Shown here in pieces: positions 1 to 64,000 of a stretch of DNA of 64,000 nt. The stretch comes from Microbacterium sp. CH12i (lineage in GTDB: Bacteria; Actinomycetota; Actinomycetes; Actinomycetales; Microbacteriaceae): positions 1-64,000 of the forward strand of contig NZ_JHET01000001.1 of NCBI RefSeq assembly GCF_000685355.1, given 5' to 3'. Below the pieces are notes generated by a model that was not told the origin of the DNA, searched no databases, and was given only the letters and a program-made list of their open reading frames with translations. The first letter of the stretch is position 1; every line of letters starts with the position of its first letter. Position numbers and translations under genes: made by a program.

Positions 1-287
1 ACCCCAGGTGATACGCGATCCCGGTGCGGGGCCCCACCGCGCGTGAGCCGCAACGCGACGATGCGCCGCTCGGTCTTGCGTGGCAGCTGGCTCGGTGACC
101 TCCGCGGCCTCGAGCTGCGGTCCGTCAGCGGCAGCCCAGCCCGACACCGATCCACCCACCGTTTCGCTGTCGCCGGCGAGCACTGAAACCGTTCCGCAGC
201 GCGGCGAAGCGACCATCCATCCTGAGTTATCAACAGGGCAAGGCGCCGGCGCCCCTCAGGAGTCAACGGAGCATTAGCGTGTGTCAT
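1..287 (-). CDS. IS481-family transposase, N-terminal part (runs off the left edge)
   Basis: This is the 5' part of a DDE transposase reading outwards through the window edge. The ATG at 287-285 follows GGAGGT and sits in the same place as the start of the complete copy at 60768. The visible 95 residues hold the helix-turn-helix end-binding region (LTPEGRRRLALL onwards, with a RWVDRCR helix); the catalytic core lies outside the window. Whether the rest of the gene is intact cannot be seen. Confidence 0.88.
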   Translation of the reverse strand, partial: MTHANAPLTPEGRRRLALLITQDGWSLRRAAERFQCSPATAKRWVDRCRAGLPLTDRSSRPRRSPSQLPRKTERRIVALRLTRGGAPHRDRVSPG

Positions 288-387
288 GGAGACCTCCGGT
301 TTAGAGATGCGAGTGTGGTAACCCACATCCTTGCCGGAGGTCTTCCCTATGTCACGCGTTCACAACCTCCCGAGGAACTACAGCTAG
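1..387 (-). mobile_element. IS481-family insertion sequence, truncated by the window edge
   Basis: The first 387 bases match the reverse complement of the left part of the complete copy at 60668-61769, including the transposase start, leader and outer inverted repeat. The match stops at CTAG (384-387), the target site typical of IS481, after which the sequence becomes the neighbouring gene. The element has inserted into the 3' end of the gene running leftwards from 1458, replacing its natural C-terminus. The two copies are in opposite orientation about 60 kb apart. Confidence 0.88.
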
Positions 388-1458
388 TAACTCGTCCTGC
401 CACGCGTGGATGCGGGCGACGTAGGCGACGAAGTCAATACCAGTTGATCCGCTAAGTTCAATCAGTCTCTCGTTCGCCGCCGACGCAAGTTCGGTGATCC
501 GAAGGCGGTCGAAGATGATCCCCATCGCCCTTTCATCCTTCTCTGCGAGGGCGAGCGACAGATCGTCGTATACCTGCTCCTTCTTCGGCTTGCAGTCCTC
601 ATGTTGCATGAACGGAATGAACATGGACAGCAGGCGCTCACTCGTGGGGCCATTCTGGAACCATCCGACGAAGTGCGGATCCATCGTGGCGTTTAGCGGT
701 TTTGAGCGCCAGTTTTTGCCGGATGCGACCTGACCATACAGCACCGTCTTGCCCGGCTTGCCATCCTTGAATGAGCGCCAGGCTATGAGGTCGACCGAGC
801 CATCCTTGACGACCGCGGGGTCATAAGCCGGGTTCGAGGAGATCAAACGGCCGACGGAGATCCGCGAGATAAAGCGGTTCAGAGCATCGAGAAATTTGCT
901 TGATTCGTCAGGCCTGGGCCAGCCCATCCAATAGACGTCGCCGTGGACATACTCCGCGGCCACGAGAACGGCCATGACCTGCATCAGCTCGGGCATAGCT
1001 TTTCGCAGCTCGTGGTCCTCGGCGATCGTCACGTACTCATACTTGATTGCAGTGATGAGTAACGCAGCCACGTAGAACAGATGGGCGAACCCGTCGGGGG
1101 TCTGGAAGGGTCGCTCGCGTCGGATCAGGAACCAGTTTTGACCGACGACCTCCAGAACAAATGGATAGCTATCACCTAGAGCGTTGGATCGGAACTCCAG
1201 CTCTTCAAAGACCCGCAGCGACAGGTTCTCATCGACAGTGTTCAGGATCCCGCGATCACCGCGAAGGTCGTCGTCGAGTTCGACATCGCCCTCACGGTCC
1301 TCATCGTCGTCATCGCGAACAGGGTCATCGATGATGTTCACCGCCCGCACTAAACGAGAGCTCGTCACCTTCCTAGGGTGCGTCGAGATCAAGGCTTGTA
1401 GCTCCACCCAGTCCGCAATGCGCGCGCGAGAATCAGTCGGGGTGAAGACCTTAGTCAT
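352..1458 (-). CDS. Uncharacterised partner of the ParB-like gene, C-terminus replaced by IS481
   Basis: I recognise no family. The ATG at 1458 is preferred because it overlaps the stop of the upstream ParB-like gene by 8 bases (ATGACTAA), a translational-coupling arrangement; an in-frame ATG at 1503 would force a 53-base overlap. The protein has an acidic run (DDDDEDREGD, around residue 50), then a mostly helical body. The last dozen residues (after WQDEL) are encoded by the left end of the IS481 copy, so the native C-terminus has been cut off and this is probably a damaged gene. Its pairing with a ParB/Srx-fold protein resembles mobile-element and defence gene pairs, which is inference. Confidence 0.6.
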   Translation of the reverse strand: MTKVFTPTDSRARIADWVELQALISTHPRKVTSSRLVRAVNIIDDPVRDDDDEDREGDVELDDDLRGDRGILNTVDENLSLRVFEELEFRSNALGDSYPFVLEVVGQNWFLIRRERPFQTPDGFAHLFYVAALLITAIKYEYVTIAEDHELRKAMPELMQVMAVLVAAEYVHGDVYWMGWPRPDESSKFLDALNRFISRISVGRLISSNPAYDPAVVKDGSVDLIAWRSFKDGKPGKTVLYGQVASGKNWRSKPLNATMDPHFVGWFQNGPTSERLLSMFIPFMQHEDCKPKKEQVYDDLSLALAEKDERAMGIIFDRLRITELASAANERLIELSGSTGIDFVAYVARIHAWQDELLAVVPREVVNA

Positions 1459-2554
1459 CTTCCTCGTCGTCCCCACGAAGAGCAGCGGCTTGCTGTTCGT
1501 CATATTGCTTCACAAGCAAGTTGATCGCTCGGGCGGTGCGGGAGATGTCCCCCACGGTTTTTCGAACCTCGCTGTCACCGTCGTATCCCTGACTGGCTAA
1601 GACCAATGCCTGTTCCAGGTCGTCGACCACGCCGTACACGATTTCGGCGAAGCGAGCGGTCTTGTCTTCCGCCTCGTCGTAGGACTTCGTAAGGTCTCGA
1701 GTGCGCTCAAGAGTCGAGAGCGCCCGAGAATTGGCGAGTACCTCGACAAGCCGCTTCAGGTCGGGGTTCTGACTTCGGATAATCGACGGTTCGCCGGGCT
1801 GCCCGTAAAGCCAAGAGGTGACGCGGCGGAGCTCCTGGTATCTCGCTTGTTTGATGGGCTTCTCCGGGAGGAGCCCATCTTCGCCGGCTTCGAGTTCGAG
1901 GTAGTCTCGCATGCCGGGTCGCGTGAGTCCGGTATAGAGGTGAGAAAAAGCGAACACCCGCTTGTCGCTCTTCGAACGGTCAAACAGGCCCTCGTCCTCG
2001 GCCTGCTCCAGCACCCTCCACCCATTCACGAGACGCAAAATCGTGCTGTGATTGTCGCCGAGCTCTTGGCTCACCTTCCTCACATCTGGTTCGTCAGCCA
2101 ACCATTCCGCCGCGAACCTCGCCTTGGCTAGCGAGTCCCACTTGAAGGCTCCATTAATGTGTTTGAAGCCGATGAAGCTGCGCGCCTCGCGCTTCGACTC
2201 CACGAGCCGGACGCGAACCTCGTCGGGGTAGGGGGCGGCATCTTCAGGGACGCTGATGCCAGATTCCGCCTGCAGCTCGGGACTGCCAATGATTCGGAGG
2301 GCTGCCATCCGGCGGTTGCCCTCGACGACGACGCGAGAGTCCCTCAGGACTATCAGGGGCTCGTAGTCGAACCACCCCGAGGTAGTGATTGACTGCACCA
2401 GCTCGGAGACATCGGCAGTGTCCACGAGATAAAGGATCGCCTCCAGCTCGTCATTAAAGTGCGAATCGGGCATGCGCGGATTCTGAAGATCGAGCTTCAG
2501 GTCGCGCGGGTCCAGAAAGACGTCATCCCGGGTGTTTGGTGTTGCGTTCAACAT
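1451..2554 (-). CDS. ParB/Srx-fold domain protein
   Basis: 367 residues. The N-terminal 120 residues resemble the ParB/sulfiredoxin fold: a DLQNPRMP strand near residue 22 and the signature VVVEGNRRMAALR near residue 75, matching the G-[ND]-R-R-x-x-A-L motif in which the fold binds or hydrolyses nucleotide. A helix-turn-helix-like stretch follows (VRKVSQELGDNHSTILRLV, near residue 160), then a long helical C-terminus ending in an acidic DDEEDD tail. It is too divergent to be a normal chromosome-partition ParB and has no ParA beside it. It is the first gene of a two-gene leftward operon and diverges from the gene at 2721. A role in nucleic-acid metabolism or defence is possible but not shown. 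Confidence 0.72.
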   Translation of the reverse strand: MLNATPNTRDDVFLDPRDLKLDLQNPRMPDSHFNDELEAILYLVDTADVSELVQSITTSGWFDYEPLIVLRDSRVVVEGNRRMAALRIIGSPELQAESGISVPEDAAPYPDEVRVRLVESKREARSFIGFKHINGAFKWDSLAKARFAAEWLADEPDVRKVSQELGDNHSTILRLVNGWRVLEQAEDEGLFDRSKSDKRVFAFSHLYTGLTRPGMRDYLELEAGEDGLLPEKPIKQARYQELRRVTSWLYGQPGEPSIIRSQNPDLKRLVEVLANSRALSTLERTRDLTKSYDEAEDKTARFAEIVYGVVDDLEQALVLASQGYDGDSEVRKTVGDISRTARAINLLVKQYDEQQAAALRGDDEEDD

Positions 2555-2720
2555 GCACCTCCGGCAACAGCCTAGCGATGCAGGAGACTATCGCCCGTAA
2601 CGAGCGAATCGCTCTGCGTTCGAGATCCCTAGGCTCGCGGCCGGGCGACCTCGTCCGGCGCAGTGCTCGAGGGTCAGTGCACGCCTGCGTGAGCCAGACT
2701 AGATGGGATGTCCTCAGTCG

Positions 2721-3617
2721 ATGGCGCCACGAAAGGGGAGACGGTTGTCAAGATCGGGAGAAGAGGAGCACGCCAGGCTCATGCTCTCCGGCGAGTTGGG
2801 ACTGGAGTTCCTCCTTTACGACGACGGCTCTAGGTCGAGCATGCCGGACCTACTGTCGGCAGACAGGAAGCACGTGGCAGAGGTGGTTACGACCTCTTTG
2901 CCCGCCGTTCGGGAGGCGGAACAGCACCTCGATCCCTTAGATGAGTCGCGACTACCTCACTGTGTATGGGTGACGATTCCGTACCCGAGGCTGGGTGGTG
3001 TCACCAAGGGCGTACGCCACAGCATTAAAGCGGACGTTCTCCGGTGGACAGCGGAAGCCGGGTGTGACTACCACTGGTTGTCACACGATGGAGAGCAGTT
3101 GCTCAAGGGGAACAACCCCGATCCGATTCTCGGTCTGCGGTCCTACGATGACGGGATCCGAGTGATGTGTGTTCAGGTTTGCCGACACTCGAACGTTGAA
3201 CCTCATCAAATCAGCTGGCCTGTGGTGCACGCGCCGTCTCCGGAAGATCCATGGAGGTTGGTACGGCGGTCGCTGCACATTATCGACACGGAACATCGAG
3301 GCGGCGTGCAGGCGCTCGCTGAGAAGCTGAGCGGGTACCCAAACAAGCACTTGGTGATGTACCCGTTCGGTCCGCCCGGGAACCTGACGGCAGCGCTCAG
3401 TCACTACGCGCTCCCGCCGATCCTGCTCGAGATGTTGCCTCCACGGCTCAATCCGCCGCTCGCCGATCTACATTTATGGCTCATCTACCAGTACGGCGGC
3501 ACTACCGATACAGAGGGTCTGCATGTCTGCAACGGACGCTGGTCAAAGTTCGGGACGCAGATTCCAAAACTGGACCTTCACTCCCCACTCATGCCGCTCC
3601 ACTACCGAGATGCCTAG
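2721..3617 (+). CDS. Hypothetical protein, possible PD-(D/E)XK-like nuclease
   Basis: 298 residues from the ATG at 2721; ATG 2703 is an in-frame alternative. The N-terminus carries EEEHARLML, then MPDLLS and KHVAEVVTT, an acidic / PD / E-x-V pattern that resembles the core of PD-(D/E)XK nucleases. I see no decisive catalytic lysine. The rest (SHDGEQLLKG, IDTEHRGGVQALAEKL, DLHLWLIY) matches nothing I know. It is divergent from the ParB-like pair, about 165 bases apart, so it may share a control region with it. The nuclease reading is a weak inference. Confidence 0.5.
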   Translation: MAPRKGRRLSRSGEEEHARLMLSGELGLEFLLYDDGSRSSMPDLLSADRKHVAEVVTTSLPAVREAEQHLDPLDESRLPHCVWVTIPYPRLGGVTKGVRHSIKADVLRWTAEAGCDYHWLSHDGEQLLKGNNPDPILGLRSYDDGIRVMCVQVCRHSNVEPHQISWPVVHAPSPEDPWRLVRRSLHIIDTEHRGGVQALAEKLSGYPNKHLVMYPFGPPGNLTAALSHYALPPILLEMLPPRLNPPLADLHLWLIYQYGGTTDTEGLHVCNGRWSKFGTQIPKLDLHSPLMPLHYRDA

Positions 3618-3620
3618 CGG

Positions 3621-3815
3621 TCACTGCGGATCTGCGAGAGCTCGCCTGACCCTGGATGCTCCCACACCAAGTACGCGCCCAATGCTCTCCCAGCTCTGCC
3701 GCTCAGCGCGCATCCGCTCGGCGGTCACGATCCGCTCGGGCGTCATCACGCTCGGGCGTCCGCCAAGCGCGGCCTGATTGAGACGTTGCTGGATCTCGAC
3801 GCGCGCCAGGTGAAT
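3621..3815 (-). pseudogene. Serine recombinase (resolvase) C-terminal remnant
   Basis: Reading leftwards, the final 50 codons encode GGRPSVMTPERI, then a helix-turn-helix ending in VGASRVRRALAD. This matches the DNA-binding tail of resolvases and invertases, including the GRP linker before the helix pair. No catalytic N-terminal domain (Y-x-R-V-S) is found upstream in any frame. The gene is reduced to its tail, evidence of an older mobile element here. Confidence 0.6.
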
Positions 3816-4500
3816 ACCGTCAGTCCCCCCGAGCCCCTGATCGACACGACGACACCAATGGGGCGGGCGCTGTTCGGCATCGTCGCCGCGGAAGGATGTC
3901 AGCCAGTGTGGCGTTGCGACGGTCCTCATCGAATGAGGCGAGCGTCTGGGACAGGACTGTGCGAGCGGCCTTTTGGCCCCAGGCGTCGAGCTGTACCCCC
4001 GTCGCGCGCGATACGCACGATCGCGTGCAGCAGCCGATAGGTGCCTGCATCCCGATCTGGTTCACGATGAGCGGATCAAGCAGATTCAGGCGCGATCCTG
4101 AGCCGTCCTGGTGAACCGAATCGGCTCCCCCTGCCCCAACTCGCGCACCAGCTCGACGTGCCCGCCCTCGTTGCCCTGGGCTTCTTATCAAAAATGACCG
4201 CGCGGCGGACAAGAGCGATGTTCAGAACGGTCGCCTGTCGGGTCGTCGACGGCGCTCCGGTCAGCCTGAGCGCGTAGTGCCCACGTCGTGCTTGCGGGCG
4301 TTCACGAGCCGGCCCGGCCGGGCAACTCGTACGGCGATACTTCACCAGCTGCGCTCCCTACCGGCTGCACATCCTCATCTACGACGGCTTCGGCGCGTCG
4401 ACGAGAGCGCCAGCCGGCTGCGGTGTGTCGCTCACTAGATGGCTTCTTTCTCTCCCTTGCCCGCCAGCAACGTACAGCACCTTGGCGAGACGCTCCGCAT
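3816..4500. other. Decayed intergenic region without an intact gene
   Basis: About 690 bases with no convincing coding frame. On the minus strand short stretches read like broken protein (for example WGQKAARTVLSQTLASFDED near 3900-4000), but frames change every 50-100 bases and contain stops. It appears to be debris of a larger gene or mobile element fused to the resolvase tail. I cannot identify the ancestor. Confidence 0.45.
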
Positions 4501-4503
4501 CCT

Positions 4504-4545
4504 AATGTCGGTGGCCCGCCGTAGTCTGTAAATGTCAGGTTCACA
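4504..4545 (+). promoter_or_regulatory. RecA-NDp (PafBC-type) promoter, copy 1, plus 16-bp repeat
   Basis: TGTCGGTGG (4506-4514), seven bases, then TAGTCT (4522-4527) fits the actinobacterial LexA-independent DNA-damage promoter (RecA-NDp, TTGTCRGTG-N8-TAGNNT). It is followed directly by AAATGTCAGGTTCACA (4530-4545), which recurs behind the next two copies. The gene starts at 4565. Damage inducibility is inferred from the motif. Confidence 0.7.
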
Positions 4546-4564
4546 ACTAACAATGGAGGATGAC

Positions 4565-5083
4565 ATGACAGACATCACCACCACCACGGCGGGACTCGGA
4601 GAGGGCGCCATGGCGCTCCCCCAGGCACCGACAGTCACTGATCGCCGGGTCGGATTCAGCGGCGAGCTGGATCGCGCGCGCAACGAGCTTGCCGAAGCGC
4701 AGCGAGTGATCGCAGAGCGCGATGCCATGATCGCGCAGCGCGACCAGACGCTCGCCACCATCCGTCACGAGCAGATCACCGACGGCGGAGACTTCCGCCT
4801 CACCACGTTCTGGGAGCGTGCCGGACGGATCGCAGATGCAGCGGACTTCTGCCAGGAGTACGACCGCATTGCAGAGGCCATGAACGGCCCTCGCCGCGAG
4901 CGCGACTACGACGTGACACTGCGCCTCACCATCGATTATGACGTGAGCGCACGCGGCTCGGATGGCGACGAAGCGGGCGACCATGCCATCGAAGACTTCT
5001 CCATCGACGCCCTGATCGAAGCGGCCCGCAACGGATCGCTGGAGATCCTCGAAACGGAGGTGTACAGCACCGAAGAATCCTGA
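4565..5083 (+). CDS. Hypothetical protein with central coiled coil
   Basis: 172 residues from ATG 4565, chosen for the GGAGGA four bases upstream; in-frame ATGs at 4532 and 4554 lie too close to the promoter. The N-terminus is Thr/Ala-rich, residues about 40-75 form a predicted coiled coil (ELDRARNELAEAQRVIAERD), and the C-terminus is acidic and ends ETEVYSTEES. No known domain. It sits between a RecA-NDp-type promoter and a strong hairpin, a single-gene cassette like the one that follows. Its late sequence DVTLRLTIDYDV recalls the next gene's FKVNVEIE, so the two may share an origin. Confidence 0.65.
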   Translation: MTDITTTTAGLGEGAMALPQAPTVTDRRVGFSGELDRARNELAEAQRVIAERDAMIAQRDQTLATIRHEQITDGGDFRLTTFWERAGRIADAADFCQEYDRIAEAMNGPRRERDYDVTLRLTIDYDVSARGSDGDEAGDHAIEDFSIDALIEAARNGSLEILETEVYSTEES

Positions 5084-5088
5084 GCACG

Positions 5089-5115
5089 CCCGGGGAGGGG
5101 GTTCCCCTCCCCGGG
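5089..5115 (+). terminator. GC-rich hairpin terminator
   Basis: Perfect 12-bp stem CCCGGGGAGGGG / CCCCTCCCCGGG with a 3-base loop, six bases after the stop at 5083. There is no long T tract, which is common for actinobacterial hairpins. Confidence 0.75.
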
Positions 5116-5120
5116 TTCCA

Positions 5121-5162
5121 AATGTCGGCGGCACCCGCTAGACTGTAAATGTCAGGTTCACA
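5121..5162 (+). promoter_or_regulatory. RecA-NDp (PafBC-type) promoter, copy 2, plus 16-bp repeat
   Basis: TGTCGGCGG (5123-5131), seven bases, then TAGACT (5139-5144), followed by the same AAATGTCAGGTTCACA at 5147-5162. Same spacing as copies 1 and 3. It precedes the gene at 5217. Confidence 0.7.
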
Positions 5163-5216
5163 GATACAGAACGGGAGCGGCGCTCGCCGCATCCCCATCG
5201 ACAGGGAAGGCGCACC

Positions 5217-5408
5217 ATGGCTCACTCATTCAGCTTCAAAGTCAACGTCGAAATCGAACGCGAATCAGGAAAATTTGCCTCGCGTGAAGAGATCGCCGAG
5301 AACCTCCGAACGTGGCTCACCGACGCCGACGAAGGCAGCATCTACGGCATCGGCGCAGACGCGGACAGTACCTACAACACGACCATCTGGGAGGTCGAGG
5401 ACGCCTAG
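5217..5408 (+). CDS. Small hypothetical protein
   Basis: 63 residues, starting MAHSFSFKVNVEIERESGKF and ending WEVEDA. It has alternating beta-strand character followed by a short acidic region (TDADEG) and no cysteines or membrane segment. The ATG lies 55 bases after the promoter repeat, with a weak GGAAGG upstream. Single-gene cassette bounded by promoter copy 2 and the hairpin at 5415. Function unknown. Confidence 0.65.
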   Translation: MAHSFSFKVNVEIERESGKFASREEIAENLRTWLTDADEGSIYGIGADADSTYNTTIWEVEDA

Positions 5409-5414
5409 CCGATC

Positions 5415-5450
5415 ACCCCGAAATGGCGGAGAAAATCCGCCCTCAGGGGT
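5415..5450 (+). terminator. Hairpin after the 63-residue gene
   Basis: Inner stem GGCGGA / TCCGCC (5425-5430, 5436-5441) with a GAAAA loop, outer arms ACCCC / GGGGT. It lies seven bases after the stop at 5408 and just before promoter copy 3. Confidence 0.6.
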
Positions 5451-5454
5451 TCCC

Positions 5455-5496
5455 AATGTCAGTGGCACCCGCTAGACTGTAAATGTCAGGTTCACA
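5455..5496 (+). promoter_or_regulatory. RecA-NDp (PafBC-type) promoter, copy 3, plus 16-bp repeat
   Basis: TGTCAGTGG (5457-5465), seven bases, then TAGACT (5473-5478), with AAATGTCAGGTTCACA at 5481-5496. It precedes the operon starting at 5548. Confidence 0.7.
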
Positions 5497-5547
5497 GTAA
5501 AAACGATTTGGGGCGGCGCTCGCCGCATCCCACCAGAGGAGGACCCC

Positions 5548-5682
5548 ATGATGGCGAGCTACACCCGCCCACCAAACGACCCCCACGACTGGGCAGCCAT
5601 CAGCCGCTGGGAAGACGCCGGCCGGCCACCCATCAACCCCCGACGGCACACCCCAAGACTCCGCCGACCACGACGCACCTAA
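5548..5682 (+). CDS. Small basic hypothetical protein
   Basis: 44 residues, MMASYTRPPNDPHDW onwards, with an Arg/Pro-rich C-terminus (RLRRPRRT). A strong AGAGGAGGA lies 6 bases before the ATG. It is the first gene behind promoter copy 3 and ends ten bases before the next start, so it is probably co-transcribed. No family recognised. Confidence 0.55.
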   Translation: MMASYTRPPNDPHDWAAISRWEDAGRPPINPRRHTPRLRRPRRT

Positions 5683-5691
5683 GGATTCCTG

Positions 5692-6270
5692 ATGGACCTC
5701 ATCACCACCACGTGGACATCAGACGATGCAAACCCACTCGCCATCGGCGCTCTCGTCGTTGGATTCTTCATCCTCTTCGGCGGCCTCTTCGCCACCGCCT
5801 GGATCGCCGGCGACAAAGGAACACGCACCACAAAACGAAGAGCCTGGGCCTGGATCACCGGCACCACGATCGCAATCGTGGGATTGGGACTCATCATTCC
5901 CGGCTTCATCACCCCGCGAGTCACCAACACCAACACCCACACCCAGATCGAAGCCACCGGCACCATCGACTCAATCAGCCCCCTCAACCGCGGCGGCTAT
6001 GGAATCCGACTCACCGACAACCTCGACATCCTCCTCAACGTCAACGAAGACGACAGCGACCAGTACGCGGGCCTCGAAGGACACGAAGCCACCCTCTACT
6101 GCACCACTCCCAACGGAATCGACAGTGACCACACAGCGCTCGCCGCAGGCACGATCCTCACCTGCTCCCCAAACCGCCCCACACCTGAGTCCATCTTCGG
6201 AATCGACATCCCTCACGACGACGACACCGACGCTCGAACCGCCCTCACGATATCCGGAGGAACCAAATGA
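5692..6270 (+). CDS. Hypothetical membrane protein with two transmembrane segments
   Basis: 192 residues. Hydrophobic helices lie at about residues 17-38 (AIGALVVGFFILFGGLFATAW) and 53-73 (ITGTTIAIVGLGLIIPGF), separated by a short basic loop (RTTKRR), which should be cytoplasmic. A ~115-residue soluble domain with beta-rich sequence follows, carrying two cysteines (LYCTT and LTCSP). Its stop overlaps the next start (ATGA), so the two are translationally coupled. Function unknown. Confidence 0.65.
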   Translation: MDLITTTWTSDDANPLAIGALVVGFFILFGGLFATAWIAGDKGTRTTKRRAWAWITGTTIAIVGLGLIIPGFITPRVTNTNTHTQIEATGTIDSISPLNRGGYGIRLTDNLDILLNVNEDDSDQYAGLEGHEATLYCTTPNGIDSDHTALAAGTILTCSPNRPTPESIFGIDIPHDDDTDARTALTISGGTK

Positions 6271-6857
6271 GAATCCCCGCCCGAGCTCCCCTGAATCTTG
6301 CCGCTCAACTCGGCATCGATCTCCGTGCCCTCGGAAACCCCGTGACGGTAGAAGACCTCGCGCCCGGGGAGTTCGTCCTAGCCATCGACGAAAACACAAT
6401 CGCCTCTGGCGGCATCCAGGAAATATCCCAGACGGGATCCTCCTCCCGCGTCTCCCTCTGGGGTGACGGCTACTCCGCTCACCTCGCATCACCTGCCCTG
6501 TACTTCCGGGTCGACAACGACGTGCACACCACGACACCAACCCGATTCGAGCGGCTCCTCGGCGACCGCCCCACCGCGCACGCCACCGCAAGACCGATCT
6601 CAGCCATCCTCGACATTCTCTTTGAACCGACCGCAGTCAGCTTCAGCGACGAAGGGAAACACGTCGTCATTCAAGACGACACCGACCACACCTGGAAGCG
6701 AAGAGTAATCCGAACCGTCGAGAGAAACCGCAGCGCCTACGGCGACGATTTCACCGTGAGGACCAGCAAACCCACCGGCAGCATCGACAGCACCAACAAC
6801 CTCATCCCCATCACTGACGTGAGCACCATGCACGTGCTCACGAACCCCAAAACCTGA
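6267..6857 (+). CDS. Hypothetical soluble protein
   Basis: 196 residues starting at ATG 6267 inside the stop of the preceding gene (coupled translation). No signal peptide, membrane segment or recognised motif. It is moderately acidic with mixed alpha/beta character, and has a basic stretch (TWKRRVIRTVERNR) near residue 140. It ends just before the large inverted repeat at 6868. Confidence 0.6.
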   Translation: MRIPARAPLNLAAQLGIDLRALGNPVTVEDLAPGEFVLAIDENTIASGGIQEISQTGSSSRVSLWGDGYSAHLASPALYFRVDNDVHTTTPTRFERLLGDRPTAHATARPISAILDILFEPTAVSFSDEGKHVVIQDDTDHTWKRRVIRTVERNRSAYGDDFTVRTSKPTGSIDSTNNLIPITDVSTMHVLTNPKT

Positions 6858-6867
6858 AATCTCACTA

Positions 6868-6988
6868 TGATCAACCAAGGCACCCGGCTGTCGAGCACCC
6901 CCGCCTCGCGCGGAACGGTGGTCCCTGCATGTTGTGAACCTGACATTTCGCAACAGCTCCAGCCGGGTGCCGCTTCTCTCGTTGATCA
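6868..6988. repeat. Large imperfect inverted repeat with internal 16-bp element
   Basis: Arms TGATCAAC (6868-6875) plus GGCACCCGGCTG (6879-6890) pair with CAGCCGGGTGCC (6960-6971) plus GTTGATCA (6981-6988). The ~70-base loop holds TGTGAACCTGACATTT (6933-6948), the exact reverse complement of the 16-bp element behind promoter copies 1-3. It could be a mobile-cassette end, a recombination or transfer structure, or a transcriptional barrier. Confidence 0.7.
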
Positions 6989-7024
6989 ACGCACCCCACC
7001 ACCGATCACGAAGGGAACCCACTG

Positions 7025-7509
7025 ATGCACATGCACCACGACGGCATCGACCTCCTCGTCACCGCCGCCATCGCCAGCCTCACCGACAACGACGACCTGA
7101 AGCACAACCCCCAGGCACTCGTCACCGCAGCCGACACCTTCGGCCAAATGCTCACCACCGCGCTCGCCGCATCCCCCACCGATAACAACAGCTATCAGTG
7201 GCAGCCCGCGCCGAACTCCTCACACCCACACTCGTCGACGACCTCATCCTGCAGATCGAACGCACCCGGCTCGCCTACATCGACATCTGCAGCACCCACG
7301 ACGGCTGGCCCGACTCCCCCGCGCACCGATACATCGACCGCCTCGGGATCACCATCCGCGAACGCCTCAACCGCGGCACCACCGACCCCAACCGGCTGAT
7401 CCTCACCTCGAGCGACCTCGAGGAAACCCACGCCGACTGGCGCCGACCCACCATCCACGCCCACCCATCCCTCACCAACCACCAGGAGCACAACCATGGC
7501 CAGCCGTGA
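7025..7509 (+). pseudogene. Hypothetical protein split by an apparent one-base deletion
   Basis: Two frames join smoothly. MHMHHDGIDLLVTAAIASL runs to SYQWQPA (about 7210), and the other frame continues AELLTPTLVDDLILQIERTR to the stop at 7509. Restoring one G in the GCGCCG at about 7210 gives a 161-residue protein. Helical N-terminus; the C-terminal part carries EETHADWRRP. It overlaps the next start at 7496. Family unknown. The break matches the GG/CC-loss pattern seen throughout the window, so the gene may be intact in the living cell. Confidence 0.5.
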
Positions 7510-8199
7510 CCTCGTCGGATACGAATACATCGCCGCCGGCCTCGGACTCCTCCACACCAAAGCCGCCCGAGAATACCGCCACCGGCACACCGACTTCCCC
7601 AAGCCCGTGAACCCCAAACAGCGCTCGCCGCTGTTTCGCCGAGCGACGCGGACCGCTACATCGCCGCCCACCGCCGCGAAGGCGCAGCCGAAATCACAAC
7701 GCCTGCACCGATCAAGATCGACATGGACAAGGTCGTCGATTACGCCTACATCGCACGCGAGCTCCACGTCACCCTCAAAACCGCATACAAGTACGGCACC
7801 CCAACCAGCGGCCAGTACATCCCCGGCTTCCCAGACCCAATCACCCCCCGTCGCGTCCGCACACCCCTGTTCAACCGCTTAGAAGCAGACGTCTTCATCG
7901 CCGGCCGACGCACCGCCGGCGAAAACCAAAAGGGCCGGGTCCGCGCCACCGCGATCGACACCCACGCGCTCGCGGCAGCGCGGGAGGTATCACGCCTGTT
8001 GGGTCGCGAGGTTGACCTGGAGAACCGAAAGCAGCTGCAGGAGATCCTGTTCGGAGATCTCCAACTCCCCGCGTCTGCCGAGACGTCCCGAGGCCCCTCT
8101 GTTGCAACTGCCGCGCTACAGCGGCTGTTTGAGGAGCACCCTCATCCTGTTCTCCGCGCGGTTCTCATCTACCGAGGTGTGCGGCTGCCTGAGGCTTAA
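7496..8199 (+). pseudogene. Duplicated HTH-like (excisionase/MerR-type) protein, frameshifted
   Basis: Two related ~55-residue modules. The first (from LVGYEYIAAGLGLL to PLF) and the second (VVDYAYIARELHVTL to RTPLFNRLEADVFIAGRR) share Y-x-Y-I-A, FP-x-P, PLF and AD-x-[FY]-I-A-x-[HR]RR, typical of excise-type DNA-reading domains. They lie in different frames; adding one G in CGCCGAGC near 7640 yields one 234-residue protein. A C-terminal region (AREVSRLLGREV onwards) follows. It may be an excisionase-like or regulatory DNA-binding protein, consistent with its place on mobile DNA. It ends 15 bases before a bidirectional terminator. Confidence 0.55.
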
Positions 8200-8213
8200 T
8201 TGAGAGCTTGCTG

Positions 8214-8265
8214 CACACAAGGAGAGGGCCGGGATGCGTTAAGCAGCCGGCCCTCTCCTTGTGTG
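8214..8265. terminator. Bidirectional hairpin terminator
   Basis: Perfect 19-bp inverted repeat (8214-8232 and 8247-8265) with a 14-base loop, between convergent genes ending at 8199 and 8276. The stem is CACACAAGGAGAGGGCCGG and its complement. Confidence 0.85.
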
Positions 8266-8275
8266 CGGTGCGGAT

Positions 8276-8812
8276 CTATGAGGCTCGAGCTACGAGCACT
8301 TGAACCTGGTCATCGACGTCCTCAAGACGCACGTCGACCTTGCCGAGCTCGCGGAGGGCGCGAACCTTGCCGGATCGGATGTCAGTCACTGCGACATGCG
8401 CGAGCTGCTTCCTCTCGCGGGGATAGCTCTTCCACGTCATCCACTGCCCCGCGGGTGCTGCAGCGAGGGCGCGCGCACGGGCGCTGGCTTGCTGACGCGT
8501 TGTAGGTATCGGCGTTGCGCCAAGAACGTCTTCAACAGTGCGGGCGCTCGGGTCTGCCTGAAAGCGCTCGATCAGGTGACTGAGCGTGCGGCCATCGAGC
8601 TTGCCGATGCCATCACGAATGGCCTGTTGCGCTGCAGCAACGGTGATCGGTTCGTAGGTGTTCTTGTGTTCAAAGAAGAAATCGAGATAGAGACCCTGGT
8701 TCAGATGGAACTTCCCCGTGTTCGGGACATAGCTCCAGATACGCATTTCGTCGTCTTCGTGCGCAATCCAGATGGCGTCACCAGTGGTGTTGCGCACCAG
8801 GTAGAGGTTCAT
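8276..8812 (-). CDS. Hypothetical protein
   Basis: 178 residues reading leftwards. The N-terminus (MNLYLVRNTTGDAIWIAHED) looks like a beta-rich fold with aromatic positions (RIWSYVPNTGKFH), followed by helices (AAQQAIRDGIGKL, LSHLIERFQ) and a basic middle part (KSYPRERKQLAHV). No known domain. It lies downstream of the RelA/SpoT-type gene with 127 bases between them, and has its own upstream 10-bp repeats (8836-8868), so it may be separately regulated. It could be a third component of that locus, which is speculation. Confidence 0.6.
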   Translation of the reverse strand: MNLYLVRNTTGDAIWIAHEDDEMRIWSYVPNTGKFHLNQGLYLDFFFEHKNTYEPITVAAAQQAIRDGIGKLDGRTLSHLIERFQADPSARTVEDVLGATPIPTTRQQASARARALAAAPAGQWMTWKSYPRERKQLAHVAVTDIRSGKVRALRELGKVDVRLEDVDDQVQVLVARAS

Positions 8813-8835
8813 GAATGTCCTCCGTTCTCTCTACA

Positions 8836-8868
8836 CTCTTATCTTAGCTCATCTTAGCTTGTCTTAGT
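8836..8868. repeat. Three phased direct repeats (TCTTAGCTYR-type)
   Basis: ATCTTAGCTC, ATCTTAGCTT, GTCTTAGTAG follow one another at exactly 10-bp spacing (8841-8870), preceded by another TCTTATC. Phased 10-bp repeats just upstream of the gene starting at 8812 suggest a protein-binding site on one face of the helix. A single CATCTTAG also precedes the start at 10089. Confidence 0.6.
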
Positions 8869-8939
8869 AGGGCGTGCGGGAGGCGTGGGCGGACCGTAGG
8901 CCTTCTCAACAGCCACAACGTCGCCGATGTGCAAGTCGA

Positions 8940-9692
8940 TCAGCCTGGTGGGGTTGGTATCTCGTTCCAGGCTGCGACCATGGTGTTGAAAGCGACAGAG
9001 CGCTCCGCGTACGGCTGACCCTGATCGCGCAGCGTCTCGTAGTCGTGGTGGTACTGGTCTTTCACCGCCGCTCCAGCCTCAGAGTGAAACTGGATCTCGA
9101 CGTCCTGATCGGACTCACTGTGGTGCACGACGACCGAGTGCAGTCCCTTGTATGGATTGCCGTCGACGAAGGAGTGCTCGATCTCTTTGACGTCCCAACC
9201 TTTCGCCTTCAGCTCGCTGAGGGTTTCGCGTGCCGCATCGGTGACGCGATCCGGTGTCGGCGCAACGACGGTGTACCGAACGAAGTCGGTGAGATGAGCG
9301 GTGATCTCGCGTGGCGTTTGAGAGGGGTCAGTGAGGATCTTGTTCTCGATCTTGCCTGCGAGTGATGATGGTGACTTCATCCGAAATTCGAGATTATGCA
9401 TTCGACAGTCGTGCGGTGCAGCGGCGACGATCGCCGCTGTGATCTCTGGTTCGATGGCGGCTACGCGCTCGAGCTCGGCGATTGCGGCGCCGGCCACATT
9501 TGACCCGTACTGGTCATAGAGATCCTCGGTCGATGCCGGACGATCGCCCCAATTCACGTCCGGAGCATCCTCCGTTGCTGCAGGGCGAATGTCGTCGACG
9601 TCGACCGCCCGCAGGTGTCGGTGATCCAGACACCGTCGTCCCCCCTCGTCGCATGATCTACACACGAGCGAGGGCTTTCCGAGCAGCGTCAT
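8940..9692 (-). CDS. RelA/SpoT-domain nucleotide pyrophosphotransferase (possible toxSAS toxin)
   Basis: 250 residues. The conserved alarmone-synthetase residues are all present in order: R-M-K-S-P-S-S-L-A-G-K (near residue 105; the R-x-K…S…K loop), D-F-V-R (near 138), Y-K-G-L-H (near 187) and E-I-Q (near 202). An N-terminal cysteine cluster (CRSCDEGGRRC) precedes it. There is no hydrolase, TGS or ACT domain, so it is a small stand-alone synthetase. It overlaps the upstream HD hydrolase gene by 35 bases, the arrangement of toxSAS toxins with hydrolase antitoxins such as FaRel/ATfaRel. It may make (p)ppGpp or (p)ppApp, or pyrophosphorylate tRNA. Family assignment is well supported; the toxin role is inference. 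Confidence 0.78.
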   Translation of the reverse strand: MTLLGKPSLVCRSCDEGGRRCLDHRHLRAVDVDDIRPAATEDAPDVNWGDRPASTEDLYDQYGSNVAGAAIAELERVAAIEPEITAAIVAAAPHDCRMHNLEFRMKSPSSLAGKIENKILTDPSQTPREITAHLTDFVRYTVVAPTPDRVTDAARETLSELKAKGWDVKEIEHSFVDGNPYKGLHSVVVHHSESDQDVEIQFHSEAGAAVKDQYHHDYETLRDQGQPYAERSVAFNTMVAAWNEIPTPPG

Positions 9693-10089
9693 ACTTCGCT
9701 GCGAGACGGGTGCGGGTCGCTTCGTCGAGTTGGGCGATGCGGGCCGGGTCTGTGTTGTCGTCGATGTCTGCTTGCTTCACCAGCAGCGCGAGAGGATTGC
9801 GACGAACGCGAGCGTAGTAGTCCACACGCGGTTCCCCGGCGCGGTGGGTGAGAGCATCGACAGCGTCGGTCACCTCAAGCGGGAATCGTTGCTGGAGGTC
9901 TGAAAGCTGCACGTCCGTGTCTTCGACGACATCGTGAAGCCATGCGATCGCCTCGAGCAGCTCGTCACCTCGCACCCGGGCAGCTACCCGGGCGGGATGT
10001 TCGATGTAGGGATGCCCGCTCTTGTCCACCTGGTCGACGTGCGCAGCTCGGGCGATGATTTCAGCCTGTTCTATGATGCGTCCCCTCAT
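9658..10089 (-). CDS. Small alarmone hydrolase-like HD protein (possible antitoxin)
   Basis: 143 residues, the whole protein being one HD domain of SpoT/MESH1 type: an early H (AARAAHVDQVDKSGHPYIEHP, near residue 16), the H-D-x-x-E-D motif (WLHDVVEDT, near 50) and a distal D (KQADIDDNTDP, near 108). These bind Mn2+ and hydrolyse the 3'-pyrophosphate of (p)ppGpp-like nucleotides in the family. The gene precedes and overlaps the synthetase at 8940-9692, so both are made from one message. The expected job is to keep the synthetase product low. It starts 38 bases after the umuC remnant ends. Confidence 0.8.
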   Translation of the reverse strand: MRGRIIEQAEIIARAAHVDQVDKSGHPYIEHPARVAARVRGDELLEAIAWLHDVVEDTDVQLSDLQQRFPLEVTDAVDALTHRAGEPRVDYYARVRRNPLALLVKQADIDDNTDPARIAQLDEATRTRLAAKYDAARKALARV

Positions 10090-10127
10090 ACCTTCATCTT
10101 AGGGAGGGGGTACGACATTGCTCAGGC

Positions 10128-11216
10128 TCAGGCTCGGGCGACGATGAGCTCATCCCAGTGCGTGGTCGCTCGCTTCGAGAGCATGCTGCGCTGCATCTGC
10201 CATGAAGGGCCAGGGCGCATGCCACCCCAGCCGAGTCCGAGGACTTCCCGGCCAGCCTTCTTCTGCACCTGGTCGATGATGGTGGCGATGCCGGCGTCTT
10301 CATGTGGATGACGAAACAACTCCAACGGCTGAATAACCGCTGCGGCCGAAGATCCGTGAGCATGACGCCGGCGCGCGCCCACCGGACACCCTCTTCGATC
10401 TGAGGGAGTAGCCGGTGAGCTGCGCGGGTGAGCTCCACAGGGTCTGCAGTCGGAAAAGGCAGCCGAACCATCTGTGTTGGATACCGGATTTGCTCGGTGT
10501 AATGACTCGTGCCGGCGAACGCGGTGAGGATCTTCGCCACCTGCTTATGTCTCATCAGCCTGGTGGATGCCTGCTGCGCGTAGATCGACAACGCCTGGCG
10601 CATCCCATCGCGCGTAGTGATCTTCTCCGAGAAGCTACGCGACACGATCAGCTGATCCTTCTTCCCGGTGCGGTCCTCCTCCGCGACGATCGCCGGCACT
10701 CCCCGCAGCTCAAGCGCGGTCCGCATCACCACCACATTCAATGCCTTGCGAATGAGGACGGGATCCGCGGCCGCGAGATCTGCGATCGTCCGAATGCCAA
10801 TACCGGCCAGACGACGTTCCAGGCGCGAGGCTATGCCCCACACCTCTGAGACAGGCAGTCGAGACATGAGCGCATGACGCCACTCGGGTCTGGTCGACGA
10901 CCACACACACACTCCATCGAACACCTCGAGGCGCTTGGCCGTTTTATTTGAAAGCTTCGCAAGAGTTCTCGTGGGAGCAATCCCAACGCACACCGGGACC
11001 CCCACCAGCCAACGAAGGGTGTCTTTGATGTCTCGGCCGAGGGCTGTCATCGCATCAGGATCTTTCGCGATCCGGGGGCTCACTTCAAAAAAATGCCTCG
11101 TCGATGCTGTATTGCTCTAAGTCGGGGGTGAAGCGTGACAGGATTTCCATGACCCTGTTTGAGCAATCCTGATAGAGCTCATAATTCGACGAGAGTGCCG
11201 TCAAGTCCAGTTCCCC
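10128..11216 (-). pseudogene. umuC: umuC 3' portion, separated from its 5' end by a 10-kb insertion
   Basis: C-terminal three-quarters of a Y-family DNA polymerase V subunit: SSNYELY, the active-site motif LEQYSIDEAF, the helix-hairpin-helix RTLAKLSNKTAKR and IGIRTIADLAA, the little-finger region, and the tail GLGWGGMRPGPSWQ…WDELIVARA. It begins abruptly at the inverted repeat at 11217; residues 1 to about 60 lie at 21392-21577. Two further frame breaks are present: seven T where six keep frame after DEAFF (near 11090), and one G missing near 10344. Translesion synthesis from this gene is abolished by the insertion regardless of the small indels. Confidence 0.85.
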
Positions 11217-11343
11217 GCGGTATTGCATCCGATGCAGGATCCGAGTCGTCGTCTGTGTCGGAAACACTATCGGTGCGTTCGATCTACCGCGCAACATTCC
11301 GCGGGGAAGTCTTGCGTCCATCCTCAGGGTTCGCGTTTAATGC

Positions 11344-12498
11344 ATGATTAGAGCGTTATACGGATGGATTGGATTGTCGATGGGTCGGATTCCGCATGGT
11401 GCGTCGTCGTTGTATCTCGCGAGCGGGGTGTCGTTCCTTAACGCCCACGAAGCCGTCTTTGACGCGATGCTCGAGGGGTGGCGGATGCAGCAGGTCGGTG
11501 GCCGCCGGCTCAGGGAGGACTCGGTGGCTCGGGCGCTGGGCGTGGTGCGGAGATTCGAGGCCTACGCCGGGAAGAAGCCGTGGGAGTGGTCGGCGGGAGA
11601 CTTCGACGAGTGGATGACTCTGCTGGTGTCGCAGAGGCAGGTGGAGGCGTCGACGATCCGGTCGTATCAGGGTGCAGTCCGCACGTTCTGCAATTACGTC
11701 TGTTCGCCGCATTACGGCTGGGTCGCCGAGTGCATGGAGCGTTTCGGGACGCATCCGGTTCAGGTCTGTCATGAGTGGAACACGCTCGCGCACCTGCAGG
11801 ACTACGAGGGCAAGCCCGGCCGACGCCCGTTGACCAGGTCTGAGTTGCAGCGCCTCCTGGATCATGCGGATGCGGAGGTGTCGCGGTTGCTGGACGAGCA
11901 CCGCAAGGGTGCGTTGCCGGCGTTCCGGGACGCGACACTCTTCAAGGTCGTCTACGCCTGGGGCATGCGCGCGAGCGAGGCGGTCGGGCTGGACATCACC
12001 GACTTCTACCGGAACCCGAAGGCACCGCAGTTCGGGGAGTTCGGGGTGATGCAGATCCGTCACGGGAAATCCTCGCGCGGCGGACCACCGAAGCGGCGCG
12101 CCGTCGTGACGTTGTTCGACTGGGCGGTCGACGCTCTCCAGGAGTATGTCGAGCAGGTGCGCCCACTGATGGTTCGTGACGGCTCGACGGCGCTCTGGCT
12201 GTCGGAACGCGGCACGAGGCTCCGCACTCGGGAGCTCGAGACGAGGTTCGCCACCTACCGGACAGCACTTGGCCTGGATGAGGTTCTGACGCCGCATGCG
12301 CTGCGTCATTCCTACGTGACGCATCTGATCGAGTCGGGCGTCGATCCCGCGTTCGTGCAACGCCAGGTCGGGCATCTGCATCAGTCGACGACGGCGATCT
12401 ACACCGGGGTGAGCGCTGACTACATGAACACGATGATGAGTCAGGCGATTGAACGGACACGGCTGAGGCCGAGCGATGAGGAAGGAGCAGGGCGATGA
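11344..12498 (+). CDS. Tyrosine recombinase of the trio module, copy 1
   Basis: 384 residues from ATG 11344 (ATG 11380 is a plausible shorter start). An N-terminal SAM-like core-binding domain spans about residues 30-150, then the catalytic domain: R in WGMRASEAVGL (near 208), K in RHGKSSRGG, H-x-x-R in PHALRHSYVTHL (near 318), H in VGHLHQSTTAIY with the nucleophilic Y (near 351). All six catalytic positions are present. It overlaps the downstream HTH gene by 4 bases. A close relative is encoded at 58730-59821 with the same two partners, so this defines a recurrent three-gene recombinase module. It probably moved the surrounding mercury element. Confidence 0.92.
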   Translation: MIRALYGWIGLSMGRIPHGASSLYLASGVSFLNAHEAVFDAMLEGWRMQQVGGRRLREDSVARALGVVRRFEAYAGKKPWEWSAGDFDEWMTLLVSQRQVEASTIRSYQGAVRTFCNYVCSPHYGWVAECMERFGTHPVQVCHEWNTLAHLQDYEGKPGRRPLTRSELQRLLDHADAEVSRLLDEHRKGALPAFRDATLFKVVYAWGMRASEAVGLDITDFYRNPKAPQFGEFGVMQIRHGKSSRGGPPKRRAVVTLFDWAVDALQEYVEQVRPLMVRDGSTALWLSERGTRLRTRELETRFATYRTALGLDEVLTPHALRHSYVTHLIESGVDPAFVQRQVGHLHQSTTAIYTGVSADYMNTMMSQAIERTRLRPSDEEGAGR

Positions 12499-12851
12499 GA
12501 TTGATTGGGTTTGAGTGGAGGCTGCGGGAGGTGATGGCGGCGGCGGGGATGTTCTCCACGACGAAGCTGGTCCCGCTGTTGGAAGAGCGCGGTGTCTACT
12601 TGTCGACAAGTCAGGTCTACCGGCTCGCGGCGGAGAAGCCGGAGCGGATGAACATGCAGGCGCTGGTGGCGCTGCTGGACATCTTCGACTGCACGTTCGA
12701 GGAGCTCGCGCCCCGCGTTGTCCTCGGCGGCGCAGTCGCGGCGACCGGCACGGCCGACGCCGCGCCGGAGAAGGGCGACTCGGCGACGAAACGGCTCCGG
12801 GACTCCGGCCTGAAGCCGCGCAGGGCCCGGATTCTTCCGCCGGATGCGTGA
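12495..12851 (+). CDS. Xre-type helix-turn-helix protein of the trio module, copy 1
   Basis: 118 residues. The helix-turn-helix is at about residues 18-55 (TTKLVPLLEERGVYLSTSQVYRLAAE), followed by MNMQALVALLDIFDCTFEEL, typical of short Xre/Cro-like regulators, and a basic tail. Its start overlaps the recombinase stop and its stop overlaps the next start, so all three are translated together. The relative at 58410-58733 shares TTELVPLLAERGVSLSREQVYRLV. It probably acts as accessory DNA-binding factor or regulator of recombination. Confidence 0.85.
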   Translation: MRLIGFEWRLREVMAAAGMFSTTKLVPLLEERGVYLSTSQVYRLAAEKPERMNMQALVALLDIFDCTFEELAPRVVLGGAVAATGTADAAPEKGDSATKRLRDSGLKPRRARILPPDA

Positions 12852-15423
12852 CCCGGTCTTCGCCGCTCTGACCGCACAGATCGCCGCCGTCGAACGCACG
12901 CTCCCCCACGAACGGATCGCCGACATCGTGACAGTGTCGTTCCGGCAGCTGCCCGTCGCTCGCCGGACCCTTGACCTCGTGACCGCGACTCCGAGGCTGC
13001 TCACGGCCGCGGACCCGCGGACCCCGCCGGCGCTGGCGAGTCTGCTGTTGCGCCTTCACGAGGCGGGAGCGCGCACCGTTCAGCCGCCGGGGTGCGCGCA
13101 GTGCGGAGCTCAGCGGAAGCTCCTGCAGGTGACGACGACGGGCCGGATCTGCGCGCCCTGCGTTCGCCGGTTCGCTGCCAGGACCGGGCGATGCGATCGT
13201 TGCGGTCAGACGCGCCGCCTGCAGGCCGGGCCGGGCGAGACGGCGTATTGCAAGCGCTGCTGGGTCGACATGAAGGCTGACGCGTCCGACCGGATCATCG
13301 ACGAGGTCCGCCGGCATCGCCGGGTCGCGGCCGCAATCATCCGCCACGCGCTCACGCAGATGGCGGCTGCCGGCCGAGACCGCCGGGTCCGCCTCCTGCT
13401 CGAACTGCGGGTGCATGGCGAGGACTGGTTCGCAGAGCCCGCGACGGGATCGGTCCTGTTCGGCACCTTCTACGATCTGCTGCACCAGCAGGGCGCGCGC
13501 CTCCCGGAGCGCCGCTGCGGGGGTTGCGGGACCACGCGCACACTCACCGAACGCGTCGAGGGGCGGGTGAGCTGCCGGCGCTGCTACCGGATTGCACACC
13601 ACAGCCCTTGCGACAGCTGCGGTGACGTCACCAATTTGGAGCGGTTGCTCTCCGATGGTCGCCGGATCTGCCAGCGTTGCACGAACAAGCTCCCCGATGA
13701 GAACGCCGTCTGCGTGCGCTGCGGGAACCATCGCCTGATCGCCTACCGGAGCCCTGACGGCCCGCTCTGTTCGACCTGTCGGGGCTCGTCACAGCTGGAC
13801 ACCTGCACGGTCTGCGGGGCGATCACCGCCTGCTTGTTCCATGGCAGCGCGAAGGCGATCTGCAAGCCCTGCAGTGACGAGGCGAGCGTCGACATCTGCA
13901 CGATCTGCGGGAACGAGCGGCAATGCCGCTGGCCCGGCACCGCACGCGCAGCCTGCGAACAGTGCTCCAACCCTCGCGAACCCTGCGTGAGCTGCGGGGA
14001 GATCCGACTGCGCCACCGACGCGCCGAGGACGGCTCTGGATATCTCTGCTGGGCCTGCGTTGCGCCGATCATCGAGACCTGCACGAGCTGCGGCGACGAC
14101 CGGATCGTGAACGGCCGGATCGAGGGTCGCCCGTTCTGCCCGCTCTGCTATCCCCGCCAACCGGAGTCCTTCCGCCCCTGCACCAACTGCGGGACCGTCA
14201 CAAGGTTGATCGCGAAGCTCTGCCCACGCTGCCGCGCCGACCAGATGATCCGCGAGATGATCCCCGACGACCTCGCGGCCTCCGACACTCGCATCGCCCA
14301 CCTGCGAGAGCGGTGGTTCCAGGGCGCGCCGTCGAAGATCATCCACGCCTTCGAGCGCGGCACCGTCGCCTGCACCCTGATCACACTGGTGCTCACAGAC
14401 CCGACCCTGCGCACCCACGCCTACCTCGACCAGGCCGGATCCGAATACCAGACTCGAGCAGTGCGGTCCGTGCTCATCGACCACGAGATGCTTCCACCCC
14501 GCGACGAACTACTCGCCCGGTTCGAGCTCTGGCTCCCCGACGTGCTGGCAGAGATCCCCGACCCAGGCGAGCGACGCACCGTCACCCAATACGCGCGCTG
14601 GCGACACCTTCGCGCGCTACGACGGAACACGATGCCTCCCGCTCCGGGCAACTGTCCTGGCGACGGATCGAGATCATGGGGATCATCGAGCTCCTCACAT
14701 GGATCCATTCCCGAGGAGGCTCCCTCGCATCCCTGACCCAGGCGGACGTCGACGAATGGCTCACCGGCGGCGCCCGCCCGTTCCTGCACCACTTCCTGAA
14801 ATGGGCGGGACGAGACGGCGCGTCTCGACGCCTCGTCGCCCCGAGGCCGCCGTCAGGAACGCTGAATCCGCAGGCGCTGAGCGACGACGAACGCTGGCGG
14901 CTGTTCGCCGACGTCACCTCCGACGCCTCCATCGATCCGCACACGAAGTTCGCCGCAGGTTGATGCTCATGTTCGGCATCCGCGCAGCGAAAATCGTCCA
15001 GCTGCGCGCCGAGGACGTCACCGTGACCGAGGACACAGTGCTTGTTCGTCTCGGGGCGGAACCTCTCGTGCTTCCCGCCGAGCTTGCACCGGCCGCTGCT
15101 GGAGCGGCCGGCAACCGCACCGCGCCCCGGATGTTCGTGGAGAGCATCGAGCAGGAGTGGGTCTATCCAGGAGCCCGCGCCGGCCATCACATGGCCCCCG
15201 ACACGCTCAACGCGCGGCTCCGCGCCGTCGGCATCCCGCCGCGACTGGCGCGCACCAGCGCATTGATCGCTCTCGCGCAGGAACTCCCACCCGTCGTGCT
15301 CAGCCGACTGACCGGACTGGACATCACCTCGCAATCGCGTGGTCCAACGCGATCGGCGCGAACAGCAACGCATACGCCGCCGCGGTCCTCGAACGGATCG
15401 GCATGCCCATCCCGAACCTTTGA
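12844..15423 (+). pseudogene. Zinc-ribbon array / tyrosine-recombinase-like protein of the trio, copy 1 (three frame breaks)
   Basis: The first 600 residues are open and contain about twenty CxxC knuckles (CAQC, CAPC, CDRC, CKRC, CGGC, CRRC, CDSC, CQRC onwards), that is about ten successive zinc ribbons. The remainder lies in changing frames: breaks near 14625 (GG to G), 14950 (GGG to GG) and 15330 (CC to C). Adding those bases gives about 860 residues ending with a diverged tyrosine-recombinase domain (LMLMFGIRAAKIVQL, then AIAWSNAIGANSNAYAAAV). The homologue at 56455-58413 is built the same way with fewer ribbons. The ribbons presumably bind DNA or partner proteins. Family undescribed to my knowledge. 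Confidence 0.7.
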
Positions 15424-15494
15424 CGGTGAGCGCACTACTGGCCGGCTATGCGGATTCGAGGACGGCGGCGACCTGACCGCTGCGCACCCGATCA

Positions 15495-16478
15495 TCACCT
15501 TTTCGTGTCGACTCGCACAGGAGTGAGCGCGGGAACGAGTCGGAGGAACACGACCATCCCGACGAGTTCGACGAGGGTCTGGGTGATCACCGCGAGCGGC
15601 GCGATCGCGAGCGGGCCGGGGAGGGCGAGGGCGAGCGGGAGCACGACGAGGGAGTTGCGGGTCGCGCCGCTGAAGACCACGGCCCGGGTCTCCGGGACCG
15701 GCAGTCGCACCACCCGGCCCGCAGCGACCCCGATGAGCAGCATGAGCACGAGGAACGCCGCATACAGCGGCACGACACGGAGCAAGGCGACGGCTTGGCT
15801 GCCGACGCCGGCGATCTGCGAGCCGACCACGACGGCGAGGGTCGCCATCATCAGCGGCACCATCGCCGCTGCGAAGACCTCCTCGATCACCCGCCCAACT
15901 CGATGGCGACGGGCGAGGGCTTGCACGATCGCGGCCGCGGTGAGCGGGATCACGATGAGGATCAGGAACGCCTCGACGAACGGCTCGAGGTCGATATGGG
16001 CGACCGTGTCGCCGCCGGCGAACAGCCACAGATAGCCGGGCAGCAGCACGATTTGCAGCAGCATGAGCAGCGGGGTCGCGGCCAGCAGCCGGGCACGGGC
16101 ACCGCCGGCGAGGCCGGTGAACACGATGACATAGTCGACGCACGGGGTGAGCAGCACCAGCAGCACCCCGATCAGCAGCCCCTGATCATCGACCACGAAT
16201 CGCGACAACCCGAAGACGATGAGCGGGACGGCCACGAAGTTGACGACCAGCACGGTCCCGAGGAACCGGAAGTCGCGGAACGCGCGACCGACCTCGATCA
16301 GCGGCACGCCAAGGAACGTCGCGAACAGCAACAGCGCCAGCACCGGATTCGTCGCCCCGGACAGCACCGGCGCGACTGCCGGGAAGATCAGCCCGATGGC
16401 GATGCCGGCACCGATCGCGGCGACATAGAGCGCCACCTGGTGCCGTTCCCACCACTCCACCATTGCGCTCATGCCCAC
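15495..16478 (-). CDS. Arsenite-type permease, ACR3/BASS family
   Basis: 327 residues with nine to ten transmembrane helices, beginning MGMSAMVEWWERHQVALYV. Family signatures include the discontinuous-helix motifs around LLTPCVDYVIVFTGLAGG (near residue 115, the Cys position important in ACR3) and FSGATRNSLVVLPLALALP (near 270), and the long helix ending TQTLVELVGMVVF. ACR3 proteins export arsenite and related sodium symporters share the fold, so substrate is inferred. No arsR or arsC lies beside it. It reads in the same direction as the mer operon but 350 bases downstream of it. Confidence 0.75.
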   Translation of the reverse strand: MGMSAMVEWWERHQVALYVAAIGAGIAIGLIFPAVAPVLSGATNPVLALLLFATFLGVPLIEVGRAFRDFRFLGTVLVVNFVAVPLIVFGLSRFVVDDQGLLIGVLLVLLTPCVDYVIVFTGLAGGARARLLAATPLLMLLQIVLLPGYLWLFAGGDTVAHIDLEPFVEAFLILIVIPLTAAAIVQALARRHRVGRVIEEVFAAAMVPLMMATLAVVVGSQIAGVGSQAVALLRVVPLYAAFLVLMLLIGVAAGRVVRLPVPETRAVVFSGATRNSLVVLPLALALPGPLAIAPLAVITQTLVELVGMVVFLRLVPALTPVRVDTKR

Positions 16479-16831
16479 CAGCCTAGAGATCCCGCGTGCT
16501 TGACCTACACATTCACAGAGGCCCGGACGCGGTCGTGATGACCGTCACCTTTCCCCAAGCGCACACCGCGGTGCTCGCCGCCCTCGTCGACACCGCGCCC
16601 GACAGGCCGCTGGACTGACGAACGAGTCGGCATGCCCCTCCCGATCCCTAGACGCCAACCCGTCAGGCGACCGCAATCGTGTCGGCAGCAACCTGGACGG
16701 CGGGATGAGTGCTGGCGCTGCCCGCGGAGTTCGCGGCGGGGAGGCGCGCCCCGAACCGCACTCCTCCGAGCAGGCGACGGCGTTGGAGGCGAGGTCTCCG
16801 CCCGGTTCCTCCCCAACGTGACAGAACGCTC
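16479..16831. other. Intergenic region between the permease and the mer operon
   Basis: 353 bases without a convincing gene. A short plus-strand frame MTVTFPQAHTAVLAALVDTAP (from 16538) could be the remains of a longer gene but stops after 26 codons. I see no promoter I can defend for the permease and no strong hairpin. Confidence 0.4.
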
Positions 16832-17749
16832 CTACAGCGGATTCGTGTCGTTTGGTGTTCTCAGTGAGCGCGACGGATCCGCGTCACAGCAGTCTCCCTC
16901 GGTCTTCTGGCTGAAGGCGCGGCGGCGCATGTTGAGGATCCCGATCAGCAGCACGACGAGCACGGCTGCGATAGACGCTCCGGCGACGACACCGATGTGC
17001 CCTTGGACCCAGTCCGACACCGAAGTGGCGACTGCGGCGACGACATCGGTGCGGCCGGAGGCGGGGGCGTCGCCGGTGGCTGCCGGGTACCAGTACCAGG
17101 CCAGGTAGGCCCCGGTCAGGACGAGGACCGCGGCGGTGATCTTGGGGCCGTAGCGTGCCAGTGCGGTGATGCGTCGCGAGAGCGCCGAGCCCGCCGCGGC
17201 GGCGGCCACGGCGACGACCAGTAGGACGGTGGCGGAGCCCGCGGCGTACACGGCGAAGACGAGGAGCATGCCGGCGAAGCTGGCTGTGGCCTGGGCCTGG
17301 GCGATGACCGCGAGAAGTACGCCGAACGTGCACGACAGTGACGCCGCCGCGTAGCCGACCCCGAAGACGACCATGCGTGCAGTGCCTGGCAGCCGTTCCG
17401 TGGCCCGGTCGGGGATGCTGGGCAGTCGGAGTGAGAACGAGCGGCCGGCGAGCATCGCCGCGCCGAGTAGCACGAGCACGACGCCCACGACGAGGCCGAT
17501 CGCTGGAGCCGCCTGGATCAGGCCCCGAGCGCCGGCGCTCACCGCGACGCCTGCCAGTGCGAGCGTGCCGGCGAACCCGATCGTCAGGGCCAGGCCCGCC
17601 CGCAGTGCCCGCAGGAGGCGCACGGGTGCCGGGGAGGCGGCGGCGTCGCCCAGCGCATGGGTGATCCAAGCCGGGAGCAACGCGAAGCCGCAGGGGTTGA
17701 CCGGGGCGATCATGCCGGCCGCGAAGGCGAGGGCGAGGAGTCCGCCCAT
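16832..17749 (-). CDS. CcdA/DsbD-type transmembrane thiol-electron transporter of the mer operon
   Basis: 305 residues, about six to seven transmembrane helices. It starts MGGLLALAFAAGMIAPVNPCGFALLPAW; the NPCGF motif is the hallmark of CcdA/DsbD membrane domains, and the paired cysteine is in ASLSCTFGVLL (near residue 140). These proteins pass reducing equivalents from cytoplasmic thioredoxin to exported thiol proteins. It follows the thioredoxin-like lipoprotein gene by 3 bases, a natural partner. The C-terminus ends in a cytoplasmic tail with CCDAD, which could bind Hg2+. In actinobacterial mer loci this gene pair is proposed to help mercury handling; that role is inference. Confidence 0.8.
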   Translation of the reverse strand: MGGLLALAFAAGMIAPVNPCGFALLPAWITHALGDAAASPAPVRLLRALRAGLALTIGFAGTLALAGVAVSAGARGLIQAAPAIGLVVGVVLVLLGAAMLAGRSFSLRLPSIPDRATERLPGTARMVVFGVGYAAASLSCTFGVLLAVIAQAQATASFAGMLLVFAVYAAGSATVLLVVAVAAAAAGSALSRRITALARYGPKITAAVLVLTGAYLAWYWYPAATGDAPASGRTDVVAAVATSVSDWVQGHIGVVAGASIAAVLVVLLIGILNMRRRAFSQKTEGDCCDADPSRSLRTPNDTNPL

Positions 17750-17752
17750 GGC

Positions 17753-18280
17753 TCAGGCCCCGGCCTTCTCAAGCTCGGCGGTGATCGTCTCGGCGTCGGG
17801 ATCGGTAGCGCGGAAGGTCACCCGACCGTCGGCGTCGACAACGATGAGAGTGGACAGTGCGGCGACCTCGAACCGTTGGGACAGGGCTGCGCCCTCGTCG
17901 ATGGCCGCGGGGACGTGCTCGGCTTCGACGTACTCCATGAAGCCTTCGATGGTCTCCTTGGATTCGCCCGGATCCATGTCGACGGCGAGGAACCCGGCCT
18001 CGGTGCCGTTCTCCTCCGCACTGGTGGCGGCTTCGCCGAGGGAGCGGACGCCGCCGACGCATTCGCCGCAGCCGACGGAGAAGAAGAACACCGCGGTGGG
18101 CTTCCCTGCGGCGGGCAGGCTGACCTGCTGGCCGTCGATGCTGGTCACGGTCGCGGGTGAGCCGGGGTCTGCGGAGGAAGGCTGCGCGTCGGTGGTGGCG
18201 CAGGCGGTCAGGGTCAGCGCCCCTGCGAGCAGGACGCCTGCGAGGGAGAGCGTCGCGCGGCGGGTGAGGGAGGTCATCAT
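17753..18280 (-). CDS. Thioredoxin-like (TlpA/redoxin) lipoprotein of the mer operon
   Basis: 175 residues. Twin-Met start, short basic region and a lipoprotein signal ending LTLTACATT (Cys near residue 26), so it is anchored outside the membrane. The redoxin domain carries FFFSVGCGECVGGV, a CxxC (C-G-E-C, near residue 73) in the thioredoxin position, and an ALSTLIVVDADGRV segment in place of the cis-Pro loop. It probably reduces or binds Hg2+-thiol adducts, receiving electrons from the CcdA-like protein immediately downstream. ATG 18280 overlaps the likely TGA of the preceding gene. Confidence 0.8.
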   Translation of the reverse strand: MMTSLTRRATLSLAGVLLAGALTLTACATTDAQPSSADPGSPATVTSIDGQQVSLPAAGKPTAVFFFSVGCGECVGGVRSLGEAATSAEENGTEAGFLAVDMDPGESKETIEGFMEYVEAEHVPAAIDEGAALSQRFEVAALSTLIVVDADGRVTFRATDPDAETITAELEKAGA

Positions 18281-18569
18281 CGGTTCTGGTCGTCCTCGGG
18301 TCGGTGCGGGGGGCGGATTCGGTGGGCGGGCAGCAGTCGTGGTCAGTGTGGTCGCTGCGGGTGCGGCGGAGGGCGACGACGAGCACGACGAGCGCCACGA
18401 GTGCGATGCCGGTGCCGATCACCCAGGGGTTGCCGAGGATCCCGCCCACGCCGGCCAGTACGCCGCCGGCGATGAGCATCGGCAGCGCGCAGCAGAGGGC
18501 CAGGAGCAGTACTGCTCCTGCCCCGAGGAGCAGGCCGCCACCGGGTCGGTGGTCACGTCTGGTGGTCAT
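18277..18569 (-). pseudogene. MerT-like small mercury-transport membrane protein (apparent frame break at its end)
   Basis: A hydrophobic protein starting MTTRRDHRPGGGLLLG with two transmembrane segments. The first contains a vicinal cysteine pair (LLALCCALPMLI, near residue 26), the signature of Hg2+ uptake proteins of MerT type, and a second CC sits in HTDHDCCPPTES. As printed, the frame runs on through the next gene. Adding one C to the six-C run near 18317 gives a stop at 18277 (EDDQNR then TGA) overlapping the next ATG, a normal operon junction and 97 residues. It sits between merB and the redoxin gene. Confidence 0.65.
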
Positions 18570-18601
18570 CGGTGTTCTCGTTTCCTCGGGGGTCGGTCGC
18601 G

Positions 18602-19264
18602 TCAGCAGCAGCGGTGGCAGTCGTCAGCCGCCGAGATCTCGGCCTGGGCCCGGTCGAGCAGGCGCGTGGTGAGTTCGATGCCGATCCGGTGGGCCTCGGC
18701 TACCGGCACTGTCTCAGCCCCGGGATGCTCGGCGAGCCAAGTGGCGGCGTCGTCATTGGAGGCGAAGTAGTGCACCTGGTTGCAGAAGGAGGAACGGATC
18801 GAGGTGATCTGCTCCGGGTTCACCAGCGAGACCACGGCGGTCGCGGGCTCGACGCCGGTGACGCCGGCGGCTGGATCGACGACGACGTGGATCGTCTTGC
18901 CGCTGACCGGGGAGACCGACTCCACGCGCGCTGGGCGATCGAGAAGGGCCGGGAAGATCAGGGTGTCCAGGGCGCACCAGGTGTAGAGCTCCTCTCCTGA
19001 CACGGTGAACCGGTGCGGGGTGGGGCGCAACGTGAGTCCCTGGCCGACGACCCGGCCCTGCTCGTCATACTCGGTGTCCGGCGCTGCTGCCAGCCCGCGC
19101 CGCACCTGATCGGGGGTGCGGCCCGCGGCCACGGCGAGCTGCTCGATCGTGACGGGGTCGCCGTCGGCGAGCAGTCGCAGCAGCGGGACGAGCAGGCCGG
19201 GGTCGAGGCCGGTCTCCTCAGGTCGGTCGAACCGGTTCGGCAGTTGTGTGCTGAGGTCGGACAT
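18602..19264 (-). CDS. merB: Alkylmercury (organomercurial) lyase
   Basis: 220 residues. MerB cleaves carbon-mercury bonds by protonolysis, giving Hg2+ for MerA. The catalytic triad is present at Cys97 and Asp100 (YTWCALD) and Cys161 (RSSFCNQVHYF), matching Cys96/Asp99/Cys159 of the plasmid R388-type enzyme. The N-terminal winged-helix-like region (LLADGDPVTIEQLAVAAGRT) and the core SPVSGKTIHVVVDP are typical. A C-terminal CHRCC could hand mercury on. It is the second gene of the mer operon, 52 bases after merA. Confidence 0.93.
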   Translation of the reverse strand: MSDLSTQLPNRFDRPEETGLDPGLLVPLLRLLADGDPVTIEQLAVAAGRTPDQVRRGLAAAPDTEYDEQGRVVGQGLTLRPTPHRFTVSGEELYTWCALDTLIFPALLDRPARVESVSPVSGKTIHVVVDPAAGVTGVEPATAVVSLVNPEQITSIRSSFCNQVHYFASNDDAATWLAEHPGAETVPVAEAHRIGIELTTRLLDRAQAEISAADDCHRCC

Positions 19265-19315
19265 TGCGGGTTCCTCCAGTTTCTTAATGCGGGCGGTGTG
19301 CTGTCGCGGCGGTTC

Positions 19316-20736
19316 TCACGCGCAGCAGGAGAGCTTCGAGACGTCGGTGGTGAAGGACTTGGCCACGATTCGGATGCCCTCGGCCATGGTCAGGTAGGGG
19401 GCCCAGGCATCCGCGACTTCCGCAACGGTCTTGCCGAGGACGTGGACTCCGGCCGCGGCGAGCTCTCCGGCGTCCTTGGCGACGGCGGTGAGGCCGAGGA
19501 TCTCCCCGGTGTCGGCGTCGACGACCATCTTGATGAACCCGCGGGTGTCCCGGTTCACCAGGCGCGAGGCACGTACTCCAGCGGCAGGACCCGGCAGTCG
19601 CAGCGGATCCCCGCGTCGAGGACCTGCTTTTCAGTCATGCCGACCGCACCGATCGCCGGGCCGGTGAACGTCACCCGCGGCAGCCGGGCGTAGTCCACCG
19701 ACTTCTCGGCGTCCGCGAAGGCGTTCTCGGCGACCAGCGTGCCGTGGTGGGCGGCGACGTAGACGAACTCGGGGTGCCCGGTCACGTCGCCGGCGGCCCA
19801 GATCCGCGGGTTCGAGGACTGCAGCTGGTCGCTGACCAGGACCTGCCCGGCGTCGCCGGTCTTCACCCCCACCGCGCCGAGGTTCAGGGAGTCTGTCACG
19901 GGGCGGCGTCCGAGGGCGACCAGTACCTGGTCGGCGCGGAACTCCTGCGCTCCGCCGGACACGTCGGCGGTCACGACGACCTGCCCGTCGGCGCTGCGGG
20001 CGACGCGGGTCGGGACCGCGCGGCGCACCACACGGATGCCCTCGTCAGCGAAGACCTCGGCCAGGGCCTTGGACACCTCGGGCTCCTCCTTGGACGCCAG
20101 GCGAGAGCGCACCAGCAGGGTCACGTTCGACCCGAGCCGGGCGAACAACTGGGCCTGCTCCAGCGCCACGTAGCCGCCACCGAGCACCAGGAGAGACTCG
20201 GGGACGTCGGTCAGCTCCATCGCCGTCGTGGAGGTCAGGTAGCCCGCCTCCTCCAGCCCGTCGATCGGCGGGGCCCAGGGGCGGGAGCCGGTAGCGACCA
20301 GGTACTGGTCGGCCTCGATCGTCTCGGCGATGCCATCGTTCCCGGTGACCGCGAGGAGAGGCGTATCGGGGGTGCCGGCGAATGAGGCTTCGCCCTGCCG
20401 CACCTGCCAGCCGTAGAATTCGGCGACGTCGACGTACTTCTCGCCCCGCAAGCCCTCGACCAGGTCCTGCTTCCCGCCGATCAGCGCCGGCATATCCACC
20501 GGTGCCGCCGTCGTCGCGATGCCGGGGAACCGCCCCGAAGCGTCCGCCGCGACGTGACGCGCGTCCGCCGCGGCGATGAGCGCCTTCGACGGCACGCAGC
20601 CGGTGTTCACGCAGGTGCCGCCGAACGTGCCCCGCTCGATCATCACCACCGACTTGCCGAGCGTGGTTGCGCGGATGGCTGCGGCGAACGCGCCACCGCC
20701 CGATCCGATGATGGCGAGGTCGTACTTCGTAGGCAT
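19316..20736 (-). pseudogene. merA: Mercuric reductase with one apparent base deletion
   Basis: Flavin disulfide reductase that reduces Hg2+ to Hg0 with NADPH in the cytoplasm. ATG 20736 follows AGGAG; the upstream alternative at 20754 lacks one. FAD motif GSGGGAFAAA (11-20), redox pair Cys42/Cys47 (GGTCVNTGCVPSK), NADPH motif VLGGGYVALEQ (near 187), and the C-terminal Cys pair in KLSCCA. No N-terminal metal-binding HMA domain, so it is the short form. The frame breaks at PRA (near 19557): GCCTGG should be GCCCTGG to continue LVNRDTRGFIKM. With that base, 473 residues and complete. Probably functional if the deletion is a sequencing error. Confidence 0.88.
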
Positions 20737-20784
20737 CGCTGCTCCTGTCAACACTTGGATTCCTGCTCCGTCTCAGCCATACTG

Positions 20785-20808
20785 GACCTTCCAGTACAGG
20801 GGAAGGTC
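20785..20808 (-). promoter_or_regulatory. MerR operator within the mer promoter
   Basis: GACCTTCC-8-GGAAGGTC dyad between divergent merR and merA. On the minus strand TTGACC and CAGTAT flank it about 20 bases apart, the over-long spacer typical of MerR-activated promoters that are underwound on Hg2+ binding. Confidence 0.8.
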
Positions 20809-20840
20809 AAGCGCGGCGCGCCGAGCAGAGGGAGACAGCG

Positions 20841-21230
20841 ATGCGGATCGGAGAACTCGCCGAGCAGGCAGGCACCACGGCGAAGACGCTGAGGTTCTAC
20901 GAGGACCAGGGACTACTGCCCCTGGCCGAACGGACACCGTCCGGGTACCGCGACTACGCGCCGGACGCCGCCGCACGGATCGACTTCATCCACCGCGGCC
21001 AGGCGGCGGGCCTCACCCTCGCGCAGATCCGTCAGATCGTGGAGATTCGCGACCACGGCCGCGCGCCGTGCGAGCACGTGCGCGACCTTCTCGACACCCG
21101 CCTGAGCGACATCGAACTGCAGATCGCGCAACTCTCCGCGCTGCGCGACACCATCGTCGATCTCCGAGACAACGCAGCGCACCCCGAACCGGACACCTGC
21201 AACCCGGATCAGATCTGCAGATACGTGTAA
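20841..21230 (+). CDS. merR: MerR-family mercury-type regulator
   Basis: 129 residues. Winged helix-turn-helix at residues 1-70 ([36 protein letters not shown]), then a dimerisation helix. Metal-binding cysteines in the usual MerR positions are seen: one in [12 protein letters not shown] (near 76) and two in the tail (DTCNPDQIC, near 119 and 125). It is divergent from merA over the operator at 20785-20808, so it should repress and activate that promoter and its own. RBS GGGAGA lies upstream of ATG 20841. The Cys spacing differs slightly from classical MerR, so a related specificity is possible. Confidence 0.88.
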
Positions 21231-21349
21231 ACACGGAAACAGGGTCGACCACCTCGGCCTGCGAGCGGGTGATCGAAGCGCCGAGGAGGCAAATCCGACC
21301 ATGCTCCGACACGCCGCTCTCGGAGAAGCGATCGACGCATCTCAGACTC

Positions 21350-21374
21350 GCAATACCGCCAATCGCAACACCGC
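21350..21374. repeat. Right-end repeats of the mercury element
   Basis: GCAATACCGC (21350-21359) is the inverse of GCGGTATTGC at 11217-11226. A second, imperfect unit GCAACACCGC (21365-21374) follows 15 bases on. Together they probably form the recombinase arm or core sites at the right junction with umuC. Confidence 0.55.
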
Positions 21375-21391
21375 GAGTTACCAATAACGCT

Positions 21392-21577
21392 GTGCGTGGG
21401 GCTTGAGCTCGTGCCAGGGCGCCCGAGATCCAGACCGAGAGCCTTTGCTTCACGCGATGAAGCGACCACCATGCCGTCATTGTTGGACAACACCACGGTG
21501 GGCACTGATTCGAGGGATGGATCGAAGACTCGCTCGAAGCTCACGTAGGCGCTGTTGACGTCGATCAACGCGATCAT
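21392..21577 (-). pseudogene. umuC: umuC 5' portion, interrupted by the metal-resistance element
   Basis: First ~60 codons of the Y-family polymerase: [34 protein letters not shown] and [10 protein letters not shown], with the catalytic Asp6 and the steric-gate-region tyrosine. One G is missing in GGGCGCC (near 21412); restoring it gives [11 protein letters not shown], the normal continuation, before the element begins. The remainder is at 10128-11216. It overlaps umuD by four bases. Confidence 0.85.
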
Positions 21578-22014
21578 TTGCGGAGCCGGTGGAAGCGGAA
21601 ACTGACCGTCACCACGCCAAAGATCGTCAGTGTGGAGAGCTCATCGACTACAACGTCAGGCCAGTCTGCGTTCTCGGCGCGCAGCGCCCAGGTGCCACGC
21701 TGTCGCACTAGCCGTTTGATGGTGAACTCGCCATCGAGATAGGCGACTACGACATCACCGTCTTGGGGTCGTTTCGACTTGTCGACGAGCGCGACATCGC
21801 CGTCGTAGATCCCCGCGTCGATCATGGATGTACCGGCGATGCGTACCGCGAACGTTGCCGCTTCATCGTCGATGAGGATGCGCAGCAGATCCAGCGGTCC
21901 CTCATCGAAGTCTTGGGCGGGGCTAGGGAACCCGGCATGCACAGACTCGAACATTGCATGCAGTTGCAGTGTGGTGAGAGGTTCCGCGAGAGTGAAAACA
22001 GATACGACATTCAT
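21574..22014 (-). CDS. umuD: UmuD-type S24 peptidase subunit of DNA polymerase V
   Basis: 146 residues. The Ala27-Gly28 cleavage site ([12 protein letters not shown]) and the Ser/Lys dyad, Ser63 (AGTSMIDAG) and Lys100 (EFTIKRLV), match E. coli Ser60/Lys97. RecA-stimulated self-cleavage gives UmuD', which pairs with UmuC in the family. ATGA overlap with umuC shows one operon. Since umuC is split by the 10-kb element, UmuD has no local partner. No clear LexA box was found upstream; a partial dyad GATT…AATC lies at about 22037. Confidence 0.9.
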
Positions 22015-22074
22015 TCTCGTTACCGCCTCTCAGATTAGAACAAGAATCCATCGAGTCTAAGCGAGGGCGTGAGT

Positions 22075-22647
22075 TCAGCTACGGCTGGTGATGTCGATCC
22101 CGGTGCGTCGGCGGATGTCGGCGGTGAGGTTGGCCCAGCTGCGGTGATCGCTGGGCGTGTGCGGGAGCGTGATGGTCACACCGGGGTGATCGGGGTGAGT
22201 GCCTTTGCTGTGCGCTCTTCCGGTCGAGATCTCGAAACCGTGCGAGCGCAGCATCCGCTCACACTCGGAGAGGCTGCCGGGGACGGTACGGGAGGGGCCA
22301 CCACCGGCGCGCCGGGCGCGGGGCTTGGGCTGCGCGATCTCGGCGACTCGGAACAACGCGACGACCATGCCGGGGTCGTCGCGAGGGACTATCACGCCGA
22401 GCGTGCCACGAACGAACAGTGTGCCGTTGTGCTGATGGGTGGACTCGGTCGAGTGCGGGTGGTCAAGAGTCGCGTCGACGTCGACTGGCGAGATCCTGAG
22501 CTCCTGCACCTGTGCTCCTGCCTTGCGCGAGAATCGCCGCCCGGCAGGGGTGACGTGTGGTGCCGGCTGCAGCCGATGGCCGATGCGAGAGGCAACCTGC
22601 TGCGGGGTAACGGAGCCGGGAGTCGAGCCGCCTGGTGCGGCACTCAC
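22075..22647 (-). CDS. Hypothetical protein at the end of the pilus regulon
   Basis: 190 residues starting at GTG 22647. N-terminal region Gly/Pro-rich; the C-terminal third (ERMLRSHGFEIS…GVTITLPHTPSDHRSWANLTADIRRRTGIDI) resembles a compact dsRBD/HicA-like fold, with a conserved-looking SDHRSW-x-N motif. Middle part LFVRGTLGVIVPRDDPGMVVALF is hydrophobic but not a clear membrane helix. It is the first gene behind the shared 34-bp promoter at 22711-22744, so it is probably expressed with the conjugation genes. Function unknown. Confidence 0.6.
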   Translation of the reverse strand: MSAAPGGSTPGSVTPQQVASRIGHRLQPAPHVTPAGRRFSRKAGAQVQELRISPVDVDATLDHPHSTESTHQHNGTLFVRGTLGVIVPRDDPGMVVALFRVAEIAQPKPRARRAGGGPSRTVPGSLSECERMLRSHGFEISTGRAHSKGTHPDHPGVTITLPHTPSDHRSWANLTADIRRRTGIDITSRS

Positions 22648-22710
22648 CGATGTTTCTCCACACGCGTGGTGATCATGATTGGTTTCCTCGAGTAGTCGAA
22701 CTATGGCTAC

Positions 22711-22744
22711 TCATATAGGCCACGAATCGCTGTGTTCGCGGACA
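22711..22744 (-). promoter_or_regulatory. Shared 34-bp conjugation promoter, copy 1
   Basis: On the minus strand it begins TGTCCGCGAACAC and ends GGCCTATATGA, exactly 34 bases, as do the copies at 26969, 38151 and 48036. It lies about 64 bases before the GTG start at 22647. TATATG is the likely -10 and TGTCCG the upstream element. Confidence 0.75.
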
Positions 22745-22767
22745 AGAGCGATGCCGATCTGTTGGCG

Positions 22768-23385
22768 TCAGGTGAAGAGCTTCGCTGCGACTGCCGCGAG
22801 GATCGCCGCGGCGACGAGGTAGGGGCCGAAGGGCAGGCGGGTGTCGCGGTCGTGGTGCCGGCGGCGTGCAAGGATCGCCGCGGCGTGCGGGATGGCGAGC
22901 AGGTAGCTGGCGAACAGTGCGTACACCGGCAGCATCCAGCTGAACCAGCCGGTGAGCAGCGCGATCGCGATCAGTAGTTTCACGTCGCCGGCGGCAAGGG
23001 TGCCGAACAGGGCGATGAGAAAGACGGCCGCGACGATGCTGATGGTGGTGACGATGGCTTGGATGAGCAGCTGCCAGGAGCCTGTGGTCATCGCGATCCC
23101 GGCCCAGTAGCCGAGGGTTGCGGCGGCAAGAGGGAAGGTGCCGCGGTTGGGGAGTCGGCGAGTGCGTGCGTCGATGACAGCCAGCGGGATCGCCGCGGCG
23201 GCGAAGAGGATGATCGCGCCCCACTCCCCTGCCTCGGCTCGCTGAAAGGCCGGGAGAAGCGCTGTGAGGGCCACTGAGAGCCCGAACGCGCCCACCAGTG
23301 CTGCCAGGCACAGCAACAGCAGCCGCGGACGCGCGGAGAGCCCCTGAGGGCGCTGCGCGGCCGCGGGCTGCTGTGTGGTCGTCAT
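22768..23385 (-). CDS. Prepilin peptidase, A24 family (TadV/CpaA-like)
   Basis: 205 residues with about six transmembrane helices, from ATG 23385. The two catalytic Asp motifs are present: AVIDARTRRLPNRG (near residue 68) and the G-D-x-K motif in AAGDVKLLIAIAL (near 132). It should remove the leader from the pilin and TadE/G-like proteins encoded at 28.6-30.1 kb, at the inner membrane face. No N-methylase domain, as usual for Tad systems. The start overlaps the stop of the small gene upstream (ATGA). Confidence 0.85.
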   Translation of the reverse strand: MTTTQQPAAAQRPQGLSARPRLLLLCLAALVGAFGLSVALTALLPAFQRAEAGEWGAIILFAAAAIPLAVIDARTRRLPNRGTFPLAAATLGYWAGIAMTTGSWQLLIQAIVTTISIVAAVFLIALFGTLAAGDVKLLIAIALLTGWFSWMLPVYALFASYLLAIPHAAAILARRRHHDRDTRLPFGPYLVAAAILAAVAAKLFT

Positions 23386-23578
23386 CGTTGCGGAGTAACC
23401 CAGACGATGTCCTCGCGAGCGATGAGGGCAGCGATCTCGTCGCGTCTGTGATCGGGGTGACATCGAGGTTGTGGTTGCGCCAGGCCTGAGCCTGGTCAGG
23501 TGACTGCGTGTGCAGCTGGGAAGCTTCCTCACGCCAGGTGAGTGAGCCCCGAACGGTAGGTGCGGTGAGCGTGGTCAT
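23382..23578 (-). pseudogene. Small protein of the pilus operon with an apparent base deletion
   Basis: Starts MTTLTAPTVRGSLTWREEAS (ATG 23578) and runs to HNLDVTP. Adding one C to the four-C run near 23457 continues HRRDEIAALIAREDIVWVTPQ and stops at 23382, overlapping the prepilin peptidase ATG; total 65 residues. Without it the frame runs through the peptidase gene in a shadow frame. Helical, no known domain. It sits between the LysM-BTAD gene (15 bases away) and the peptidase. Confidence 0.55.
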
Positions 23579-23592
23579 GGTGATCTCTCTCG

Positions 23593-26500
23593 TCAGCTGG
23601 CGATCGCGTGACGATGGCGCAGCTGCGTGATGAGTTCCTCGGTCTCCTGCTCCGGCTCGGCGTAGTCGGGGTCGATCTGAGTCAGCGCGTGGGACAGCTG
23701 CGTGACCAGGCGCTCAACGCCGTTGATGTCGCCCGCCATGTGCTCGGCGCGCAGTGCGTCTCGCCAGAAGACCTCGTTGATGGGATCGACCATGCGGCCG
23801 ATCGCTGCTGCCATCCGGGCGTTGCGGGTGTTTCCGTCGCGCAGAGCTCGGGTGGCGAGCTCGTGGGCGGCATCACCGATCTCAGCGATCATGTCCTGTC
23901 GGAGCTTTTCGGACCAGACGTAGTACTTCTCTTTGACACCCGAGATCGGCTGCCCCTTGACGAGGCTGAGAGCGCGGACCAGGTTCTCGGTGGATGCGGT
24001 GGTGGCGTTAGTGCCCACGAGGGCACGCCAGTCGTCCCAGTCGCTCGTGAACGACTCGGTGAGGCTGTAGACGCCACCAGTTGCCGGTACCAGGTAGTTG
24101 TGTCCTGCGGCATCCTTTCCGAGCCAGCGTCGCGCTGCGGTGGTGAGGCGGTTGCGCGAGCCCGTGCCGACTGCAGGATCGTTGCCCGGCCAGAGCGCCT
24201 CGTGCACCTGCTCGGTGCGAGCGTCCGGGTGAGTAGCGATGAATGCGATGAGCTCGATCGCGCGCAGCTGCTGCGAGTTCCACTGCTGCAGATTCTTGGG
24301 TGCCTCTCCCTGCGGGTTGAGAACGGCCACGGGGCCGAGTATCTGCAGGCGTGGCGTCCGGGCGTCGAACAGCGGGGTGATCGAGGCCAGGTGTGTATCG
24401 TCCTCGGCGTCGGGTGTGATCTGGTCATCGAGGGTGATGGAGATCTGCACGGGGGCGTCGGGTGTGGGTACCTGGTCGACGAGGCTCGGGTTCCCGTCGA
24501 CCAGGTGTTCAGTGGGAAGCTCCTCATCGGCTGCAGCCGGTGCGGTCGGGGTTGCATCCGCGGCCGGGGCAGGTTCCGGTGTGGGAGTTTCGTGCTCGAG
24601 CGAAGCGAAGATCTCGTCGAGGCTGACTTCCGCGGATGCTGCAGAATGCTCGATCGCTGGTTCCTCGTTCGCGACGGTGAACAGCGCGAGGATGCGGTTG
24701 TACTCTTCCTGCGTCACGACCTGGGGCGTGAGGGCGAGGCTTGCACCGTCCGTGTCGGGGATCTCGAGCTCAGCGGTGTTGCGGTCGGTCACTCGGAAGT
24801 TCCAGCTGCCGGTCAGGTGGCCGGCAGCGATCGCGGCGATGCCGACGCGCGGAACACGGGTGACGAGCTCGGCGAGCTCTGCCCGTGTCTCTTCGTCGGG
24901 CAGCTGGCCGAGCACGATGATCTCTGGCGTCCAGGACTCCGCGAGGGGGCCGGCTGTGCGGGCCTGCTCGAGGCTTGCAATGCCCGCCTGCTTGAGGGTC
25001 GCGGTAACTTCCTCCGCCTGTGCGCGCAGGTTGTGCAGCAGTGTGTCGATGGTGTCGACGTGACGGACCCGGCCTGAGCCGATCGCCTCGGGCAGACCGG
25101 AGGCGACGCCCACAAGCGTGACCTGCAGGTTCTCAGCCCAGGCGCTGGTGGCAAGCTCGAGCGCGAGTGCCGTGAGCGTTGCCTTCTCGAGTTCCGGGGT
25201 GCCGTCGATGTTGAGCGCTCCGAGCCGCTCGAGGTCAACGAGAAGGTGAGCGTCCGTCTCGTCGTGGCCCAGGGTGACCAGCGCAGGGTACGGCGCCGAG
25301 GGGATGCGCTCGAGCGGGGTGAGATCGTCGAAGCCGATCGACCATGCCATTTCGTCATCGGTGTTCTGGCGGAAGGGAGCCGGCAGCTGGGCAGGCTCGT
25401 CGAGGAAGACCGAGATCTCAGTCTCGGACAGCCGCAGCGCGTACAACGCTGGGAGCGTTGCCCCGGTGTCCTGTGCCCACAGCGCGAGCATCCGCAGCGC
25501 GTGGTCGACGGCTTCCATGCCCTGGGGGTTCTCGACAGCGCGAAGCTCGAGCTCGACGGTGTTGATGTCGTCGCTCGGCAGAGCGATGCGCGTTCCAGGT
25601 TTGCGGTTGCGGCGCTGCTGGATGCGGCGCAGGCCGAGGAAGCCCAGCAGGCCAGCGGCGAGCACTCCCCCGATACCCAGCGTCCGCCAGTCGGTGACGA
25701 TGTCGACCCAATCGCCGCCGGCCGCGGCGTCAGCGTCATCGTCGACGTCGGCGGCTGTGACGTCCTGAGCCGCCGCGGGAGCTTCCTCAGCGGGCATCTC
25801 TTCGCCGCCAGTGACAAATCCGAGCCCGGTTGTCGCATCGCCTTCGGAAGCGACAACCTCGTCGACGGTCGCGCCAGTGTCCGTAGCTGTTGCCTTGTCG
25901 GCATCCACGCCGGAAGCGCCGGGTGCGTTCTCGGCCTCATCGGGCGTGACGAGAGTGTCAGCGGCAGGAGGTGCTGAGACGGGCTCCTGGACGACGGGTG
26001 CGGCTTCGGCAGCGCCAGCCTCGGCCGGGATCACCACGGTCCAGCCGGGGAGGATCAGGTTCGGGTCAGACAGGTGCTGACCATCGGCCTGCGTGATCAG
26101 GCTGGATGCGTCGTAGATCTCGGTGTAGCGCTCTCCCGCCCCCAACTCGTCTTCGGCGATGTCCCAGAGAGTGTCACCCGCGACGATGGTGCGCTCCTCG
26201 TCAGCTTGTGCAGCTGCAGGTGTAGCGTCGGTGGCTGCCGCTGCAGGGAGGGTGAGGATCATGCCCGGGTCGATGCCGCTGCGCTGGCCAACGGTGTACC
26301 CGCCAGGCTGAGGGGTATCGCGGTTGAGCTCGATGATCTCTTCGTACCGATTGCCGTCGCCGAGGTACTGCTGCGCGATCGCCCAGAGGGAGTCCCCGGA
26401 CTGGACGGTGTACGTCTGCGCGGTGCGCTCAGTGCTGGCCGTAGCGGCCGCGACGTCGGGGGTCTCGGTTGCCCGCGTGGTCTCGGTGTGGGTGAGGACG

Positions 26501-26943
26501 CTCGCTGCCACGGTGGAGGGCGCCGTATCGGCGGTGGTGGGCGTTGCAGCCATCGCCGCGGCTGGGGCGAAGATCGCGAGGATCGCAGCGATGAGGACGC
26601 CGGCTGCTTTCTGCTGCAGACCGAAGCCGGGCAGACTCACCCGCTTGGCTCGGCCTCCGCCGGCGGCGATGCGCAGCTGATTCGGGATCTCCGCGATGTA
26701 GCCGATCGCGAAAGTCCCCCATGCGATCCAGGCGATGATCGGGATGACCGTGCCGACAAGGAACTCTCCGCCGTAGTCGGGCATCGTCAGAGCGGCGACG
26801 AGGCGATCCCACGACGGGATCGGGTTGCCAGCTAGGAAGATCAGCGCGGCCGGCAAACCAACCAGGAGCGCTGCAGAGAGAATGAGCGCTCCGAGCCCTT
26901 CGGATACTCGCTTCATGATGATCTCCTCGTTTTCCGGCGTCAA
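23593..26943 (-). CDS. Membrane LysM protein with C-terminal BTAD (AfsR/SARP-like) domain
   Basis: 1116 residues. Order: two N-terminal transmembrane helices (about 15-35 and 55-80), a third near 115-135, Ala/Thr-rich linker, LysM 1 (QTYTVQSGDSLWAIAQQYLG, near 180), LysM 2 (RTIVAGDTLWDIAEDELG, near 250), Pro/Ala/Glu linker, a further helix near 425 (IGGVLAAGLLGFLGLRRIQ), a large cytoplasmic region, then a winged-helix/BTAD unit (RLQILGPVAVL, EALWPGNDPA) from about 860 to the end. Such LysM-BTAD proteins accompany Tad loci in actinobacteria. It might sense cell-wall contact and relay it to the pilus machinery (inference). First gene behind promoter copy 2. Confidence 0.82.
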   Translation of the reverse strand: MTPENEEIIMKRVSEGLGALILSAALLVGLPAALIFLAGNPIPSWDRLVAALTMPDYGGEFLVGTVIPIIAWIAWGTFAIGYIAEIPNQLRIAAGGGRAKRVSLPGFGLQQKAAGVLIAAILAIFAPAAAMAATPTTADTAPSTVAASVLTHTETTRATETPDVAAATASTERTAQTYTVQSGDSLWAIAQQYLGDGNRYEEIIELNRDTPQPGGYTVGQRSGIDPGMILTLPAAAATDATPAAAQADEERTIVAGDTLWDIAEDELGAGERYTEIYDASSLITQADGQHLSDPNLILPGWTVVIPAEAGAAEAAPVVQEPVSAPPAADTLVTPDEAENAPGASGVDADKATATDTGATVDEVVASEGDATTGLGFVTGGEEMPAEEAPAAAQDVTAADVDDDADAAAGGDWVDIVTDWRTLGIGGVLAAGLLGFLGLRRIQQRRNRKPGTRIALPSDDINTVELELRAVENPQGMEAVDHALRMLALWAQDTGATLPALYALRLSETEISVFLDEPAQLPAPFRQNTDDEMAWSIGFDDLTPLERIPSAPYPALVTLGHDETDAHLLVDLERLGALNIDGTPELEKATLTALALELATSAWAENLQVTLVGVASGLPEAIGSGRVRHVDTIDTLLHNLRAQAEEVTATLKQAGIASLEQARTAGPLAESWTPEIIVLGQLPDEETRAELAELVTRVPRVGIAAIAAGHLTGSWNFRVTDRNTAELEIPDTDGASLALTPQVVTQEEYNRILALFTVANEEPAIEHSAASAEVSLDEIFASLEHETPTPEPAPAADATPTAPAAADEELPTEHLVDGNPSLVDQVPTPDAPVQISITLDDQITPDAEDDTHLASITPLFDARTPRLQILGPVAVLNPQGEAPKNLQQWNSQQLRAIELIAFIATHPDARTEQVHEALWPGNDPAVGTGSRNRLTTAARRWLGKDAAGHNYLVPATGGVYSLTESFTSDWDDWRALVGTNATTASTENLVRALSLVKGQPISGVKEKYYVWSEKLRQDMIAEIGDAAHELATRALRDGNTRNARMAAAIGRMVDPINEVFWRDALRAEHMAGDINGVERLVTQLSHALTQIDPDYAEPEQETEELITQLRHRHAIAS

Positions 26944-26968
26944 TGTCCGCGCGATGCGGTCTCTACGT

Positions 26969-27002
26969 CATATAGGCCGCAGATTCCGGTGTTCGCGGAC
27001 AT
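26969..27002 (-). promoter_or_regulatory. Shared 34-bp conjugation promoter, copy 2
   Basis: Minus-strand TGTCCGCGAACAC…GGCCTATATGA, identical in length to the other copies and 26 bases before the start of the LysM-BTAD gene. It lies just after the stop of the preceding operon at 27010, so it restarts transcription inside the pilus locus. Confidence 0.75.
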
Positions 27003-27009
27003 GTGGCTT

Positions 27010-28041
27010 TCACCCGCCGTTGTTGCCGTCACTGCCGGATGTTCCGGTGTTGACGGTCTGCAGTTCGTTGACCTCGAGATTTGCCGTGCTCGAGGACGTG
27101 AGATTGACGGTGCCGCTTGCACCACTCAGGGCAGTCCACGTCACAACCCACTGGCTCGTCGCGGTGACGGTGTACCTGTCCCCCGCCTGTGACTGGCTGG
27201 TGCTCTGGTATCGGTAACCGCAGGTCGGTGAGTCAGTGACGCCGTAGCCCGACGTGTAGGCCGTGCCGAGACCTCCGCAGACCTTGGATCCGCCGTCGCC
27301 GGTCGACCAGCGAACGGACGTCACCTTGGCTGTGGCCGTAATTGTCTGCCCACCGAGAGTTGCGGTCTCTGAGTATGGGCCCCAGGTCAGCGGCTGTGGG
27401 TTGTTGACCCAGAACCAGACCGGGATCCCGACGTAGGAGCGGCGGTGTCCCCATGCGGGGTTTACCTCGGGCGCCATGCCGATATCGATCCCGCGGAGTT
27501 GGAACGTCTCGATGAGTTTCATCGCTGCCATGCCTGGGGTATAGACCTTCAATCCCGGTGGGACTGTGTTGGACCAGAAGTAGCTGACGACACCAGCGCC
27601 GAACATCATTGGCTGGATGCACATGTAGTAGCCGGCATCCTGCTTGTAGCTCGGTGGGCGCTGCGGCCAGACGCCGTCAACCATATGCACGTAGCACTGG
27701 CGGTTGTTCGACCAATAGCCCGCCTGGCTGCTGCAGGCGATGGTCGCATAGAACGTCACACCGTTCCCGCCTGTCCAGGCACGGAGATCCTCGGGCTCGT
27801 ATCCGAGGCTGTCAGCCAGATCAGCAGTGATCTCGACCCAGCAGGACGGCGCTCCGGGCGTCCACCCATTTGAGTCAGGGTTCGGGCGCGGGTCTGTCGG
27901 ACGCGAGCTGAGCGTCATGTAGCAGTCGCCGTTCGCGTTGCACCAGAGTCCACCGTCGGCGGATGCGGGCGCTGCAGCGACCAGTGTGCCTGCGATGAGG
28001 GCGATAGCGGCGACGAGTGCGGCGAGGGTGCGTCTCAGCAT
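27010..28041 (-). CDS. Secreted cysteine-containing protein of the Tad pilus locus
   Basis: 343 residues from ATG 28041, after AGGAGA. Sec signal peptide MLRRTLAALVAAIALIAGTL ending AAPASA-DG near residue 29. The mature part has about eight cysteines (WCNANGDCYM, PSCWVEI, IACSS, RQCYVHM, MCIQPM, KVCGG, PTCGY), suggesting disulfides, is rich in aromatics and ends in a Ser/Thr/Gly tail. No membrane anchor. A surface or pilus-tip role is possible given the operon position after TadG and the lipoprotein; the family is known to me only as secreted proteins beside Tad genes. Confidence 0.7.
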   Translation of the reverse strand: MLRRTLAALVAAIALIAGTLVAAAPASADGGLWCNANGDCYMTLSSRPTDPRPNPDSNGWTPGAPSCWVEITADLADSLGYEPEDLRAWTGGNGVTFYATIACSSQAGYWSNNRQCYVHMVDGVWPQRPPSYKQDAGYYMCIQPMMFGAGVVSYFWSNTVPPGLKVYTPGMAAMKLIETFQLRGIDIGMAPEVNPAWGHRRSYVGIPVWFWVNNPQPLTWGPYSETATLGGQTITATAKVTSVRWSTGDGGSKVCGGLGTAYTSGYGVTDSPTCGYRYQSTSQSQAGDRYTVTATSQWVVTWTALSGASGTVNLTSSSTANLEVNELQTVNTGTSGSDGNNGG

Positions 28042-28645
28042 GTCTCTCCTGGGAACTCGATCAAATTCGAGACCAGCCACATCTTCCGATCTGCGTCATA
28101 GGTGACCTGGAACTCGACCTTGTTCCTGTCAAATTCAGGTCGGTACGACGGTGTGCCGTCAGCGGCGGTTATCTGGTAACCCGAGATGTCAAGGCAACCA
28201 GGGAGCAGCACTAGGCCGTTGGCGATGCCGTTGAACTCCTGGCCGTAGGCGGTCTCCTGGTCGAAGACGATGATGCCTTCACTCTTAGCCTGGCCCTCAA
28301 CATTCTTGCCGGCTTCGTTAGCAAGTGGCCCCTTGGCAATACGCTCTGCGTTTCCCCTATATGTCTCGAGTCCCTTGCCCATCGCCAGGTCGTCGTAGCG
28401 CTCAGCGCCGGCGCCGCCGGCTGCATTGATCTCGCTCTGAGCCTGCAGAAGGCGGGTGATGGTGTCTTCGGCTCGGCTGATCGCTTCGGCCTCGTCTGCA
28501 GGCGGGTCGAAAGTGGCGGCCGTGGGCTTGGGCGTTGCGCTCTCGGTGGGTGCTGTTGTTGGGCTGGTCGTTTCGGCAGGGGCGCAGGCGGTCAGCGTCA
28601 GTGCTGCGGCGACGATGCGACGAGTGCGATTCGCTTGATGCTCAT
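28035..28645 (-). pseudogene. Lipoprotein of the pilus operon (break in the signal peptide)
   Basis: ATG 28645 encodes MSIKRIALVA and then stops early. Adding one C near 28614 (GCATC to GCCATC) restores IVAAALTLTACAPAE, a standard lipobox with Cys at about residue 18, and joins the long downstream frame (AEAISRAEDTITRLLQAQSEI … LIEFPGETC), 203 residues in all. After a Pro/Thr linker the domain resembles NTF2-like small lipoproteins. It overlaps the following secreted-protein start. Likely intact in the cell. Confidence 0.65.
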
Positions 28646-28655
28646 GTGGAGGCTC

Positions 28656-29078
28656 CTATTGCGTGATGATCTCAGCGGTGGCGCTTGCTTCGGCCGGGAG
28701 GCGTGTGACGCCGACGATGGAAATGAACTTGGTGTCGTATGAGGTTTTCACAGTGACGCGGATCTCGTTACCTGTGACCGTGACCGCTCCGGTCATGCCG
28801 GAAGTCTCGATGTAGTCGATCGCTGCGATCCGTGCCCGGTGGTTGTCGAGGCTGATGCCGCCGTTGGCGATGACTTCTGAGGCGACGGCGTTGGCTGCTG
28901 CACGGCTGGCCCCGGAGGCGATCGCTTGGGCGTTCTCGTTCGCTTGGATCTTGCCGGCGCCGTCGACGACGAGGCCGATGACGAGGACGAGGACGGGGAC
29001 GAAGACGACGAACATAGGGGTGATTGATCCGTGCTCGTCGTTGTGGAGCTTGTGGATGATGCGGCGGATGGTGTTCAT
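28656..29078 (-). CDS. TadG/TadE-like pseudopilin
   Basis: 140 residues. Short basic leader (MNTIRRIIHKLHNDEHGSITP) then a hydrophobic helix (MFVVFVPVLVLVIGLVVDG, residues about 22-40), the layout of TadG-like proteins with prepilin-type processing after the HGS region. The soluble part is a small beta-rich domain. Third of three consecutive TadE/G genes; 2 bases from its upstream neighbour. Probably a minor pilin or assembly factor in the cell envelope. Confidence 0.78.
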   Translation of the reverse strand: MNTIRRIIHKLHNDEHGSITPMFVVFVPVLVLVIGLVVDGAGKIQANENAQAIASGASRAAANAVASEVIANGGISLDNHRARIAAIDYIETSGMTGAVTVTGNEIRVTVKTSYDTKFISIVGVTRLPAEASATAEIITQ

Positions 29079-29080
29079 GG

Positions 29081-29527
29081 TCAGCCTCGTTCCCGGTAGG
29101 CGTCGACGGGTGACGTGGCGGTGGAGCTCATGGTGCGGTTGCCAGGGATGCCAGGGAGGGAGATGTCAGAGAGGTTCACGTTGCAGTGAACACTGGTGGT
29201 GACTTCACCGGTGGTTCCGAGCGGGGTGTTGAGTCCGCTGATGTCGATGTCGACGGTGAGGGTGAGGCATGCGATGCCGGCGTGGTTCATCGCGCGCTGC
29301 GCAGCCTGCTTAGCGGCTGTGGTGGCCGTGCCGGCGTCGCGGGACAGGGATGCTGCGCGGGCGGCGGCGAATGATGCGCTCTGCGTGGCGTTGTCAGCGA
29401 GGGCTGTGCGGCCGGCAGCGACGAGGACGAGGATGAGCATCGCGATGACAGGCGCGATGATGACGATCTCGGCGGCGTTGGATCCACGCTCATCAGAGAA
29501 GAGCCGGCGTCGGATTCGGTTGATCAT
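29081..29527 (-). CDS. TadE-like pseudopilin
   Basis: 148 residues from ATG 29527, which overlaps the stop of the preceding gene (ATGA). N-terminus MINRIRRRLFSDERGSNAAEIVII with the conserved G-S-N-A-A-E, the Glu being the key residue of TadE/pilin N-termini, followed by the helix VIIAPVIAMLILVLVAAGR. One cysteine pair (IACLTL, VHCNV). A minor pilin of the Tad pilus; cleaved by the A24 peptidase encoded at 22768-23385. Confidence 0.82.
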   Translation of the reverse strand: MINRIRRRLFSDERGSNAAEIVIIAPVIAMLILVLVAAGRTALADNATQSASFAAARAASLSRDAGTATTAAKQAAQRAMNHAGIACLTLTVDIDISGLNTPLGTTGEVTTSVHCNVNLSDISLPGIPGNRTMSSTATSPVDAYRERG

Positions 29528-29940
29528 GGCACCCACCGTTCGATGGGGCCGGTGACGGTCTTGGTGACGGTCGTGTTCACGCCGGGCAGCAGTCCGGGCG
29601 TGGTGGCTGTGACACTGGCTGTGACTTCGGTGCCGTTGCGAGTGACCGTCACAGTGACGTCGGTGAGCATCCCACCGGTCTGCTCGGCGGTGGTGCTGCC
29701 GGCGTTGACGCCGTCAGCTGTAGTCGCCCCGTACAGACGTGCGGACTCGTAAGCGTTGACGGCTGCAGCCTGGACAAGGTTGGTGCCGTGATACCAGAGG
29801 CCACCCTGGACGAGGCCGAGGATGAGCAGCAGCAGTACGGGGAGAACGATTGCGGTTTCGGCTGTCTCGAAGCCGTGCTCGTCCCTCATCACTCGCCGGA
29901 ACGAGTGATGGAGACGAGCGCGGATCGAAGACATGGCCAT
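29524..29940 (-). CDS. TadE-like pseudopilin
   Basis: 138 residues from ATG 29940 (ATG 29934 is an alternative). Leader MAMSSIRARLHHSFRRVMRDEHG, then FETAETAIVLPVLLLLILGLVQGG: the G-F-E-T-A-E motif and helix are typical of TadE pilins, with cleavage expected after the Gly. The C-terminal domain is Thr/Val-rich (TDVTVTVTRNGTEVTASVTAT). First of the three minor pilin genes, directly after the putative major pilin. Confidence 0.84.
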   Translation of the reverse strand: MAMSSIRARLHHSFRRVMRDEHGFETAETAIVLPVLLLLILGLVQGGLWYHGTNLVQAAAVNAYESARLYGATTADGVNAGSTTAEQTGGMLTDVTVTVTRNGTEVTASVTATTPGLLPGVNTTVTKTVTGPIERWVP

Positions 29941-29944
29941 GAGG

Positions 29945-30145
29945 TCAGTTACTGGGAAGCAGCGCGATCTGACCGTTGACGAATGCCGTGATGCCGGCGA
30001 TCGCTGCAGCCGCGAGAATGACAGCGCCGACCGTGAGGAAGATCTTCTCCGCGGTCTCGAGACCATCTTCGGGCGTTTCCTTGAGGTCGCGGTAGCGAGC
30101 CTTGGTGGACTCGATGGCTACGGTGAGGCGTTCTGCGATGGTCAT
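29945..30145 (-). CDS. Putative Flp-type pilin subunit
   Basis: 66 residues: hydrophilic leader MTIAERLTVAIESTKARYRDLK, then ETAEKIFLTVGAVILAAAAIAGITAFVNG, one hydrophobic helix preceded by a Glu as in Flp pilins, and a short tail. Length and position (between TadC and the TadE genes) fit the major pilin, although the sequence lacks the usual G-x-T-x-x-E-Y motif, so it is a diverged or alternative small membrane component. A ~100-base gap upstream may hold a separate promoter for abundant expression. Confidence 0.65.
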   Translation of the reverse strand: MTIAERLTVAIESTKARYRDLKETPEDGLETAEKIFLTVGAVILAAAAIAGITAFVNGQIALLPSN

Positions 30146-30248
30146 GTTGTTCTCGCTTCCTTGGTGGTGGGTTGTGCGGTTTTTCGGTGTGAGTTAACTA
30201 CGTGCGGAGGAGGGTAGCGAAGCCCTGTGACGGACTATGCCGCTGTCG

Positions 30249-31130
30249 CTAGACGGAGAGGAGGTTGAGCATGAGCGGGGTGATGATGATCCCGACGTAG
30301 ACGAACAATGTCGTGGCCAGAGGCATCTGCATCCGTTCGCTCGCGCTATTTGCCTTCTCGTGCTCCTCAGCGAGGAGCTTGTGCCGGAGGGTTTTTCCCC
30401 TCGATCTGAGTGTCTCATATATCGAGGCTCCTTCCTCCCCTGATAGGCGGACAATCTTGGCAACGTCGGCGAGATCTGGCACGTCGATCTCTTGTGAGAG
30501 GGCGTGCAGCGCGTCCCAGGGGGCGACGCCTGCGTAGCGTGCGCGGGTGAGTTCCTGCCGGATGCGGAGGAATACCCAGCTGCGACCGACTGCTGCGGCT
30601 GTCTCGAGCGCTCGGGCTGCGGTGGCGCCGCGTTTGCGTTCAGCTGCGACCATTTCGAGGTAGACGGCGACAGCACGGGTGAACTCGCTACGGGCATCGT
30701 CCGCCTTCTTGCGGATGTCCTGGTCGACGCTCACCCATAGCCAGAACGCGATTGGCAGCCCGAGCAGACCGGGGATGTAGAACGGCATGAACCCGATCGC
30801 CTGAGCGAAGAGTCCGAGCACGAGCGGGGAGAGCAGCCCGATAAGGGAGAGGAGGGTCTTGTCGTAGTAGTACTTGTCGACGGACATTCCGATTAGTCGG
30901 AGATCCGTGGTGGGCACTTTGAGCCAGGAGCGGTTGGGCAGGTGCTCTGACATCCATGATCCGACGCGATGCTGCATGCTGTCATCGCCCGGTGCGTGGA
31001 CGGTGATGGTTGTTTCGTGGAGCCGGTCGAGGGTTGCAGACAGGTGTGCCTGACGTGGGATGAGTGCGCTGACGATCGTGGCGACGCCGAGGCCGAGGAT
31101 CAGACCGGGCACGAGTGCGAACAGGTTCAT
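30249..31130 (-). CDS. tadC: TadC-like inner-membrane platform protein (T2SF family)
   Basis: 293 residues. Transmembrane helices near the N-terminus, two in the middle (LLSLIGLLSPLVLGLFAQAIGFMPFYI, about 95-140) and one at the C-terminus (TTLFVYVGIIITPLMLNLL). The helical T2SF core includes ARALETAAAVGRSW and KIVRLSGEEGASIYETLRSRGKTLR, typical of the family. With TadB it forms the membrane base that couples the TadA ATPase to pilin assembly. Start overlaps the tadB stop (ATGA). Confidence 0.85.
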   Translation of the reverse strand: MNLFALVPGLILGLGVATIVSALIPRQAHLSATLDRLHETTITVHAPGDDSMQHRVGSWMSEHLPNRSWLKVPTTDLRLIGMSVDKYYYDKTLLSLIGLLSPLVLGLFAQAIGFMPFYIPGLLGLPIAFWLWVSVDQDIRKKADDARSEFTRAVAVYLEMVAAERKRGATAARALETAAAVGRSWVFLRIRQELTRARYAGVAPWDALHALSQEIDVPDLADVAKIVRLSGEEGASIYETLRSRGKTLRHKLLAEEHEKANSASERMQMPLATTLFVYVGIIITPLMLNLLSV

Positions 31131-31999
31131 GATGCGGTGGCCTCTTCCTTTGTCTCGGGTGCGACGAGCAGCCGTGGTGCGGGCTTGCCGATGCTGATCG
31201 AGCGCATCCAGACCAGCAGCAGGCCGAACAGGACAACCCAGATCGCCAGGAACACCTGGCCGATTGGCGTCGCATACGCGGCTGTGTACGTGCCGAGGAA
31301 CGGCAGAGCGGCGAGCACGACGAGAGTGGCGATCGCGACGATGCGGACCTGGGTGCGGGGCTTGGCGCGGTCAGTCTCGATCTGCCGGCGCACCTTGACC
31401 TCCTCGAAGATGATCTCGGCGAGGTCGTCGAGCGCTTCGGCGAGACCGGCACCGCGCGCCTGTTCCTTGAGCAGCAGGTGCATGACGATCAGATCTGCGG
31501 TCGGGTCATCGAGATCACGTGCGTACGCCTCGAGCGCGTCACGGGTGGGCCAACGGGCGTTGAGTCGTGCGACGAGGGAACCGACCTGAGTCTTGATCGC
31601 TTCGGGTGCTGACTGCAGTGACGCGGTCAGCGTCTGCTCGAGGCCGGCACCGGCGATGGTCAACCCGGACAGGCTGCGGGTCCACGTCTCGAGCGCCTCA
31701 AGGCGTGCGATCTTCTCCGGGGCGTCCCCCTTGCTGAGGAACAGGGGCAGTGTGGCGCCGGCGACTGTGGCGATGGGCAGCATGATCAGCCAGCCTGAGT
31801 ATGCGAACAGGAGTGCGCCGGCCCCGAGACCGATCAGAGCCCACACCTGCTGTTGGCGGCTGAACATCGCTGCGGTGCGCTTGGCGCGGATTGGTTTCGC
31901 GATCGTGGGGTCTGGTGCCTGCGAGGCCAGACCGAGCACGATGAGGATGCCGCCGGCGGCAGCGACGAGGATTGCGATGAGGAGTCCGGCGTTGTTCAT
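31127..31999 (-). CDS. tadB: TadB-like inner-membrane platform protein (T2SF family)
   Basis: 290 residues. Helices at about 5-25, 50-85 and two near the C-terminus (IVAIATLVVLAALPFLG, VFLAIWVVLFGLLLVWM). The central T2SF domain holds LSGLTIAGAGLEQTL and a helix pair ending EALDDLAEIIFEEVKVRRQIETDRAK, family-typical. Overlaps tadA by four bases and tadC by four, so strict stoichiometric translation is likely. Confidence 0.85.
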   Translation of the reverse strand: MNNAGLLIAILVAAAGGILIVLGLASQAPDPTIAKPIRAKRTAAMFSRQQQVWALIGLGAGALLFAYSGWLIMLPIATVAGATLPLFLSKGDAPEKIARLEALETWTRSLSGLTIAGAGLEQTLTASLQSAPEAIKTQVGSLVARLNARWPTRDALEAYARDLDDPTADLIVMHLLLKEQARGAGLAEALDDLAEIIFEEVKVRRQIETDRAKPRTQVRIVAIATLVVLAALPFLGTYTAAYATPIGQVFLAIWVVLFGLLLVWMRSISIGKPAPRLLVAPETKEEATAS

Positions 32000-33645
32000 G
32001 ACGCTGCCTCTCCCGTGTAGGGGCTGAGCTCGCGCTCCTTGAAGCCGACCTCGGCGAGTTTGTCGAGCAGTTCGCGGGACGGCAGCTGGCCGAGCTCAAG
32101 GGTCTGTGTGCCCTTGTCGAACACGAAGAGCTTGCTGATAGTGGGGCGGGCCACTCCGTAGCTGTCCTCGCCTGGCTGGATCTCGGAGATCGACGTGATC
32201 ACGCGGCGAGACCGGCCGGTCTCGTGGTCGTGGATCTTCGCCATTTGGATGATCAGGTCGATGTTCTGCGCGATCTGGCGGTAGCAGTACGCCGGTGTCG
32301 CGTTCGATCCGTCCTTCATCATTAGGGTCACCATGCGTTCAATTGCGTCCTCGGGGCTCTGCGAGTGCAGGGTGCTCATCGAGCCGACTCCGGATTGCAT
32401 CGCCTGCAGCATCGCGTTGATTTCCGAGCCGCGAACCTCACCGACGATCAGCCGATCGGTGGTGTGGCGCAGGGAGTCCTCGAGCCCACGGATCAAGGGG
32501 AACTCTCCTGCCCTCTCCCCCGATACACCCGGCTCGCCCTCACCGGGGCGGTACTCGAATGCGATGACCAGTGGATGCTTCTCGGCGTTCTTGTGGAGGT
32601 AGAGCTCTCGCTCCATCTCGATCGTTGCCAGCTTCTCCGAGGGTGGGATGCAATCAGCGAGTGCGCGCAGCAGTGTGGTCTTCCCACTGGACTGGAACCC
32701 GTTGGTGACGAGGCTGAGTCCGGCGCGCACGGCTGCATCGAGGAAGGACGCGGCGACGGTCGTGAGGGTGTGTGTGGCGACCAGGTCGTCGAGGGAGATA
32801 TCGACGTGACGGTGGATGCGGATAGTGATTGAGGGGCGGTCAGCGATCGGGCGGGCCAGTGCTGCCAGTCGTGCCCCGCCTGGCAAGTCCAGGTGCAGTG
32901 ATGGACGTGAGGCGTTGAACGAGCGTGCGCCTTCGCCGCGGCGTGTGGCGATGAAGTTGATCTCCCGCTCGAGCTCGTCGTCGTTCAGCGAGACGGGGTG
33001 CGGGTACTTGCGCCGTTCGCCACCGGAGAGCGTGAGCCACACGTTGTCGTAGCCGACGATGTCGATGTTCTCTACGCCGTCAATATCGACGATCGGCTGC
33101 AGGCGCCCGAGGCGGAACATCGCATCGAAGACGGCCTGTGCGATGTCTTTCTGCAGGTCGGCGCTCCACGGTTCCTCGCCGCGGCGGGTGAGGTCGTCGA
33201 CCCGTGCGCGCAGGAGCTCTCCGGTGTGCTGGCGGGCGAGGTTCTCGCGCGCAGTGTCGGTAAGTGTGGGATCGGCCTGACCGGCGTCGGCGAGGATCAC
33301 CGAGACCGCGTCGCGGAATTCGGCCACGACCTCCCAGGGGATGCGGCCCTGATCTTCGACAGTGTCTGCAGCGCTGCGGCGAGTGGTCGCAGTGGGACGT
33401 GCGTCGGCGAGCTCGTGCAGCAGCGTCGGCACGGGGCCGGCAACAGCGTGTGCGTCGAGAGTGAGTCCACTGGCGCTGTGCGCGTCGGGCCGCTCCTCCG
33501 TGGTCGGCTGCGTTGCGGGCAACTTCGGGCGACTTGCCCGGAGCAGGTTGGCTGCTGCTGCGCTGGCCGGCTGGGGCTGTGAACGATCGAACAGGGGCAG
33601 CGAGGAGAGATCTGCCGGGTCGGGGGTTTGGTTGCTGGTAGTCAT
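31996..33645 (-). CDS. tadA: TadA/CpaF-type pilus-assembly ATPase
   Basis: 549 residues from ATG 33645. After a ~100-residue Pro/Ala-rich start come the N2 domain, the ring-like basic motif, the Walker A box TNGFQSSGKTTLLRA (near residue 317), the Asp box region (ATIEMERELYL), Walker B (RLIVGEVRGSEINAM) and the His box (STLHSQSPEDAI). This secretion ATPase of the VirB11/GspE superfamily powers Tad pilus assembly from the cytoplasm. It could also serve conjugation, because no other VirB11-type ATPase is seen in the window. Confidence 0.92.
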   Translation of the reverse strand: MTTSNQTPDPADLSSLPLFDRSQPQPASAAAANLLRASRPKLPATQPTTEERPDAHSASGLTLDAHAVAGPVPTLLHELADARPTATTRRSAADTVEDQGRIPWEVVAEFRDAVSVILADAGQADPTLTDTARENLARQHTGELLRARVDDLTRRGEEPWSADLQKDIAQAVFDAMFRLGRLQPIVDIDGVENIDIVGYDNVWLTLSGGERRKYPHPVSLNDDELEREINFIATRRGEGARSFNASRPSLHLDLPGGARLAALARPIADRPSITIRIHRHVDISLDDLVATHTLTTVAASFLDAAVRAGLSLVTNGFQSSGKTTLLRALADCIPPSEKLATIEMERELYLHKNAEKHPLVIAFEYRPGEGEPGVSGERAGEFPLIRGLEDSLRHTTDRLIVGEVRGSEINAMLQAMQSGVGSMSTLHSQSPEDAIERMVTLMMKDGSNATPAYCYRQIAQNIDLIIQMAKIHDHETGRSRRVITSISEIQPGEDSYGVARPTISKLFVFDKGTQTLELGQLPSRELLDKLAEVGFKERELSPYTGEAAS

Positions 33646-33647
33646 GG

Positions 33648-34445
33648 TCAGTCCTGTCCGGTCGGCGTGTAGCGGCGGCCGGCGAGGTCGGCATCGGTCG
33701 TGCTGATGATGTCGGCGAGCGCCTTGGTGTAGCCAGAGCGCTTCGAGGGTGCGGCGGCGCCGTGCGAGTAGTGCGAGGCGGCGGCAGGATCCCACGGGAG
33801 TGCGCCGGCAACGGCGAGGCCGGTCTTTGGTGAGATCTCGCTTTGTGTATACCGGGTCACCGTAGTGAGCGGGCTCTTGGTGAGAACGAGTTTGAGGTAG
33901 TCGGCATGGCCGGCTTGTTCGAGCATGGTCATGAACGCGGGCTCAGCTGCGTAGAGCGCGTGGATGTCAGGGAGCGTGGTTCCTGTGACCAGCAGCACGG
34001 CTTCGGCTGCAGCGATGATCGGGCCACGAGGATCCCCGGGGACGAAGCGGCCTGCGTCGACGATGATGTCGAGATCGGGTGCGGCAGCAGCGGTCGGCAG
34101 CTGATCGATGGCGCGGAGCATGTTCGCCCAGAAGGCACTGGTGGTGCCGCGTGCGCCGCCGATATCGCTGAACCCTGGGATCGCGTAGCGGCCTTCTCCG
34201 AGGCTGATCGTCTGCCCGAAGAGGGTTTCGCCATCGAGGCCGCCGCGGAGGTTAGCGATCGCGGCCTCAGTGAGGCTGTGGGTGTGCTTGTACTGCCCGC
34301 GGAGGTAGCCAGCCAGCAGATGGCTGGTCTTGGCTACGTCGGCTTCCAGCAGCAATGCGGGGCGCGGCCAGTTGAGTGTCAGGGCCGCTGCAAGGGTAGA
34401 TACTCCTGGTGCCCCGGACGTGCTGGTGAGGTAGATGATCGACAT
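33648..34445 (-). CDS. TadZ/CpaE-like deviant Walker ATPase
   Basis: 265 residues of MinD/ParA type. The P-loop is altered: TSTSGAPGVSTLAAALTL (near residue 7) lacks the signature early Lys of ParA (KGG…GK) and the usual K-[ST], so nucleotide hydrolysis may be weak or lost. LLLEADVAKTSHLLAGYL, then LDIIVDAGRF in the Walker B position (near 125). TadZ proteins direct the Tad machine to its site in the cell in this family. Between tadA and the CpaB-like gene, with a separate orthodox ParA at 35758. Confidence 0.8.
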   Translation of the reverse strand: MSIIYLTSTSGAPGVSTLAAALTLNWPRPALLLEADVAKTSHLLAGYLRGQYKHTHSLTEAAIANLRGGLDGETLFGQTISLGEGRYAIPGFSDIGGARGTTSAFWANMLRAIDQLPTAAAAPDLDIIVDAGRFVPGDPRGPIIAAAEAVLLVTGTTLPDIHALYAAEPAFMTMLEQAGHADYLKLVLTKSPLTTVTRYTQSEISPKTGLAVAGALPWDPAAASHYSHGAAAPSKRSGYTKALADIISTTDADLAGRRYTPTGQD

Positions 34446-34450
34446 CTGGG

Positions 34451-35146
34451 CTACTCCCCTACGCCGTCGAGCACGATCGAGACGCGCTGAGTGGCGGCTC
34501 GCGCTGCGATGGAAGCGGCTTCCCTGGTCGGTACGACGACGTCGATAATCCAGACCTGGTTGGTCTCGTCGTAGGTGCTCGTGAATACAGTGGCCTTGAA
34601 CGTGGTCGGGTCTTCCGTCGGCGGCTCACCCTGTGCGACCGGCGTATCAACGAGACGCACGGCATCGCCGGCTGAGAGACGGTAGGAGGGCAGCTGGCTG
34701 GTGGTGAGGGCGATCCCGACGATCGAGTGGTTCTCGGGCACTGGGAGGGTGTCGAGCACATTGGCGGATGTCACGAGAGATCCTGCTGGCAGATCGACGG
34801 CCGCTACTTGTCCGACAACAGTTGAGGCTTGGGAAGCGGTGAGGGTGTCTGTACTCTGCCCGCCGGCGATGGAGATCGTTGTGAGGTCTTCTTGTGTGAT
34901 CGCTTCTCCGCGTTGCACATCGCTCTTGATGGTGAGCACGGAGACTGTCTGGGATGTGGTGGTGGTGACGTACCAGGTAGCCAACGCGCCGATGAGGACA
35001 ATGGTGATGCCGAGCGCGATCATCCATATGCGGCGCCGCGACTTAGTGGGTTGCCCCACTGCTGCAGGGCGAGGCGGAACCTTCTCGCCGTTGCTGCCGC
35101 TGTTGCGTGCGCGCTTCTTCGTGGTCTCAGGGGCGGTTGTAGTCAT
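34451..35146 (-). CDS. CpaB/RcpC-like SAF-domain pilus protein
   Basis: 231 residues. Cytoplasmic basic N-terminus, one transmembrane helix (RIWMIALGITIVLIGALATWYV, about 40-60), then a SAF domain (VLTIKSDVQRGEAITQEDL, residues about 70-130, with AVDLPAGSLVTSANVL) and an RcpC-like segment (YRLSAGDAVRLVDTPV). It probably sits on the outer face and guides the pilus through the cell wall. Conserved Tad order supports this. Confidence 0.85.
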   Translation of the reverse strand: MTTTAPETTKKRARNSGSNGEKVPPRPAAVGQPTKSRRRIWMIALGITIVLIGALATWYVTTTTSQTVSVLTIKSDVQRGEAITQEDLTTISIAGGQSTDTLTASQASTVVGQVAAVDLPAGSLVTSANVLDTLPVPENHSIVGIALTTSQLPSYRLSAGDAVRLVDTPVAQGEPPTEDPTTFKATVFTSTYDETNQVWIIDVVVPTREAASIAARAATQRVSIVLDGVGE

Positions 35147-35149
35147 GGG

Positions 35150-35758
35150 CTAGCTCTTTTCGATGGTTGGCAGGTAGGCCTCGTAGGCCACGGTGATGAG
35201 GAAGTTCCGGCTGGGTGCGCCGAGATTTTCGGTGATGTCGTCGAGGGTCTTGCGGTTGCTGTCGGTCATGCGGACGGTGTGCTTGACGCGCGCGTCTCCT
35301 GTAGCTGTGTGAACAGGCCGTGCGGGGCGGTCGAACAGGGGCGTGCGTTCGACGGTCTCCTCGTTGGCGTGAGTCGCTTCGTCGATGAGTTGAGGCAGTC
35401 TCGCGTACGTCGCTTCGATCGCATCCAGAAGCACGGTCTGGTGACTCCAACGCTTGCGTGCCATGTATGCCTGTAGGCGTTCGTTGAGCTCCTCGGTTAG
35501 GTGCACGGGAACACCCTTATTCGCGGTCTCTGCCACTCCCCTATCCCTGGACGTCGCTGTGCTGCGTTTCGCTGCGGCGCGGGGTGCGTTCTCTGCAGGT
35601 GCTGGTTCGGCGTGGGGTGCGACTGCAGGCTGTGTTGCGGGTGCATCTGCCGGTGCCGGTGCCGGTGCCGGTGTCGGTGCCGGTGCAGCGGGCGGGGTCG
35701 GCGCTGATTCGCTGTCGCTTCCGATTGCGGTCAGCGAACTCAGGTTCTTGCGTGCCAT
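35150..35758 (-). CDS. Ala/Pro-rich protein with ribbon-helix-helix-like domains, partner of ParA
   Basis: 202 residues. The first 60 are a low-complexity Ala/Pro stretch encoded by GCCGGT-type repeats (PAPAPAPADAPA). It then has VPVHLTEELNERLQAYMARKRWSHQTVLLDAI (near 85) and VKHTVRMTDSNRKTLDDITENLGAPSRNFLITVAYEAYL (near 160), two segments each resembling a ribbon-helix-helix unit. It starts at the base where ParA stops. This fits a centromere-binding ParB-type protein of a type Ib partition system, fused into the pilus operon. Confidence 0.7.
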   Translation of the reverse strand: MARKNLSSLTAIGSDSESAPTPPAAPAPTPAPAPAPADAPATQPAVAPHAEPAPAENAPRAAAKRSTATSRDRGVAETANKGVPVHLTEELNERLQAYMARKRWSHQTVLLDAIEATYARLPQLIDEATHANEETVERTPLFDRPARPVHTATGDARVKHTVRMTDSNRKTLDDITENLGAPSRNFLITVAYEAYLPTIEKS

Positions 35759-36429
35759 TAGTTCGTTCCCTTCAAGTCATGGGCGGGTACAGCATCCAGA
35801 GCTTCGCGGAGTTCCTGGGCGACAGTGGTGAAGTCGGAGATCGCGTTGCGAGTGCCACGGGTATCGCTGAACTGTGTGACGACCGAGCCATCGAGGAAGG
35901 CGTCGGCCACGCTCTTGCTGGTGCGGATGTGGCCGACGAAGCGTGGGAGCTTGAGTCCGTCGTCCAGAAGGTTTTCCCAATCCTCGAGTTGCCCGTAGAT
36001 GCGGCGATCGATGCGGTTTAGCAGCACGCGGTAGGGAACGTTGCGTGGCTCGACGAGCTCACGGATTGTGCGTCGCAGCGGGCCGACGACTGGACCTTCG
36101 GGGATGATCGGCAGGATGCAGAAGTCCGATACATCCAGTACGGCGCCGAGAACGGCCGTGTCCGCAAGGCTGCCGGGGGTATCGATCAGTACATAGTCGT
36201 ACTCGTTGGCGAGGTTGCGGATCCGCACGAGGTTCGCCGGGTCGAGGTCGGTGAAGACTTCGAAAGGCAGTTCGTCTGTTGCGTTCTCTGCCCATTGTGT
36301 CGACGTTTCCTGCGGGTCGACATCGATGACGATCACGCGGTGGGTGCGTGCCAGGCACGCGGCGAGGTTGATGGTGATCGAGGATTTCCCTACGCCACCC
36401 TTCTGCTGCGCGACTCCGATGACCTTCAT
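35758..36429 (-). CDS. parA: ParA-family partition ATPase
   Basis: 223 residues, short ParA without N-terminal HTH (type Ib). Deviant Walker A KGGVGKSSITINLAA (near residue 10), Walker A' IDVDPQETSTQW (near 36), Walker B VLIDTPGSLADT (near 83). First gene of the leftward operon that continues into the Tad genes; the iteron-like region 36.54-36.96 kb lies just upstream and is the natural place for its centromere. Probable role: segregation of the element, or positioning of the pilus/conjugation apparatus. Confidence 0.88.
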   Translation of the reverse strand: MKVIGVAQQKGGVGKSSITINLAACLARTHRVIVIDVDPQETSTQWAENATDELPFEVFTDLDPANLVRIRNLANEYDYVLIDTPGSLADTAVLGAVLDVSDFCILPIIPEGPVVGPLRRTIRELVEPRNVPYRVLLNRIDRRIYGQLEDWENLLDDGLKLPRFVGHIRTSKSVADAFLDGSVVTQFSDTRGTRNAISDFTTVAQELREALDAVPAHDLKGTN

Positions 36430-36540
36430 CGGTCAACTCCGCGCATAATCGCCGCAACGCGGGTGCTGGTGTGCTGTTTCAGTAGCGACGTAGTGCCGCT
36501 GATAGGTAGGCAGATGTGCTCAGTCATGGCTGCATTCTAG

Positions 36541-36960
36541 CGCTTAGGTGCAGGGGGTATGCAAGCAGGCATGCGTAACAAGTGCGCAACTATGCAGATA
36601 CATCAGCGCAAGTGCAGTGCAAGACCGGCACGAGTACCGCACCGGCATAGCACTCGTGATGCGCTTCAACATGTGCAGTTGCGATGCTAGGACTGCGCAA
36701 TAACAGCGCTATATGTAGAAAGCGATAGACAGCCGATCGGCGCAACTGCGGCGCTGCGACTGTGCAATAACTGCGCAAGAAGACAGGCACATACAGCGCG
36801 GATATAGCGCAGTTACAGCATAGATACAGCGATAGAAGTGCAGTCAGCGAGCGCAGGCATGGCGCGAAGACTGCGCCGGGTGATGCGCAACTGTGTTTGG
36901 GGTGTGGTGCTTTATCAACGTAGTAGTCCAGCGATCGTGTGCCAAGAGCGGGATGGGGCG
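36541..36960. repeat. Iteron-like non-coding region, candidate centromere or origin
   Basis: No gene fits here. A TGCGCAA[CT]-type motif recurs on both strands: AGTGCGCAAC (36581-36590), CTGCGCAATAAC (36693-36704), GGCGCAACTG (36739-36748), TGTGCAATAACTGCGCAA (36761-36778), AGCGCAGTTAC (36806-36816) and TGATGCGCAACTGTG (36881-36895), plus GTGCAGT variants. It is richer in A/T than its flanks and lies between parA and a divergent regulator. Fits a parS-like or replication/transfer site; which one is not decided by sequence alone. Confidence 0.6.
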
Positions 36961-37056
36961 GTTGCGCTGCCGGGTGCCATCCGATGAGGAGGGTGCGCCA
37001 GAGCCGTTCTGAGGGCCTGTTGGCGCTAAAGGCGCGTGAAGGGCTTGGAAGACGTA

Positions 37057-37091
37057 GACAAAGCCTCTGGGGGCCATCCAGAGGCTTTGTC
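37057..37091. terminator. Perfect hairpin terminator
   Basis: GACAAAGCCTCTGG (37057-37070) and its exact complement (37078-37091) with a 7-base loop, 64 bases after the stop of the leftward gene ending at 37155. The arm bases GACAAA/TTTGTC give a partial U tract. It separates that gene from the repeat region. Confidence 0.85.
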
Positions 37092-37154
37092 AGCTATAAG
37101 GGCCGCTGGGCCGCAGTCAGATATTCTGCTCAGCGGATGTGGAGAGTTGGGCGG

Positions 37155-37700
37155 CTATCTGCGGCGTGGCGCGTAGGGTGCGCGTTCGGTGACGTCGCCG
37201 CAGACGGCGGTCATGAGCTTGGTGCGGATGCGGTGCACGCGCCGGTTGAGGGAGTCTCGGCTGATTCCAAGCTCCTCGGCTGCCAGTTCGCGTTCTTTGC
37301 CGGGGTTGCCATCAGCGAGCTCGATGCGGGCGAGTAGGCGCACCTCATCGCCTGTCAGCGTCCCGTTGTCTATCGCCCAGGTGAAGAGAGTCACGAGGTC
37401 GCGGATGGGGTCATTGGTCGGCTCGGTGTTGGTGTCCACCAGGTGCTCCAAGGTCTCGTCATCCACGGCAGTCCAGGCGACCTCAGTGACCGCGCCAAAC
37501 CCCTTCTCGAGCAGCTTCACGCACTCGAGGCGAATGTTGCCAGCGACGGAGTTGGTGCGGTGCAACGGGTAGCAGCGAATGATCTCCCAGAGGGCGCCGA
37601 TTGTCGTCGCAGTCGCGTCGATGGGGGAGTGCCGCCAGATGTCGCGGACGCTCGCGCTTGTGCGAGCGAGACGGAATGCGAGGGCGAGGAAGGACTTCAT
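37155..37700 (-). CDS. Sigma-factor-like regulator (region 4-type helix-turn-helix)
   Basis: 181 residues. The last 60 residues, LARIELADGNPGKERELAAEELGISRDSLNRRVHRIRTKLM, form a sigma region 4-like helix-turn-helix with SRDSLNRRVHRI as recognition helix; the N-terminal 120 residues could correspond to a diverged region 2 (RLECVKLLEKGFGAVTEVAWTAVDD). No clear core-binding motif, so it might be a transcription factor rather than a true sigma. It follows the gene at 37700-37924 with a TAATG overlap. Best local candidate to recognise the four 34-bp promoters. Confidence 0.55.
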   Translation of the reverse strand: MKSFLALAFRLARTSASVRDIWRHSPIDATATTIGALWEIIRCYPLHRTNSVAGNIRLECVKLLEKGFGAVTEVAWTAVDDETLEHLVDTNTEPTNDPIRDLVTLFTWAIDNGTLTGDEVRLLARIELADGNPGKERELAAEELGISRDSLNRRVHRIRTKLMTAVCGDVTERAPYAPRRR

Positions 37701-37924
37701 TACGACCTTGCCGGCGATCTCGTCGCGTCGTGTTCGAGGGTGAGTAGCTGGATCAGAATACGGTCGCGGTCCTCAGCAGGCTGAGGCTGGCGGATGAGGT
37801 TCACCGCCTCGTCGCCGGTGAGCTCACCGAGTGCGCCAAAGCTGTGGCGCGCGGTGGCGAGGGTCGAGTTCCACTCATTGAGTAGAGCCCGTTCGAGCGG
37901 GGTGGCTGTGTTGGAGACGTGCAT
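37700..37924 (-). CDS. Small hypothetical protein coupled to the sigma-like gene
   Basis: 74 residues from ATG 37924 (GAAGGG upstream); an in-frame ATG at 37978 would add 18 residues. Begins MHVSNTATPLERALLNEWNS and contains LGELTGDEAVNLIRQPQPAEDRDRILIQLL, similar in tone to the TLTGDEVRLLARIE segment of the next protein, so it may be a related regulatory helper. Divergent from the conjugation operon at 38236. Function unknown. Confidence 0.55.
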   Translation of the reverse strand: MHVSNTATPLERALLNEWNSTLATARHSFGALGELTGDEAVNLIRQPQPAEDRDRILIQLLTLEHDATRSPARS

Positions 37925-38150
37925 GAAATGGCCCTTCGTCGCTACGTCGGTATGACGTGGGCCACGTTCCTCAGACACCCAGGGTCAACGTCTGGATAAG
38001 CCAGGCGGTCTCGCGAAATGGGCTTTGGTCGCGGGCGAAGGTGCCGGTAGTAGGTGCGGGATCAGTCCCCTGGAAAACACCTGGTCAGCCGCATTTCAAG
38101 GACTGCCGCTACCTGTCCGCAATATTCGCGCAAGAAATCTTCGCCGGCTG

Positions 38151-38184
38151 TGTCCGGGAATGGAGGATTCCGAGGCCTATATGA
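38151..38184 (+). promoter_or_regulatory. Shared 34-bp conjugation promoter, copy 3
   Basis: TGTCCGGGAA … GGCCTATATGA, 34 bases, the most diverged copy in its centre. It precedes the type IV secretion operon; the first start is GTG 38236. Confidence 0.75.
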
Positions 38185-38235
38185 CGTAGAGCCCCACGTC
38201 GGGGCGCGACGACTACGACAGGAAGGACCGGGAAC

Positions 38236-38457
38236 GTGGCAGATGACAGCTTCGATGACCAGACCTGGGAGAGCTTCAAGCCCGATGCTGCCCGTGCTAT
38301 TCGAGCGACGCAGGAGTTCGAGGACGCGGTAGCTCGTACCCTCGATCGACCTTTCGACACCCAGACCTATGGCGGTGTGGAATCGGCACTCGAGGAGCTT
38401 CGCGCGGCTGCACCAGCAGCGGTGCGCGTCTCCCGGCTGACTGCGGCGGGTGCGTGA
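38236..38457 (+). CDS. Small hypothetical first gene of the conjugation operon
   Basis: 73 residues from GTG 38236 with GGAAGGACCGGGA upstream. Acidic helical protein (MADDSFDDQTWESFKPDAARAI, DAVARTLDRPF). No membrane segment or motif known to me. Its stop overlaps the start of the TcpC-like gene (TGATG), tying it to the secretion operon. Confidence 0.6.
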   Translation: MADDSFDDQTWESFKPDAARAIRATQEFEDAVARTLDRPFDTQTYGGVESALEELRAAAPAAVRVSRLTAAGA

Positions 38458-39413
38458 TGGGCTTGCGTAAGCGCAAGACCGAAACGCCTGAGCAGAAAGT
38501 CGCACAGCCAGCTCGGGGGAGTGAATGGACAGCTGGCCGCGCATTCGGGCAGAAGGCCATCACAGGTGCGCTGCTGGTCGCAGTGGCATGCGGACCGCTT
38601 GCGCTGGTCACGGCATCGGTCAACAGCCAATCGAAGCCGGCAGTCGCTCATGCCGTCGTCGACGAGCCGCTCACTGCACAACAGCAGTCAGCGGGGGAGT
38701 ACGGGGCCGCGTTCGTTGCTTCGTGGCTGAGTGCGACAAGTGATGACGAGGGGAACCTCGCTGAGTACATCAACCCTTCGTCGATCGGGCAGCTGTCTGC
38801 CACAGCGTGGACTTACCGAGATCTGGCTGTGGTGTCGATCGGGAAGACGGATGACTCCGACCTGCTCCGCGTGGTGGTTGCCGCAAACATCGAAGAGTTC
38901 GACATGGAGAGCGAGAGCGGCGCGACGATCTGGCCACGTCGCTACTTCGCTGCGACCGTACGCGTCACCGAGGCAGGAATGAGCATTGTGGGGCTGCCTG
39001 CACCAATCGCTGCTCCGGCGAAGGAAGACAGTGCGATCCGCCTGGCCTATAACCAGACTGTCCTTCCAACGTCGACTGCCCGGCAGACCGTTGAAGCCTT
39101 CCTTGGGGCATATCTTGCCGGCTCTGGTGACATCAGCCGTTACATCACGCCTGGGGCAGAGATCTCCGCGATTGCGCCGGCGCCATACATGAATCTCACG
39201 GTGAAGGACGTCAAGGGCGACGTCGAGCCGTCCGATGACCCCAGCACCGGGTCGGTGGTGCATGTGCTCGCGACCGCTGAGGTCTCGAGTGCCAGCGACC
39301 AGCGGCTGACCACGACCTACGCCCTCACGCTGACAGCGCGTGATGGGCGTTGGGAGACGACATCTGTCGATCTCACACCCCTCGAAAGCACACCCACAAC
39401 CACGTCTCGCTAA
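38457..39413 (+). CDS. TcpC/VirB8-like conjugation channel protein
   Basis: 318 residues. Basic cytoplasmic start (MGLRKRKTETPEQK), one transmembrane helix (AITGALLVAVACGPLALVTAS, about 35-55), then two extracellular NTF2-like domains (about 75-190 and 200-305; both begin with a helix of the type YGAAFVASWLSA / TVEAFLGAYLAG). That one-helix, two-domain plan matches TcpC/OrfG of Gram-positive conjugation systems, equivalent to VirB8. It probably assembles the transenvelope channel. Confidence 0.75.
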   Translation: MGLRKRKTETPEQKVAQPARGSEWTAGRAFGQKAITGALLVAVACGPLALVTASVNSQSKPAVAHAVVDEPLTAQQQSAGEYGAAFVASWLSATSDDEGNLAEYINPSSIGQLSATAWTYRDLAVVSIGKTDDSDLLRVVVAANIEEFDMESESGATIWPRRYFAATVRVTEAGMSIVGLPAPIAAPAKEDSAIRLAYNQTVLPTSTARQTVEAFLGAYLAGSGDISRYITPGAEISAIAPAPYMNLTVKDVKGDVEPSDDPSTGSVVHVLATAEVSSASDQRLTTTYALTLTARDGRWETTSVDLTPLESTPTTTSR

Positions 39414-39442
39414 CAGAGACGCACCGAAAGGAATCAACTGAA

Positions 39443-39718
39443 ATGTCTCTCTCTGAGTACCTCAACGACCTGTTCTCGACCTGGACCGACGTGGTGAAGG
39501 GCTTTGCGCTGCTCGCATCGATCATCCTCGTCATCGTCGTGGCGATCGTCACCCGCCTCGCCTGGGGAAAGCTCCTCGTCACAACACTGGTGGCCGGTTT
39601 CGTCATCTGGGCCGTCACTATGAACGGACTCGGCTGGTTCTCGCAGACCATCAACAACGAGACCAACGCTGCACCGGCCTCGGTGACAGTGTTGATCAAC
39701 TACGACCTGGCTGCCTGA
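39443..39718 (+). CDS. Small membrane protein of the conjugation operon (TcpD/VirB2 position)
   Basis: 91 residues from ATG 39443, after GAAAGGA. Two transmembrane helices: GFALLASIILVIVVAIVTRLAWG and LLVTTLVAGFVIWAVTM. The position before the VirB3-like gene and the two-helix plan match small Tcp/VirB2-type subunits. There is no signal peptide, so a pilin role is uncertain. Confidence 0.65.
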   Translation: MSLSEYLNDLFSTWTDVVKGFALLASIILVIVVAIVTRLAWGKLLVTTLVAGFVIWAVTMNGLGWFSQTINNETNAAPASVTVLINYDLAA

Positions 39719-39721
39719 CCA

Positions 39722-40300
39722 ATGTCCAAAGAGGAGATCGCTCGCTTCTACACGCGGTCACGCCGATTCCCCAAGATGATCGGTCGGATGACCGATGGAT
39801 CTCGGATTCCTGGGGGGCCGTACACGCTCACCCAGGTCGGCTTCGGTGGCGTTGCGCTCATGCTGCTGATGATGACGCGCACTCTGTGGAGCACAGGCGC
39901 GACTCTCCTCGATCTGGCCCTCACGGTCGGTGTCGCATGGGGTGTGACTTGGGTTGTCGGCCTGATACCGATGACCCGCCGCAACCTCGTCCTCGCATTC
40001 GTGGATGCAGCTGCGGCGATGCTCAAGCCTCACGGGGGGAGGTATCAGGAACGAACGATCCGACTCAACCGACCGCACCAGGCGATCGGCGCGACCCTGA
40101 TGCCTACCCCCATGAGTGAGAGCAAGCCCGCAGAAGAACCCGACATCATGCCCGCTCTCGCCTCTACGCCTGAGCTCATATCGCTGGAACAACAGGCGAC
40201 GACCGCACCCATCCCTGCGACGCACTCATCCCAGGCGCCTGCGCGCACCGCCGTCAGTGCGGTCGAGCGCCTGCTGCAGCAGACCAAGAACAACCACTAG
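39722..40300 (+). CDS. TcpE/VirB3-like membrane protein
   Basis: 192 residues. The N-terminal half (RSRRFPKMIGRM, PYTLTQVGFGGVALMLLMMTRTLW, LDLALTVGVAWGVTWVVGLIPMTRRN) has two membrane helices in the VirB3/TcpE/PrgI-like arrangement directly before the VirB4 gene, followed by a basic RPHQAIGATLMPTP segment and a low-complexity tail. VirB3 proteins act with VirB4 at the inner membrane. It starts 3 bases after the preceding stop. Confidence 0.72.
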   Translation: MSKEEIARFYTRSRRFPKMIGRMTDGSRIPGGPYTLTQVGFGGVALMLLMMTRTLWSTGATLLDLALTVGVAWGVTWVVGLIPMTRRNLVLAFVDAAAAMLKPHGGRYQERTIRLNRPHQAIGATLMPTPMSESKPAEEPDIMPALASTPELISLEQQATTAPIPATHSSQAPARTAVSAVERLLQQTKNNH

Positions 40301-40311
40301 GAGCATCCATC

Positions 40312-42834
40312 ATGCGTATTCCCGCCGCGTCATTCGCCGGACACCTGATGTGGACTCGCACCGGAACGATCTGGGCGACATGGCGTCTACAGGGGCTTCC
40401 TCACGGATATGGGACGGAAGAACTGCAGTACCTCGTGCTCGGTCAGCACCAGGCGCTCTTCCAGTCGCTGCGCGGGGAGGCATTGCTGATCGGCTTGTGT
40501 GCCACGACCGACCCTGTCGACATCGTCGACAAGATGCTCGCCGGCGTCGACATCCGAGAGCAGCCCATCTGGGCAGAGGAGTGCGCGCTGACTTTGGACT
40601 CCCTCGAGGAGATCTCTTTGGGTGAGCGTGCGTTCTGGCTGGCCGTACCACTGGCTGCCGGCAATTGGCGTACACGATCGCGGGCTACCGTCCGTGCGGG
40701 CGTCGAGCAGTTTCGGGAGCAGCTGGCATTGCCGAGGATCGTTCCCTCACCGGCAGAGGTCGCATCTGCGATGGTCGCGGCGAAGGAGATCGAGAACCGA
40801 ATCCCCGCAGACTTCAACGCACGCCCTTCCACTGTCGCCGAGCAGGTATGGATGGCGCTTCACTCGCAGCACCGCGGGTTGAATATAGATAGCTCGGTTC
40901 CCGAGACTGACGCGCTCGGCGGGATCGCCGAGGTTCCTGCCACACAGCTGCCCACCGCAATGCCGAACCCGTGGCTCGACGAGAGTGGCCAGTCGGACCT
41001 ATCACCGTCAGAACTCAAGCGGTTTCTGCCCTTCAATCGCCGCTACCTCAAGGTGCAGAGCCCGCATTCTGAGGCACCCAGTTATCAGGTCTTGCAGGCC
41101 GTTGTCGGCGGCCCTAAGGGGGGCTGGCTGATGCCCGGCGTTGAGTGGATCTCCCGCGTTGAGCAGTACGAGCTCGACGTCGACTGGGCTATCCGTCTCA
41201 CCGTGACTAGTGCCGAGGCGGTGAAGCGCCGCAACAAGCGTGCTGAGGAGCAGCTGCTCGACCAGGTCGATCAGCAATCAGGAACGCTCGCAATCACCGG
41301 TAGTGGATCGGATCTCGCTCAAGTCGCTGAATCCCTCGCGGCCTATCACGCCTCGCTCAACACCAGCGACAAGGAGGTCGAGGTTCAAGCGACCGTCATC
41401 TACGCCGTAGGTGGACCCACACCGGAGATCGCGCAGGCCCGTGCACGTTACGTCGCCGCAGACTACAAGGCCAGCGACTTCCTCCTCGAGGCGCCTGTTG
41501 GCGGGCAGGAAGAGCTCTGGTGGGGGATGCAGCCCGGCGTGCCCACGTCCCGGATCGTACGCGACTTGGCACAGATCACGACGGGCCGAGAATTCGCATC
41601 TGGACTGCCGATCGTCAGCAACACCCTTGGTGATGACCGCGGCATCCGCCTTGGCGACAACGTCACGACCGGCCGGCACACGCCGATCCTCATCGACCTG
41701 CACGGGAACATTCGCGCTGACTCCTCTGGAAGCTTCGGCGTGGTCGCGGAACTCGGTGCAGGCAAGAGCGTGCTGCTCAAGTCGGTGGCCGGCGACGTGC
41801 TGGATCGTGGCGGCCGGATCGTCGCACTGGACCGCACCGTAGCGCGAGAATACGCGACATTCGCGGAGTCGCTCAACAGCAAGGTGGTGCGGGTCGTGGA
41901 CCTCCTCGAGCCTGAATGGTCCCTGGACCCGCTGCGAGTACTTGGCCCTCGAAAGGGGGCACGCATGGTGCAGTCACTGTTCGCTCTGATGCTCGGCATC
42001 CAGACGATGGACACTCGCGGGGTGCAGCTGTCTGGGCTGCTCGAAGCCGATTACATGGAAACAAACAAGATCAACAGCCTTGGCACGCTGATGACGCACC
42101 TGTCGCAGCTGGGGGAGCAGAATCCCATCGCAGCCGAATTGCTCGGCCTCATCCGCGTGGTGGCCAGCAAAGACTTCGGCGCCGTCCTGTTCGATGCAGC
42201 CATTCCTGCCCTGGATCTCGCCGCCGACGCGATCGTGTTCACCACACGCGGCCTGAACTTGCCAGACCGTTCCGAGGTTGAGAACGAGCACCTGTTCAAG
42301 CAGATGCCGATCGAGAAGATCGTCGGCCGAGCGATGTACGCCATGCTCGCGCAGCTGACCCGCGAGGTGTGCTTCTTGGAGCGCGGACGATTCGCCCTTG
42401 CGATCTTCGACGAGGCGCACCACATCACTGCCTCACGGGACGGCGAAGCCGAACTGCAGACATTCTTCCGCGACGGCCGCAAGCACGACGCCGCGGCCGC
42501 GATCGGATCTCACGACCCCCACGACTTCGGCGACGAGGTCACTCGAGGACTGATCCCCATCCGCTTCGTTATGCGCCAGCGGGACGAGACACTCGCCAAG
42601 CGCGCTCTGGAATGGCTGGGCTTGCCCGCAGACCAGAACATGGTGCGCGAGGTCATGACGAATCTGAGCCCGATCGGCGCTGACCGGAAGGTGCCCGTCG
42701 AGCGTCGCGGCGAGGGGATCATGCGTGATGTCCGTGGCCGTTACGGGAAGTTTCGCAAGACGCTCCCCGCCCGCCCCGAGCGCCGTCAGGCGGTGCTCTC
42801 CACTCCATCCACTTCGACCGTGGAGATTTCATGA
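40312..42834 (+). CDS. VirB4/TcpF-type conjugation ATPase
   Basis: 840 residues. N-terminal VirB4 domain to about residue 400, then the AAA+ motor: Walker A in VVAELGAGKSVLLK (near 480), RIVALDRTVAREYATF, Walker B FALAIFDEAHHI (near 694) and an arginine-finger region RFVMRQRDETLAKRAL. It energises the secretion channel. Its last codons overlap the next start by 4 bases. Complete and free of frame breaks, so the core of the transfer machine looks functional. Confidence 0.88.
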   Translation: MRIPAASFAGHLMWTRTGTIWATWRLQGLPHGYGTEELQYLVLGQHQALFQSLRGEALLIGLCATTDPVDIVDKMLAGVDIREQPIWAEECALTLDSLEEISLGERAFWLAVPLAAGNWRTRSRATVRAGVEQFREQLALPRIVPSPAEVASAMVAAKEIENRIPADFNARPSTVAEQVWMALHSQHRGLNIDSSVPETDALGGIAEVPATQLPTAMPNPWLDESGQSDLSPSELKRFLPFNRRYLKVQSPHSEAPSYQVLQAVVGGPKGGWLMPGVEWISRVEQYELDVDWAIRLTVTSAEAVKRRNKRAEEQLLDQVDQQSGTLAITGSGSDLAQVAESLAAYHASLNTSDKEVEVQATVIYAVGGPTPEIAQARARYVAADYKASDFLLEAPVGGQEELWWGMQPGVPTSRIVRDLAQITTGREFASGLPIVSNTLGDDRGIRLGDNVTTGRHTPILIDLHGNIRADSSGSFGVVAELGAGKSVLLKSVAGDVLDRGGRIVALDRTVAREYATFAESLNSKVVRVVDLLEPEWSLDPLRVLGPRKGARMVQSLFALMLGIQTMDTRGVQLSGLLEADYMETNKINSLGTLMTHLSQLGEQNPIAAELLGLIRVVASKDFGAVLFDAAIPALDLAADAIVFTTRGLNLPDRSEVENEHLFKQMPIEKIVGRAMYAMLAQLTREVCFLERGRFALAIFDEAHHITASRDGEAELQTFFRDGRKHDAAAAIGSHDPHDFGDEVTRGLIPIRFVMRQRDETLAKRALEWLGLPADQNMVREVMTNLSPIGADRKVPVERRGEGIMRDVRGRYGKFRKTLPARPERRQAVLSTPSTSTVEIS

Positions 42835-44783
42835 TCACGTACTACGCCGATGCCTTCCGCACGATGGGCGGGTGGATCTGGCGAGCTCGCATCTGGGCAC
42901 ACCAGCACCCTGCACGCGCGCGCGTCCTCGCGGTGGTCTTGCTGGTCGGGTACTTCGTCTTCGCCCAGGCGAGGGCAGCACACGCGGCCGGTTTCCTCCC
43001 CGATGGTGTCGACTACACCGATTCTCACGGCAACGCCTTCTCGCAGTACACGACTATCGACATCGACGCGGGTGATGTGTGGAGCCCCGGAAAGGTCGTC
43101 GTCAACTTCGTCGTGCAGCTGCTCTGGTCGATCCAGTACTTCGCAACAGGCGTGATCCTCTGGCTGTTCGACTTCCTACTCAGCTTCGAGTGGGTGGCAT
43201 GGTTGTCTACCCCGTTCAACACCCTCGCAGTGTGGCTGCAGGAACAACTCGGTGAGCTCAACTGGATCCCCTTCGCCCTGATGATCAGCGCACTCGTCGG
43301 CGGCCTCGCGCTATTCGTCGGCCGAGTCTCGGGCGGTCTCTGGGAAATGCTCATCGCGGCCGTCATCGCGGTGCTGGCAGTTGGTGTCCTCGCCAACCCC
43401 GTTGCATCCCTGACTGCTGCAGGCGGCGTTCTGGATAAGGCGCAGGATTTCGGTGGGCAGTTGGCCACATCGATCGTCGTGGATGCTGATGCACAAACAG
43501 ATGACACGTCATTGTCGGCGTCCGTGAATGCCACGCTCATGGATGTCTTCGTGCGGATCCCGTTTCAGGTGATCTCCTACGCGCAGGTGCTGCCAGATCA
43601 GTGCCAAGGATCGTTCGACACCTTTATCCAGACCGGCGAGCCGCAAGCGTCGTTACGTGATTGCGCCCCGGAGGCTGCGGTCTTCGCCCACGATAACCCT
43701 GGCGGAATGAACATCCTCAACGCGATGGTCAACGGTGGTGGTGTCACCGTCATGTTCATCTTTGGGATGGTGATCGCTGCGCTGCTGATGATCTCTGTGG
43801 TGTTCTTCCTGATCGCCGCGATCAAGGCGATGCTCATGGTCTACCTCGCGATCCTCCCGATCAACCGCGAGCCGCTGTGGAAGGCGCTCTCGGACATGTA
43901 CATGGGAGCGATCAGCCTCATGGTGATGACAGTCTGCTTAGCGCTCTATCTCAAACTCACTACCTGGATCATGGGCCAGACCGGCGGGCTGCCGCATCAG
44001 TTGCGGATGGTGTTCCTGATCCTCTTCCTGATCATTGTGATCATCCTGATCTTCCGCGCCCGCCGGGCAACACTGCGCGCCGGCCACGGAGTCGCCCAGC
44101 ACTTGAGCAAGCTCGGCCTCGGCATGCGTCCGATGCCGAAGGACTCCAACGCACTACTCAAGATGAGCGCGATCGCGAGCATGGCGAACACCGCATCCGG
44201 TCTACTCAAACGGCTCCCCTCGAAGAGCCCCGGGCTCGAGGCCAAGCCGCTGCCACAGACGCCGGTTCCGGAAGAGCCCATCAACCTCACACAAGTACGT
44301 ACCCCTGGCTCGCCCCCAGGAGGCTCCGGAGGCAGCGCAGGGGCTCCCAGGGCAGCAATCGGTGCAACCGGTGCGCACAGGGCTCTCGGTGCCGCTGGTG
44401 CAGCCACAGCGGTTGCCAGGGGTGCCGCCACAGGCGGAGTGGCGGGTGCCGCGACCGCGGGTGCGGTGGTCGTCGGGAAAGCGGCTGCGAGGAAGGCAAC
44501 AGGTAAGGCGGCCTCTGCAGCCACGAACGCCCTAGTACGTCGTACGACGCCACAGGCAGCCCCGGTTGATGTCGGCGAGCTCAAAGTGGTCAAGAGCGCC
44601 GAGTCCACCCCAAGCCGGATCGAGGTCGATTCCCGAGGCGTGGCTACGGCGCGCCGGAAGACGACGAGCCCGGTCCAGAACATCTCATCTCTGCCTCAAC
44701 GGCCGGTGCAGCGACCCTCAACACGAGCACTCGAGCGACGCCAGCAGCTTGAGGCATACCGACCCAAGGCGCTGGCCAACTGA
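42831..44783 (+). CDS. VirB6/TcpH-like polytopic membrane protein
   Basis: 650 residues. One N-terminal helix (VLAVVLLVGYFVFAQARAAHAAG), a short exposed region, then about six membrane helices between residues 90 and 410 (ALVGGLALFVGR, GVTVMFIFGMVIAALLMISVVFFLIAAIKAMLMVYLAILPI, MVFLILFLIIVIILIF), followed by a ~230-residue cytoplasmic tail rich in Ala, Gly and basic residues. This is the VirB6-type pore subunit of Gram-positive type IV systems. Overlaps both neighbours, so it belongs firmly to the operon. Confidence 0.8.
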   Translation: MITYYADAFRTMGGWIWRARIWAHQHPARARVLAVVLLVGYFVFAQARAAHAAGFLPDGVDYTDSHGNAFSQYTTIDIDAGDVWSPGKVVVNFVVQLLWSIQYFATGVILWLFDFLLSFEWVAWLSTPFNTLAVWLQEQLGELNWIPFALMISALVGGLALFVGRVSGGLWEMLIAAVIAVLAVGVLANPVASLTAAGGVLDKAQDFGGQLATSIVVDADAQTDDTSLSASVNATLMDVFVRIPFQVISYAQVLPDQCQGSFDTFIQTGEPQASLRDCAPEAAVFAHDNPGGMNILNAMVNGGGVTVMFIFGMVIAALLMISVVFFLIAAIKAMLMVYLAILPINREPLWKALSDMYMGAISLMVMTVCLALYLKLTTWIMGQTGGLPHQLRMVFLILFLIIVIILIFRARRATLRAGHGVAQHLSKLGLGMRPMPKDSNALLKMSAIASMANTASGLLKRLPSKSPGLEAKPLPQTPVPEEPINLTQVRTPGSPPGGSGGSAGAPRAAIGATGAHRALGAAGAATAVARGAATGGVAGAATAGAVVVGKAAARKATGKAASAATNALVRRTTPQAAPVDVGELKVVKSAESTPSRIEVDSRGVATARRKTTSPVQNISSLPQRPVQRPSTRALERRQQLEAYRPKALAN

Positions 44784-46045
44784 TGTCCACCGACGCCGTC
44801 GACGAAGAGAGCGGATCGCTCTGGAATAAGCTCCTTGCGATCGGCCTGGTACTCGTAGCGGTGTTCGTGCTTGTGGTCGGTGGATTCTTCGCCGTGTTCA
44901 TGGGCGTTATCGCCGCAGCGGCCGGTGCAGTGGGCGATGAGACCCAGTGCGTGCCGCAGTCGACGACGGGGTGGGCGGGTATTTCATCTGAGGCATCAGC
45001 CGCCGCGGCACCTGACTCGATGGAGATCCCGTACGGGAAAAACGGAACAGTGACACTCGACGCAAAGCAACTAGCGATCGCGTCGCGGATCATCGCCATT
45101 GGCAGCCAGCTGCGTGTTTCAGACAAGGGGATCAAGGTCGCGTTCATGACTGCCCTGCAGGAATCACGCCTGAGAATGCTGGCGAGCTCGCGAGTACCGG
45201 AGTCCCTCGACTACCCCCACGACGGGGTCGGCAGTGACCACGACAGCGTGAATCCCTTCCAGCAACGCCCCTCGTCTGGATGGGGCAGCGTTGCAGAACT
45301 CATGAATCTCGACTACTCGATAAAGGCATTCTTCGGCGGTCCAGACGGACCCAACGGCGGCTCCCCACGCGGTTTGCTCGATGTCAGCGGCTGGGAGAGC
45401 ATGCATCCGGGCGAAGCCGCGCAGACAGTGCAAGTGAGTGCGTTCCCGGATGCGTACGACAAGTGGGAGGCGGCGGCCGAGCAACTGATGAGCACGCTGG
45501 GACCTGGCGTTGCCGACTGCAGCGGGGGTGTCACCGGAGAGATCGCGCTGCCTCTGCAGTCGGACTACAACCAAACCAGCGACTACGGCCCTCGCAACGC
45601 GGGAGTCGCTGGTGCTTCCAGCTGGCACGCCGCGATCGACTTGCAGCGCTGGCCGGCCCCGTGCGGAGATCCGGTCTACGCGATCTTGCCCGGGAAGGTC
45701 GTTCTTTCGAGTGCCCTTTGGCTGTCGATCGAGCACGCAGACGGCTACGTCGTGTCCTACCTGCACATGTTCAAATCGCAGCGTCTCGTCGACGTCGGCG
45801 ACACCGTTGAGGCTGGCCAGCAGGTCGGGGTCACAGGCAACGTGCAGCCGTCGAGCGGATGCCACCTAGATCTTCGGATCAATGTCGAGAACAACACCAA
45901 CCCGGATGTAGCCGGACTGATCCTCTCGCAGAATGAGACGCGGATCCCACCCGCGCGAGACTCCTGGAACTACAACTACGTCAACCCGGAAGACTTCTTC
46001 GCCCTCTGGGGAGTCGAGCTTTGCCCCGCCGGCACTTGTAAATAG
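44783..46045 (+). CDS. Cell-wall hydrolase of the conjugation system (muramidase-like plus M23 peptidase)
   Basis: 420 residues. One N-terminal membrane helix (LLAIGLVLVAVFVLVVGGFFAVFMG), a muramidase-like domain with the candidate catalytic Glu in FMTALQESRLRML (near residue 128), then an M23/LytM domain from about 255. The Zn site has H-x-x-x-D in SSWHAAIDLQ (near 281) but the usual H-x-H is H-L-D in GCHLDLRI (near 363), so the last His ligand is replaced by Asp. It should open peptidoglycan for the channel, in the VirB1/TcpG position. Last core gene of the operon. Confidence 0.82.
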   Translation: MSTDAVDEESGSLWNKLLAIGLVLVAVFVLVVGGFFAVFMGVIAAAAGAVGDETQCVPQSTTGWAGISSEASAAAAPDSMEIPYGKNGTVTLDAKQLAIASRIIAIGSQLRVSDKGIKVAFMTALQESRLRMLASSRVPESLDYPHDGVGSDHDSVNPFQQRPSSGWGSVAELMNLDYSIKAFFGGPDGPNGGSPRGLLDVSGWESMHPGEAAQTVQVSAFPDAYDKWEAAAEQLMSTLGPGVADCSGGVTGEIALPLQSDYNQTSDYGPRNAGVAGASSWHAAIDLQRWPAPCGDPVYAILPGKVVLSSALWLSIEHADGYVVSYLHMFKSQRLVDVGDTVEAGQQVGVTGNVQPSSGCHLDLRINVENNTNPDVAGLILSQNETRIPPARDSWNYNYVNPEDFFALWGVELCPAGTCK

Positions 46046-46130
46046 CTGTTGCCACCAAGGCTTCCGGGATCATCGAGCGGGTAGTCTACAAAGACCCCCA
46101 AACCCGCAAGATTTTCTGATTATCCAGACG

Positions 46131-46718
46131 GTGATTGTGACCGATCCAGACGCCCCCGACGTCAATGATCCGGCCCAGAACAGTGCGCAAGCACGCACAA
46201 CGGCAACCGGCTATCGTTCCGTGTCGTATTTCCTCCCGGCATCCCTGCATGCGCGGCTCAAGGCCGCGTGGTGGGCGACTCGCGATCTCGTCGACGGGGC
46301 GCCGACGCTATCAGCGCTCGTCGAGCGGATCTTCGTCACTGAGGTTTCTCGACTCGAGCAAGAGCACAACGCCGGAGCTCCGTTTCCCGAGGCGCCGCGT
46401 GGAGCTCAAGGGCACCGAGGGTCGTCATCAGAGGATCACCGCTACGTCGCCTACTACCTCCCCGCGCTCCTGCACACGCGGCTCAAAGCGGCATGGTGGG
46501 CGACGCGCAGCGCTACCTCACCGACACTGTCGGCGCTCGTCGAGCGAGTCTTCGTCGAGGAGGCGAGCCGACTCGAGGGAAGCCATAACGCAGGCGAGGT
46601 CTTCTCACCTGCGCCGGACTCGGCTCGTGGCGTGAGTGTGGCAGCGGCCCGCCGGCAGGGTGAGTGGTTGCGCCGAGAGTGGGAGACACGTCGTGGAGAA
46701 GCGACGACCGACTCTTGA
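46131..46718 (+). CDS. Tandem ribbon-helix-helix protein (partition-like)
   Basis: 195 residues from GTG 46131 (GTG 46137 also possible). Two near-identical ~60-residue units: YRSVSYFLPASLHARLKAAWWATR … LSALVERIFVTEVSRLEQEHNAG and HRYVAYYLPALLHTRLKAAWWATR … LSALVERVFVEEASRLEGSHNAG. Each resembles the ParB-type RHH domain of actinobacterial plasmids. The duplication means one chain could form a whole RHH dimer. It lies right before the IS5-family insertion. A DNA-binding centromere or autoregulator role is likely. Confidence 0.72.
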   Translation: MIVTDPDAPDVNDPAQNSAQARTTATGYRSVSYFLPASLHARLKAAWWATRDLVDGAPTLSALVERIFVTEVSRLEQEHNAGAPFPEAPRGAQGHRGSSSEDHRYVAYYLPALLHTRLKAAWWATRSATSPTLSALVERVFVEEASRLEGSHNAGEVFSPAPDSARGVSVAAARRQGEWLRREWETRRGEATTDS

Positions 46719-46732
46719 GCGTGAGTGATCTA

Positions 46733-47653
46733 GGGCGTGTTGCTAAATCCTGTTCCGCTTGGCGGGCGATCCTTGAAGCGTGTCGCGAGATGTCATCACA
46801 GACGAGGCGTGGGAGCTGATCAAGGACGTGTTTCCGCCGGCGAGGACGCGTGGTCGCCCTCCCGTCGATCGACGCATGGTTGTCGAGGCGACCGCGTGGC
46901 GGTTCCGGACGGGGACGGCGTGGCGTGATCTGCCCGAGCGGTTCGGGAACTGGAACACGATGTACAAGAACTTCCGTCGCTGGGCGGCCGACGGTGTCTG
47001 GGAAGACCTCCTCACCCACGTGCAGAAGCGGGCGTCTCTGCAGGGCGAGATCGACTGGGTCGTGTCGGTGGACTCCTCGATCGCGCGTGTCCACCAGCAC
47101 GGCGCGACCCTGCCCCGCGACACGGGGGGCTCCGGCGAACTACAAGAAGTACGGGCCGGAACCTCCTGACCACGCGATCGGCCGGTCACGAGGCGGTTTG
47201 ACGACGAAGATCCACCTCGTCTGCGACGGGCAGGCGCGGGCGTTGGCATTCGTGCTCACGGGCGGGCAGATCGCAGACACCAGCATGTTCACCGACACCC
47301 TCGACGAGATCCACGTCCGTGGCCGAGGCCCTGCACGCACGAGACCCGACCGGGTGCTCGCGGACAAGGGCTACCCGTCAAAGAAGAACCGGGCGTGGCT
47401 GCGCGAGCACGGCATCAAGGCCACGATCCCCGAGCGCGACGACCAGATCGCGCACCGACGCAAGCGACCCGGTCGCCCGATCAACTTCGGCCTCGAGCAG
47501 CAGCAACGCTACAAGGGCCGCAACGTCGTCGAACGATGCTTCAGCTTCATCAAGCAGTGGCGAGGACTCGCGTCACGCTACGACAAGACCGCCACCTCAT
47601 ACGCAGCCGGACTCAACCTCGCCGCAGCACTCCAATGGATATAGCAACACGGC
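46733..47653 (+). mobile_element. IS5-family (IS427-like) insertion sequence
   Basis: 921 bases. Terminal inverted repeats: left GGGCGTGTTGCTAAATCC (46733-46750), right complement GGCCGTGTTGCTATATCC (47636-47653), 3 mismatches. CTA directly repeated at 46730-46732 and 47654-47656 is the target duplication. It sits between the tandem RHH gene and the coupling-protein operon, without breaking a recognisable gene. Confidence 0.92.
46780..47644 (+). CDS. IS5-family transposase in two frames
   Basis: First frame MSRDVITDEAWELIKDVFPP to about 47125, with the catalytic Asp in WVVSVDSSIARVH. The second frame (GAPANYKKYGP, then DRVLADKGYPSKKNR and the Glu region NVVERCFSFIKQWR) continues to 47644. 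The join falls in a six-G run (47124-47129): the second half is in the +1 frame relative to the first. IS427-group elements commonly fuse such frames by programmed slippage, so this need not be damage; one G fewer would also make a single frame. DDE motif complete across the two halves. Confidence 0.88.
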
Positions 47654-47659
47654 CTAGTG

Positions 47660-48030
47660 GGCATGCCACCGCTCATGCTGCACAGCTATAGCGGCAGGTC
47701 AGCGCTACACAACTAGATCCGCGGAATACCGGCAAGTCCGAGGGATCGAGTTGTTCCCTCGATGTCGCGGGTGCTCTAGCTGCGGTGTTGTGAGGATATA
47801 GCGCCCCTGGATATTACTTACAGCTGGGGGAGGTCTGGCCCCGCTCCCGCTTCCGCTGGTCGCTTGGCGGGGCCAGCCTACCACGGGTGTCAAGTGCGGA
47901 GGTGGCGGCGATATTGCGCCGATGTGGTGATGATCTGCGCGCAACACCACATCGGTAGAGCTCCAACTCTCGCGTTGAACACCCTCGATGCCGGGGACAC
48001 CATAAGTGCGTCAGAGAAGGAATCTCCAGA
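47660..48030. other. Intergenic region before the coupling-protein operon
   Basis: About 370 bases with no supported gene. Inverted short words such as GATCGAGTTGTTCCCTCGAT (47745-47764) occur, and the stretch CCACATCGGTAGAGC near 47947 looks promoter-proximal, but I see nothing I can name. Given the neighbours it is one place where an origin of transfer could lie. Confidence 0.4.
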
Positions 48031-48035
48031 GCCTC

Positions 48036-48069
48036 TGTCCGCGAAGACCGATCCGTGCGGCCTATATGA
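48036..48069 (+). promoter_or_regulatory. Shared 34-bp conjugation promoter, copy 4
   Basis: TGTCCGCGAAGACCG … GGCCTATATGA, 34 bases, upstream of the zinc-ribbon / TcpA operon that starts at 48116. Confidence 0.75.
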
Positions 48070-48115
48070 CTCAGAAGGATGCGAGATCCGCATCCGAACT
48101 CAGGAGGCCTGGATC

Positions 48116-48448
48116 ATGAGGAAGCTCAGCATCTTGCGCATGCCCCACAGTCGGAGCGCCGCGCGTAAAGATCGGGAGCGACCGTTCGCGGTCGGTGCGG
48201 CGGGTGGCATACAGGCATCGGTCCCGGTCGATCCCGTTGCGGTCATTGACGAATACGCGAGCACCTTGCTGGGGCGGTCGATCGATGGCGACGGCGCTGG
48301 CACCGAGGGATGCCCAGGGTGCGGCGAGAGCTTCGATTCGCGATGGAACTTCTGCCCCGGCTGCCGATATCTCCTGCGAGTGCGTTGCCACCGCTGTGGT
48401 GGTCGAGTCAAGCTCGGGCATCTGTGTCGACGGGTGCGGGGGCTGTGA
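48116..48448 (+). CDS. Small zinc-ribbon protein
   Basis: 110 residues, ATG 48116 after CAGGAGG. The C-terminal half holds three CxxC pairs: CPGCGESFDSRWNFCPGC and VRCHRCGGRVKLGHLC, a double zinc ribbon. The N-terminus is basic (MRKLSILRMPHSRSAARKDRERP). Stop and next start overlap (TGATG). Probable nucleic-acid or protein adaptor for the coupling ATPase operon. Confidence 0.65.
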   Translation: MRKLSILRMPHSRSAARKDRERPFAVGAAGGIQASVPVDPVAVIDEYASTLLGRSIDGDGAGTEGCPGCGESFDSRWNFCPGCRYLLRVRCHRCGGRVKLGHLCRRVRGL

Positions 48449-48579
48449 TGGCGACTCGAGTAGTGCGGTCGCCGGCACGTACGGCAGCAGGCTCGTTCTC
48501 CCCGCTGGGTGTGTTGCCGCGCCGTCAGCTGACGGGGGTGGTTCCCGCTGTCGTGGCATTAGCGGCCGCGGCGTCGTGA
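48448..48579 (+). CDS. Very small membrane protein
   Basis: 43 residues, MATRVVRSPARTAAG … LTGVVPAVVALAAAAS. Basic start then one hydrophobic C-terminal segment. It fits exactly between overlapping stops and starts (48446-48450 and 48576-48579), which argues it is translated although too short for homology. Confidence 0.5.
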   Translation: MATRVVRSPARTAAGSFSPLGVLPRRQLTGVVPAVVALAAAAS

Positions 48580-50552
48580 GTGGGGTGAACGTGCAAGCTC
48601 AGTTCACAGACGCGATCGCGCTGGTGTGGGTGGTGGCGATGGCAGTCGCCGCGGCCCTCCTGATCTCCGGCGTGCGTGCGTTCCAGAAGCAGGGTCGTCT
48701 CGATCCGGGCATCGAGGCGGTGCTTCCTTCGCTGGGGGCTTCCCGTCCGTCACGGGATCTGGTGAGGGCTGCTCGTTGGACTCGAGGATGGGTCGGCGTG
48801 CCTCGCCGAGTCGTGATCCGGTACGCCTCGCACATTGACGATCAGGATCCTCGATTTGTCGAACAGATCGTGACGTCGTTCTCTCGCCGGCTGGGGGAGG
48901 AGTACCGGGTGCTGAAGCATGTCCCTCGTCGGTGTGTTCTCACTCTCGAGCTCGCGCCGCCATCAACCCCCGTCTCTCGGGAGCGGCAACGTGCCGAGCA
49001 AGTAGCGAAGCTGCTACTCGGAGAAAGCTCCAAGGTGGACATCACGACCGACCCTGACAGCGGGGAAGTTCGCCGAGTGCAGGTGAAGCACGACATGGGG
49101 CCACGCCTGGCCATCCCCATCCGGCGGATGCAGGTTGAGAAGGTGATCTCGTCGATGTTGCCGGGCCGATGGCGTGCGCACTGGGATCTGGAAGGTGACG
49201 AGGTCACGTTCGAGATCCGGCCACCGATGCCTGACATGGTGTTGCATGAGCCGGCGCCGTCTACGAAGCAGCTGACGCACTCGGAGTACAAGTCGTTCAA
49301 GATCCCGATCGGTGTCGACGAGGACGGCTCCATGCAGTGCTGGCAGCCCTCGGTCTCCCCGCACATGCTCGTGATCGGTGGCACCGGATCGGGAAAGACG
49401 TCTTTCCAGCACACAGTGCTCACTCACCTGGCGCAGGCGCGGTGGCGAGTATGGGTGCTTGACGGCAAGCGGATCGAGTTCGCGGGATTCCGGACGTGGC
49501 CCAACGTGGAGCTTGTCGCTGCGCGTGTTGAGCACCAGGTGCGGATGCTGCACGCTGCTCATGAGTTGATGGAGCAGCGATACACCCAACTCGAGCGCGG
49601 CACCGCTCGTCTCGAGGACTTCGAGCCGCTCGCGCTGATCATCGACGAGTACGCGACGTTCAAGGCGCGAGTGCAGCGATGGTACAAGACGGTGAAGCCG
49701 AAGGGTGCCCCGACGCAGGCTCCGGTTCTTGAGCTCCTCTCGGATCTGGCTCGCCTCGCCCGTAGCGCGAAGATTCATATGCTCCTCGGCATCCAGCGCC
49801 CTGACGTTGAGTTTCTGGGTGGTGAGATGCGCGACAACTTCGGTGCACGTCTTTCGCTCGGTCGTCTCTCTCCCCAGGGCGCGATGATGATGTGGGACTC
49901 ACCTGCGATCGGTGTTGCCTTGCCGCGCAACAAGCGAGGCCGTGGCGTCACCCTGAGCGCGGACTCCCTGCCCGTCGAGATCCAGGCTGCCTACACCCCA
50001 GATCCGGCGAAGCTCGACAAGTCAGACGCTGCCGATTGGGAGCATCTGCGCTCTCTCACTCCGGCCGAGACCGATCACCCTCGCAAGATGATCACAGAGG
50101 CGAGTCCGCTGATCTCCGGCGACGATGAGATCCCTCCCACATACGACGACTGGGTCGGCACGCGGATCACCCTGTTCGACGGCATCGAGGACTCTGTTGT
50201 CGTGACGCCACCCGTAGTGCTCCCGAGCAACGTTGTTGCCCTCGGCGCGCGCAAAGCCTCGGTTCGGTTCGAGCCCGTGCCTGAGCCCGATGACGTGGAA
50301 TCGGCTGCGGATGTCGACGAAGGCGGATATGGGGAGATCTGCGAGGGTGCCGCGGGGGAGTTGGAAGTCGGAGACCTGGTGCTGACCGATCCGAGCCTTG
50401 ACCTGTGGGTCGTCGTGGAATCGGTGGAGCCGGACATCGTTGACGACGACGCATTGGCGATCGAGTACCGCGAGCTCGAATCCGGCGACGAAGGACTCAT
50501 GACGGTCGCCGATAACGAAGTACTCACCTACCGGCACCCCGAAGCAGCATGA
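48576..50552 (+). CDS. TcpA/FtsK-type DNA-translocation (coupling) ATPase
   Basis: 658 residues from GTG 48576 (GTG 48585 possible). One N-terminal membrane helix (AIALVWVVAMAVAAALLISGV), then the motor: Walker A VIGGTGSGKTSFQHTVL (near residue 268) and Walker B PLALIIDEYATF (near 351), with LLGIQRPDVEFL near 410. The C-terminus has an acidic extension with a small beta domain (GDLVLTDPSLDLWVVVESV). It belongs to the TcpA/FtsK coupling proteins that deliver DNA to the channel. Because no relaxase is visible, double-stranded transfer of TraB type cannot be excluded. Confidence 0.85.
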   Translation: MSGVNVQAQFTDAIALVWVVAMAVAAALLISGVRAFQKQGRLDPGIEAVLPSLGASRPSRDLVRAARWTRGWVGVPRRVVIRYASHIDDQDPRFVEQIVTSFSRRLGEEYRVLKHVPRRCVLTLELAPPSTPVSRERQRAEQVAKLLLGESSKVDITTDPDSGEVRRVQVKHDMGPRLAIPIRRMQVEKVISSMLPGRWRAHWDLEGDEVTFEIRPPMPDMVLHEPAPSTKQLTHSEYKSFKIPIGVDEDGSMQCWQPSVSPHMLVIGGTGSGKTSFQHTVLTHLAQARWRVWVLDGKRIEFAGFRTWPNVELVAARVEHQVRMLHAAHELMEQRYTQLERGTARLEDFEPLALIIDEYATFKARVQRWYKTVKPKGAPTQAPVLELLSDLARLARSAKIHMLLGIQRPDVEFLGGEMRDNFGARLSLGRLSPQGAMMMWDSPAIGVALPRNKRGRGVTLSADSLPVEIQAAYTPDPAKLDKSDAADWEHLRSLTPAETDHPRKMITEASPLISGDDEIPPTYDDWVGTRITLFDGIEDSVVVTPPVVLPSNVVALGARKASVRFEPVPEPDDVESAADVDEGGYGEICEGAAGELEVGDLVLTDPSLDLWVVVESVEPDIVDDDALAIEYRELESGDEGLMTVADNEVLTYRHPEAA

Positions 50553-50563
50553 AAGGAACGTCA

Positions 50564-50755
50564 ATGCAGAACACGGAGGAACGGATCGAGCTCGCCCGTG
50601 CGGGTGCTCTCTCCTTCGCAAAGGACCAGGGGAGCTCCCCCACTGCGGCCGAGGCTTTCGCTGATGACTACGTGTGCGTTCTCGAGGACCGTGCTCATGA
50701 AGTGCGATATCCCGATCTGGCCGATCCGACGCCCGAGGAAGTGTGGTTCTCATGA
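50564..50755 (+). CDS. Small acidic hypothetical protein
   Basis: 63 residues from ATG 50564, after GAAAGGAACG. MQNTEERIELARAGALSFAKDQG; one Cys; acidic end (DLADPTPEEVWFS). Follows the coupling ATPase by 11 bases and overlaps the next gene by ATGA. Unknown function. Confidence 0.6.
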   Translation: MQNTEERIELARAGALSFAKDQGSSPTAAEAFADDYVCVLEDRAHEVRYPDLADPTPEEVWFS

Positions 50756-51033
50756 CGCAGTCTGCCGCTCAGAACGAAGACGATCTCCTGACGTTGATGT
50801 TCATGCTCTGCGGTGGAGCGGCGACGGGCATGTTCTCGTTCGGTGTGCTTTTCAACCCAGTGCGGGAATGGATGGTGCAATACCACCTGCTCGCCACCGA
50901 CGATCAGGTGGTCATTCCGTTCGTCGACGGAATCGGTTTCGGATGGGCGCAGATCCTCGTTGCACTCGGCCTGGTCATCGCTCTCGTCGTGATGAGCGTC
51001 TGGTTCCGTCGACGCGCTCGCGAGCGTGTCTGA
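50752..51033 (+). CDS. Small membrane protein with two helices
   Basis: 93 residues. Helices LLTLMFMLCGGAATGMFSFGVLF (about 14-35) and WAQILVALGLVIALVVMSVWF (about 66-86), a basic end (RRRARERV). ATG 50752 lies inside the preceding stop. Last gene of the coupling-protein operon; perhaps a membrane partner of it. Confidence 0.62.
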   Translation: MTQSAAQNEDDLLTLMFMLCGGAATGMFSFGVLFNPVREWMVQYHLLATDDQVVIPFVDGIGFGWAQILVALGLVIALVVMSVWFRRRARERV

Positions 51034-51074
51034 TGTTGCTCGCAAACTACGAATAAAGAGAGGAGGATGAGCAA

Positions 51075-51146
51075 ATGACCATCACGGTCTGGTGCAAGTG
51101 CTTTGTGGCAGCGGGAACTATTCGTTGGTTCTCAGTTGCGGTGTAA
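51075..51146 (+). CDS. Possible 23-residue small protein
   Basis: Strong AGAGGAGGA lies upstream of ATGACCATCACG; the frame reads MTITVWCKCFVAAGTIRWFS and ends VAV. Two cysteines and hydrophobic bias. A good ribosome site in otherwise empty DNA is the only evidence. A short dyad CCGCG-TTAAT-CGCGG (51192-51206) lies downstream. Confidence 0.25.
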   Translation: MTITVWCKCFVAAGTIRWFSVAV

Positions 51147-51233
51147 CTCATGCCCGCGTCGGGAGGGAGACCGTCGCCGAGGTAAACGTTCCCGCGTTAA
51201 TCGCGGTTGAATCGGTCGACGAAGGGGGTTCCC

Positions 51234-51686
51234 ATGTTGACGATTAGTCCGCAGGGTCTGAATCTGAGCGACGATCAGGCATCTCGCTTGGATGCTGAGT
51301 TCTTTCGGTCATCGCCGCTCGAATACTTTGTGCCTCGTATTGAGCAGCTCCTATCGGCCGGTGACCAAGAGCCGCATCACGACGGCGAAGCCGTGCAATC
51401 TTTCCGGCGCCGTCTTGGCATTCCTCCAGAGGACCCTGACCCGCTTGAAACGAGCGATAGTGCTCGTGGACGTCAACGCGCGGTCGATGCGGTCTCGGTG
51501 CGTCACCATGCTGCCGAGACGCTCCTGCGCCTGCTTTATGCGCTGGCGGTTGCGGCGCCGCGGGAGGGCGACGCGACGTCAGTGTGGGTGGCCATCGCGG
51601 ATAGTCCGATCTCGATGAAGGACGTGGCTGAGGCCGTCGCTGGGCGGCTGAATGCCGACGAACCTCCGTCTAGGTTCGTGCCATGA
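51234..51686 (+). CDS. Hypothetical protein
   Basis: 150 residues from ATG 51234, after AAGGGGGT (the upstream in-frame start at 51207 lacks a site). MLTISPQGLNLSDDQASRLDAEF; helical body with RHHAAETLLRLLYALAVAAP and SVWVAIADSPISMKDVAEAV. No known domain. Coupled to the next gene by ATGA overlap at 51683, and 340 bases from the SIR2 gene reading the same way. Confidence 0.55.
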   Translation: MLTISPQGLNLSDDQASRLDAEFFRSSPLEYFVPRIEQLLSAGDQEPHHDGEAVQSFRRRLGIPPEDPDPLETSDSARGRQRAVDAVSVRHHAAETLLRLLYALAVAAPREGDATSVWVAIADSPISMKDVAEAVAGRLNADEPPSRFVP

Positions 51687-51949
51687 ACCTGCAGGATGTC
51701 CTGGACCCCGGCAAAGCGCCGATCACGGCCGCGCTCTATGAGTCGCTCGAGGCTCGGCGATCAGAGATACGCCAGCTGCGCGCGGATGCTCGTGGGCAAC
51801 TCGGCGAGGATCTCGACGCGTATCGTCGGGCGGTGCTGCTCGAGGCTGAGGTGGACGCGCTGTGGCATGTCCTCGATGCTGTGCTCGAGGCGGTCCATGC
51901 GGTTGAGACCGGCGACGGCTTCTCTGCTGTGCTTGTCGAGAACGACTGA
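51683..51949 (+). CDS. Small helical hypothetical protein
   Basis: 88 residues, MNLQDVLDPGKAPITAALYESLEARR … EAEVDALWHVLDAVLEAVHAV; entirely helical, likely an obligate partner of the preceding protein. It ends 73 bases before the SIR2 gene. An accessory role in that putative defence locus is possible but unproven. Confidence 0.55.
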   Translation: MNLQDVLDPGKAPITAALYESLEARRSEIRQLRADARGQLGEDLDAYRRAVLLEAEVDALWHVLDAVLEAVHAVETGDGFSAVLVEND

Positions 51950-52022
51950 TTAGCTCCAGTCAGGGTGGTTAGCGCCCGAAGCGCGGTGCTCAGGTGTCGG
52001 CGGAGACTGCCAGGCTTGCCGC

Positions 52023-53810
52023 ATGGTTGCGAGTAGAGGTTTGTCCCCGCTGGTGTCTTTGGCGACGTCGATGCATTCGCAGCCAGGTGTCTATGCCGTG
52101 CTGCTGGGTTCCGGTGTCTCGACCGGCGCCGGGCTGCTGACCGGCTGGGGTGTGGTGACGGAGCTCGTGGCTCGTGTCGCGGCTGCCTCGGCTCCGGGTG
52201 ATGCCGATGCCGTTTCTGCTGCCCGGGCTGACCCTGAGTTGTGGTGGAGCGAGAACGGCGAGGGTGATTTGGGGTATTCGTCGTTGTTGGAGCAGCTGGC
52301 TCCGTCCGCGGCGGCTCGGCAAGGGTTGCTCGCGGGATTCTTCGAGCCCGGCTCAGATGACGAGACGCCGGTGCGGCAGCCGAGTAGGGCGCATCGCGCG
52401 ATCGCGGAGTTGGTGCGCCGCGGGTCGGTGAAGGTCATCGTCACGACCAACTTCGACCGTCTGATGGAACAGGCCCTGGATGCGGTGGGGGTGTCTCCTC
52501 AGGTGATTTCACGGCCGGAAGCGGTCAACGGGATGGCGCCGCTGGCGCATTCGAACGCGACGGTCATCAAGCTGCATGGTGACTACCGGGATCTGGGGAC
52601 CCGAAACACGCCGTCCGAGCTTTCGGACTATCCCGCGGAGTGGACGGGTCTGCTGGAGCAAGTGTTTGACGAGTACGGGCTGATCGTGTCGGGCTGGTCC
52701 GCGGACTGGGATGTCGCTCTGGTCGGCGCGTTGGAGCAGTCGACGTCGCGACGATATCCGCTGTATTGGGATCAGCGCAGCAGTCGCGGTGAGACGGCGA
52801 AGCGGTTGCTGGCGGGGCGTGGTGGGATCGTGCTTCCCGCGTCGAGCGCTGACGACCTGTTCGGCGAGCTGGTCGAGAGTCTGGAGGCGTTGGATCGGTT
52901 GTCGGCGCCGCCGTTGACGACGGCGATGGCGGTCGCGCGGCTGAAACGGTATCTGCCGGACCCAGTCAGGCGAATCGATCTGCACGACCTAGTGATGGGT
53001 GTCGTCGACGGTGTGGTCGACTCGATCGCCGCGCAGCCGGTGACCTCGGTGGACGGTGCGGAAGTCACCTGGCAGACGGTGGACGACGCGATCGACGCTC
53101 ACGTCCGTTCGATGGATCAGCTCGCGCCGTTGCTGATCGAAGGAGTTCGGCATGACTCCGACGGGGTGCACGACCGCCTGTGGGTCGATGTGGTGCAGCG
53201 ACTGGTCGATGCCGGTGCGGCGTTTCCGCCTCAGTTCAATCAGGCGCTGCGCTCGGTCCGGCTGATTCCGGCGTTGGTGGCCGTGGCGGTCATCTCGATC
53301 ACGGCGACGCGACGAAATCGGGAGGGGCTGCTGCTCACGATCGCGACCGAGGTGGAGGGCCAGACCCACGCCGGGTTCGAGCAACGGGCGAATGCCGCGC
53401 AGCTTCTTCACTATCAGAGGTTCTTCTCGGACGATTGGGCGAAGAGTCTGCCGCGCTGGGCGGGCACGAACGGTTGGGTCTATCCGACGAGCCACTTGTT
53501 CACGACTGAGATCCGTCGCTTCTTCACGGATCTCATTCCGGATGAGGAAGAGTTCCTGGCGGCGTATCGCGGATTCGAGTATCGGATCGGGCTGATCCAG
53601 GAGTTCACGCCCGGGCATCACGCGATGAGCGGCGAGTATGTCGGCGAGTGGGCGTGGCGCGGTGAGGAACCGCAGGCCGAGTTGGCGTTGCGCAAGCAGG
53701 CCGAGCGCGGTCACGCGGCGCCCTGGGACTCGCTGTTGGACGGCAAGCTCACGCTCGATGAGGCGCTCATCGCCCAGCGCGCGATTTTGAAGCAATACCA
53801 GCGGTGGTGA
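52023..53810 (+). CDS. SIR2-domain protein, putative anti-phage NADase
   Basis: 595 residues. The SIR2 Rossmann fold spans about residues 20-270: GSGVSTGAGL (near 29), VKVIVTTNFDRLMEQAL (near 138, the T-T-N-[FY]-D motif), VIKLHGDYRD (near 182, with the catalytic His) and a GLIVSGWSADWDV strand (near 220). The C-terminal 320 residues are helical and unlike any sensor I know. Bacterial SIR2 proteins of this type deplete NAD+ on phage infection and kill the host cell. No STAND, Argonaute or HerA partner is adjacent, so it may act alone or with the two small genes upstream. Defence role is inference from the family. Confidence 0.8.
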   Translation: MVASRGLSPLVSLATSMHSQPGVYAVLLGSGVSTGAGLLTGWGVVTELVARVAAASAPGDADAVSAARADPELWWSENGEGDLGYSSLLEQLAPSAAARQGLLAGFFEPGSDDETPVRQPSRAHRAIAELVRRGSVKVIVTTNFDRLMEQALDAVGVSPQVISRPEAVNGMAPLAHSNATVIKLHGDYRDLGTRNTPSELSDYPAEWTGLLEQVFDEYGLIVSGWSADWDVALVGALEQSTSRRYPLYWDQRSSRGETAKRLLAGRGGIVLPASSADDLFGELVESLEALDRLSAPPLTTAMAVARLKRYLPDPVRRIDLHDLVMGVVDGVVDSIAAQPVTSVDGAEVTWQTVDDAIDAHVRSMDQLAPLLIEGVRHDSDGVHDRLWVDVVQRLVDAGAAFPPQFNQALRSVRLIPALVAVAVISITATRRNREGLLLTIATEVEGQTHAGFEQRANAAQLLHYQRFFSDDWAKSLPRWAGTNGWVYPTSHLFTTEIRRFFTDLIPDEEEFLAAYRGFEYRIGLIQEFTPGHHAMSGEYVGEWAWRGEEPQAELALRKQAERGHAAPWDSLLDGKLTLDEALIAQRAILKQYQRW

Positions 53811-53838
53811 CGTCCCGCTGATCCCCGTTGGGGAGGGC

Positions 53839-54837
53839 TTAGTAGTGGTCGCGTTCCCAGGCGATGAACTCGCGGTCCTGGTCATCGATGCCGTAGTTGA
53901 TACCGATTGATGTGAGCCATGCGGTGTTGAGACGGCTGAGGTCCGCGAGGATCGCGCGGAGCTCCGCCGTCTGCATGGGTTCGTCGACGGGGCGGAGTCG
54001 ATGGAAGGTCAGGCTCCACGCGTCCCAGGATTCCTCGACGTAGTCGTTCCATCCCTCCGGCAGCGGGTCCGGCCGGTTGGGTCGCCGGGGAGTTTCGAGG
54101 CCGAGCTCGGCGGAGAGGTAGGCCAGGACGCGGACGAGGCCGTTGGCGGCGTCCATCGTCCGAAACGCGGCGGCATCGATGTTGTCGTGCCAGTGCTGTT
54201 TGGAGTAGTTCAGTTCCCGGCGCAGGTGAGCGATCGCATCGGTGAGGTGCTCGGCGTGTTTGAACGGAGAGGGCGCGTGCACGGCTGTGTATCGCTCGAT
54301 GCGATGGTCCTCGATGTGTAACGCGAGGTGGGGGCGATGGGCATCGTCGGTCGGTGTCAGTCCCGTGACGTCCCGGTAGGAGGCGCTGTCCTCGCCGCGC
54401 AGAGCCAGCGCGGCATGCCCTGCCTCGTGGCGTGCGAGGTGCGCGGCGTTGCGGAGCGTGTGCTCCAGGAGCGCTTCCGGGCTGCCGACGCCTTCACGGG
54501 TGGCAACCAGGGTGTTCCCGGAGATCACGATGTCGAACGTGCCATCGTCTCGCGTCAGCGTGATCCCGCCGACGTGCCCGGCGCCGCGTGCGGTGGTGAA
54601 CGGGTTGTCGGCGCCCCGGTTGGTGAGGGTGTCCACGGTGTGGCCCATGTTGCCGCTGATCGTGAGTCGCCAAAGCGTGTGGTCCCGGACTAGCTCGAGG
54701 ACCCCATCGACGAGGGTTCGGGCAAGACCGCCATGGTTAAGCATGACGGTCAGAGCCCCGCGCGTGATCTCGTCTTCGTCCCCGTCGAAGTCGGCGAGGG
54801 AGATGTTGATCGAGGCCGTTGTGGGCGCATCCGTCAT
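53839..54837 (-). CDS. Zincin-type metallopeptidase-like protein
   Basis: 332 residues from ATG 54837. HEAGH in LARHEAGHAALAL (near residue 137) is a zinc-peptidase motif; HIEDHRIE about 45 residues later could supply the third ligand. The N-terminus (residues 1-110) has a beta-rich region with LWRLTISGNMGHTVDTL. No signal peptide, so it probably acts in the cytoplasm, as do the small ImmA-like peptidases of mobile DNA, though it is longer than those. Convergent with the SIR2 gene. Confidence 0.68.
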   Translation of the reverse strand: MTDAPTTASINISLADFDGDEDEITRGALTVMLNHGGLARTLVDGVLELVRDHTLWRLTISGNMGHTVDTLTNRGADNPFTTARGAGHVGGITLTRDDGTFDIVISGNTLVATREGVGSPEALLEHTLRNAAHLARHEAGHAALALRGEDSASYRDVTGLTPTDDAHRPHLALHIEDHRIERYTAVHAPSPFKHAEHLTDAIAHLRRELNYSKQHWHDNIDAAAFRTMDAANGLVRVLAYLSAELGLETPRRPNRPDPLPEGWNDYVEESWDAWSLTFHRLRPVDEPMQTAELRAILADLSRLNTAWLTSIGINYGIDDQDREFIAWERDHY

Positions 54838-54903
54838 GGCCCGAGAGTAGCTGTTTGCCAGCGCTCCCCTAGGCTCTTGCGACGAGAGTCGAAGGGCGGG
54901 CGC

Positions 54904-55464
54904 ATGCGTGGAGTGCGGAGGATGCTGCTGTGCGTGGTGATAGTTGTCGGCGCGCTTTCGTTCTCGGCCTGCGGGGCATCGGTTCCGTCGCCGCCCGCGA
55001 CTGTTGGTGACGATTACCCCGATGGAGGGATCCCGGTCAACGTGACCTGGCCGTCGGACTGGCTCGAAGGATTTGTCGGTGAGTCTGAAGCCGCGGGCGG
55101 GCCAATCGTCGGTCTGCGCCTTGAGTATGTCGACGACAGATGGGTGTGGCGGATCCGCAGTCTCGACCCTGGACGAGACGTGCTGGGCGAGTCCATCACA
55201 GAACCGGACCGTGGTCGTGAGGCGCTGGTGGACGCAAGCACCCGCGTGTTGGTGGCAACGCACCACGTGACCTTGACCGATGCCGAACTGGCGGCGGTCG
55301 AAGTGAGTGCTTATGACGCCGCGCAACTATCAGGTGAGATCTATCCCAACCCACGGCTCGTTGAGCTCGAACTGCAGATGGTCGATGGTGAGCCGACCTG
55401 GAGAATCACAACGTATGACACCGAAACTCATGTCCAGTCGGTGATCAGCGTCAGTGCGCTCTGA
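54904..55464 (+). CDS. Lipoprotein with two PepSY-like repeats
   Basis: 186 residues. Signal MRGVRRMLLCVVIVVGALSF with lipobox SFSAC (Cys23). The body has two similar units, GLRLEYVDDRWVWRIRSLD (near 80) and LVELELQMVDGEPTWRITTYD (near 157), the strand pattern of PepSY domains, which often inhibit extracellular peptidases. It is divergent from the metallopeptidase gene with 66 bases between starts. Outer face of the membrane. Confidence 0.68.
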   Translation: MRGVRRMLLCVVIVVGALSFSACGASVPSPPATVGDDYPDGGIPVNVTWPSDWLEGFVGESEAAGGPIVGLRLEYVDDRWVWRIRSLDPGRDVLGESITEPDRGREALVDASTRVLVATHHVTLTDAELAAVEVSAYDAAQLSGEIYPNPRLVELELQMVDGEPTWRITTYDTETHVQSVISVSAL

Positions 55465-55473
55465 GCCTGCAAC

Positions 55474-56037
55474 TCAGCGCTGGGGTGGGATCACGAAGCC
55501 TTCGGGCAGCGCGTTATCGTGAACAACGCCGTTCTGGTCGCCGACGCTGAGGATGGTGTGTGCATCGAGGTTGAGCGTGTCGCCCACGAAGAGTGCGTCT
55601 CCGTCGCGCCGAACGTAGTTGGTCCAGTAGAGCCATTGCTCGCCGACGCAGAATCGGGCGCCGACCACCGAGATGGTGTCATTGTCTGCGACCGTGTATG
55701 CCACGGGGATGCCTTGATCATTCAAGATGGCTTCGCCCGCAGCATGGGTCATCGGGCCTCGGTCGAAGGGAACGGCGAGAGAGACTCCGCCGAGCTGCTC
55801 GACCTCGGTCTCATCCCCGATCGGATAGGCCGGAGTCGCTCCTTCGCAGGGACCGGGATCAGCGACGGGCTCGATGTCCGGCGAGAGTGTGGGGGCGGGC
55901 GTGGGGTTGGAAGTAGCCGAAGCGGTGGGGCGTGGGGTCTGAGCGTCCTCGATCGGCAGCGGCGCCGCGGTGCATGCCACCAGTGCGAAACCGACGGCAA
56001 CGACAGCAGCGGTGCTGCTCAGCCCTCTCCAGTTCAT
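55474..56037 (-). CDS. Lipoprotein of unknown function
   Basis: 187 residues. Signal MNWRGLSSTAAVVAVGFALVAC (lipobox LVAC, Cys22), then a ~40-residue Pro/Thr/Ser linker and a beta-rich domain with two cysteines (GPCEG, RFCVGEQW) that may pair. No known family. Convergent with the PepSY-like lipoprotein, 9 bases between stops. Confidence 0.65.
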   Translation of the reverse strand: MNWRGLSSTAAVVAVGFALVACTAAPLPIEDAQTPRPTASATSNPTPAPTLSPDIEPVADPGPCEGATPAYPIGDETEVEQLGGVSLAVPFDRGPMTHAAGEAILNDQGIPVAYTVADNDTISVVGARFCVGEQWLYWTNYVRRDGDALFVGDTLNLDAHTILSVGDQNGVVHDNALPEGFVIPPQR

Positions 56038-56080
56038 TCGGAAAGTCTATGTGTCGTCTCGAGTGGCGCTCGGGAGGAGG

Positions 56081-56380
56081 TCACGCGTGATGGGTGAACG
56101 AGACCGGCTTGCCGGCTGCTTGAGCGTACGCAATCTCTCTGCTCGTGGACTCACCGATGTAACCGCCCGGGTTGACGACGAGAACGCGATCACTCAAATC
56201 GATCTTGCGTAGATGGAGCGCGTCGAGCACGGCTTTCTGCTCGTCTGAGATCACCTCGTCGGCTTCGCCCGGAGCGACGACGATGACACCCGCGAAGGTG
56301 AGATCGCTGTTCGCTGCACGCATCTCGGCAGCGAATCGGGCGGAGCCGCAGATGCAAACAATTTCTGGTCGGTCAAGCAC
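56081..56380 (-). CDS. Nucleoside 2-deoxyribosyltransferase-like protein
   Basis: 99 residues. VCICGSARFAAEM (near residue 8), then FAGVIVVAPGEADE, KIDLSDRVLVVNPGGYIGESTSREIAYAQAAGKPV: the I-x-x-S-x-x-F start, D-x-[VL]-V-V-N strand and G-E-S-x-x-x-E-I-x-Y motif of the deoxyribosyltransferase / MazG-associated family found on phages and mobile DNA. The Glu in E-I-A-Y is the likely catalytic residue. Probably acts on nucleosides; substrate unknown. Confidence 0.75.
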   Translation of the reverse strand: MLDRPEIVCICGSARFAAEMRAANSDLTFAGVIVVAPGEADEVISDEQKAVLDALHLRKIDLSDRVLVVNPGGYIGESTSREIAYAQAAGKPVSFTHHA

Positions 56381-56454
56381 CGGGCCAGTCTTTCATCGGG
56401 CGGCGGAGCACGGAGCGACCAGCGTCGTCTCTGGTGGTTGCCGCCGGCGAAGGC

Positions 56455-58413
56455 CTAGTCGAGCCGCAGTGCAGGATATTGCGAGTATGCGGCCGCCGCA
56501 ACGACCTGCCATCGGGCCGCGACGTTGACGGAGATACCAGTGAGATCTGCAAGCGGCCCCACGGGCATTGTTGCGGCCAGGTTCACCAGCGCTGCTCCTC
56601 GCAGCGCGACGACGCTGCAGCCCAGCTTCTGCAGGTCGTTGACGAAGCTGCTGTAATCGGCGTGTGCGCGGCGCGGAGTTTGGAGGGGAAGAGCCAGTCG
56701 GACTGGGTGTCCCATCGGCGTGGCTCGTCCAGTTGCCGTCGGATCAGCGCCGGGAGCGGGTTGCGGAGCTGGAACGGGCTCCGGCCGATCTGGATGGTCA
56801 TCCTCTCCCCGGTGTCATCGATCATCGAGCGGGTGAGTTTCGCAGTGGTGGAGCTTGGCCGGCCAGTCGTGCCCGCGATGAGTCCGCAGATGCGTGCGCG
56901 AAGCGGAATGCTCTCCTCGGTCTCAAACCGATTCATCCATTCGCGGTAGGTGTGCATCGGGTAGCTGGTTGAGGGATCAGCCCATTTGGCGGGAACTGGC
57001 GTGATGCGTGTCGCGTGCCCTGACTCCGCTGCCCAGCGCAAGAAGTTCCGCAGCGACTCTCGTTCCCGTGGGTGATCCTGAAGGTAGTAGTCGAGCACGC
57101 TTTGCGGGGCATCAAGCAGCGCGATGTTCTGCGCGTGCAGGTGAGCGAGAAAGCGCTGCGCTGACCTGCAGATTCCTCGAGCGCGATCGAATGTGCCGTC
57201 GGTGAGGCCGTTGCGTCGGATCATCAGCCGTGTGCGGGCGGTGACATCCCAACGGCAGAAAGGGTTGAGGAGCTGGGAGATCTCGTCAGACTGGCTCCGA
57301 AGGAAACGGTCCAGCCAGAGATTGAACCCCGCCCAGCCGTCATCTCGCGGAGAAAGCGCTCCGACGTCGACGAGGGCGTAGCGCAGCAGCGACGCGGCCT
57401 GAGTGACCAGGTGCGCGTCCAGCGCCTCATGGGTGAGTGCGATCTCTTCTCGCAGGATCTGGGCGAGGATCCCGGCGGAGGCGCTGCGCTTAGGCCAGAG
57501 GACCATTGATTTCGGCTCCGGATGGTGCACGAGCCGAACCCGTAGCGGTTCGAGCGCGACCCGACGTGCCGGGGTGCCGTCCGCGAACAGTTCGTTGACC
57601 GCCAAACGTGCGGCGCAGGGGTAGCACCGTTTCCCGTGTCGGATGCCCTCGGACCCGCATTCGACGCAGACGAATGAGGACACCCTGCCGGCGCAGCTCG
57701 AGCAGGCCAGTGTGCCGTCATCGGCGACGGAGGCGACCAGGGTCACCGTGTTGCAGCGCGGGCATGCCCGATGGTGTTGCGGATGATGGAGAAGCACTGA
57801 TCGCAGGTCGCTCCGCCAGTGAATCTCACCTTCACCCGCTTCGTGAGTCCGCAGTGCACGCACGGCTCGACCTTGCCGGGTGCGCATTCCGGGCAAAGCG
57901 GTCCAGCGTCGGTGCGGGTGTGAACGAGTCGAACGTTGCCGCATGCCACGCACGGCTTCCTCGCGTCGTCCTGTCGCCGCCAGCAGGTGTTGCAGAAGCT
58001 CACCCCGCCACGACTGATGCTGATCGGCCGGACCTGACTGCATTCGTCGCAACGTCGCGTGTAGGTCTCCTTCGCGCAGTCGCGCACGCTCGGACGCCGT
58101 CATGGAGCGTTTGGACGAGGAGCTTCTCTTCGCCGCAGCGCGCGCATCGGGGCAGCTCGATGTTGTAGCCGAGCCCGCGGATCGTTCGGAGGAGGACTTG
58201 GACCTGTCGTGGCATCTGCGGGTCGGCATCGTCAGCGACGCGGGCTGTCGTGGTCCGGAGATACCTTGCTAGATGCGCCATCCCTTGCCCGGTCGGTGCA
58301 AGCTCGACGAGCAACTCAATGAGCGCCCGCTCACCAATCGTCACCCACGGGTCGCCCTGGGCGAGCAGGGAGTCGAGGGAGGCAGAGAGCGCGCGGCTGG
58401 TCCTGCCCGTCAC
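56455..58413 (-). pseudogene. Zinc-ribbon / tyrosine-recombinase-like protein of the trio, copy 2 (three frame breaks)
   Basis: Homologous in layout to 12844-15423. N-terminus MTGRTSRALSASLDSLLAQG (58413), ribbons CARC, CRDC, CDEC, CNTC, CVAC, CPEC, CVHC, CDQC, CPRC, CSSC, CVEC, CYPC (about six), then a helical region and a tyrosine-recombinase-like C-terminus ending NVAARWQVVAAAAYSQYP with W and Y. Breaks near 58093 (CC to C), 57770 (CC to C) and 56655 interrupt it; three added bases give about 653 residues. It overlaps the HTH gene by 4 bases. Shorter ribbon array than copy 1. Confidence 0.68.
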
Positions 58414-58733
58414 TCCTTGCCGGGGCGCTTGATCTGCGCCGGGACGGGGCGCAGCGACCCGATGCCTGTCACCACGCCGCCGGCTGTCTTGACCTGCTTG
58501 ACCGCGACTTCCTCGAACGTGATCAGGTCATTCGGTGTGCAGGCGAGGATCTCGCAGAGCGCGTCGAGAACCTCCATGTTCAGACGCTGCGGCGGGGACG
58601 TCACCAGGCGATAGACCTGCTCACGAGAGAGCGAGACCCCGCGCTCCGCGAGCAGCGGGACGAGCTCAGTGGTCTTGTAGAGGCCCTGCTCGGCCAGCCT
58701 GCGGCGGAGGTGCCATTCGAGTTTGCGGGTCAT
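58410..58733 (-). CDS. Xre-type helix-turn-helix protein of the trio module, copy 2
   Basis: 107 residues. MTRKLEWHLRRRLAEQGL, HTH at about residues 20-60 (TTELVPLLAERGVSLSREQVYRLV), then LNMEVLDALCEILACTPNDLI. Clearly related to the copy at 12495-12851. ATGA-type overlaps with both neighbours. Probably an accessory factor or regulator of the adjacent recombinase. Confidence 0.85.
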   Translation of the reverse strand: MTRKLEWHLRRRLAEQGLYKTTELVPLLAERGVSLSREQVYRLVTSPPQRLNMEVLDALCEILACTPNDLITFEEVAVKQVKTAGGVVTGIGSLRPVPAQIKRPGKE

Positions 58734-59821
58734 GCGATCGCTTCCTTTCCGAGCACGCGAGTCAGGGCTTCCTGGAAGATCCGGTTCTTGTAGTCATCGC
58801 TTACGGACGTGTAGATCGCGGTGGTCGATGAGTGGTGATGTCCGACTTGCTCTTGAACGAACCGTTCCGCGTAGCCGAATTCGATCAGGTGCGTGACGTA
58901 GGAATGCCGCAAGCTGTGCAGCGTCAGCGCGGGGTCAAGGCCGGCGCCAGTACGGATCTTCGCGAACCGCACGTCCACGTTCCGGGTTGTCATCCGGTCG
59001 TGGCGTTCGCTCAACCAGAGCGCGGCATGATTGCCGGGATCCAGACGTGGTCTGACAACCTCGACCCAGTGCTTGAGCCCCTCGGTCGCCCACGCGAACT
59101 CCGGGCAGGCCAGGACCGTGCGTCGCCGTGGAGGTGACCCCTTCATCGCCTTCCCGTAGCGGACCTGCACCTTGCCATACGGACCCCAGTCGGGCATGAA
59201 CGGGTTGGGCCGCAGGTCGTTCAGGTCGACCATCACCGCTTCTCGCCGGCGCAACCCGAACGCGTAAACGGTCTTGAAGAACTGTGCGTCGCGTAGTGCC
59301 GGAAGGGCGCCCTTCTTCCGGCTGTCGAGCAAGTCGTGCGCGAGCTGATCGGCGTGAGCAAAGAACGCTTCCAGCTCGTCGTATCCGAATGGGCGACGGG
59401 TCGGCCGAGCCTCAAACTCAGCGAGATGCGCGAACGTGTTCCAGGGGTGACAGATCTGCGTAGGAACTTCCCCGAATCGCTCGAGGCAGATCTCGTGCCA
59501 GTCATAAGCCGGGTTGGACAGATAACCGCAGAAGCTCTTGATCGCGTGCTGATATCCGCGGATCGTCGAGTGCGCCAGAGGGCGTCGCCCCGACAACAGC
59601 GACGAGGTGTAGTCCTCGATGTCCTGCGGCTTCCACGTCCACGGATACTCGCCAGCAAAGTTCTGGAACCGTCGCACGCCCCACTCACGCACCTCAATCG
59701 TGGACGCGGCCAGGCCTCGTGATCTCATCGACACCGCGAAGCCCTGCAGCATGTCTTGAAAAGTCGTCCGGGCTGGGTCGAGCAGCGAAACCGGCGCAAT
59801 CGCTGTAGGACGACCAGTCAC
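58730..59821 (-). CDS. Tyrosine recombinase of the trio module, copy 2
   Basis: 363 residues. Core-binding domain at about 20-140, catalytic residues R (FGLRRREAVMVD), K (RYGKAMKGSPP), H-x-x-R (LHSLRHSYVTHL), H (VGHHHSSTTAIY) and Tyr. Complete. The downstream genes are its HTH and zinc-ribbon partners, so this is the second full trio in the window, on the opposite strand to copy 1. The cargo and ends of this copy are not clear; ATCCGATGC on its upstream side (59890-59898) is also found at the left end of copy 1 (11227-11235). Confidence 0.92.
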   Translation of the reverse strand: MTGRPTAIAPVSLLDPARTTFQDMLQGFAVSMRSRGLAASTIEVREWGVRRFQNFAGEYPWTWKPQDIEDYTSSLLSGRRPLAHSTIRGYQHAIKSFCGYLSNPAYDWHEICLERFGEVPTQICHPWNTFAHLAEFEARPTRRPFGYDELEAFFAHADQLAHDLLDSRKKGALPALRDAQFFKTVYAFGLRRREAVMVDLNDLRPNPFMPDWGPYGKVQVRYGKAMKGSPPRRRTVLACPEFAWATEGLKHWVEVVRPRLDPGNHAALWLSERHDRMTTRNVDVRFAKIRTGAGLDPALTLHSLRHSYVTHLIEFGYAERFVQEQVGHHHSSTTAIYTSVSDDYKNRIFQEALTRVLGKEAIA

Positions 59822-60133
59822 GAGCGATTCCTGCTAGATGCATTAGAAGCAACAATCACGACACTGAAAGTATCACACTGCCACTAGGCGCATCGGATTG
59901 CGAGTTGTCTTGCCATAATCCGCTACGAGAAGTGCATGATCGCGAGAGCGATCATTTTGTCTATTCACCAGGGAAAATGAACAGCGAGCGCCTGCGGAGT
60001 CCGCCGCGTAGATGTGTTCCCGATCGGGAAGGCGCGCGACCGACGCCTCTGCGGTGCGTTTCAACCCCTCTCGGCCCGTCGCGGGACCGCAAGGATGGCA
60101 GGCAGGGAAACGCGACCGCGGGTGTGGCACCTA
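59822..60133. other. Intergenic region upstream of nrdH
   Basis: About 310 bases without a supported gene. It contains the GCATCGGAT word (59890-59898) shared with the end of the mercury element, and probably the promoters of the leftward recombinase and of nrdH. A Pro/Arg-rich frame leading into nrdH from 60014 looks non-coding. Confidence 0.4.
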
Positions 60134-60373
60134 ATGCAACAGTGCTTGCTTGTGTACACGAAGCCTTCGTGCGTTCAATGCGGTGCCACCTACCGCGCGC
60201 TGGACTCGAAGGGCATCGACTACGAAGTGCTCGATCTGTCGGAAGATCCCGCTGCGCTCGAGCGCGTGAAGTCACTCGGGTATCTGCAGGCTCCGGTTGT
60301 CGTCACAGACCAAAATCACTGGTCCGGTTTCCGGCCAGACAAGATCGACGAGCTCGCTGCCCGGCTGGGCTGA
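60134..60373 (+). CDS. nrdH: NrdH-redoxin
   Basis: 79 residues from ATG 60134. Glutaredoxin-like protein with thioredoxin-like activity that reduces class Ib ribonucleotide reductase: redox motif C-V-Q-C in YTKPSCVQCGATYRALD, YEVLDLSEDPAALERVKSLGYLQAPVV with the cis-Pro, and the NrdH end motif WSGFRPDKIDELA. No nrdI, nrdE or nrdF follows, so it is an orphan copy, perhaps to serve dNTP supply or as extra reductant for the metal-resistance genes. Confidence 0.9.
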   Translation: MQQCLLVYTKPSCVQCGATYRALDSKGIDYEVLDLSEDPAALERVKSLGYLQAPVVVTDQNHWSGFRPDKIDELAARLG

Positions 60374-60387
60374 GTGACCGATGAAGA

Positions 60388-60425
60388 AATGAGGGACGCC
60401 CCGGATGGGGGCGCCCCTCATTTTG
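60388..60425. terminator. Bidirectional rho-independent terminator
   Basis: Stem GAGGGACGCCCC / GGGGGCGCCCCTC (60391-60402 and 60407-60419) followed by TTTT on the plus strand, preceded by GAAGAAAT. It lies 15 bases after nrdH and overlaps the 3' end of the convergent gene at 60418. Confidence 0.8.
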
Positions 60426-60657
60426 TGTCTGGGCTTGGAGTGCTGGTGCTGTAGAGCCGCAGGAGCGCATCGCGTAGATGCGGATTCCGTTCGAGAGATT
60501 GTTGCAGCGCACGAGGGTCAGGGGCCAGCGGAGACTTTTTGCCACCTGCGCGCACAATGCCGGCTCGAATGGCCCAATGGGCGAGCTCGTCGAGTTCGAC
60601 GTCAATCGTCGCTGTGGCGATCACCGTCTGAGTCCAGGTGACCTTGTAGGCCGGCAT
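60418..60657 (-). CDS. Small hypothetical protein
   Basis: 79 residues from ATG 60657. MPAYKVTWTQTVIATATIDV gives two strands, then ELDELAHWAIRAGIVRAGG and a polar helix (QQSLERNPHLRDALLRLYS). No known family. The IS481 copy has inserted directly upstream, ten bases from the start, so its promoter is now displaced or supplied by the IS. Confidence 0.58.
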   Translation of the reverse strand: MPAYKVTWTQTVIATATIDVELDELAHWAIRAGIVRAGGKKSPLAPDPRALQQSLERNPHLRDALLRLYSTSTPSPDTK

Positions 60658-60667
60658 GTTCCACCGC

Positions 60668-61769
60668 CTAGCTGTAGTTCCTCGGGAGGTTGTGAACGCG
60701 TGACATAGGGAAGACCTCCGGCAAGGATGTGGGTTACCACACTCGCATCTCTAAACCGGAGGTCTCCATGACACACGCTAATGCTCCGTTGACTCCTGAG
60801 GGGCGCCGGCGCCTTGCCCTGTTGATAACTCAGGATGGATGGTCGCTTCGCCGCGCTGCGGAACGGTTTCAGTGCTCGCCGGCGACAGCGAAACGGTGGG
60901 TGGATCGGTGTCGGGCTGGGCTGCCGCTGACGGACCGCAGCTCGAGGCCGCGGAGGTCACCGAGCCAGCTGCCACGCAAGACCGAGCGGCGCATCGTCGC
61001 GTTGCGGCTCACGCGCCGGTGGGGCCCGCACCGGATCGCGTATCACCTGGGGTTGCATCGCTCGACGGTCGGGCGTGTGCTGGCCCGATATGGCATGCCG
61101 AAGCTGACTCACGTCGATCAGGCCACCGGGCTGCCGGTGCGTAAGTCGACACCGAAACGATATGAGGTCGCTTCACCGGGCCAGCTGGTGCACGTGGACA
61201 TCAAGAAGCAGGGCCGCATCCCCGACGGCGGGGGATGGCGGGTCCACGGCCGCGGATCCGCCCAGGACCGCGCTGCCGGCGTCGTCCGCGGCAAAGCCAC
61301 CCGTGCCGGCGGGGCAGAATCCCGCGGCTACCGATACCTGCACCATGCCGTGGACGACAACTCACGTGTCGCGTACTCGGAGATCCTCGACGACGAGCGC
61401 AAGGAGACCGCGGCCGGGTTCTGGACTCGTGCGAACGCGTTCTTCGCCAGCCTCGGCGTGACCGTGACCGCGGTGATGACCGACAACGGCGCCTGCTACC
61501 GATCCCACGCGTTCGCTGCCGCGCTCGGCGAAACCATCAAGCACAAGTGGACCAGACCGTATCGGCCGCAGACCAACGGGAAAGTCGAGCGATTCAACCG
61601 GACCCTCGCCGTCGAGTGGGCATATGCGAGACCCTACGCCAGCGAATCCGAGCGAGCCGCCGCCTACGAGACCTGGCTCCATCACTACAATCACCACAGA
61701 CCCCACACCGGCATCGGCGGCAAGACCCCCTCAGAACGCGTTCACAACCTCACGGGGAAGTACAGCTAG
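60668..61769 (+). mobile_element. IS481-family insertion sequence, complete copy
   Basis: CTAG target duplication at 60668-60671 and 61766-61769 (the second includes the transposase stop TAG). Inside it, imperfect inverted repeats of about 30 bases start CTGTAGTTCC (60672) and, inverted, CTGTACTTCC (61765); the right repeat is also the 3' end of the transposase gene. The flanks, TCCACCGC before and GCGGTGGA after, are inverses, so the uninterrupted target was a 20-bp palindrome centred on CTAG. Confidence 0.92.
60768..61769 (+). CDS. IS481-family DDE transposase
   Basis: 333 residues, ATG 60768 after GGAGGTCTCC. N-terminal helix-turn-helix pair (LTPEGRRRLALL, SPATAKRWVDRCR, WGPHRIAYHLGLHRSTV), then the rve catalytic core with Asp in LVHVDIKKQGRI (near 145), Asp in VMTDNGACYRS (near 232) and Glu in NGKVERFNRTLAVEWAY (near 267), and the C-terminal HHRPHTGIGGKTPSERV. 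All DDE residues present, so probably active. It matches the partial copy at 1-287 wherever both are visible. Confidence 0.93.
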   Translation: MTHANAPLTPEGRRRLALLITQDGWSLRRAAERFQCSPATAKRWVDRCRAGLPLTDRSSRPRRSPSQLPRKTERRIVALRLTRRWGPHRIAYHLGLHRSTVGRVLARYGMPKLTHVDQATGLPVRKSTPKRYEVASPGQLVHVDIKKQGRIPDGGGWRVHGRGSAQDRAAGVVRGKATRAGGAESRGYRYLHHAVDDNSRVAYSEILDDERKETAAGFWTRANAFFASLGVTVTAVMTDNGACYRSHAFAAALGETIKHKWTRPYRPQTNGKVERFNRTLAVEWAYARPYASESERAAAYETWLHHYNHHRPHTGIGGKTPSERVHNLTGKYS

Positions 61770-62229
61770 GCGGTGGATGGCTAGCCTCCCTCGAGGTACT
61801 CCTCGCTAACGTTTGCGCGCACATTGTCAGTGACCGAAATCTTGTGTGCATCACTGTGTGTACCTGGATCGGGTCCGACTCACGGGTCTGCGCTGTCGCG
61901 GGATCTGACCACAGAGGTCATTGGAGTCGATCGGATCTCGGTGGCTCCGGAAACTGATCCGGGTATGCCGGGCATAAGTCCCAGGGATCGAAGTCTCCCA
62001 TCATTGGTACAGAACTCGCTCAGGTGATCGAATCGCGGGCCTCGCGGCCGCCGTCGCGGCGCTGAGCGACCAGCGCGTGACCATCCTGGACAGTGGGCTC
62101 GGGGTGAATCGCCGCCGCCTCCCCACCAAACCTTTCTCCGGCGGTCGCGTCCAGGCGGTCGGAGCGCCATCGCGATGCCCCTTCCATTGACGGAACCCCT
62201 GATGTCGGGCGAGGCCGTCGCGGTGGCTG
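61770..62229. other. Intergenic region with a possible flavoprotein remnant
   Basis: No intact gene. On the plus strand from about 62024 the frame reads GDRIAGLAAAVAALSDQRVT, then ILDSG and PTKPFSGGRVQAVG, resembling the FAD-binding start of an amine-oxidase/desaturase-type protein that has lost its start and most of its length; it stops at 62190. Nothing else is supported. Confidence 0.4.
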
Positions 62230-63225
62230 CTAGGTCTCCTCGGTTCCTCGGGACCGCGCGGTGTCGGCTTCGTCGGGGAGTCTTTCGGACGGAATGACGA
62301 CGACATCCTGGACCTTCCAATCCAGGGCGGAGAGGCTCTCGGAGACATCATTGATCTGATGGATCGAGACCCGGTGTTTGCGAGGCACGATGAAGGCTTC
62401 GACGTGAAAAACCTGCCCTTGATCACGCATCCGCACCGCGGCGTCGGCGATCCACGGCTGTGCGCGGAGATGTTCGACGATGTCGAGGGCGAGCGGATGA
62501 GGGCGTTTGTCATCGTAGGTGCGGGCGCGTTGGTCCATGAGGTCCACCACGGCGCTCTTCGCGTTGCGGAGACCATCCCAGATGATGCCGAGTGAGATGA
62601 AGAGCGCGGCGACGCCGTCGAGCCACCACAGGCCAATACCGACGCCGAGTACCCCGATGATGGATGCGGCGTTCGTCTGCCAGTCAGCCTTGGCCATGTC
62701 TGCGTCCGCATAGAGCAGCTTGTTGTGCAGTATTGGGGCGAGCTTCGACTTCGCGCGCCCATAGATGAAAGGCCCGACGACGATGATGGCCATCACCGCG
62801 ACCATCAGCCATCCGAGCCAGATCGTGTGGCCGAAGAGATTAGTTGTGCCAATAGTGGGGTGCTCAGCCGCGACGAGGCCGGAGATAGCCTCGAAGGCGA
62901 GATTGAGCCCGACCGCGAGAAGCGCAACACCGGCGACGAGATGCCCGACGCCCATTGCCCGGTGCATCCCGTATGGGCGTTGGAGGCTCGGTTTCCGTCG
63001 GACGAAGATCAACGCGATGAGGAATGCGATCTGGGGAATGAGAGAGAACATGTCCTCGATCCACGCTGTCCGCATCGCTTGGGAATTTCCGACTACGAGC
63101 GCAACCACAGTGATCGTGATGGCGGTGTAGGCGATGGTGAGGTACTCCCATCGCACCGCTTTCTTCAATGCTCTCTGTTGCTCGGGCGGCAGTGTCGATC
63201 GTCCGAACTGGTGATACGCGCTCAC
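62230..63225 (-). CDS. Cation diffusion facilitator (CDF) metal transporter
   Basis: 331 residues, six predicted membrane helices (about 30-300 of which the first is LTIAYTAITITVVALVVG). Family features: the metal-site Asp in WIEDMFSLIPQ (near 57), HRAMGVGHLV after a basic loop (near 88), DADMAKADWQTNA (near 175, the second metal-site helix), and a C-terminal cytoplasmic domain (IVEHLRAQPWIADAAVRMRDQG) that dimerises. CDF proteins export Zn2+, Fe2+ or similar by H+ antiport. Overlaps the upstream lipoprotein gene by ATGA. Confidence 0.88.
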   Translation of the reverse strand: MSAYHQFGRSTLPPEQQRALKKAVRWEYLTIAYTAITITVVALVVGNSQAMRTAWIEDMFSLIPQIAFLIALIFVRRKPSLQRPYGMHRAMGVGHLVAGVALLAVGLNLAFEAISGLVAAEHPTIGTTNLFGHTIWLGWLMVAVMAIIVVGPFIYGRAKSKLAPILHNKLLYADADMAKADWQTNAASIIGVLGVGIGLWWLDGVAALFISLGIIWDGLRNAKSAVVDLMDQRARTYDDKRPHPLALDIVEHLRAQPWIADAAVRMRDQGQVFHVEAFIVPRKHRVSIHQINDVSESLSALDWKVQDVVVIPSERLPDEADTARSRGTEET

Positions 63226-63704
63226 GGCCCAACCTCTTCGTCTAGGAACGTCTCCAACTTCGTGAGGAACGCATTCTCACCGAGCGGGACGAGGAACACC
63301 AGGCTGCGCCCATCCGCGCCGTCGATTGCCGTGTATCCGCGTGTGATGCCGGCGCGATCAGACCATGGAGACTGGTCAGTAAACCCGCCAACCAGAAGGT
63401 CAAGGTCGCCAGCCTCTAGCATCCCGACCAGTGTCTCCTCACTGCCGACCGTCCACTCTGCGTTCGCGTCGATCGTCTCCGTGAACTCATCGACCAAATC
63501 CACCAACGGACCTGTTGGATCGGCGCTAGAAACGTCGACGAGTCCCGAATCAGGGGAGACCCCCACGCGCAACTCCCCGCTTGTGACGGTCGCAAGGGTG
63601 CCGTCAGGGTCGCTCGGCACGGACAGGCCGCACCCGACCAGACTGCCGACAAATGCCAGACATGTGAGGACGCCGACAGCCCTGCTGATCGGCGTGGAAG
63701 ACAC
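63222..63704 (-). CDS. Solute-binding-like lipoprotein coupled to the CDF transporter
   Basis: 160 residues from GTG 63704, chosen because it gives a normal signal (VSSTPISRAVGVLTCLAFVG) with lipobox SLVGC. An ATG at 63830 would place 42 polar residues before it. The domain, ELRVGVSPDSGLVDVSSADPTGPLVDLVDEFTE, MLEAGDLDLLVGGFTDQSPWSD and GRSLVFLVPLGENAFL, follows the amino-acid-type solute-binding fold (SBP family 3), but is short. It might sense or deliver a ligand outside the cell; the link to metal export is unexplained. Confidence 0.7.
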   Translation of the reverse strand: MSSTPISRAVGVLTCLAFVGSLVGCGLSVPSDPDGTLATVTSGELRVGVSPDSGLVDVSSADPTGPLVDLVDEFTETIDANAEWTVGSEETLVGMLEAGDLDLLVGGFTDQSPWSDRAGITRGYTAIDGADGRSLVFLVPLGENAFLTKLETFLDEEVGP

Positions 63705-63852
63705 AGCAAGTTCTAGTCCCGCGGGCGTATTCGTGAGATTCACCTCTAGAGCATGCTGGACATTCTCGTCCCAGGCGAGATGGTTGACGAGAGGTTCACA
63801 CCAGGCTAGGGATGAGCAGATATGTCGCAACCAGCGACTTCCTGCTCGCCGA

Positions 63853-64000
63853 CTACTCCGAGACTTCGAGTATCTCGTCCACGAGCGTGATCCCGCCGGT
63901 GGAGTTTGCGGAGTGCATCAGGCCTTCAACCCATCGCTGGTTGAGCTGCGGCGACTCAGCGTCATCGAACGTAAACCGAAGGGGAATCGACGGGTGTAAC
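63853..64000 (-). CDS. 3' end of an unknown gene (runs off the right edge)
   Basis: Minus-strand frame open from the window edge to TAG at 63855-63853: IPLRFTFDDAESPQLNQRWV, then EGLMHSANSTGGITLVDEILEVSE. The composition and acidic end look like real protein, and it reads in the same direction as the lipoprotein and CDF genes 150 bases on. Too little is visible to name a family. Confidence 0.45.
   Translation of the reverse strand, partial: LHPSIPLRFTFDDAESPQLNQRWVEGLMHSANSTGGITLVDEILEVSE

Follow-up and report, generated by a model that had tools for sequence, protein, structure and literature searches.

A putative element-encoded sigma factor and its promoter-like sites at conjugation and Tad pilus genes in a family of actinobacterial plasmids

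A plasmid-encoded alternative sigma factor, SigN (ZpdN), has been described for the Bacillus subtilis plasmid pBS32, where the portions of the reports that we draw on tie it to cell death after DNA damage (PMC6751061, PMC10601692). On the Cutibacterium acnes plasmid pIMPLE-HL096PA1 the sigma-70-family gene PAGK_2357 lies with an anti-sigma gene beside a Tad locus, which it has already been suggested to control; the suggestion was made from gene position, and the part of that paper dealing with the locus gives no promoter motif (PMC3666418). In the relevant section of a further paper it is called unclear whether the pili and conjugation apparatus of the C. acnes plasmid are connected (PMC5696575), and the linear plasmid pAL1 of Arthrobacter Rue61a is called conjugative in the text consulted (PMC3534580).

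Here we describe a locus in a stretch of 64,000 nucleotides from Microbacterium sp. CH12i (the window) that appears, like pBS32, to encode an alternative sigma factor. In contrast to SigN as portrayed in those portions of the reports, the factor is predicted to act on operons for the conjugation channel, the coupling protein and the Tad pilus, and the motifs vary by element. Like PAGK_2357 on its actinobacterial plasmid, the gene lies close to a Tad locus; no Cutibacterium record was present among the 35 PLSDB matches of our sigma search. The gene order around the sigma-like gene is the same in pAL1, whereas the pAL1 sigma is only ~32% identical to P0003 and its sites are different (Table 1). 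A plasmid sigma factor (SigN) and a sigma factor beside a plasmid Tad locus (as suggested in PMC3666418) are of kinds already known, and what we infer to be new is a set of sigma/promoter pairs that diverge element by element inside one plasmid family. In the portions of the open-access literature covered we found no report of a conjugation-driving sigma regulon in these plasmids, the suggestion in PMC3666418 being the nearest.

A preliminary description of the window had noted four 34-bp blocks with conserved ends and a variable centre, each 26-70 bases upstream of the first gene of an operon. An exact pattern search for TGTCCG-N17-GGCCTATATGA gave exactly four occurrences in the window; the blocks are therefore real and exact, although the second lies at 26968-27001 rather than 26969-27002. 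When up to three mismatches were allowed there were still only four sites, against a shuffled expectation of 0.15, and none of 100 shuffles gave four. The ends are indeed conserved, but the conserved part is longer than first stated (TGTCCG[C/G]GAA, 13 free bases, GGCCTATATGA) and the centre is partly fixed, with CGAA or GGAA at block positions 7-10 in all four sites. From sites 1-4 it is 63, 51, 51 and 46 nt, respectively, to the nearest downstream start codon that has a ribosome-binding site (for site 3, counted to the ORF at 38236), which is inside the range claimed.

Table 1. Features of the window, with counterparts on Microbacterium No. 7 plasmid A (L081), and versions of the motif in related elements.
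Feature	Position or source	Strand	Details
Site 1, promoter-like	22711-22744	-	TGTCCGCGAA-N13-GGCCTATATGA; upstream of 190-aa hypothetical gene (22075-22647)
Site 2, promoter-like	26968-27001	-	upstream of LysM protein/prepilin peptidase pair; counterpart L081:10435
Site 3, promoter-like	38151-38184	+	upstream of TcpC-VirB4 operon, divergent from sigma gene; counterpart L081:21599
Site 4, promoter-like	48036-48069	+	upstream of FtsK/SpoIIIE (TcpA-like coupling protein) region; counterpart L081:30637
A24 prepilin peptidase	22768-23532	-	Pfam Peptidase_A24
LysM protein	23593-26916	-	first gene after site 2
Tad-type pilus genes	27010-36429	-	no site before them in the window
Sigma-like protein gene	37158-37924	-	frame broken near 37718-37730; two family-profile matches, residues 1-69 and 68-256
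Conserved leader of sigma gene	37925-37978	-	predicted hairpin over ribosome-binding site; z -3.06 for 37919-37978
Small first gene (73 aa) of TcpC-VirB4 operon	38236-38457	+	
TcpC (VirB8-like) conjugation protein	38454-39413	+	Pfam TpcC 1.1e-12
VirB4-like ATPase	40312-42834	+	AAA_10 1e-39; 87% identity to No. 7 plasmid A protein
Large protein in position first called VirB6	42831-44783	+	without Pfam match
M23 peptidase of channel operon	44783-46045	+	domain search
FtsK/SpoIIIE coupling protein	48448-50552	+	compared with No. 7 plasmid A, reading frame shifts within 48537-48573
Class A motif	own genome, G299, No. 7 plasmid A, G307		ends TATATG
Class B motif	G300, G301, G303; pYJNG by inspection		ends TATAC
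Class C motif	No. 7 plasmid B, L028-L031		TGTCCGAT-N16-ACC.ATG
Motif of M. sediminis	M. sediminis		TGTCGA-N19-CCCCT
Motif of pAL1	pAL1		GTCTAA-N17-CCCTTG
Motif of pLMA7	pLMA7		GGGACAT-N15-GCCTT
Motif of Rhodococcus plasmid	Rhodococcus linear plasmid		TGTCACAG-N18-TCCTCT
Motif of pC1c	Curtobacterium pC1c		TGTCCG-N17-CACCTACTC at three places, including TcpC and FtsK; N18 version before pilin-position gene

Among the names first given to the downstream genes, TcpC/VirB4, FtsK/SpoIIIE (TcpA-like), LysM and Peptidase_A24 were borne out, whereas BTAD, zinc-ribbon and VirB6 were not confirmed by Pfam. The element has the TcpC, VirB4-like ATPase, FtsK-type coupling protein and peptidoglycan hydrolase of a TcpC/VirB4-type conjugation module, along with the TadA ATPase, two T2SSF proteins, TadE/TadG and prepilin peptidase of a Tad (type IVc) pilus, with TadE scoring just under the cut-off (22.6 vs 22.9 bits). 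The Tad-type cluster also encodes a ParA-like protein, a SAF homologue and a 66-aa product that we label 'pilin' from the position of its gene. The first ORF after site 4 encodes 110 aa from a start at 48116, and it is not until 48448 that similarity to the FtsK of a relative sets in. The window contained no tRNA and no Rfam family that reached its gathering score.

The preliminary description would have been undermined if the block were common across the host chromosome; however, the 3.35 Mb of the full genome, in 21 contigs, hold seven sites at up to two mismatches, against none for the reversed pattern, and all five exact copies of the 3' half GGCCTATATGA in the genome are paired with the 5' half. 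The sites outside the window lie one each on the small contigs C18, C17 and C14, the last upstream of a GmrSD_C/HNH nuclease gene. Since a nuclease of this type also follows a site on the contigs of G299 and G307 that bear the transfer genes, C14, C17 and C18 are probably pieces of the same element. Contig C1 carries metabolic genes beyond the window and, given these, the element may be either a plasmid or an integrated form. A host-wide promoter was rejected, as just two of 299 genomes of the family matched motif A, namely the genome itself and one other with a lone two-mismatch site; the sigma profile matched in four of the 299.

The motif search in related actinobacterial elements that had been proposed found sites, or versions of the motif, at the same operons in relatives. 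The motif was present in 12 of 16 genomes with a sigma homologue, at 91 sites (3-12 each, with one match for the reversed control), and in the other four genomes, whose sigma is the most distant, the same operons carry another motif. Of the 91 sites, 71 are on the sigma contig, 18 on other contigs with at least two sites and 2 are single, the contigs beyond the sigma contig being mainly small, where the assignment of G305, G306 and G313 to the sigma contig rests on the sequence of the TcpC site. That sequence is identical in eight of the 12 genomes (G302-G306, G312-G314), which are therefore not independent. No. 7 plasmid A has counterparts of all four sites, with different centres: three precede TcpC, FtsK and LysM, one follows the peptidase gene, and a fifth site stands before the pilin-position gene. 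The sites fit the dedicated promoter class that had been proposed and are limited to the element, but the regulon, first described as four operons, is larger, with seven sites here and 3-12 in each of the 12 relatives. The same sites were also seen in bins assigned to Acidobacteria, Croceicoccus and Verrucomicrobia (L019, L020 and L023), the first two with the same sigma protein as the Microbacterium strains, and these are probably binning contamination.

Across 507,621 bases of class A/B sequence, a -35-like TGTCCGcGAA is followed by a -10-like GGCCTATA with a gap of 15 in 47 of 47 half-site pairs. At the -10 position GGCCTATA sometimes has C at its first two places, and its end tracks the clade, being TGA, TGG or TGC here and CC[T/C/G] or CAG in class B. 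Of 46 distinct sites, 35 retain an A seven bases beyond TATA, which is likely to mark the transcription start. These sites therefore have two elements at a fixed spacing, precede operons and are largely confined to the replicon of the putative regulator. We conclude that they are, very probably, -35/-10-like promoters read by the sigma factor predicted to be encoded by the element. The group 3 sigma factors FliA and WhiG, each dedicated to a surface-structure regulon, recognise a -10 of GCCGATAA and a -35 of TAAA. The -10 core GCCTATA resembles GCCGATAA, and the arrangement of one sigma for one surface-structure regulon is similar; however, TAAA is absent here and no sequence relation was found. 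It was also noted by eye that a short inverted repeat (38187-38206) stands right where the TcpC transcript is predicted to begin, as it does in L016, L017, L020 and L027.

The protein first named as the natural candidate regulator (37155-37700) is the C-terminal part of a protein of ~256 residues. A fold predicted for a relative matches sigma factors, including the region 2 fold of sigma-70 (core binding, -10 recognition), and the motif changes with the sigma clade, which supports the candidate; the gene, however, extends to ~37924 and its frame is broken in the window, though not in relatives. Relative to No. 7 plasmid A there are two such breaks (37718-37730 in sigma, 48537-48573 in FtsK), which may reflect decay or assembly error or, for sigma, a sequencing error. 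At its C-terminal helix-turn-helix, Sigma70_r4_2 matched 28 of 41 family members at E-values up to 1 (best 6e-4), with other HTH families matching comparably, and Pfam and PDB sequence searches put no name on the protein. No viral or phage relative was found, as none of 21 stretches that fitted a pattern was confirmed and a further search gave no match. In eight of eight annotated plasmids examined a regulator-like gene adjoins the TcpC operon, and no neighbour of the sigma gene in these eight is annotated as an anti-sigma factor.

No block precedes the sigma gene in the window, and the gene must therefore be controlled in another way. The leader is conserved to an unusual degree, keeping TGAGGAACGT in 11 aligned leaders (with one change in L028), while the sequences of the hairpin stems differ among lineages. 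The hairpin z-score was -3.1 in the window, -5.9 in L017, -3.8 in L028 and -6.2 in L086, and weak or absent in L016 and L083 (range -6.2 to +0.25 over the 11 leaders, for which the consensus fold was weak). The predicted hairpin may be a translational gate. P0001 and the 113-aa P0040 were omitted from alignment A2, and L029 from A2 and A3 because its gene was not cleanly readable at the coordinates used.

Where the sigma clade differs, the motif at the same operons differs (Table 1), and the more distant plasmids each carry a distinct motif ahead of TcpC/VirB4 and FtsK operons. In a cross-class test there was one off-diagonal match (class C in G307), the diagonal matches being by construction as the patterns were drawn from these same sequences. 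A second sigma-like gene in the Microbacterium genome (G000:C16:60669-61385) lies beside TcpC/VirB4, Tad and FtsK genes on a 76-kb contig that lacks the class A motif and carries four exact TGTCGGT-N18-CCCCTT sites, some of which precede TcpC and the SAF-TadA operon, and a one-mismatch site before FtsK. Elsewhere in the genome this motif had four one-mismatch matches, as chance predicts (reversed control 1). Likewise, G120:C3 has four exact copies of TGTCCC-N19-CCCCTT, with sites before TcpC and SAF-TadA and a one-mismatch site by the M23/FtsK stretch. Each of these two contigs has two more sites before genes without assigned identity, the placement of sites on both coming from comparison with No. 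7 plasmid A proteins. Class A, class C, M. sediminis, pAL1, C16, G120 and the N17 sites of pC1c all have TGTC at positions 1-4 and CC at 26-27; CC is at 25-26 in the Rhodococcus plasmid, and pLMA7 is without TGTC. Such a shared register would be expected of one sigma family with drifting specificity.

In a blind dyad search of upstream regions, the top scores exceeded the maximum of 25 resampled sets for M. sediminis (47.9 vs 26.4), pLMA7 (33.0 vs 21.3) and the Rhodococcus plasmid (28.8 vs 21.7), with some resampled sets also yielding chance dyads; no motif emerged for No. 7 plasmid B or pAL1. An earlier count over whole loci, from which the pAL1 motif nevertheless came, had been swamped by G+C-rich coding repeats, and restricting the count to upstream regions helped for three plasmids. 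Two of the four pAL1 sites overlap annotated ORFs, one at a 3' end and one near a 5' end. For C16 and G120 the exact motif was absent from 20 resampled contigs each; however, anchored searches likewise yield four exact dyad matches when started from random pieces, and it is therefore position, register and the zeros in resampled contigs that carry weight. No motif was found in G066, where only the sigma and M23 genes were matched, and all known motif classes gave zero in G234.

It had been proposed that the pilus operons lie under the block. In the window this holds for the LysM and prepilin peptidase pair alone of the Tad cluster, and the main TadA-containing operon has no site of its own. 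In relatives, a site precedes the pilin-position gene (G300, G301, G303, No. 7 plasmid A and pC1c) or the SAF-TadA operon (M. sediminis, pLMA7 with two mismatches, C16 and G120), and at the sequence level it is therefore a recurring arrangement that one predicted promoter motif stands before both the VirB4 channel and Tad genes. Such co-regulation makes the idea that pilus and channel form one machine testable, short of proving it.

A potential alternative is that the block is the operator of an element-encoded activator acting over host sigma-A promoters, with TGTCCGcGAA at -35 and CTATAT or TATATG as the -10. The long conserved 10-base upstream half would suit this reading, which the preliminary description also named, and among the HTH profiles that match the protein family there are some of non-sigma regulators, with comparable E-values. 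However, the -10 consensus of sigma-A is TAnnnT, and the class B -10, TATACC, is without its final T; the -10 half varies among element lineages, which a host sigma would not follow; and the gene next to the TcpC operon in the eight annotated plasmids has a predicted sigma-factor fold. We consider an activator improbable. Coordinated sites before transfer operons are typical of repressor regulons and would equally fit a repressor that overlaps ordinary promoters and keeps transfer genes off, with the sigma-like gene unrelated to the sites, but the site is non-palindromic by inspection, its two halves keep one spacing and the sigma gene of the window has no site before it, which leaves this explanation very improbable. 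That the block is a non-regulatory repeat dispersed by duplication or recombination, as its identical ends and variable centre might suggest, is less probable still, given that the sites face downstream genes in flanks that look unrelated, that No. 7 plasmid A has different centres at corresponding positions and that distant elements put another sequence at the same operons.

We favour transcription by the element's own sigma factor, and it is likely that this protein switches transfer and pilus-related genes on together. Once produced, it would associate with core RNA polymerase and direct initiation at every block on the element, turning on a single transfer programme comprising the TcpC/VirB4 channel, the FtsK-type coupling protein and the LysM and prepilin peptidase genes; in relatives this would also take in the TadA operon or the pilin-position gene, the nuclease and other plasmid genes. 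Each element lineage would have its own sigma and its own version of the motif, and co-resident elements would therefore avoid cross-talk. Given the broken sigma frame, the programme may be silent in the present genome unless the break is a sequencing error. Tentatively, and with rather less than even confidence, we would extend this to a family of linear and circular actinobacterial conjugative plasmids in which private codes, each a lineage-specific transfer sigma with matching promoters at the channel, coupling-protein and Tad genes, insulate co-resident plasmids, Tad is part of the conjugation machine and a leader hairpin acts as a switch.

This proposal offers a cheap and concrete test of how poorly studied actinobacterial plasmids switch on, and it bears on the question of the pilus and conjugation left open in print for the C. 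acnes plasmid. The roughly ten natural sigma/promoter pairs, which seem to have co-diverged within one gene order, are material for the study of sigma-specificity evolution and are candidate orthogonal promoters. They also suggest a sequence signature for plasmids that current typing calls non-mobilizable: PLSDB types pAL1 in this way, together with 28 of the 35 related plasmids, and as pAL1 is called conjugative in the text consulted (PMC3534580), mobility typing seems to miss this family.

Compared with No. 7 plasmid A, the window carries an insertion (51030-60146) ahead of the glutaredoxin gene, with genes for a SIR2_2 protein and an integrase of phage type. Left of the element, 11344-21230 encodes another phage-type integrase and, by eye from translations only, genes resembling those for mercury resistance. 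In pAL1, the sigma gene is separated from the ParA/Tad operon by a BREX defence set (20805-33876).
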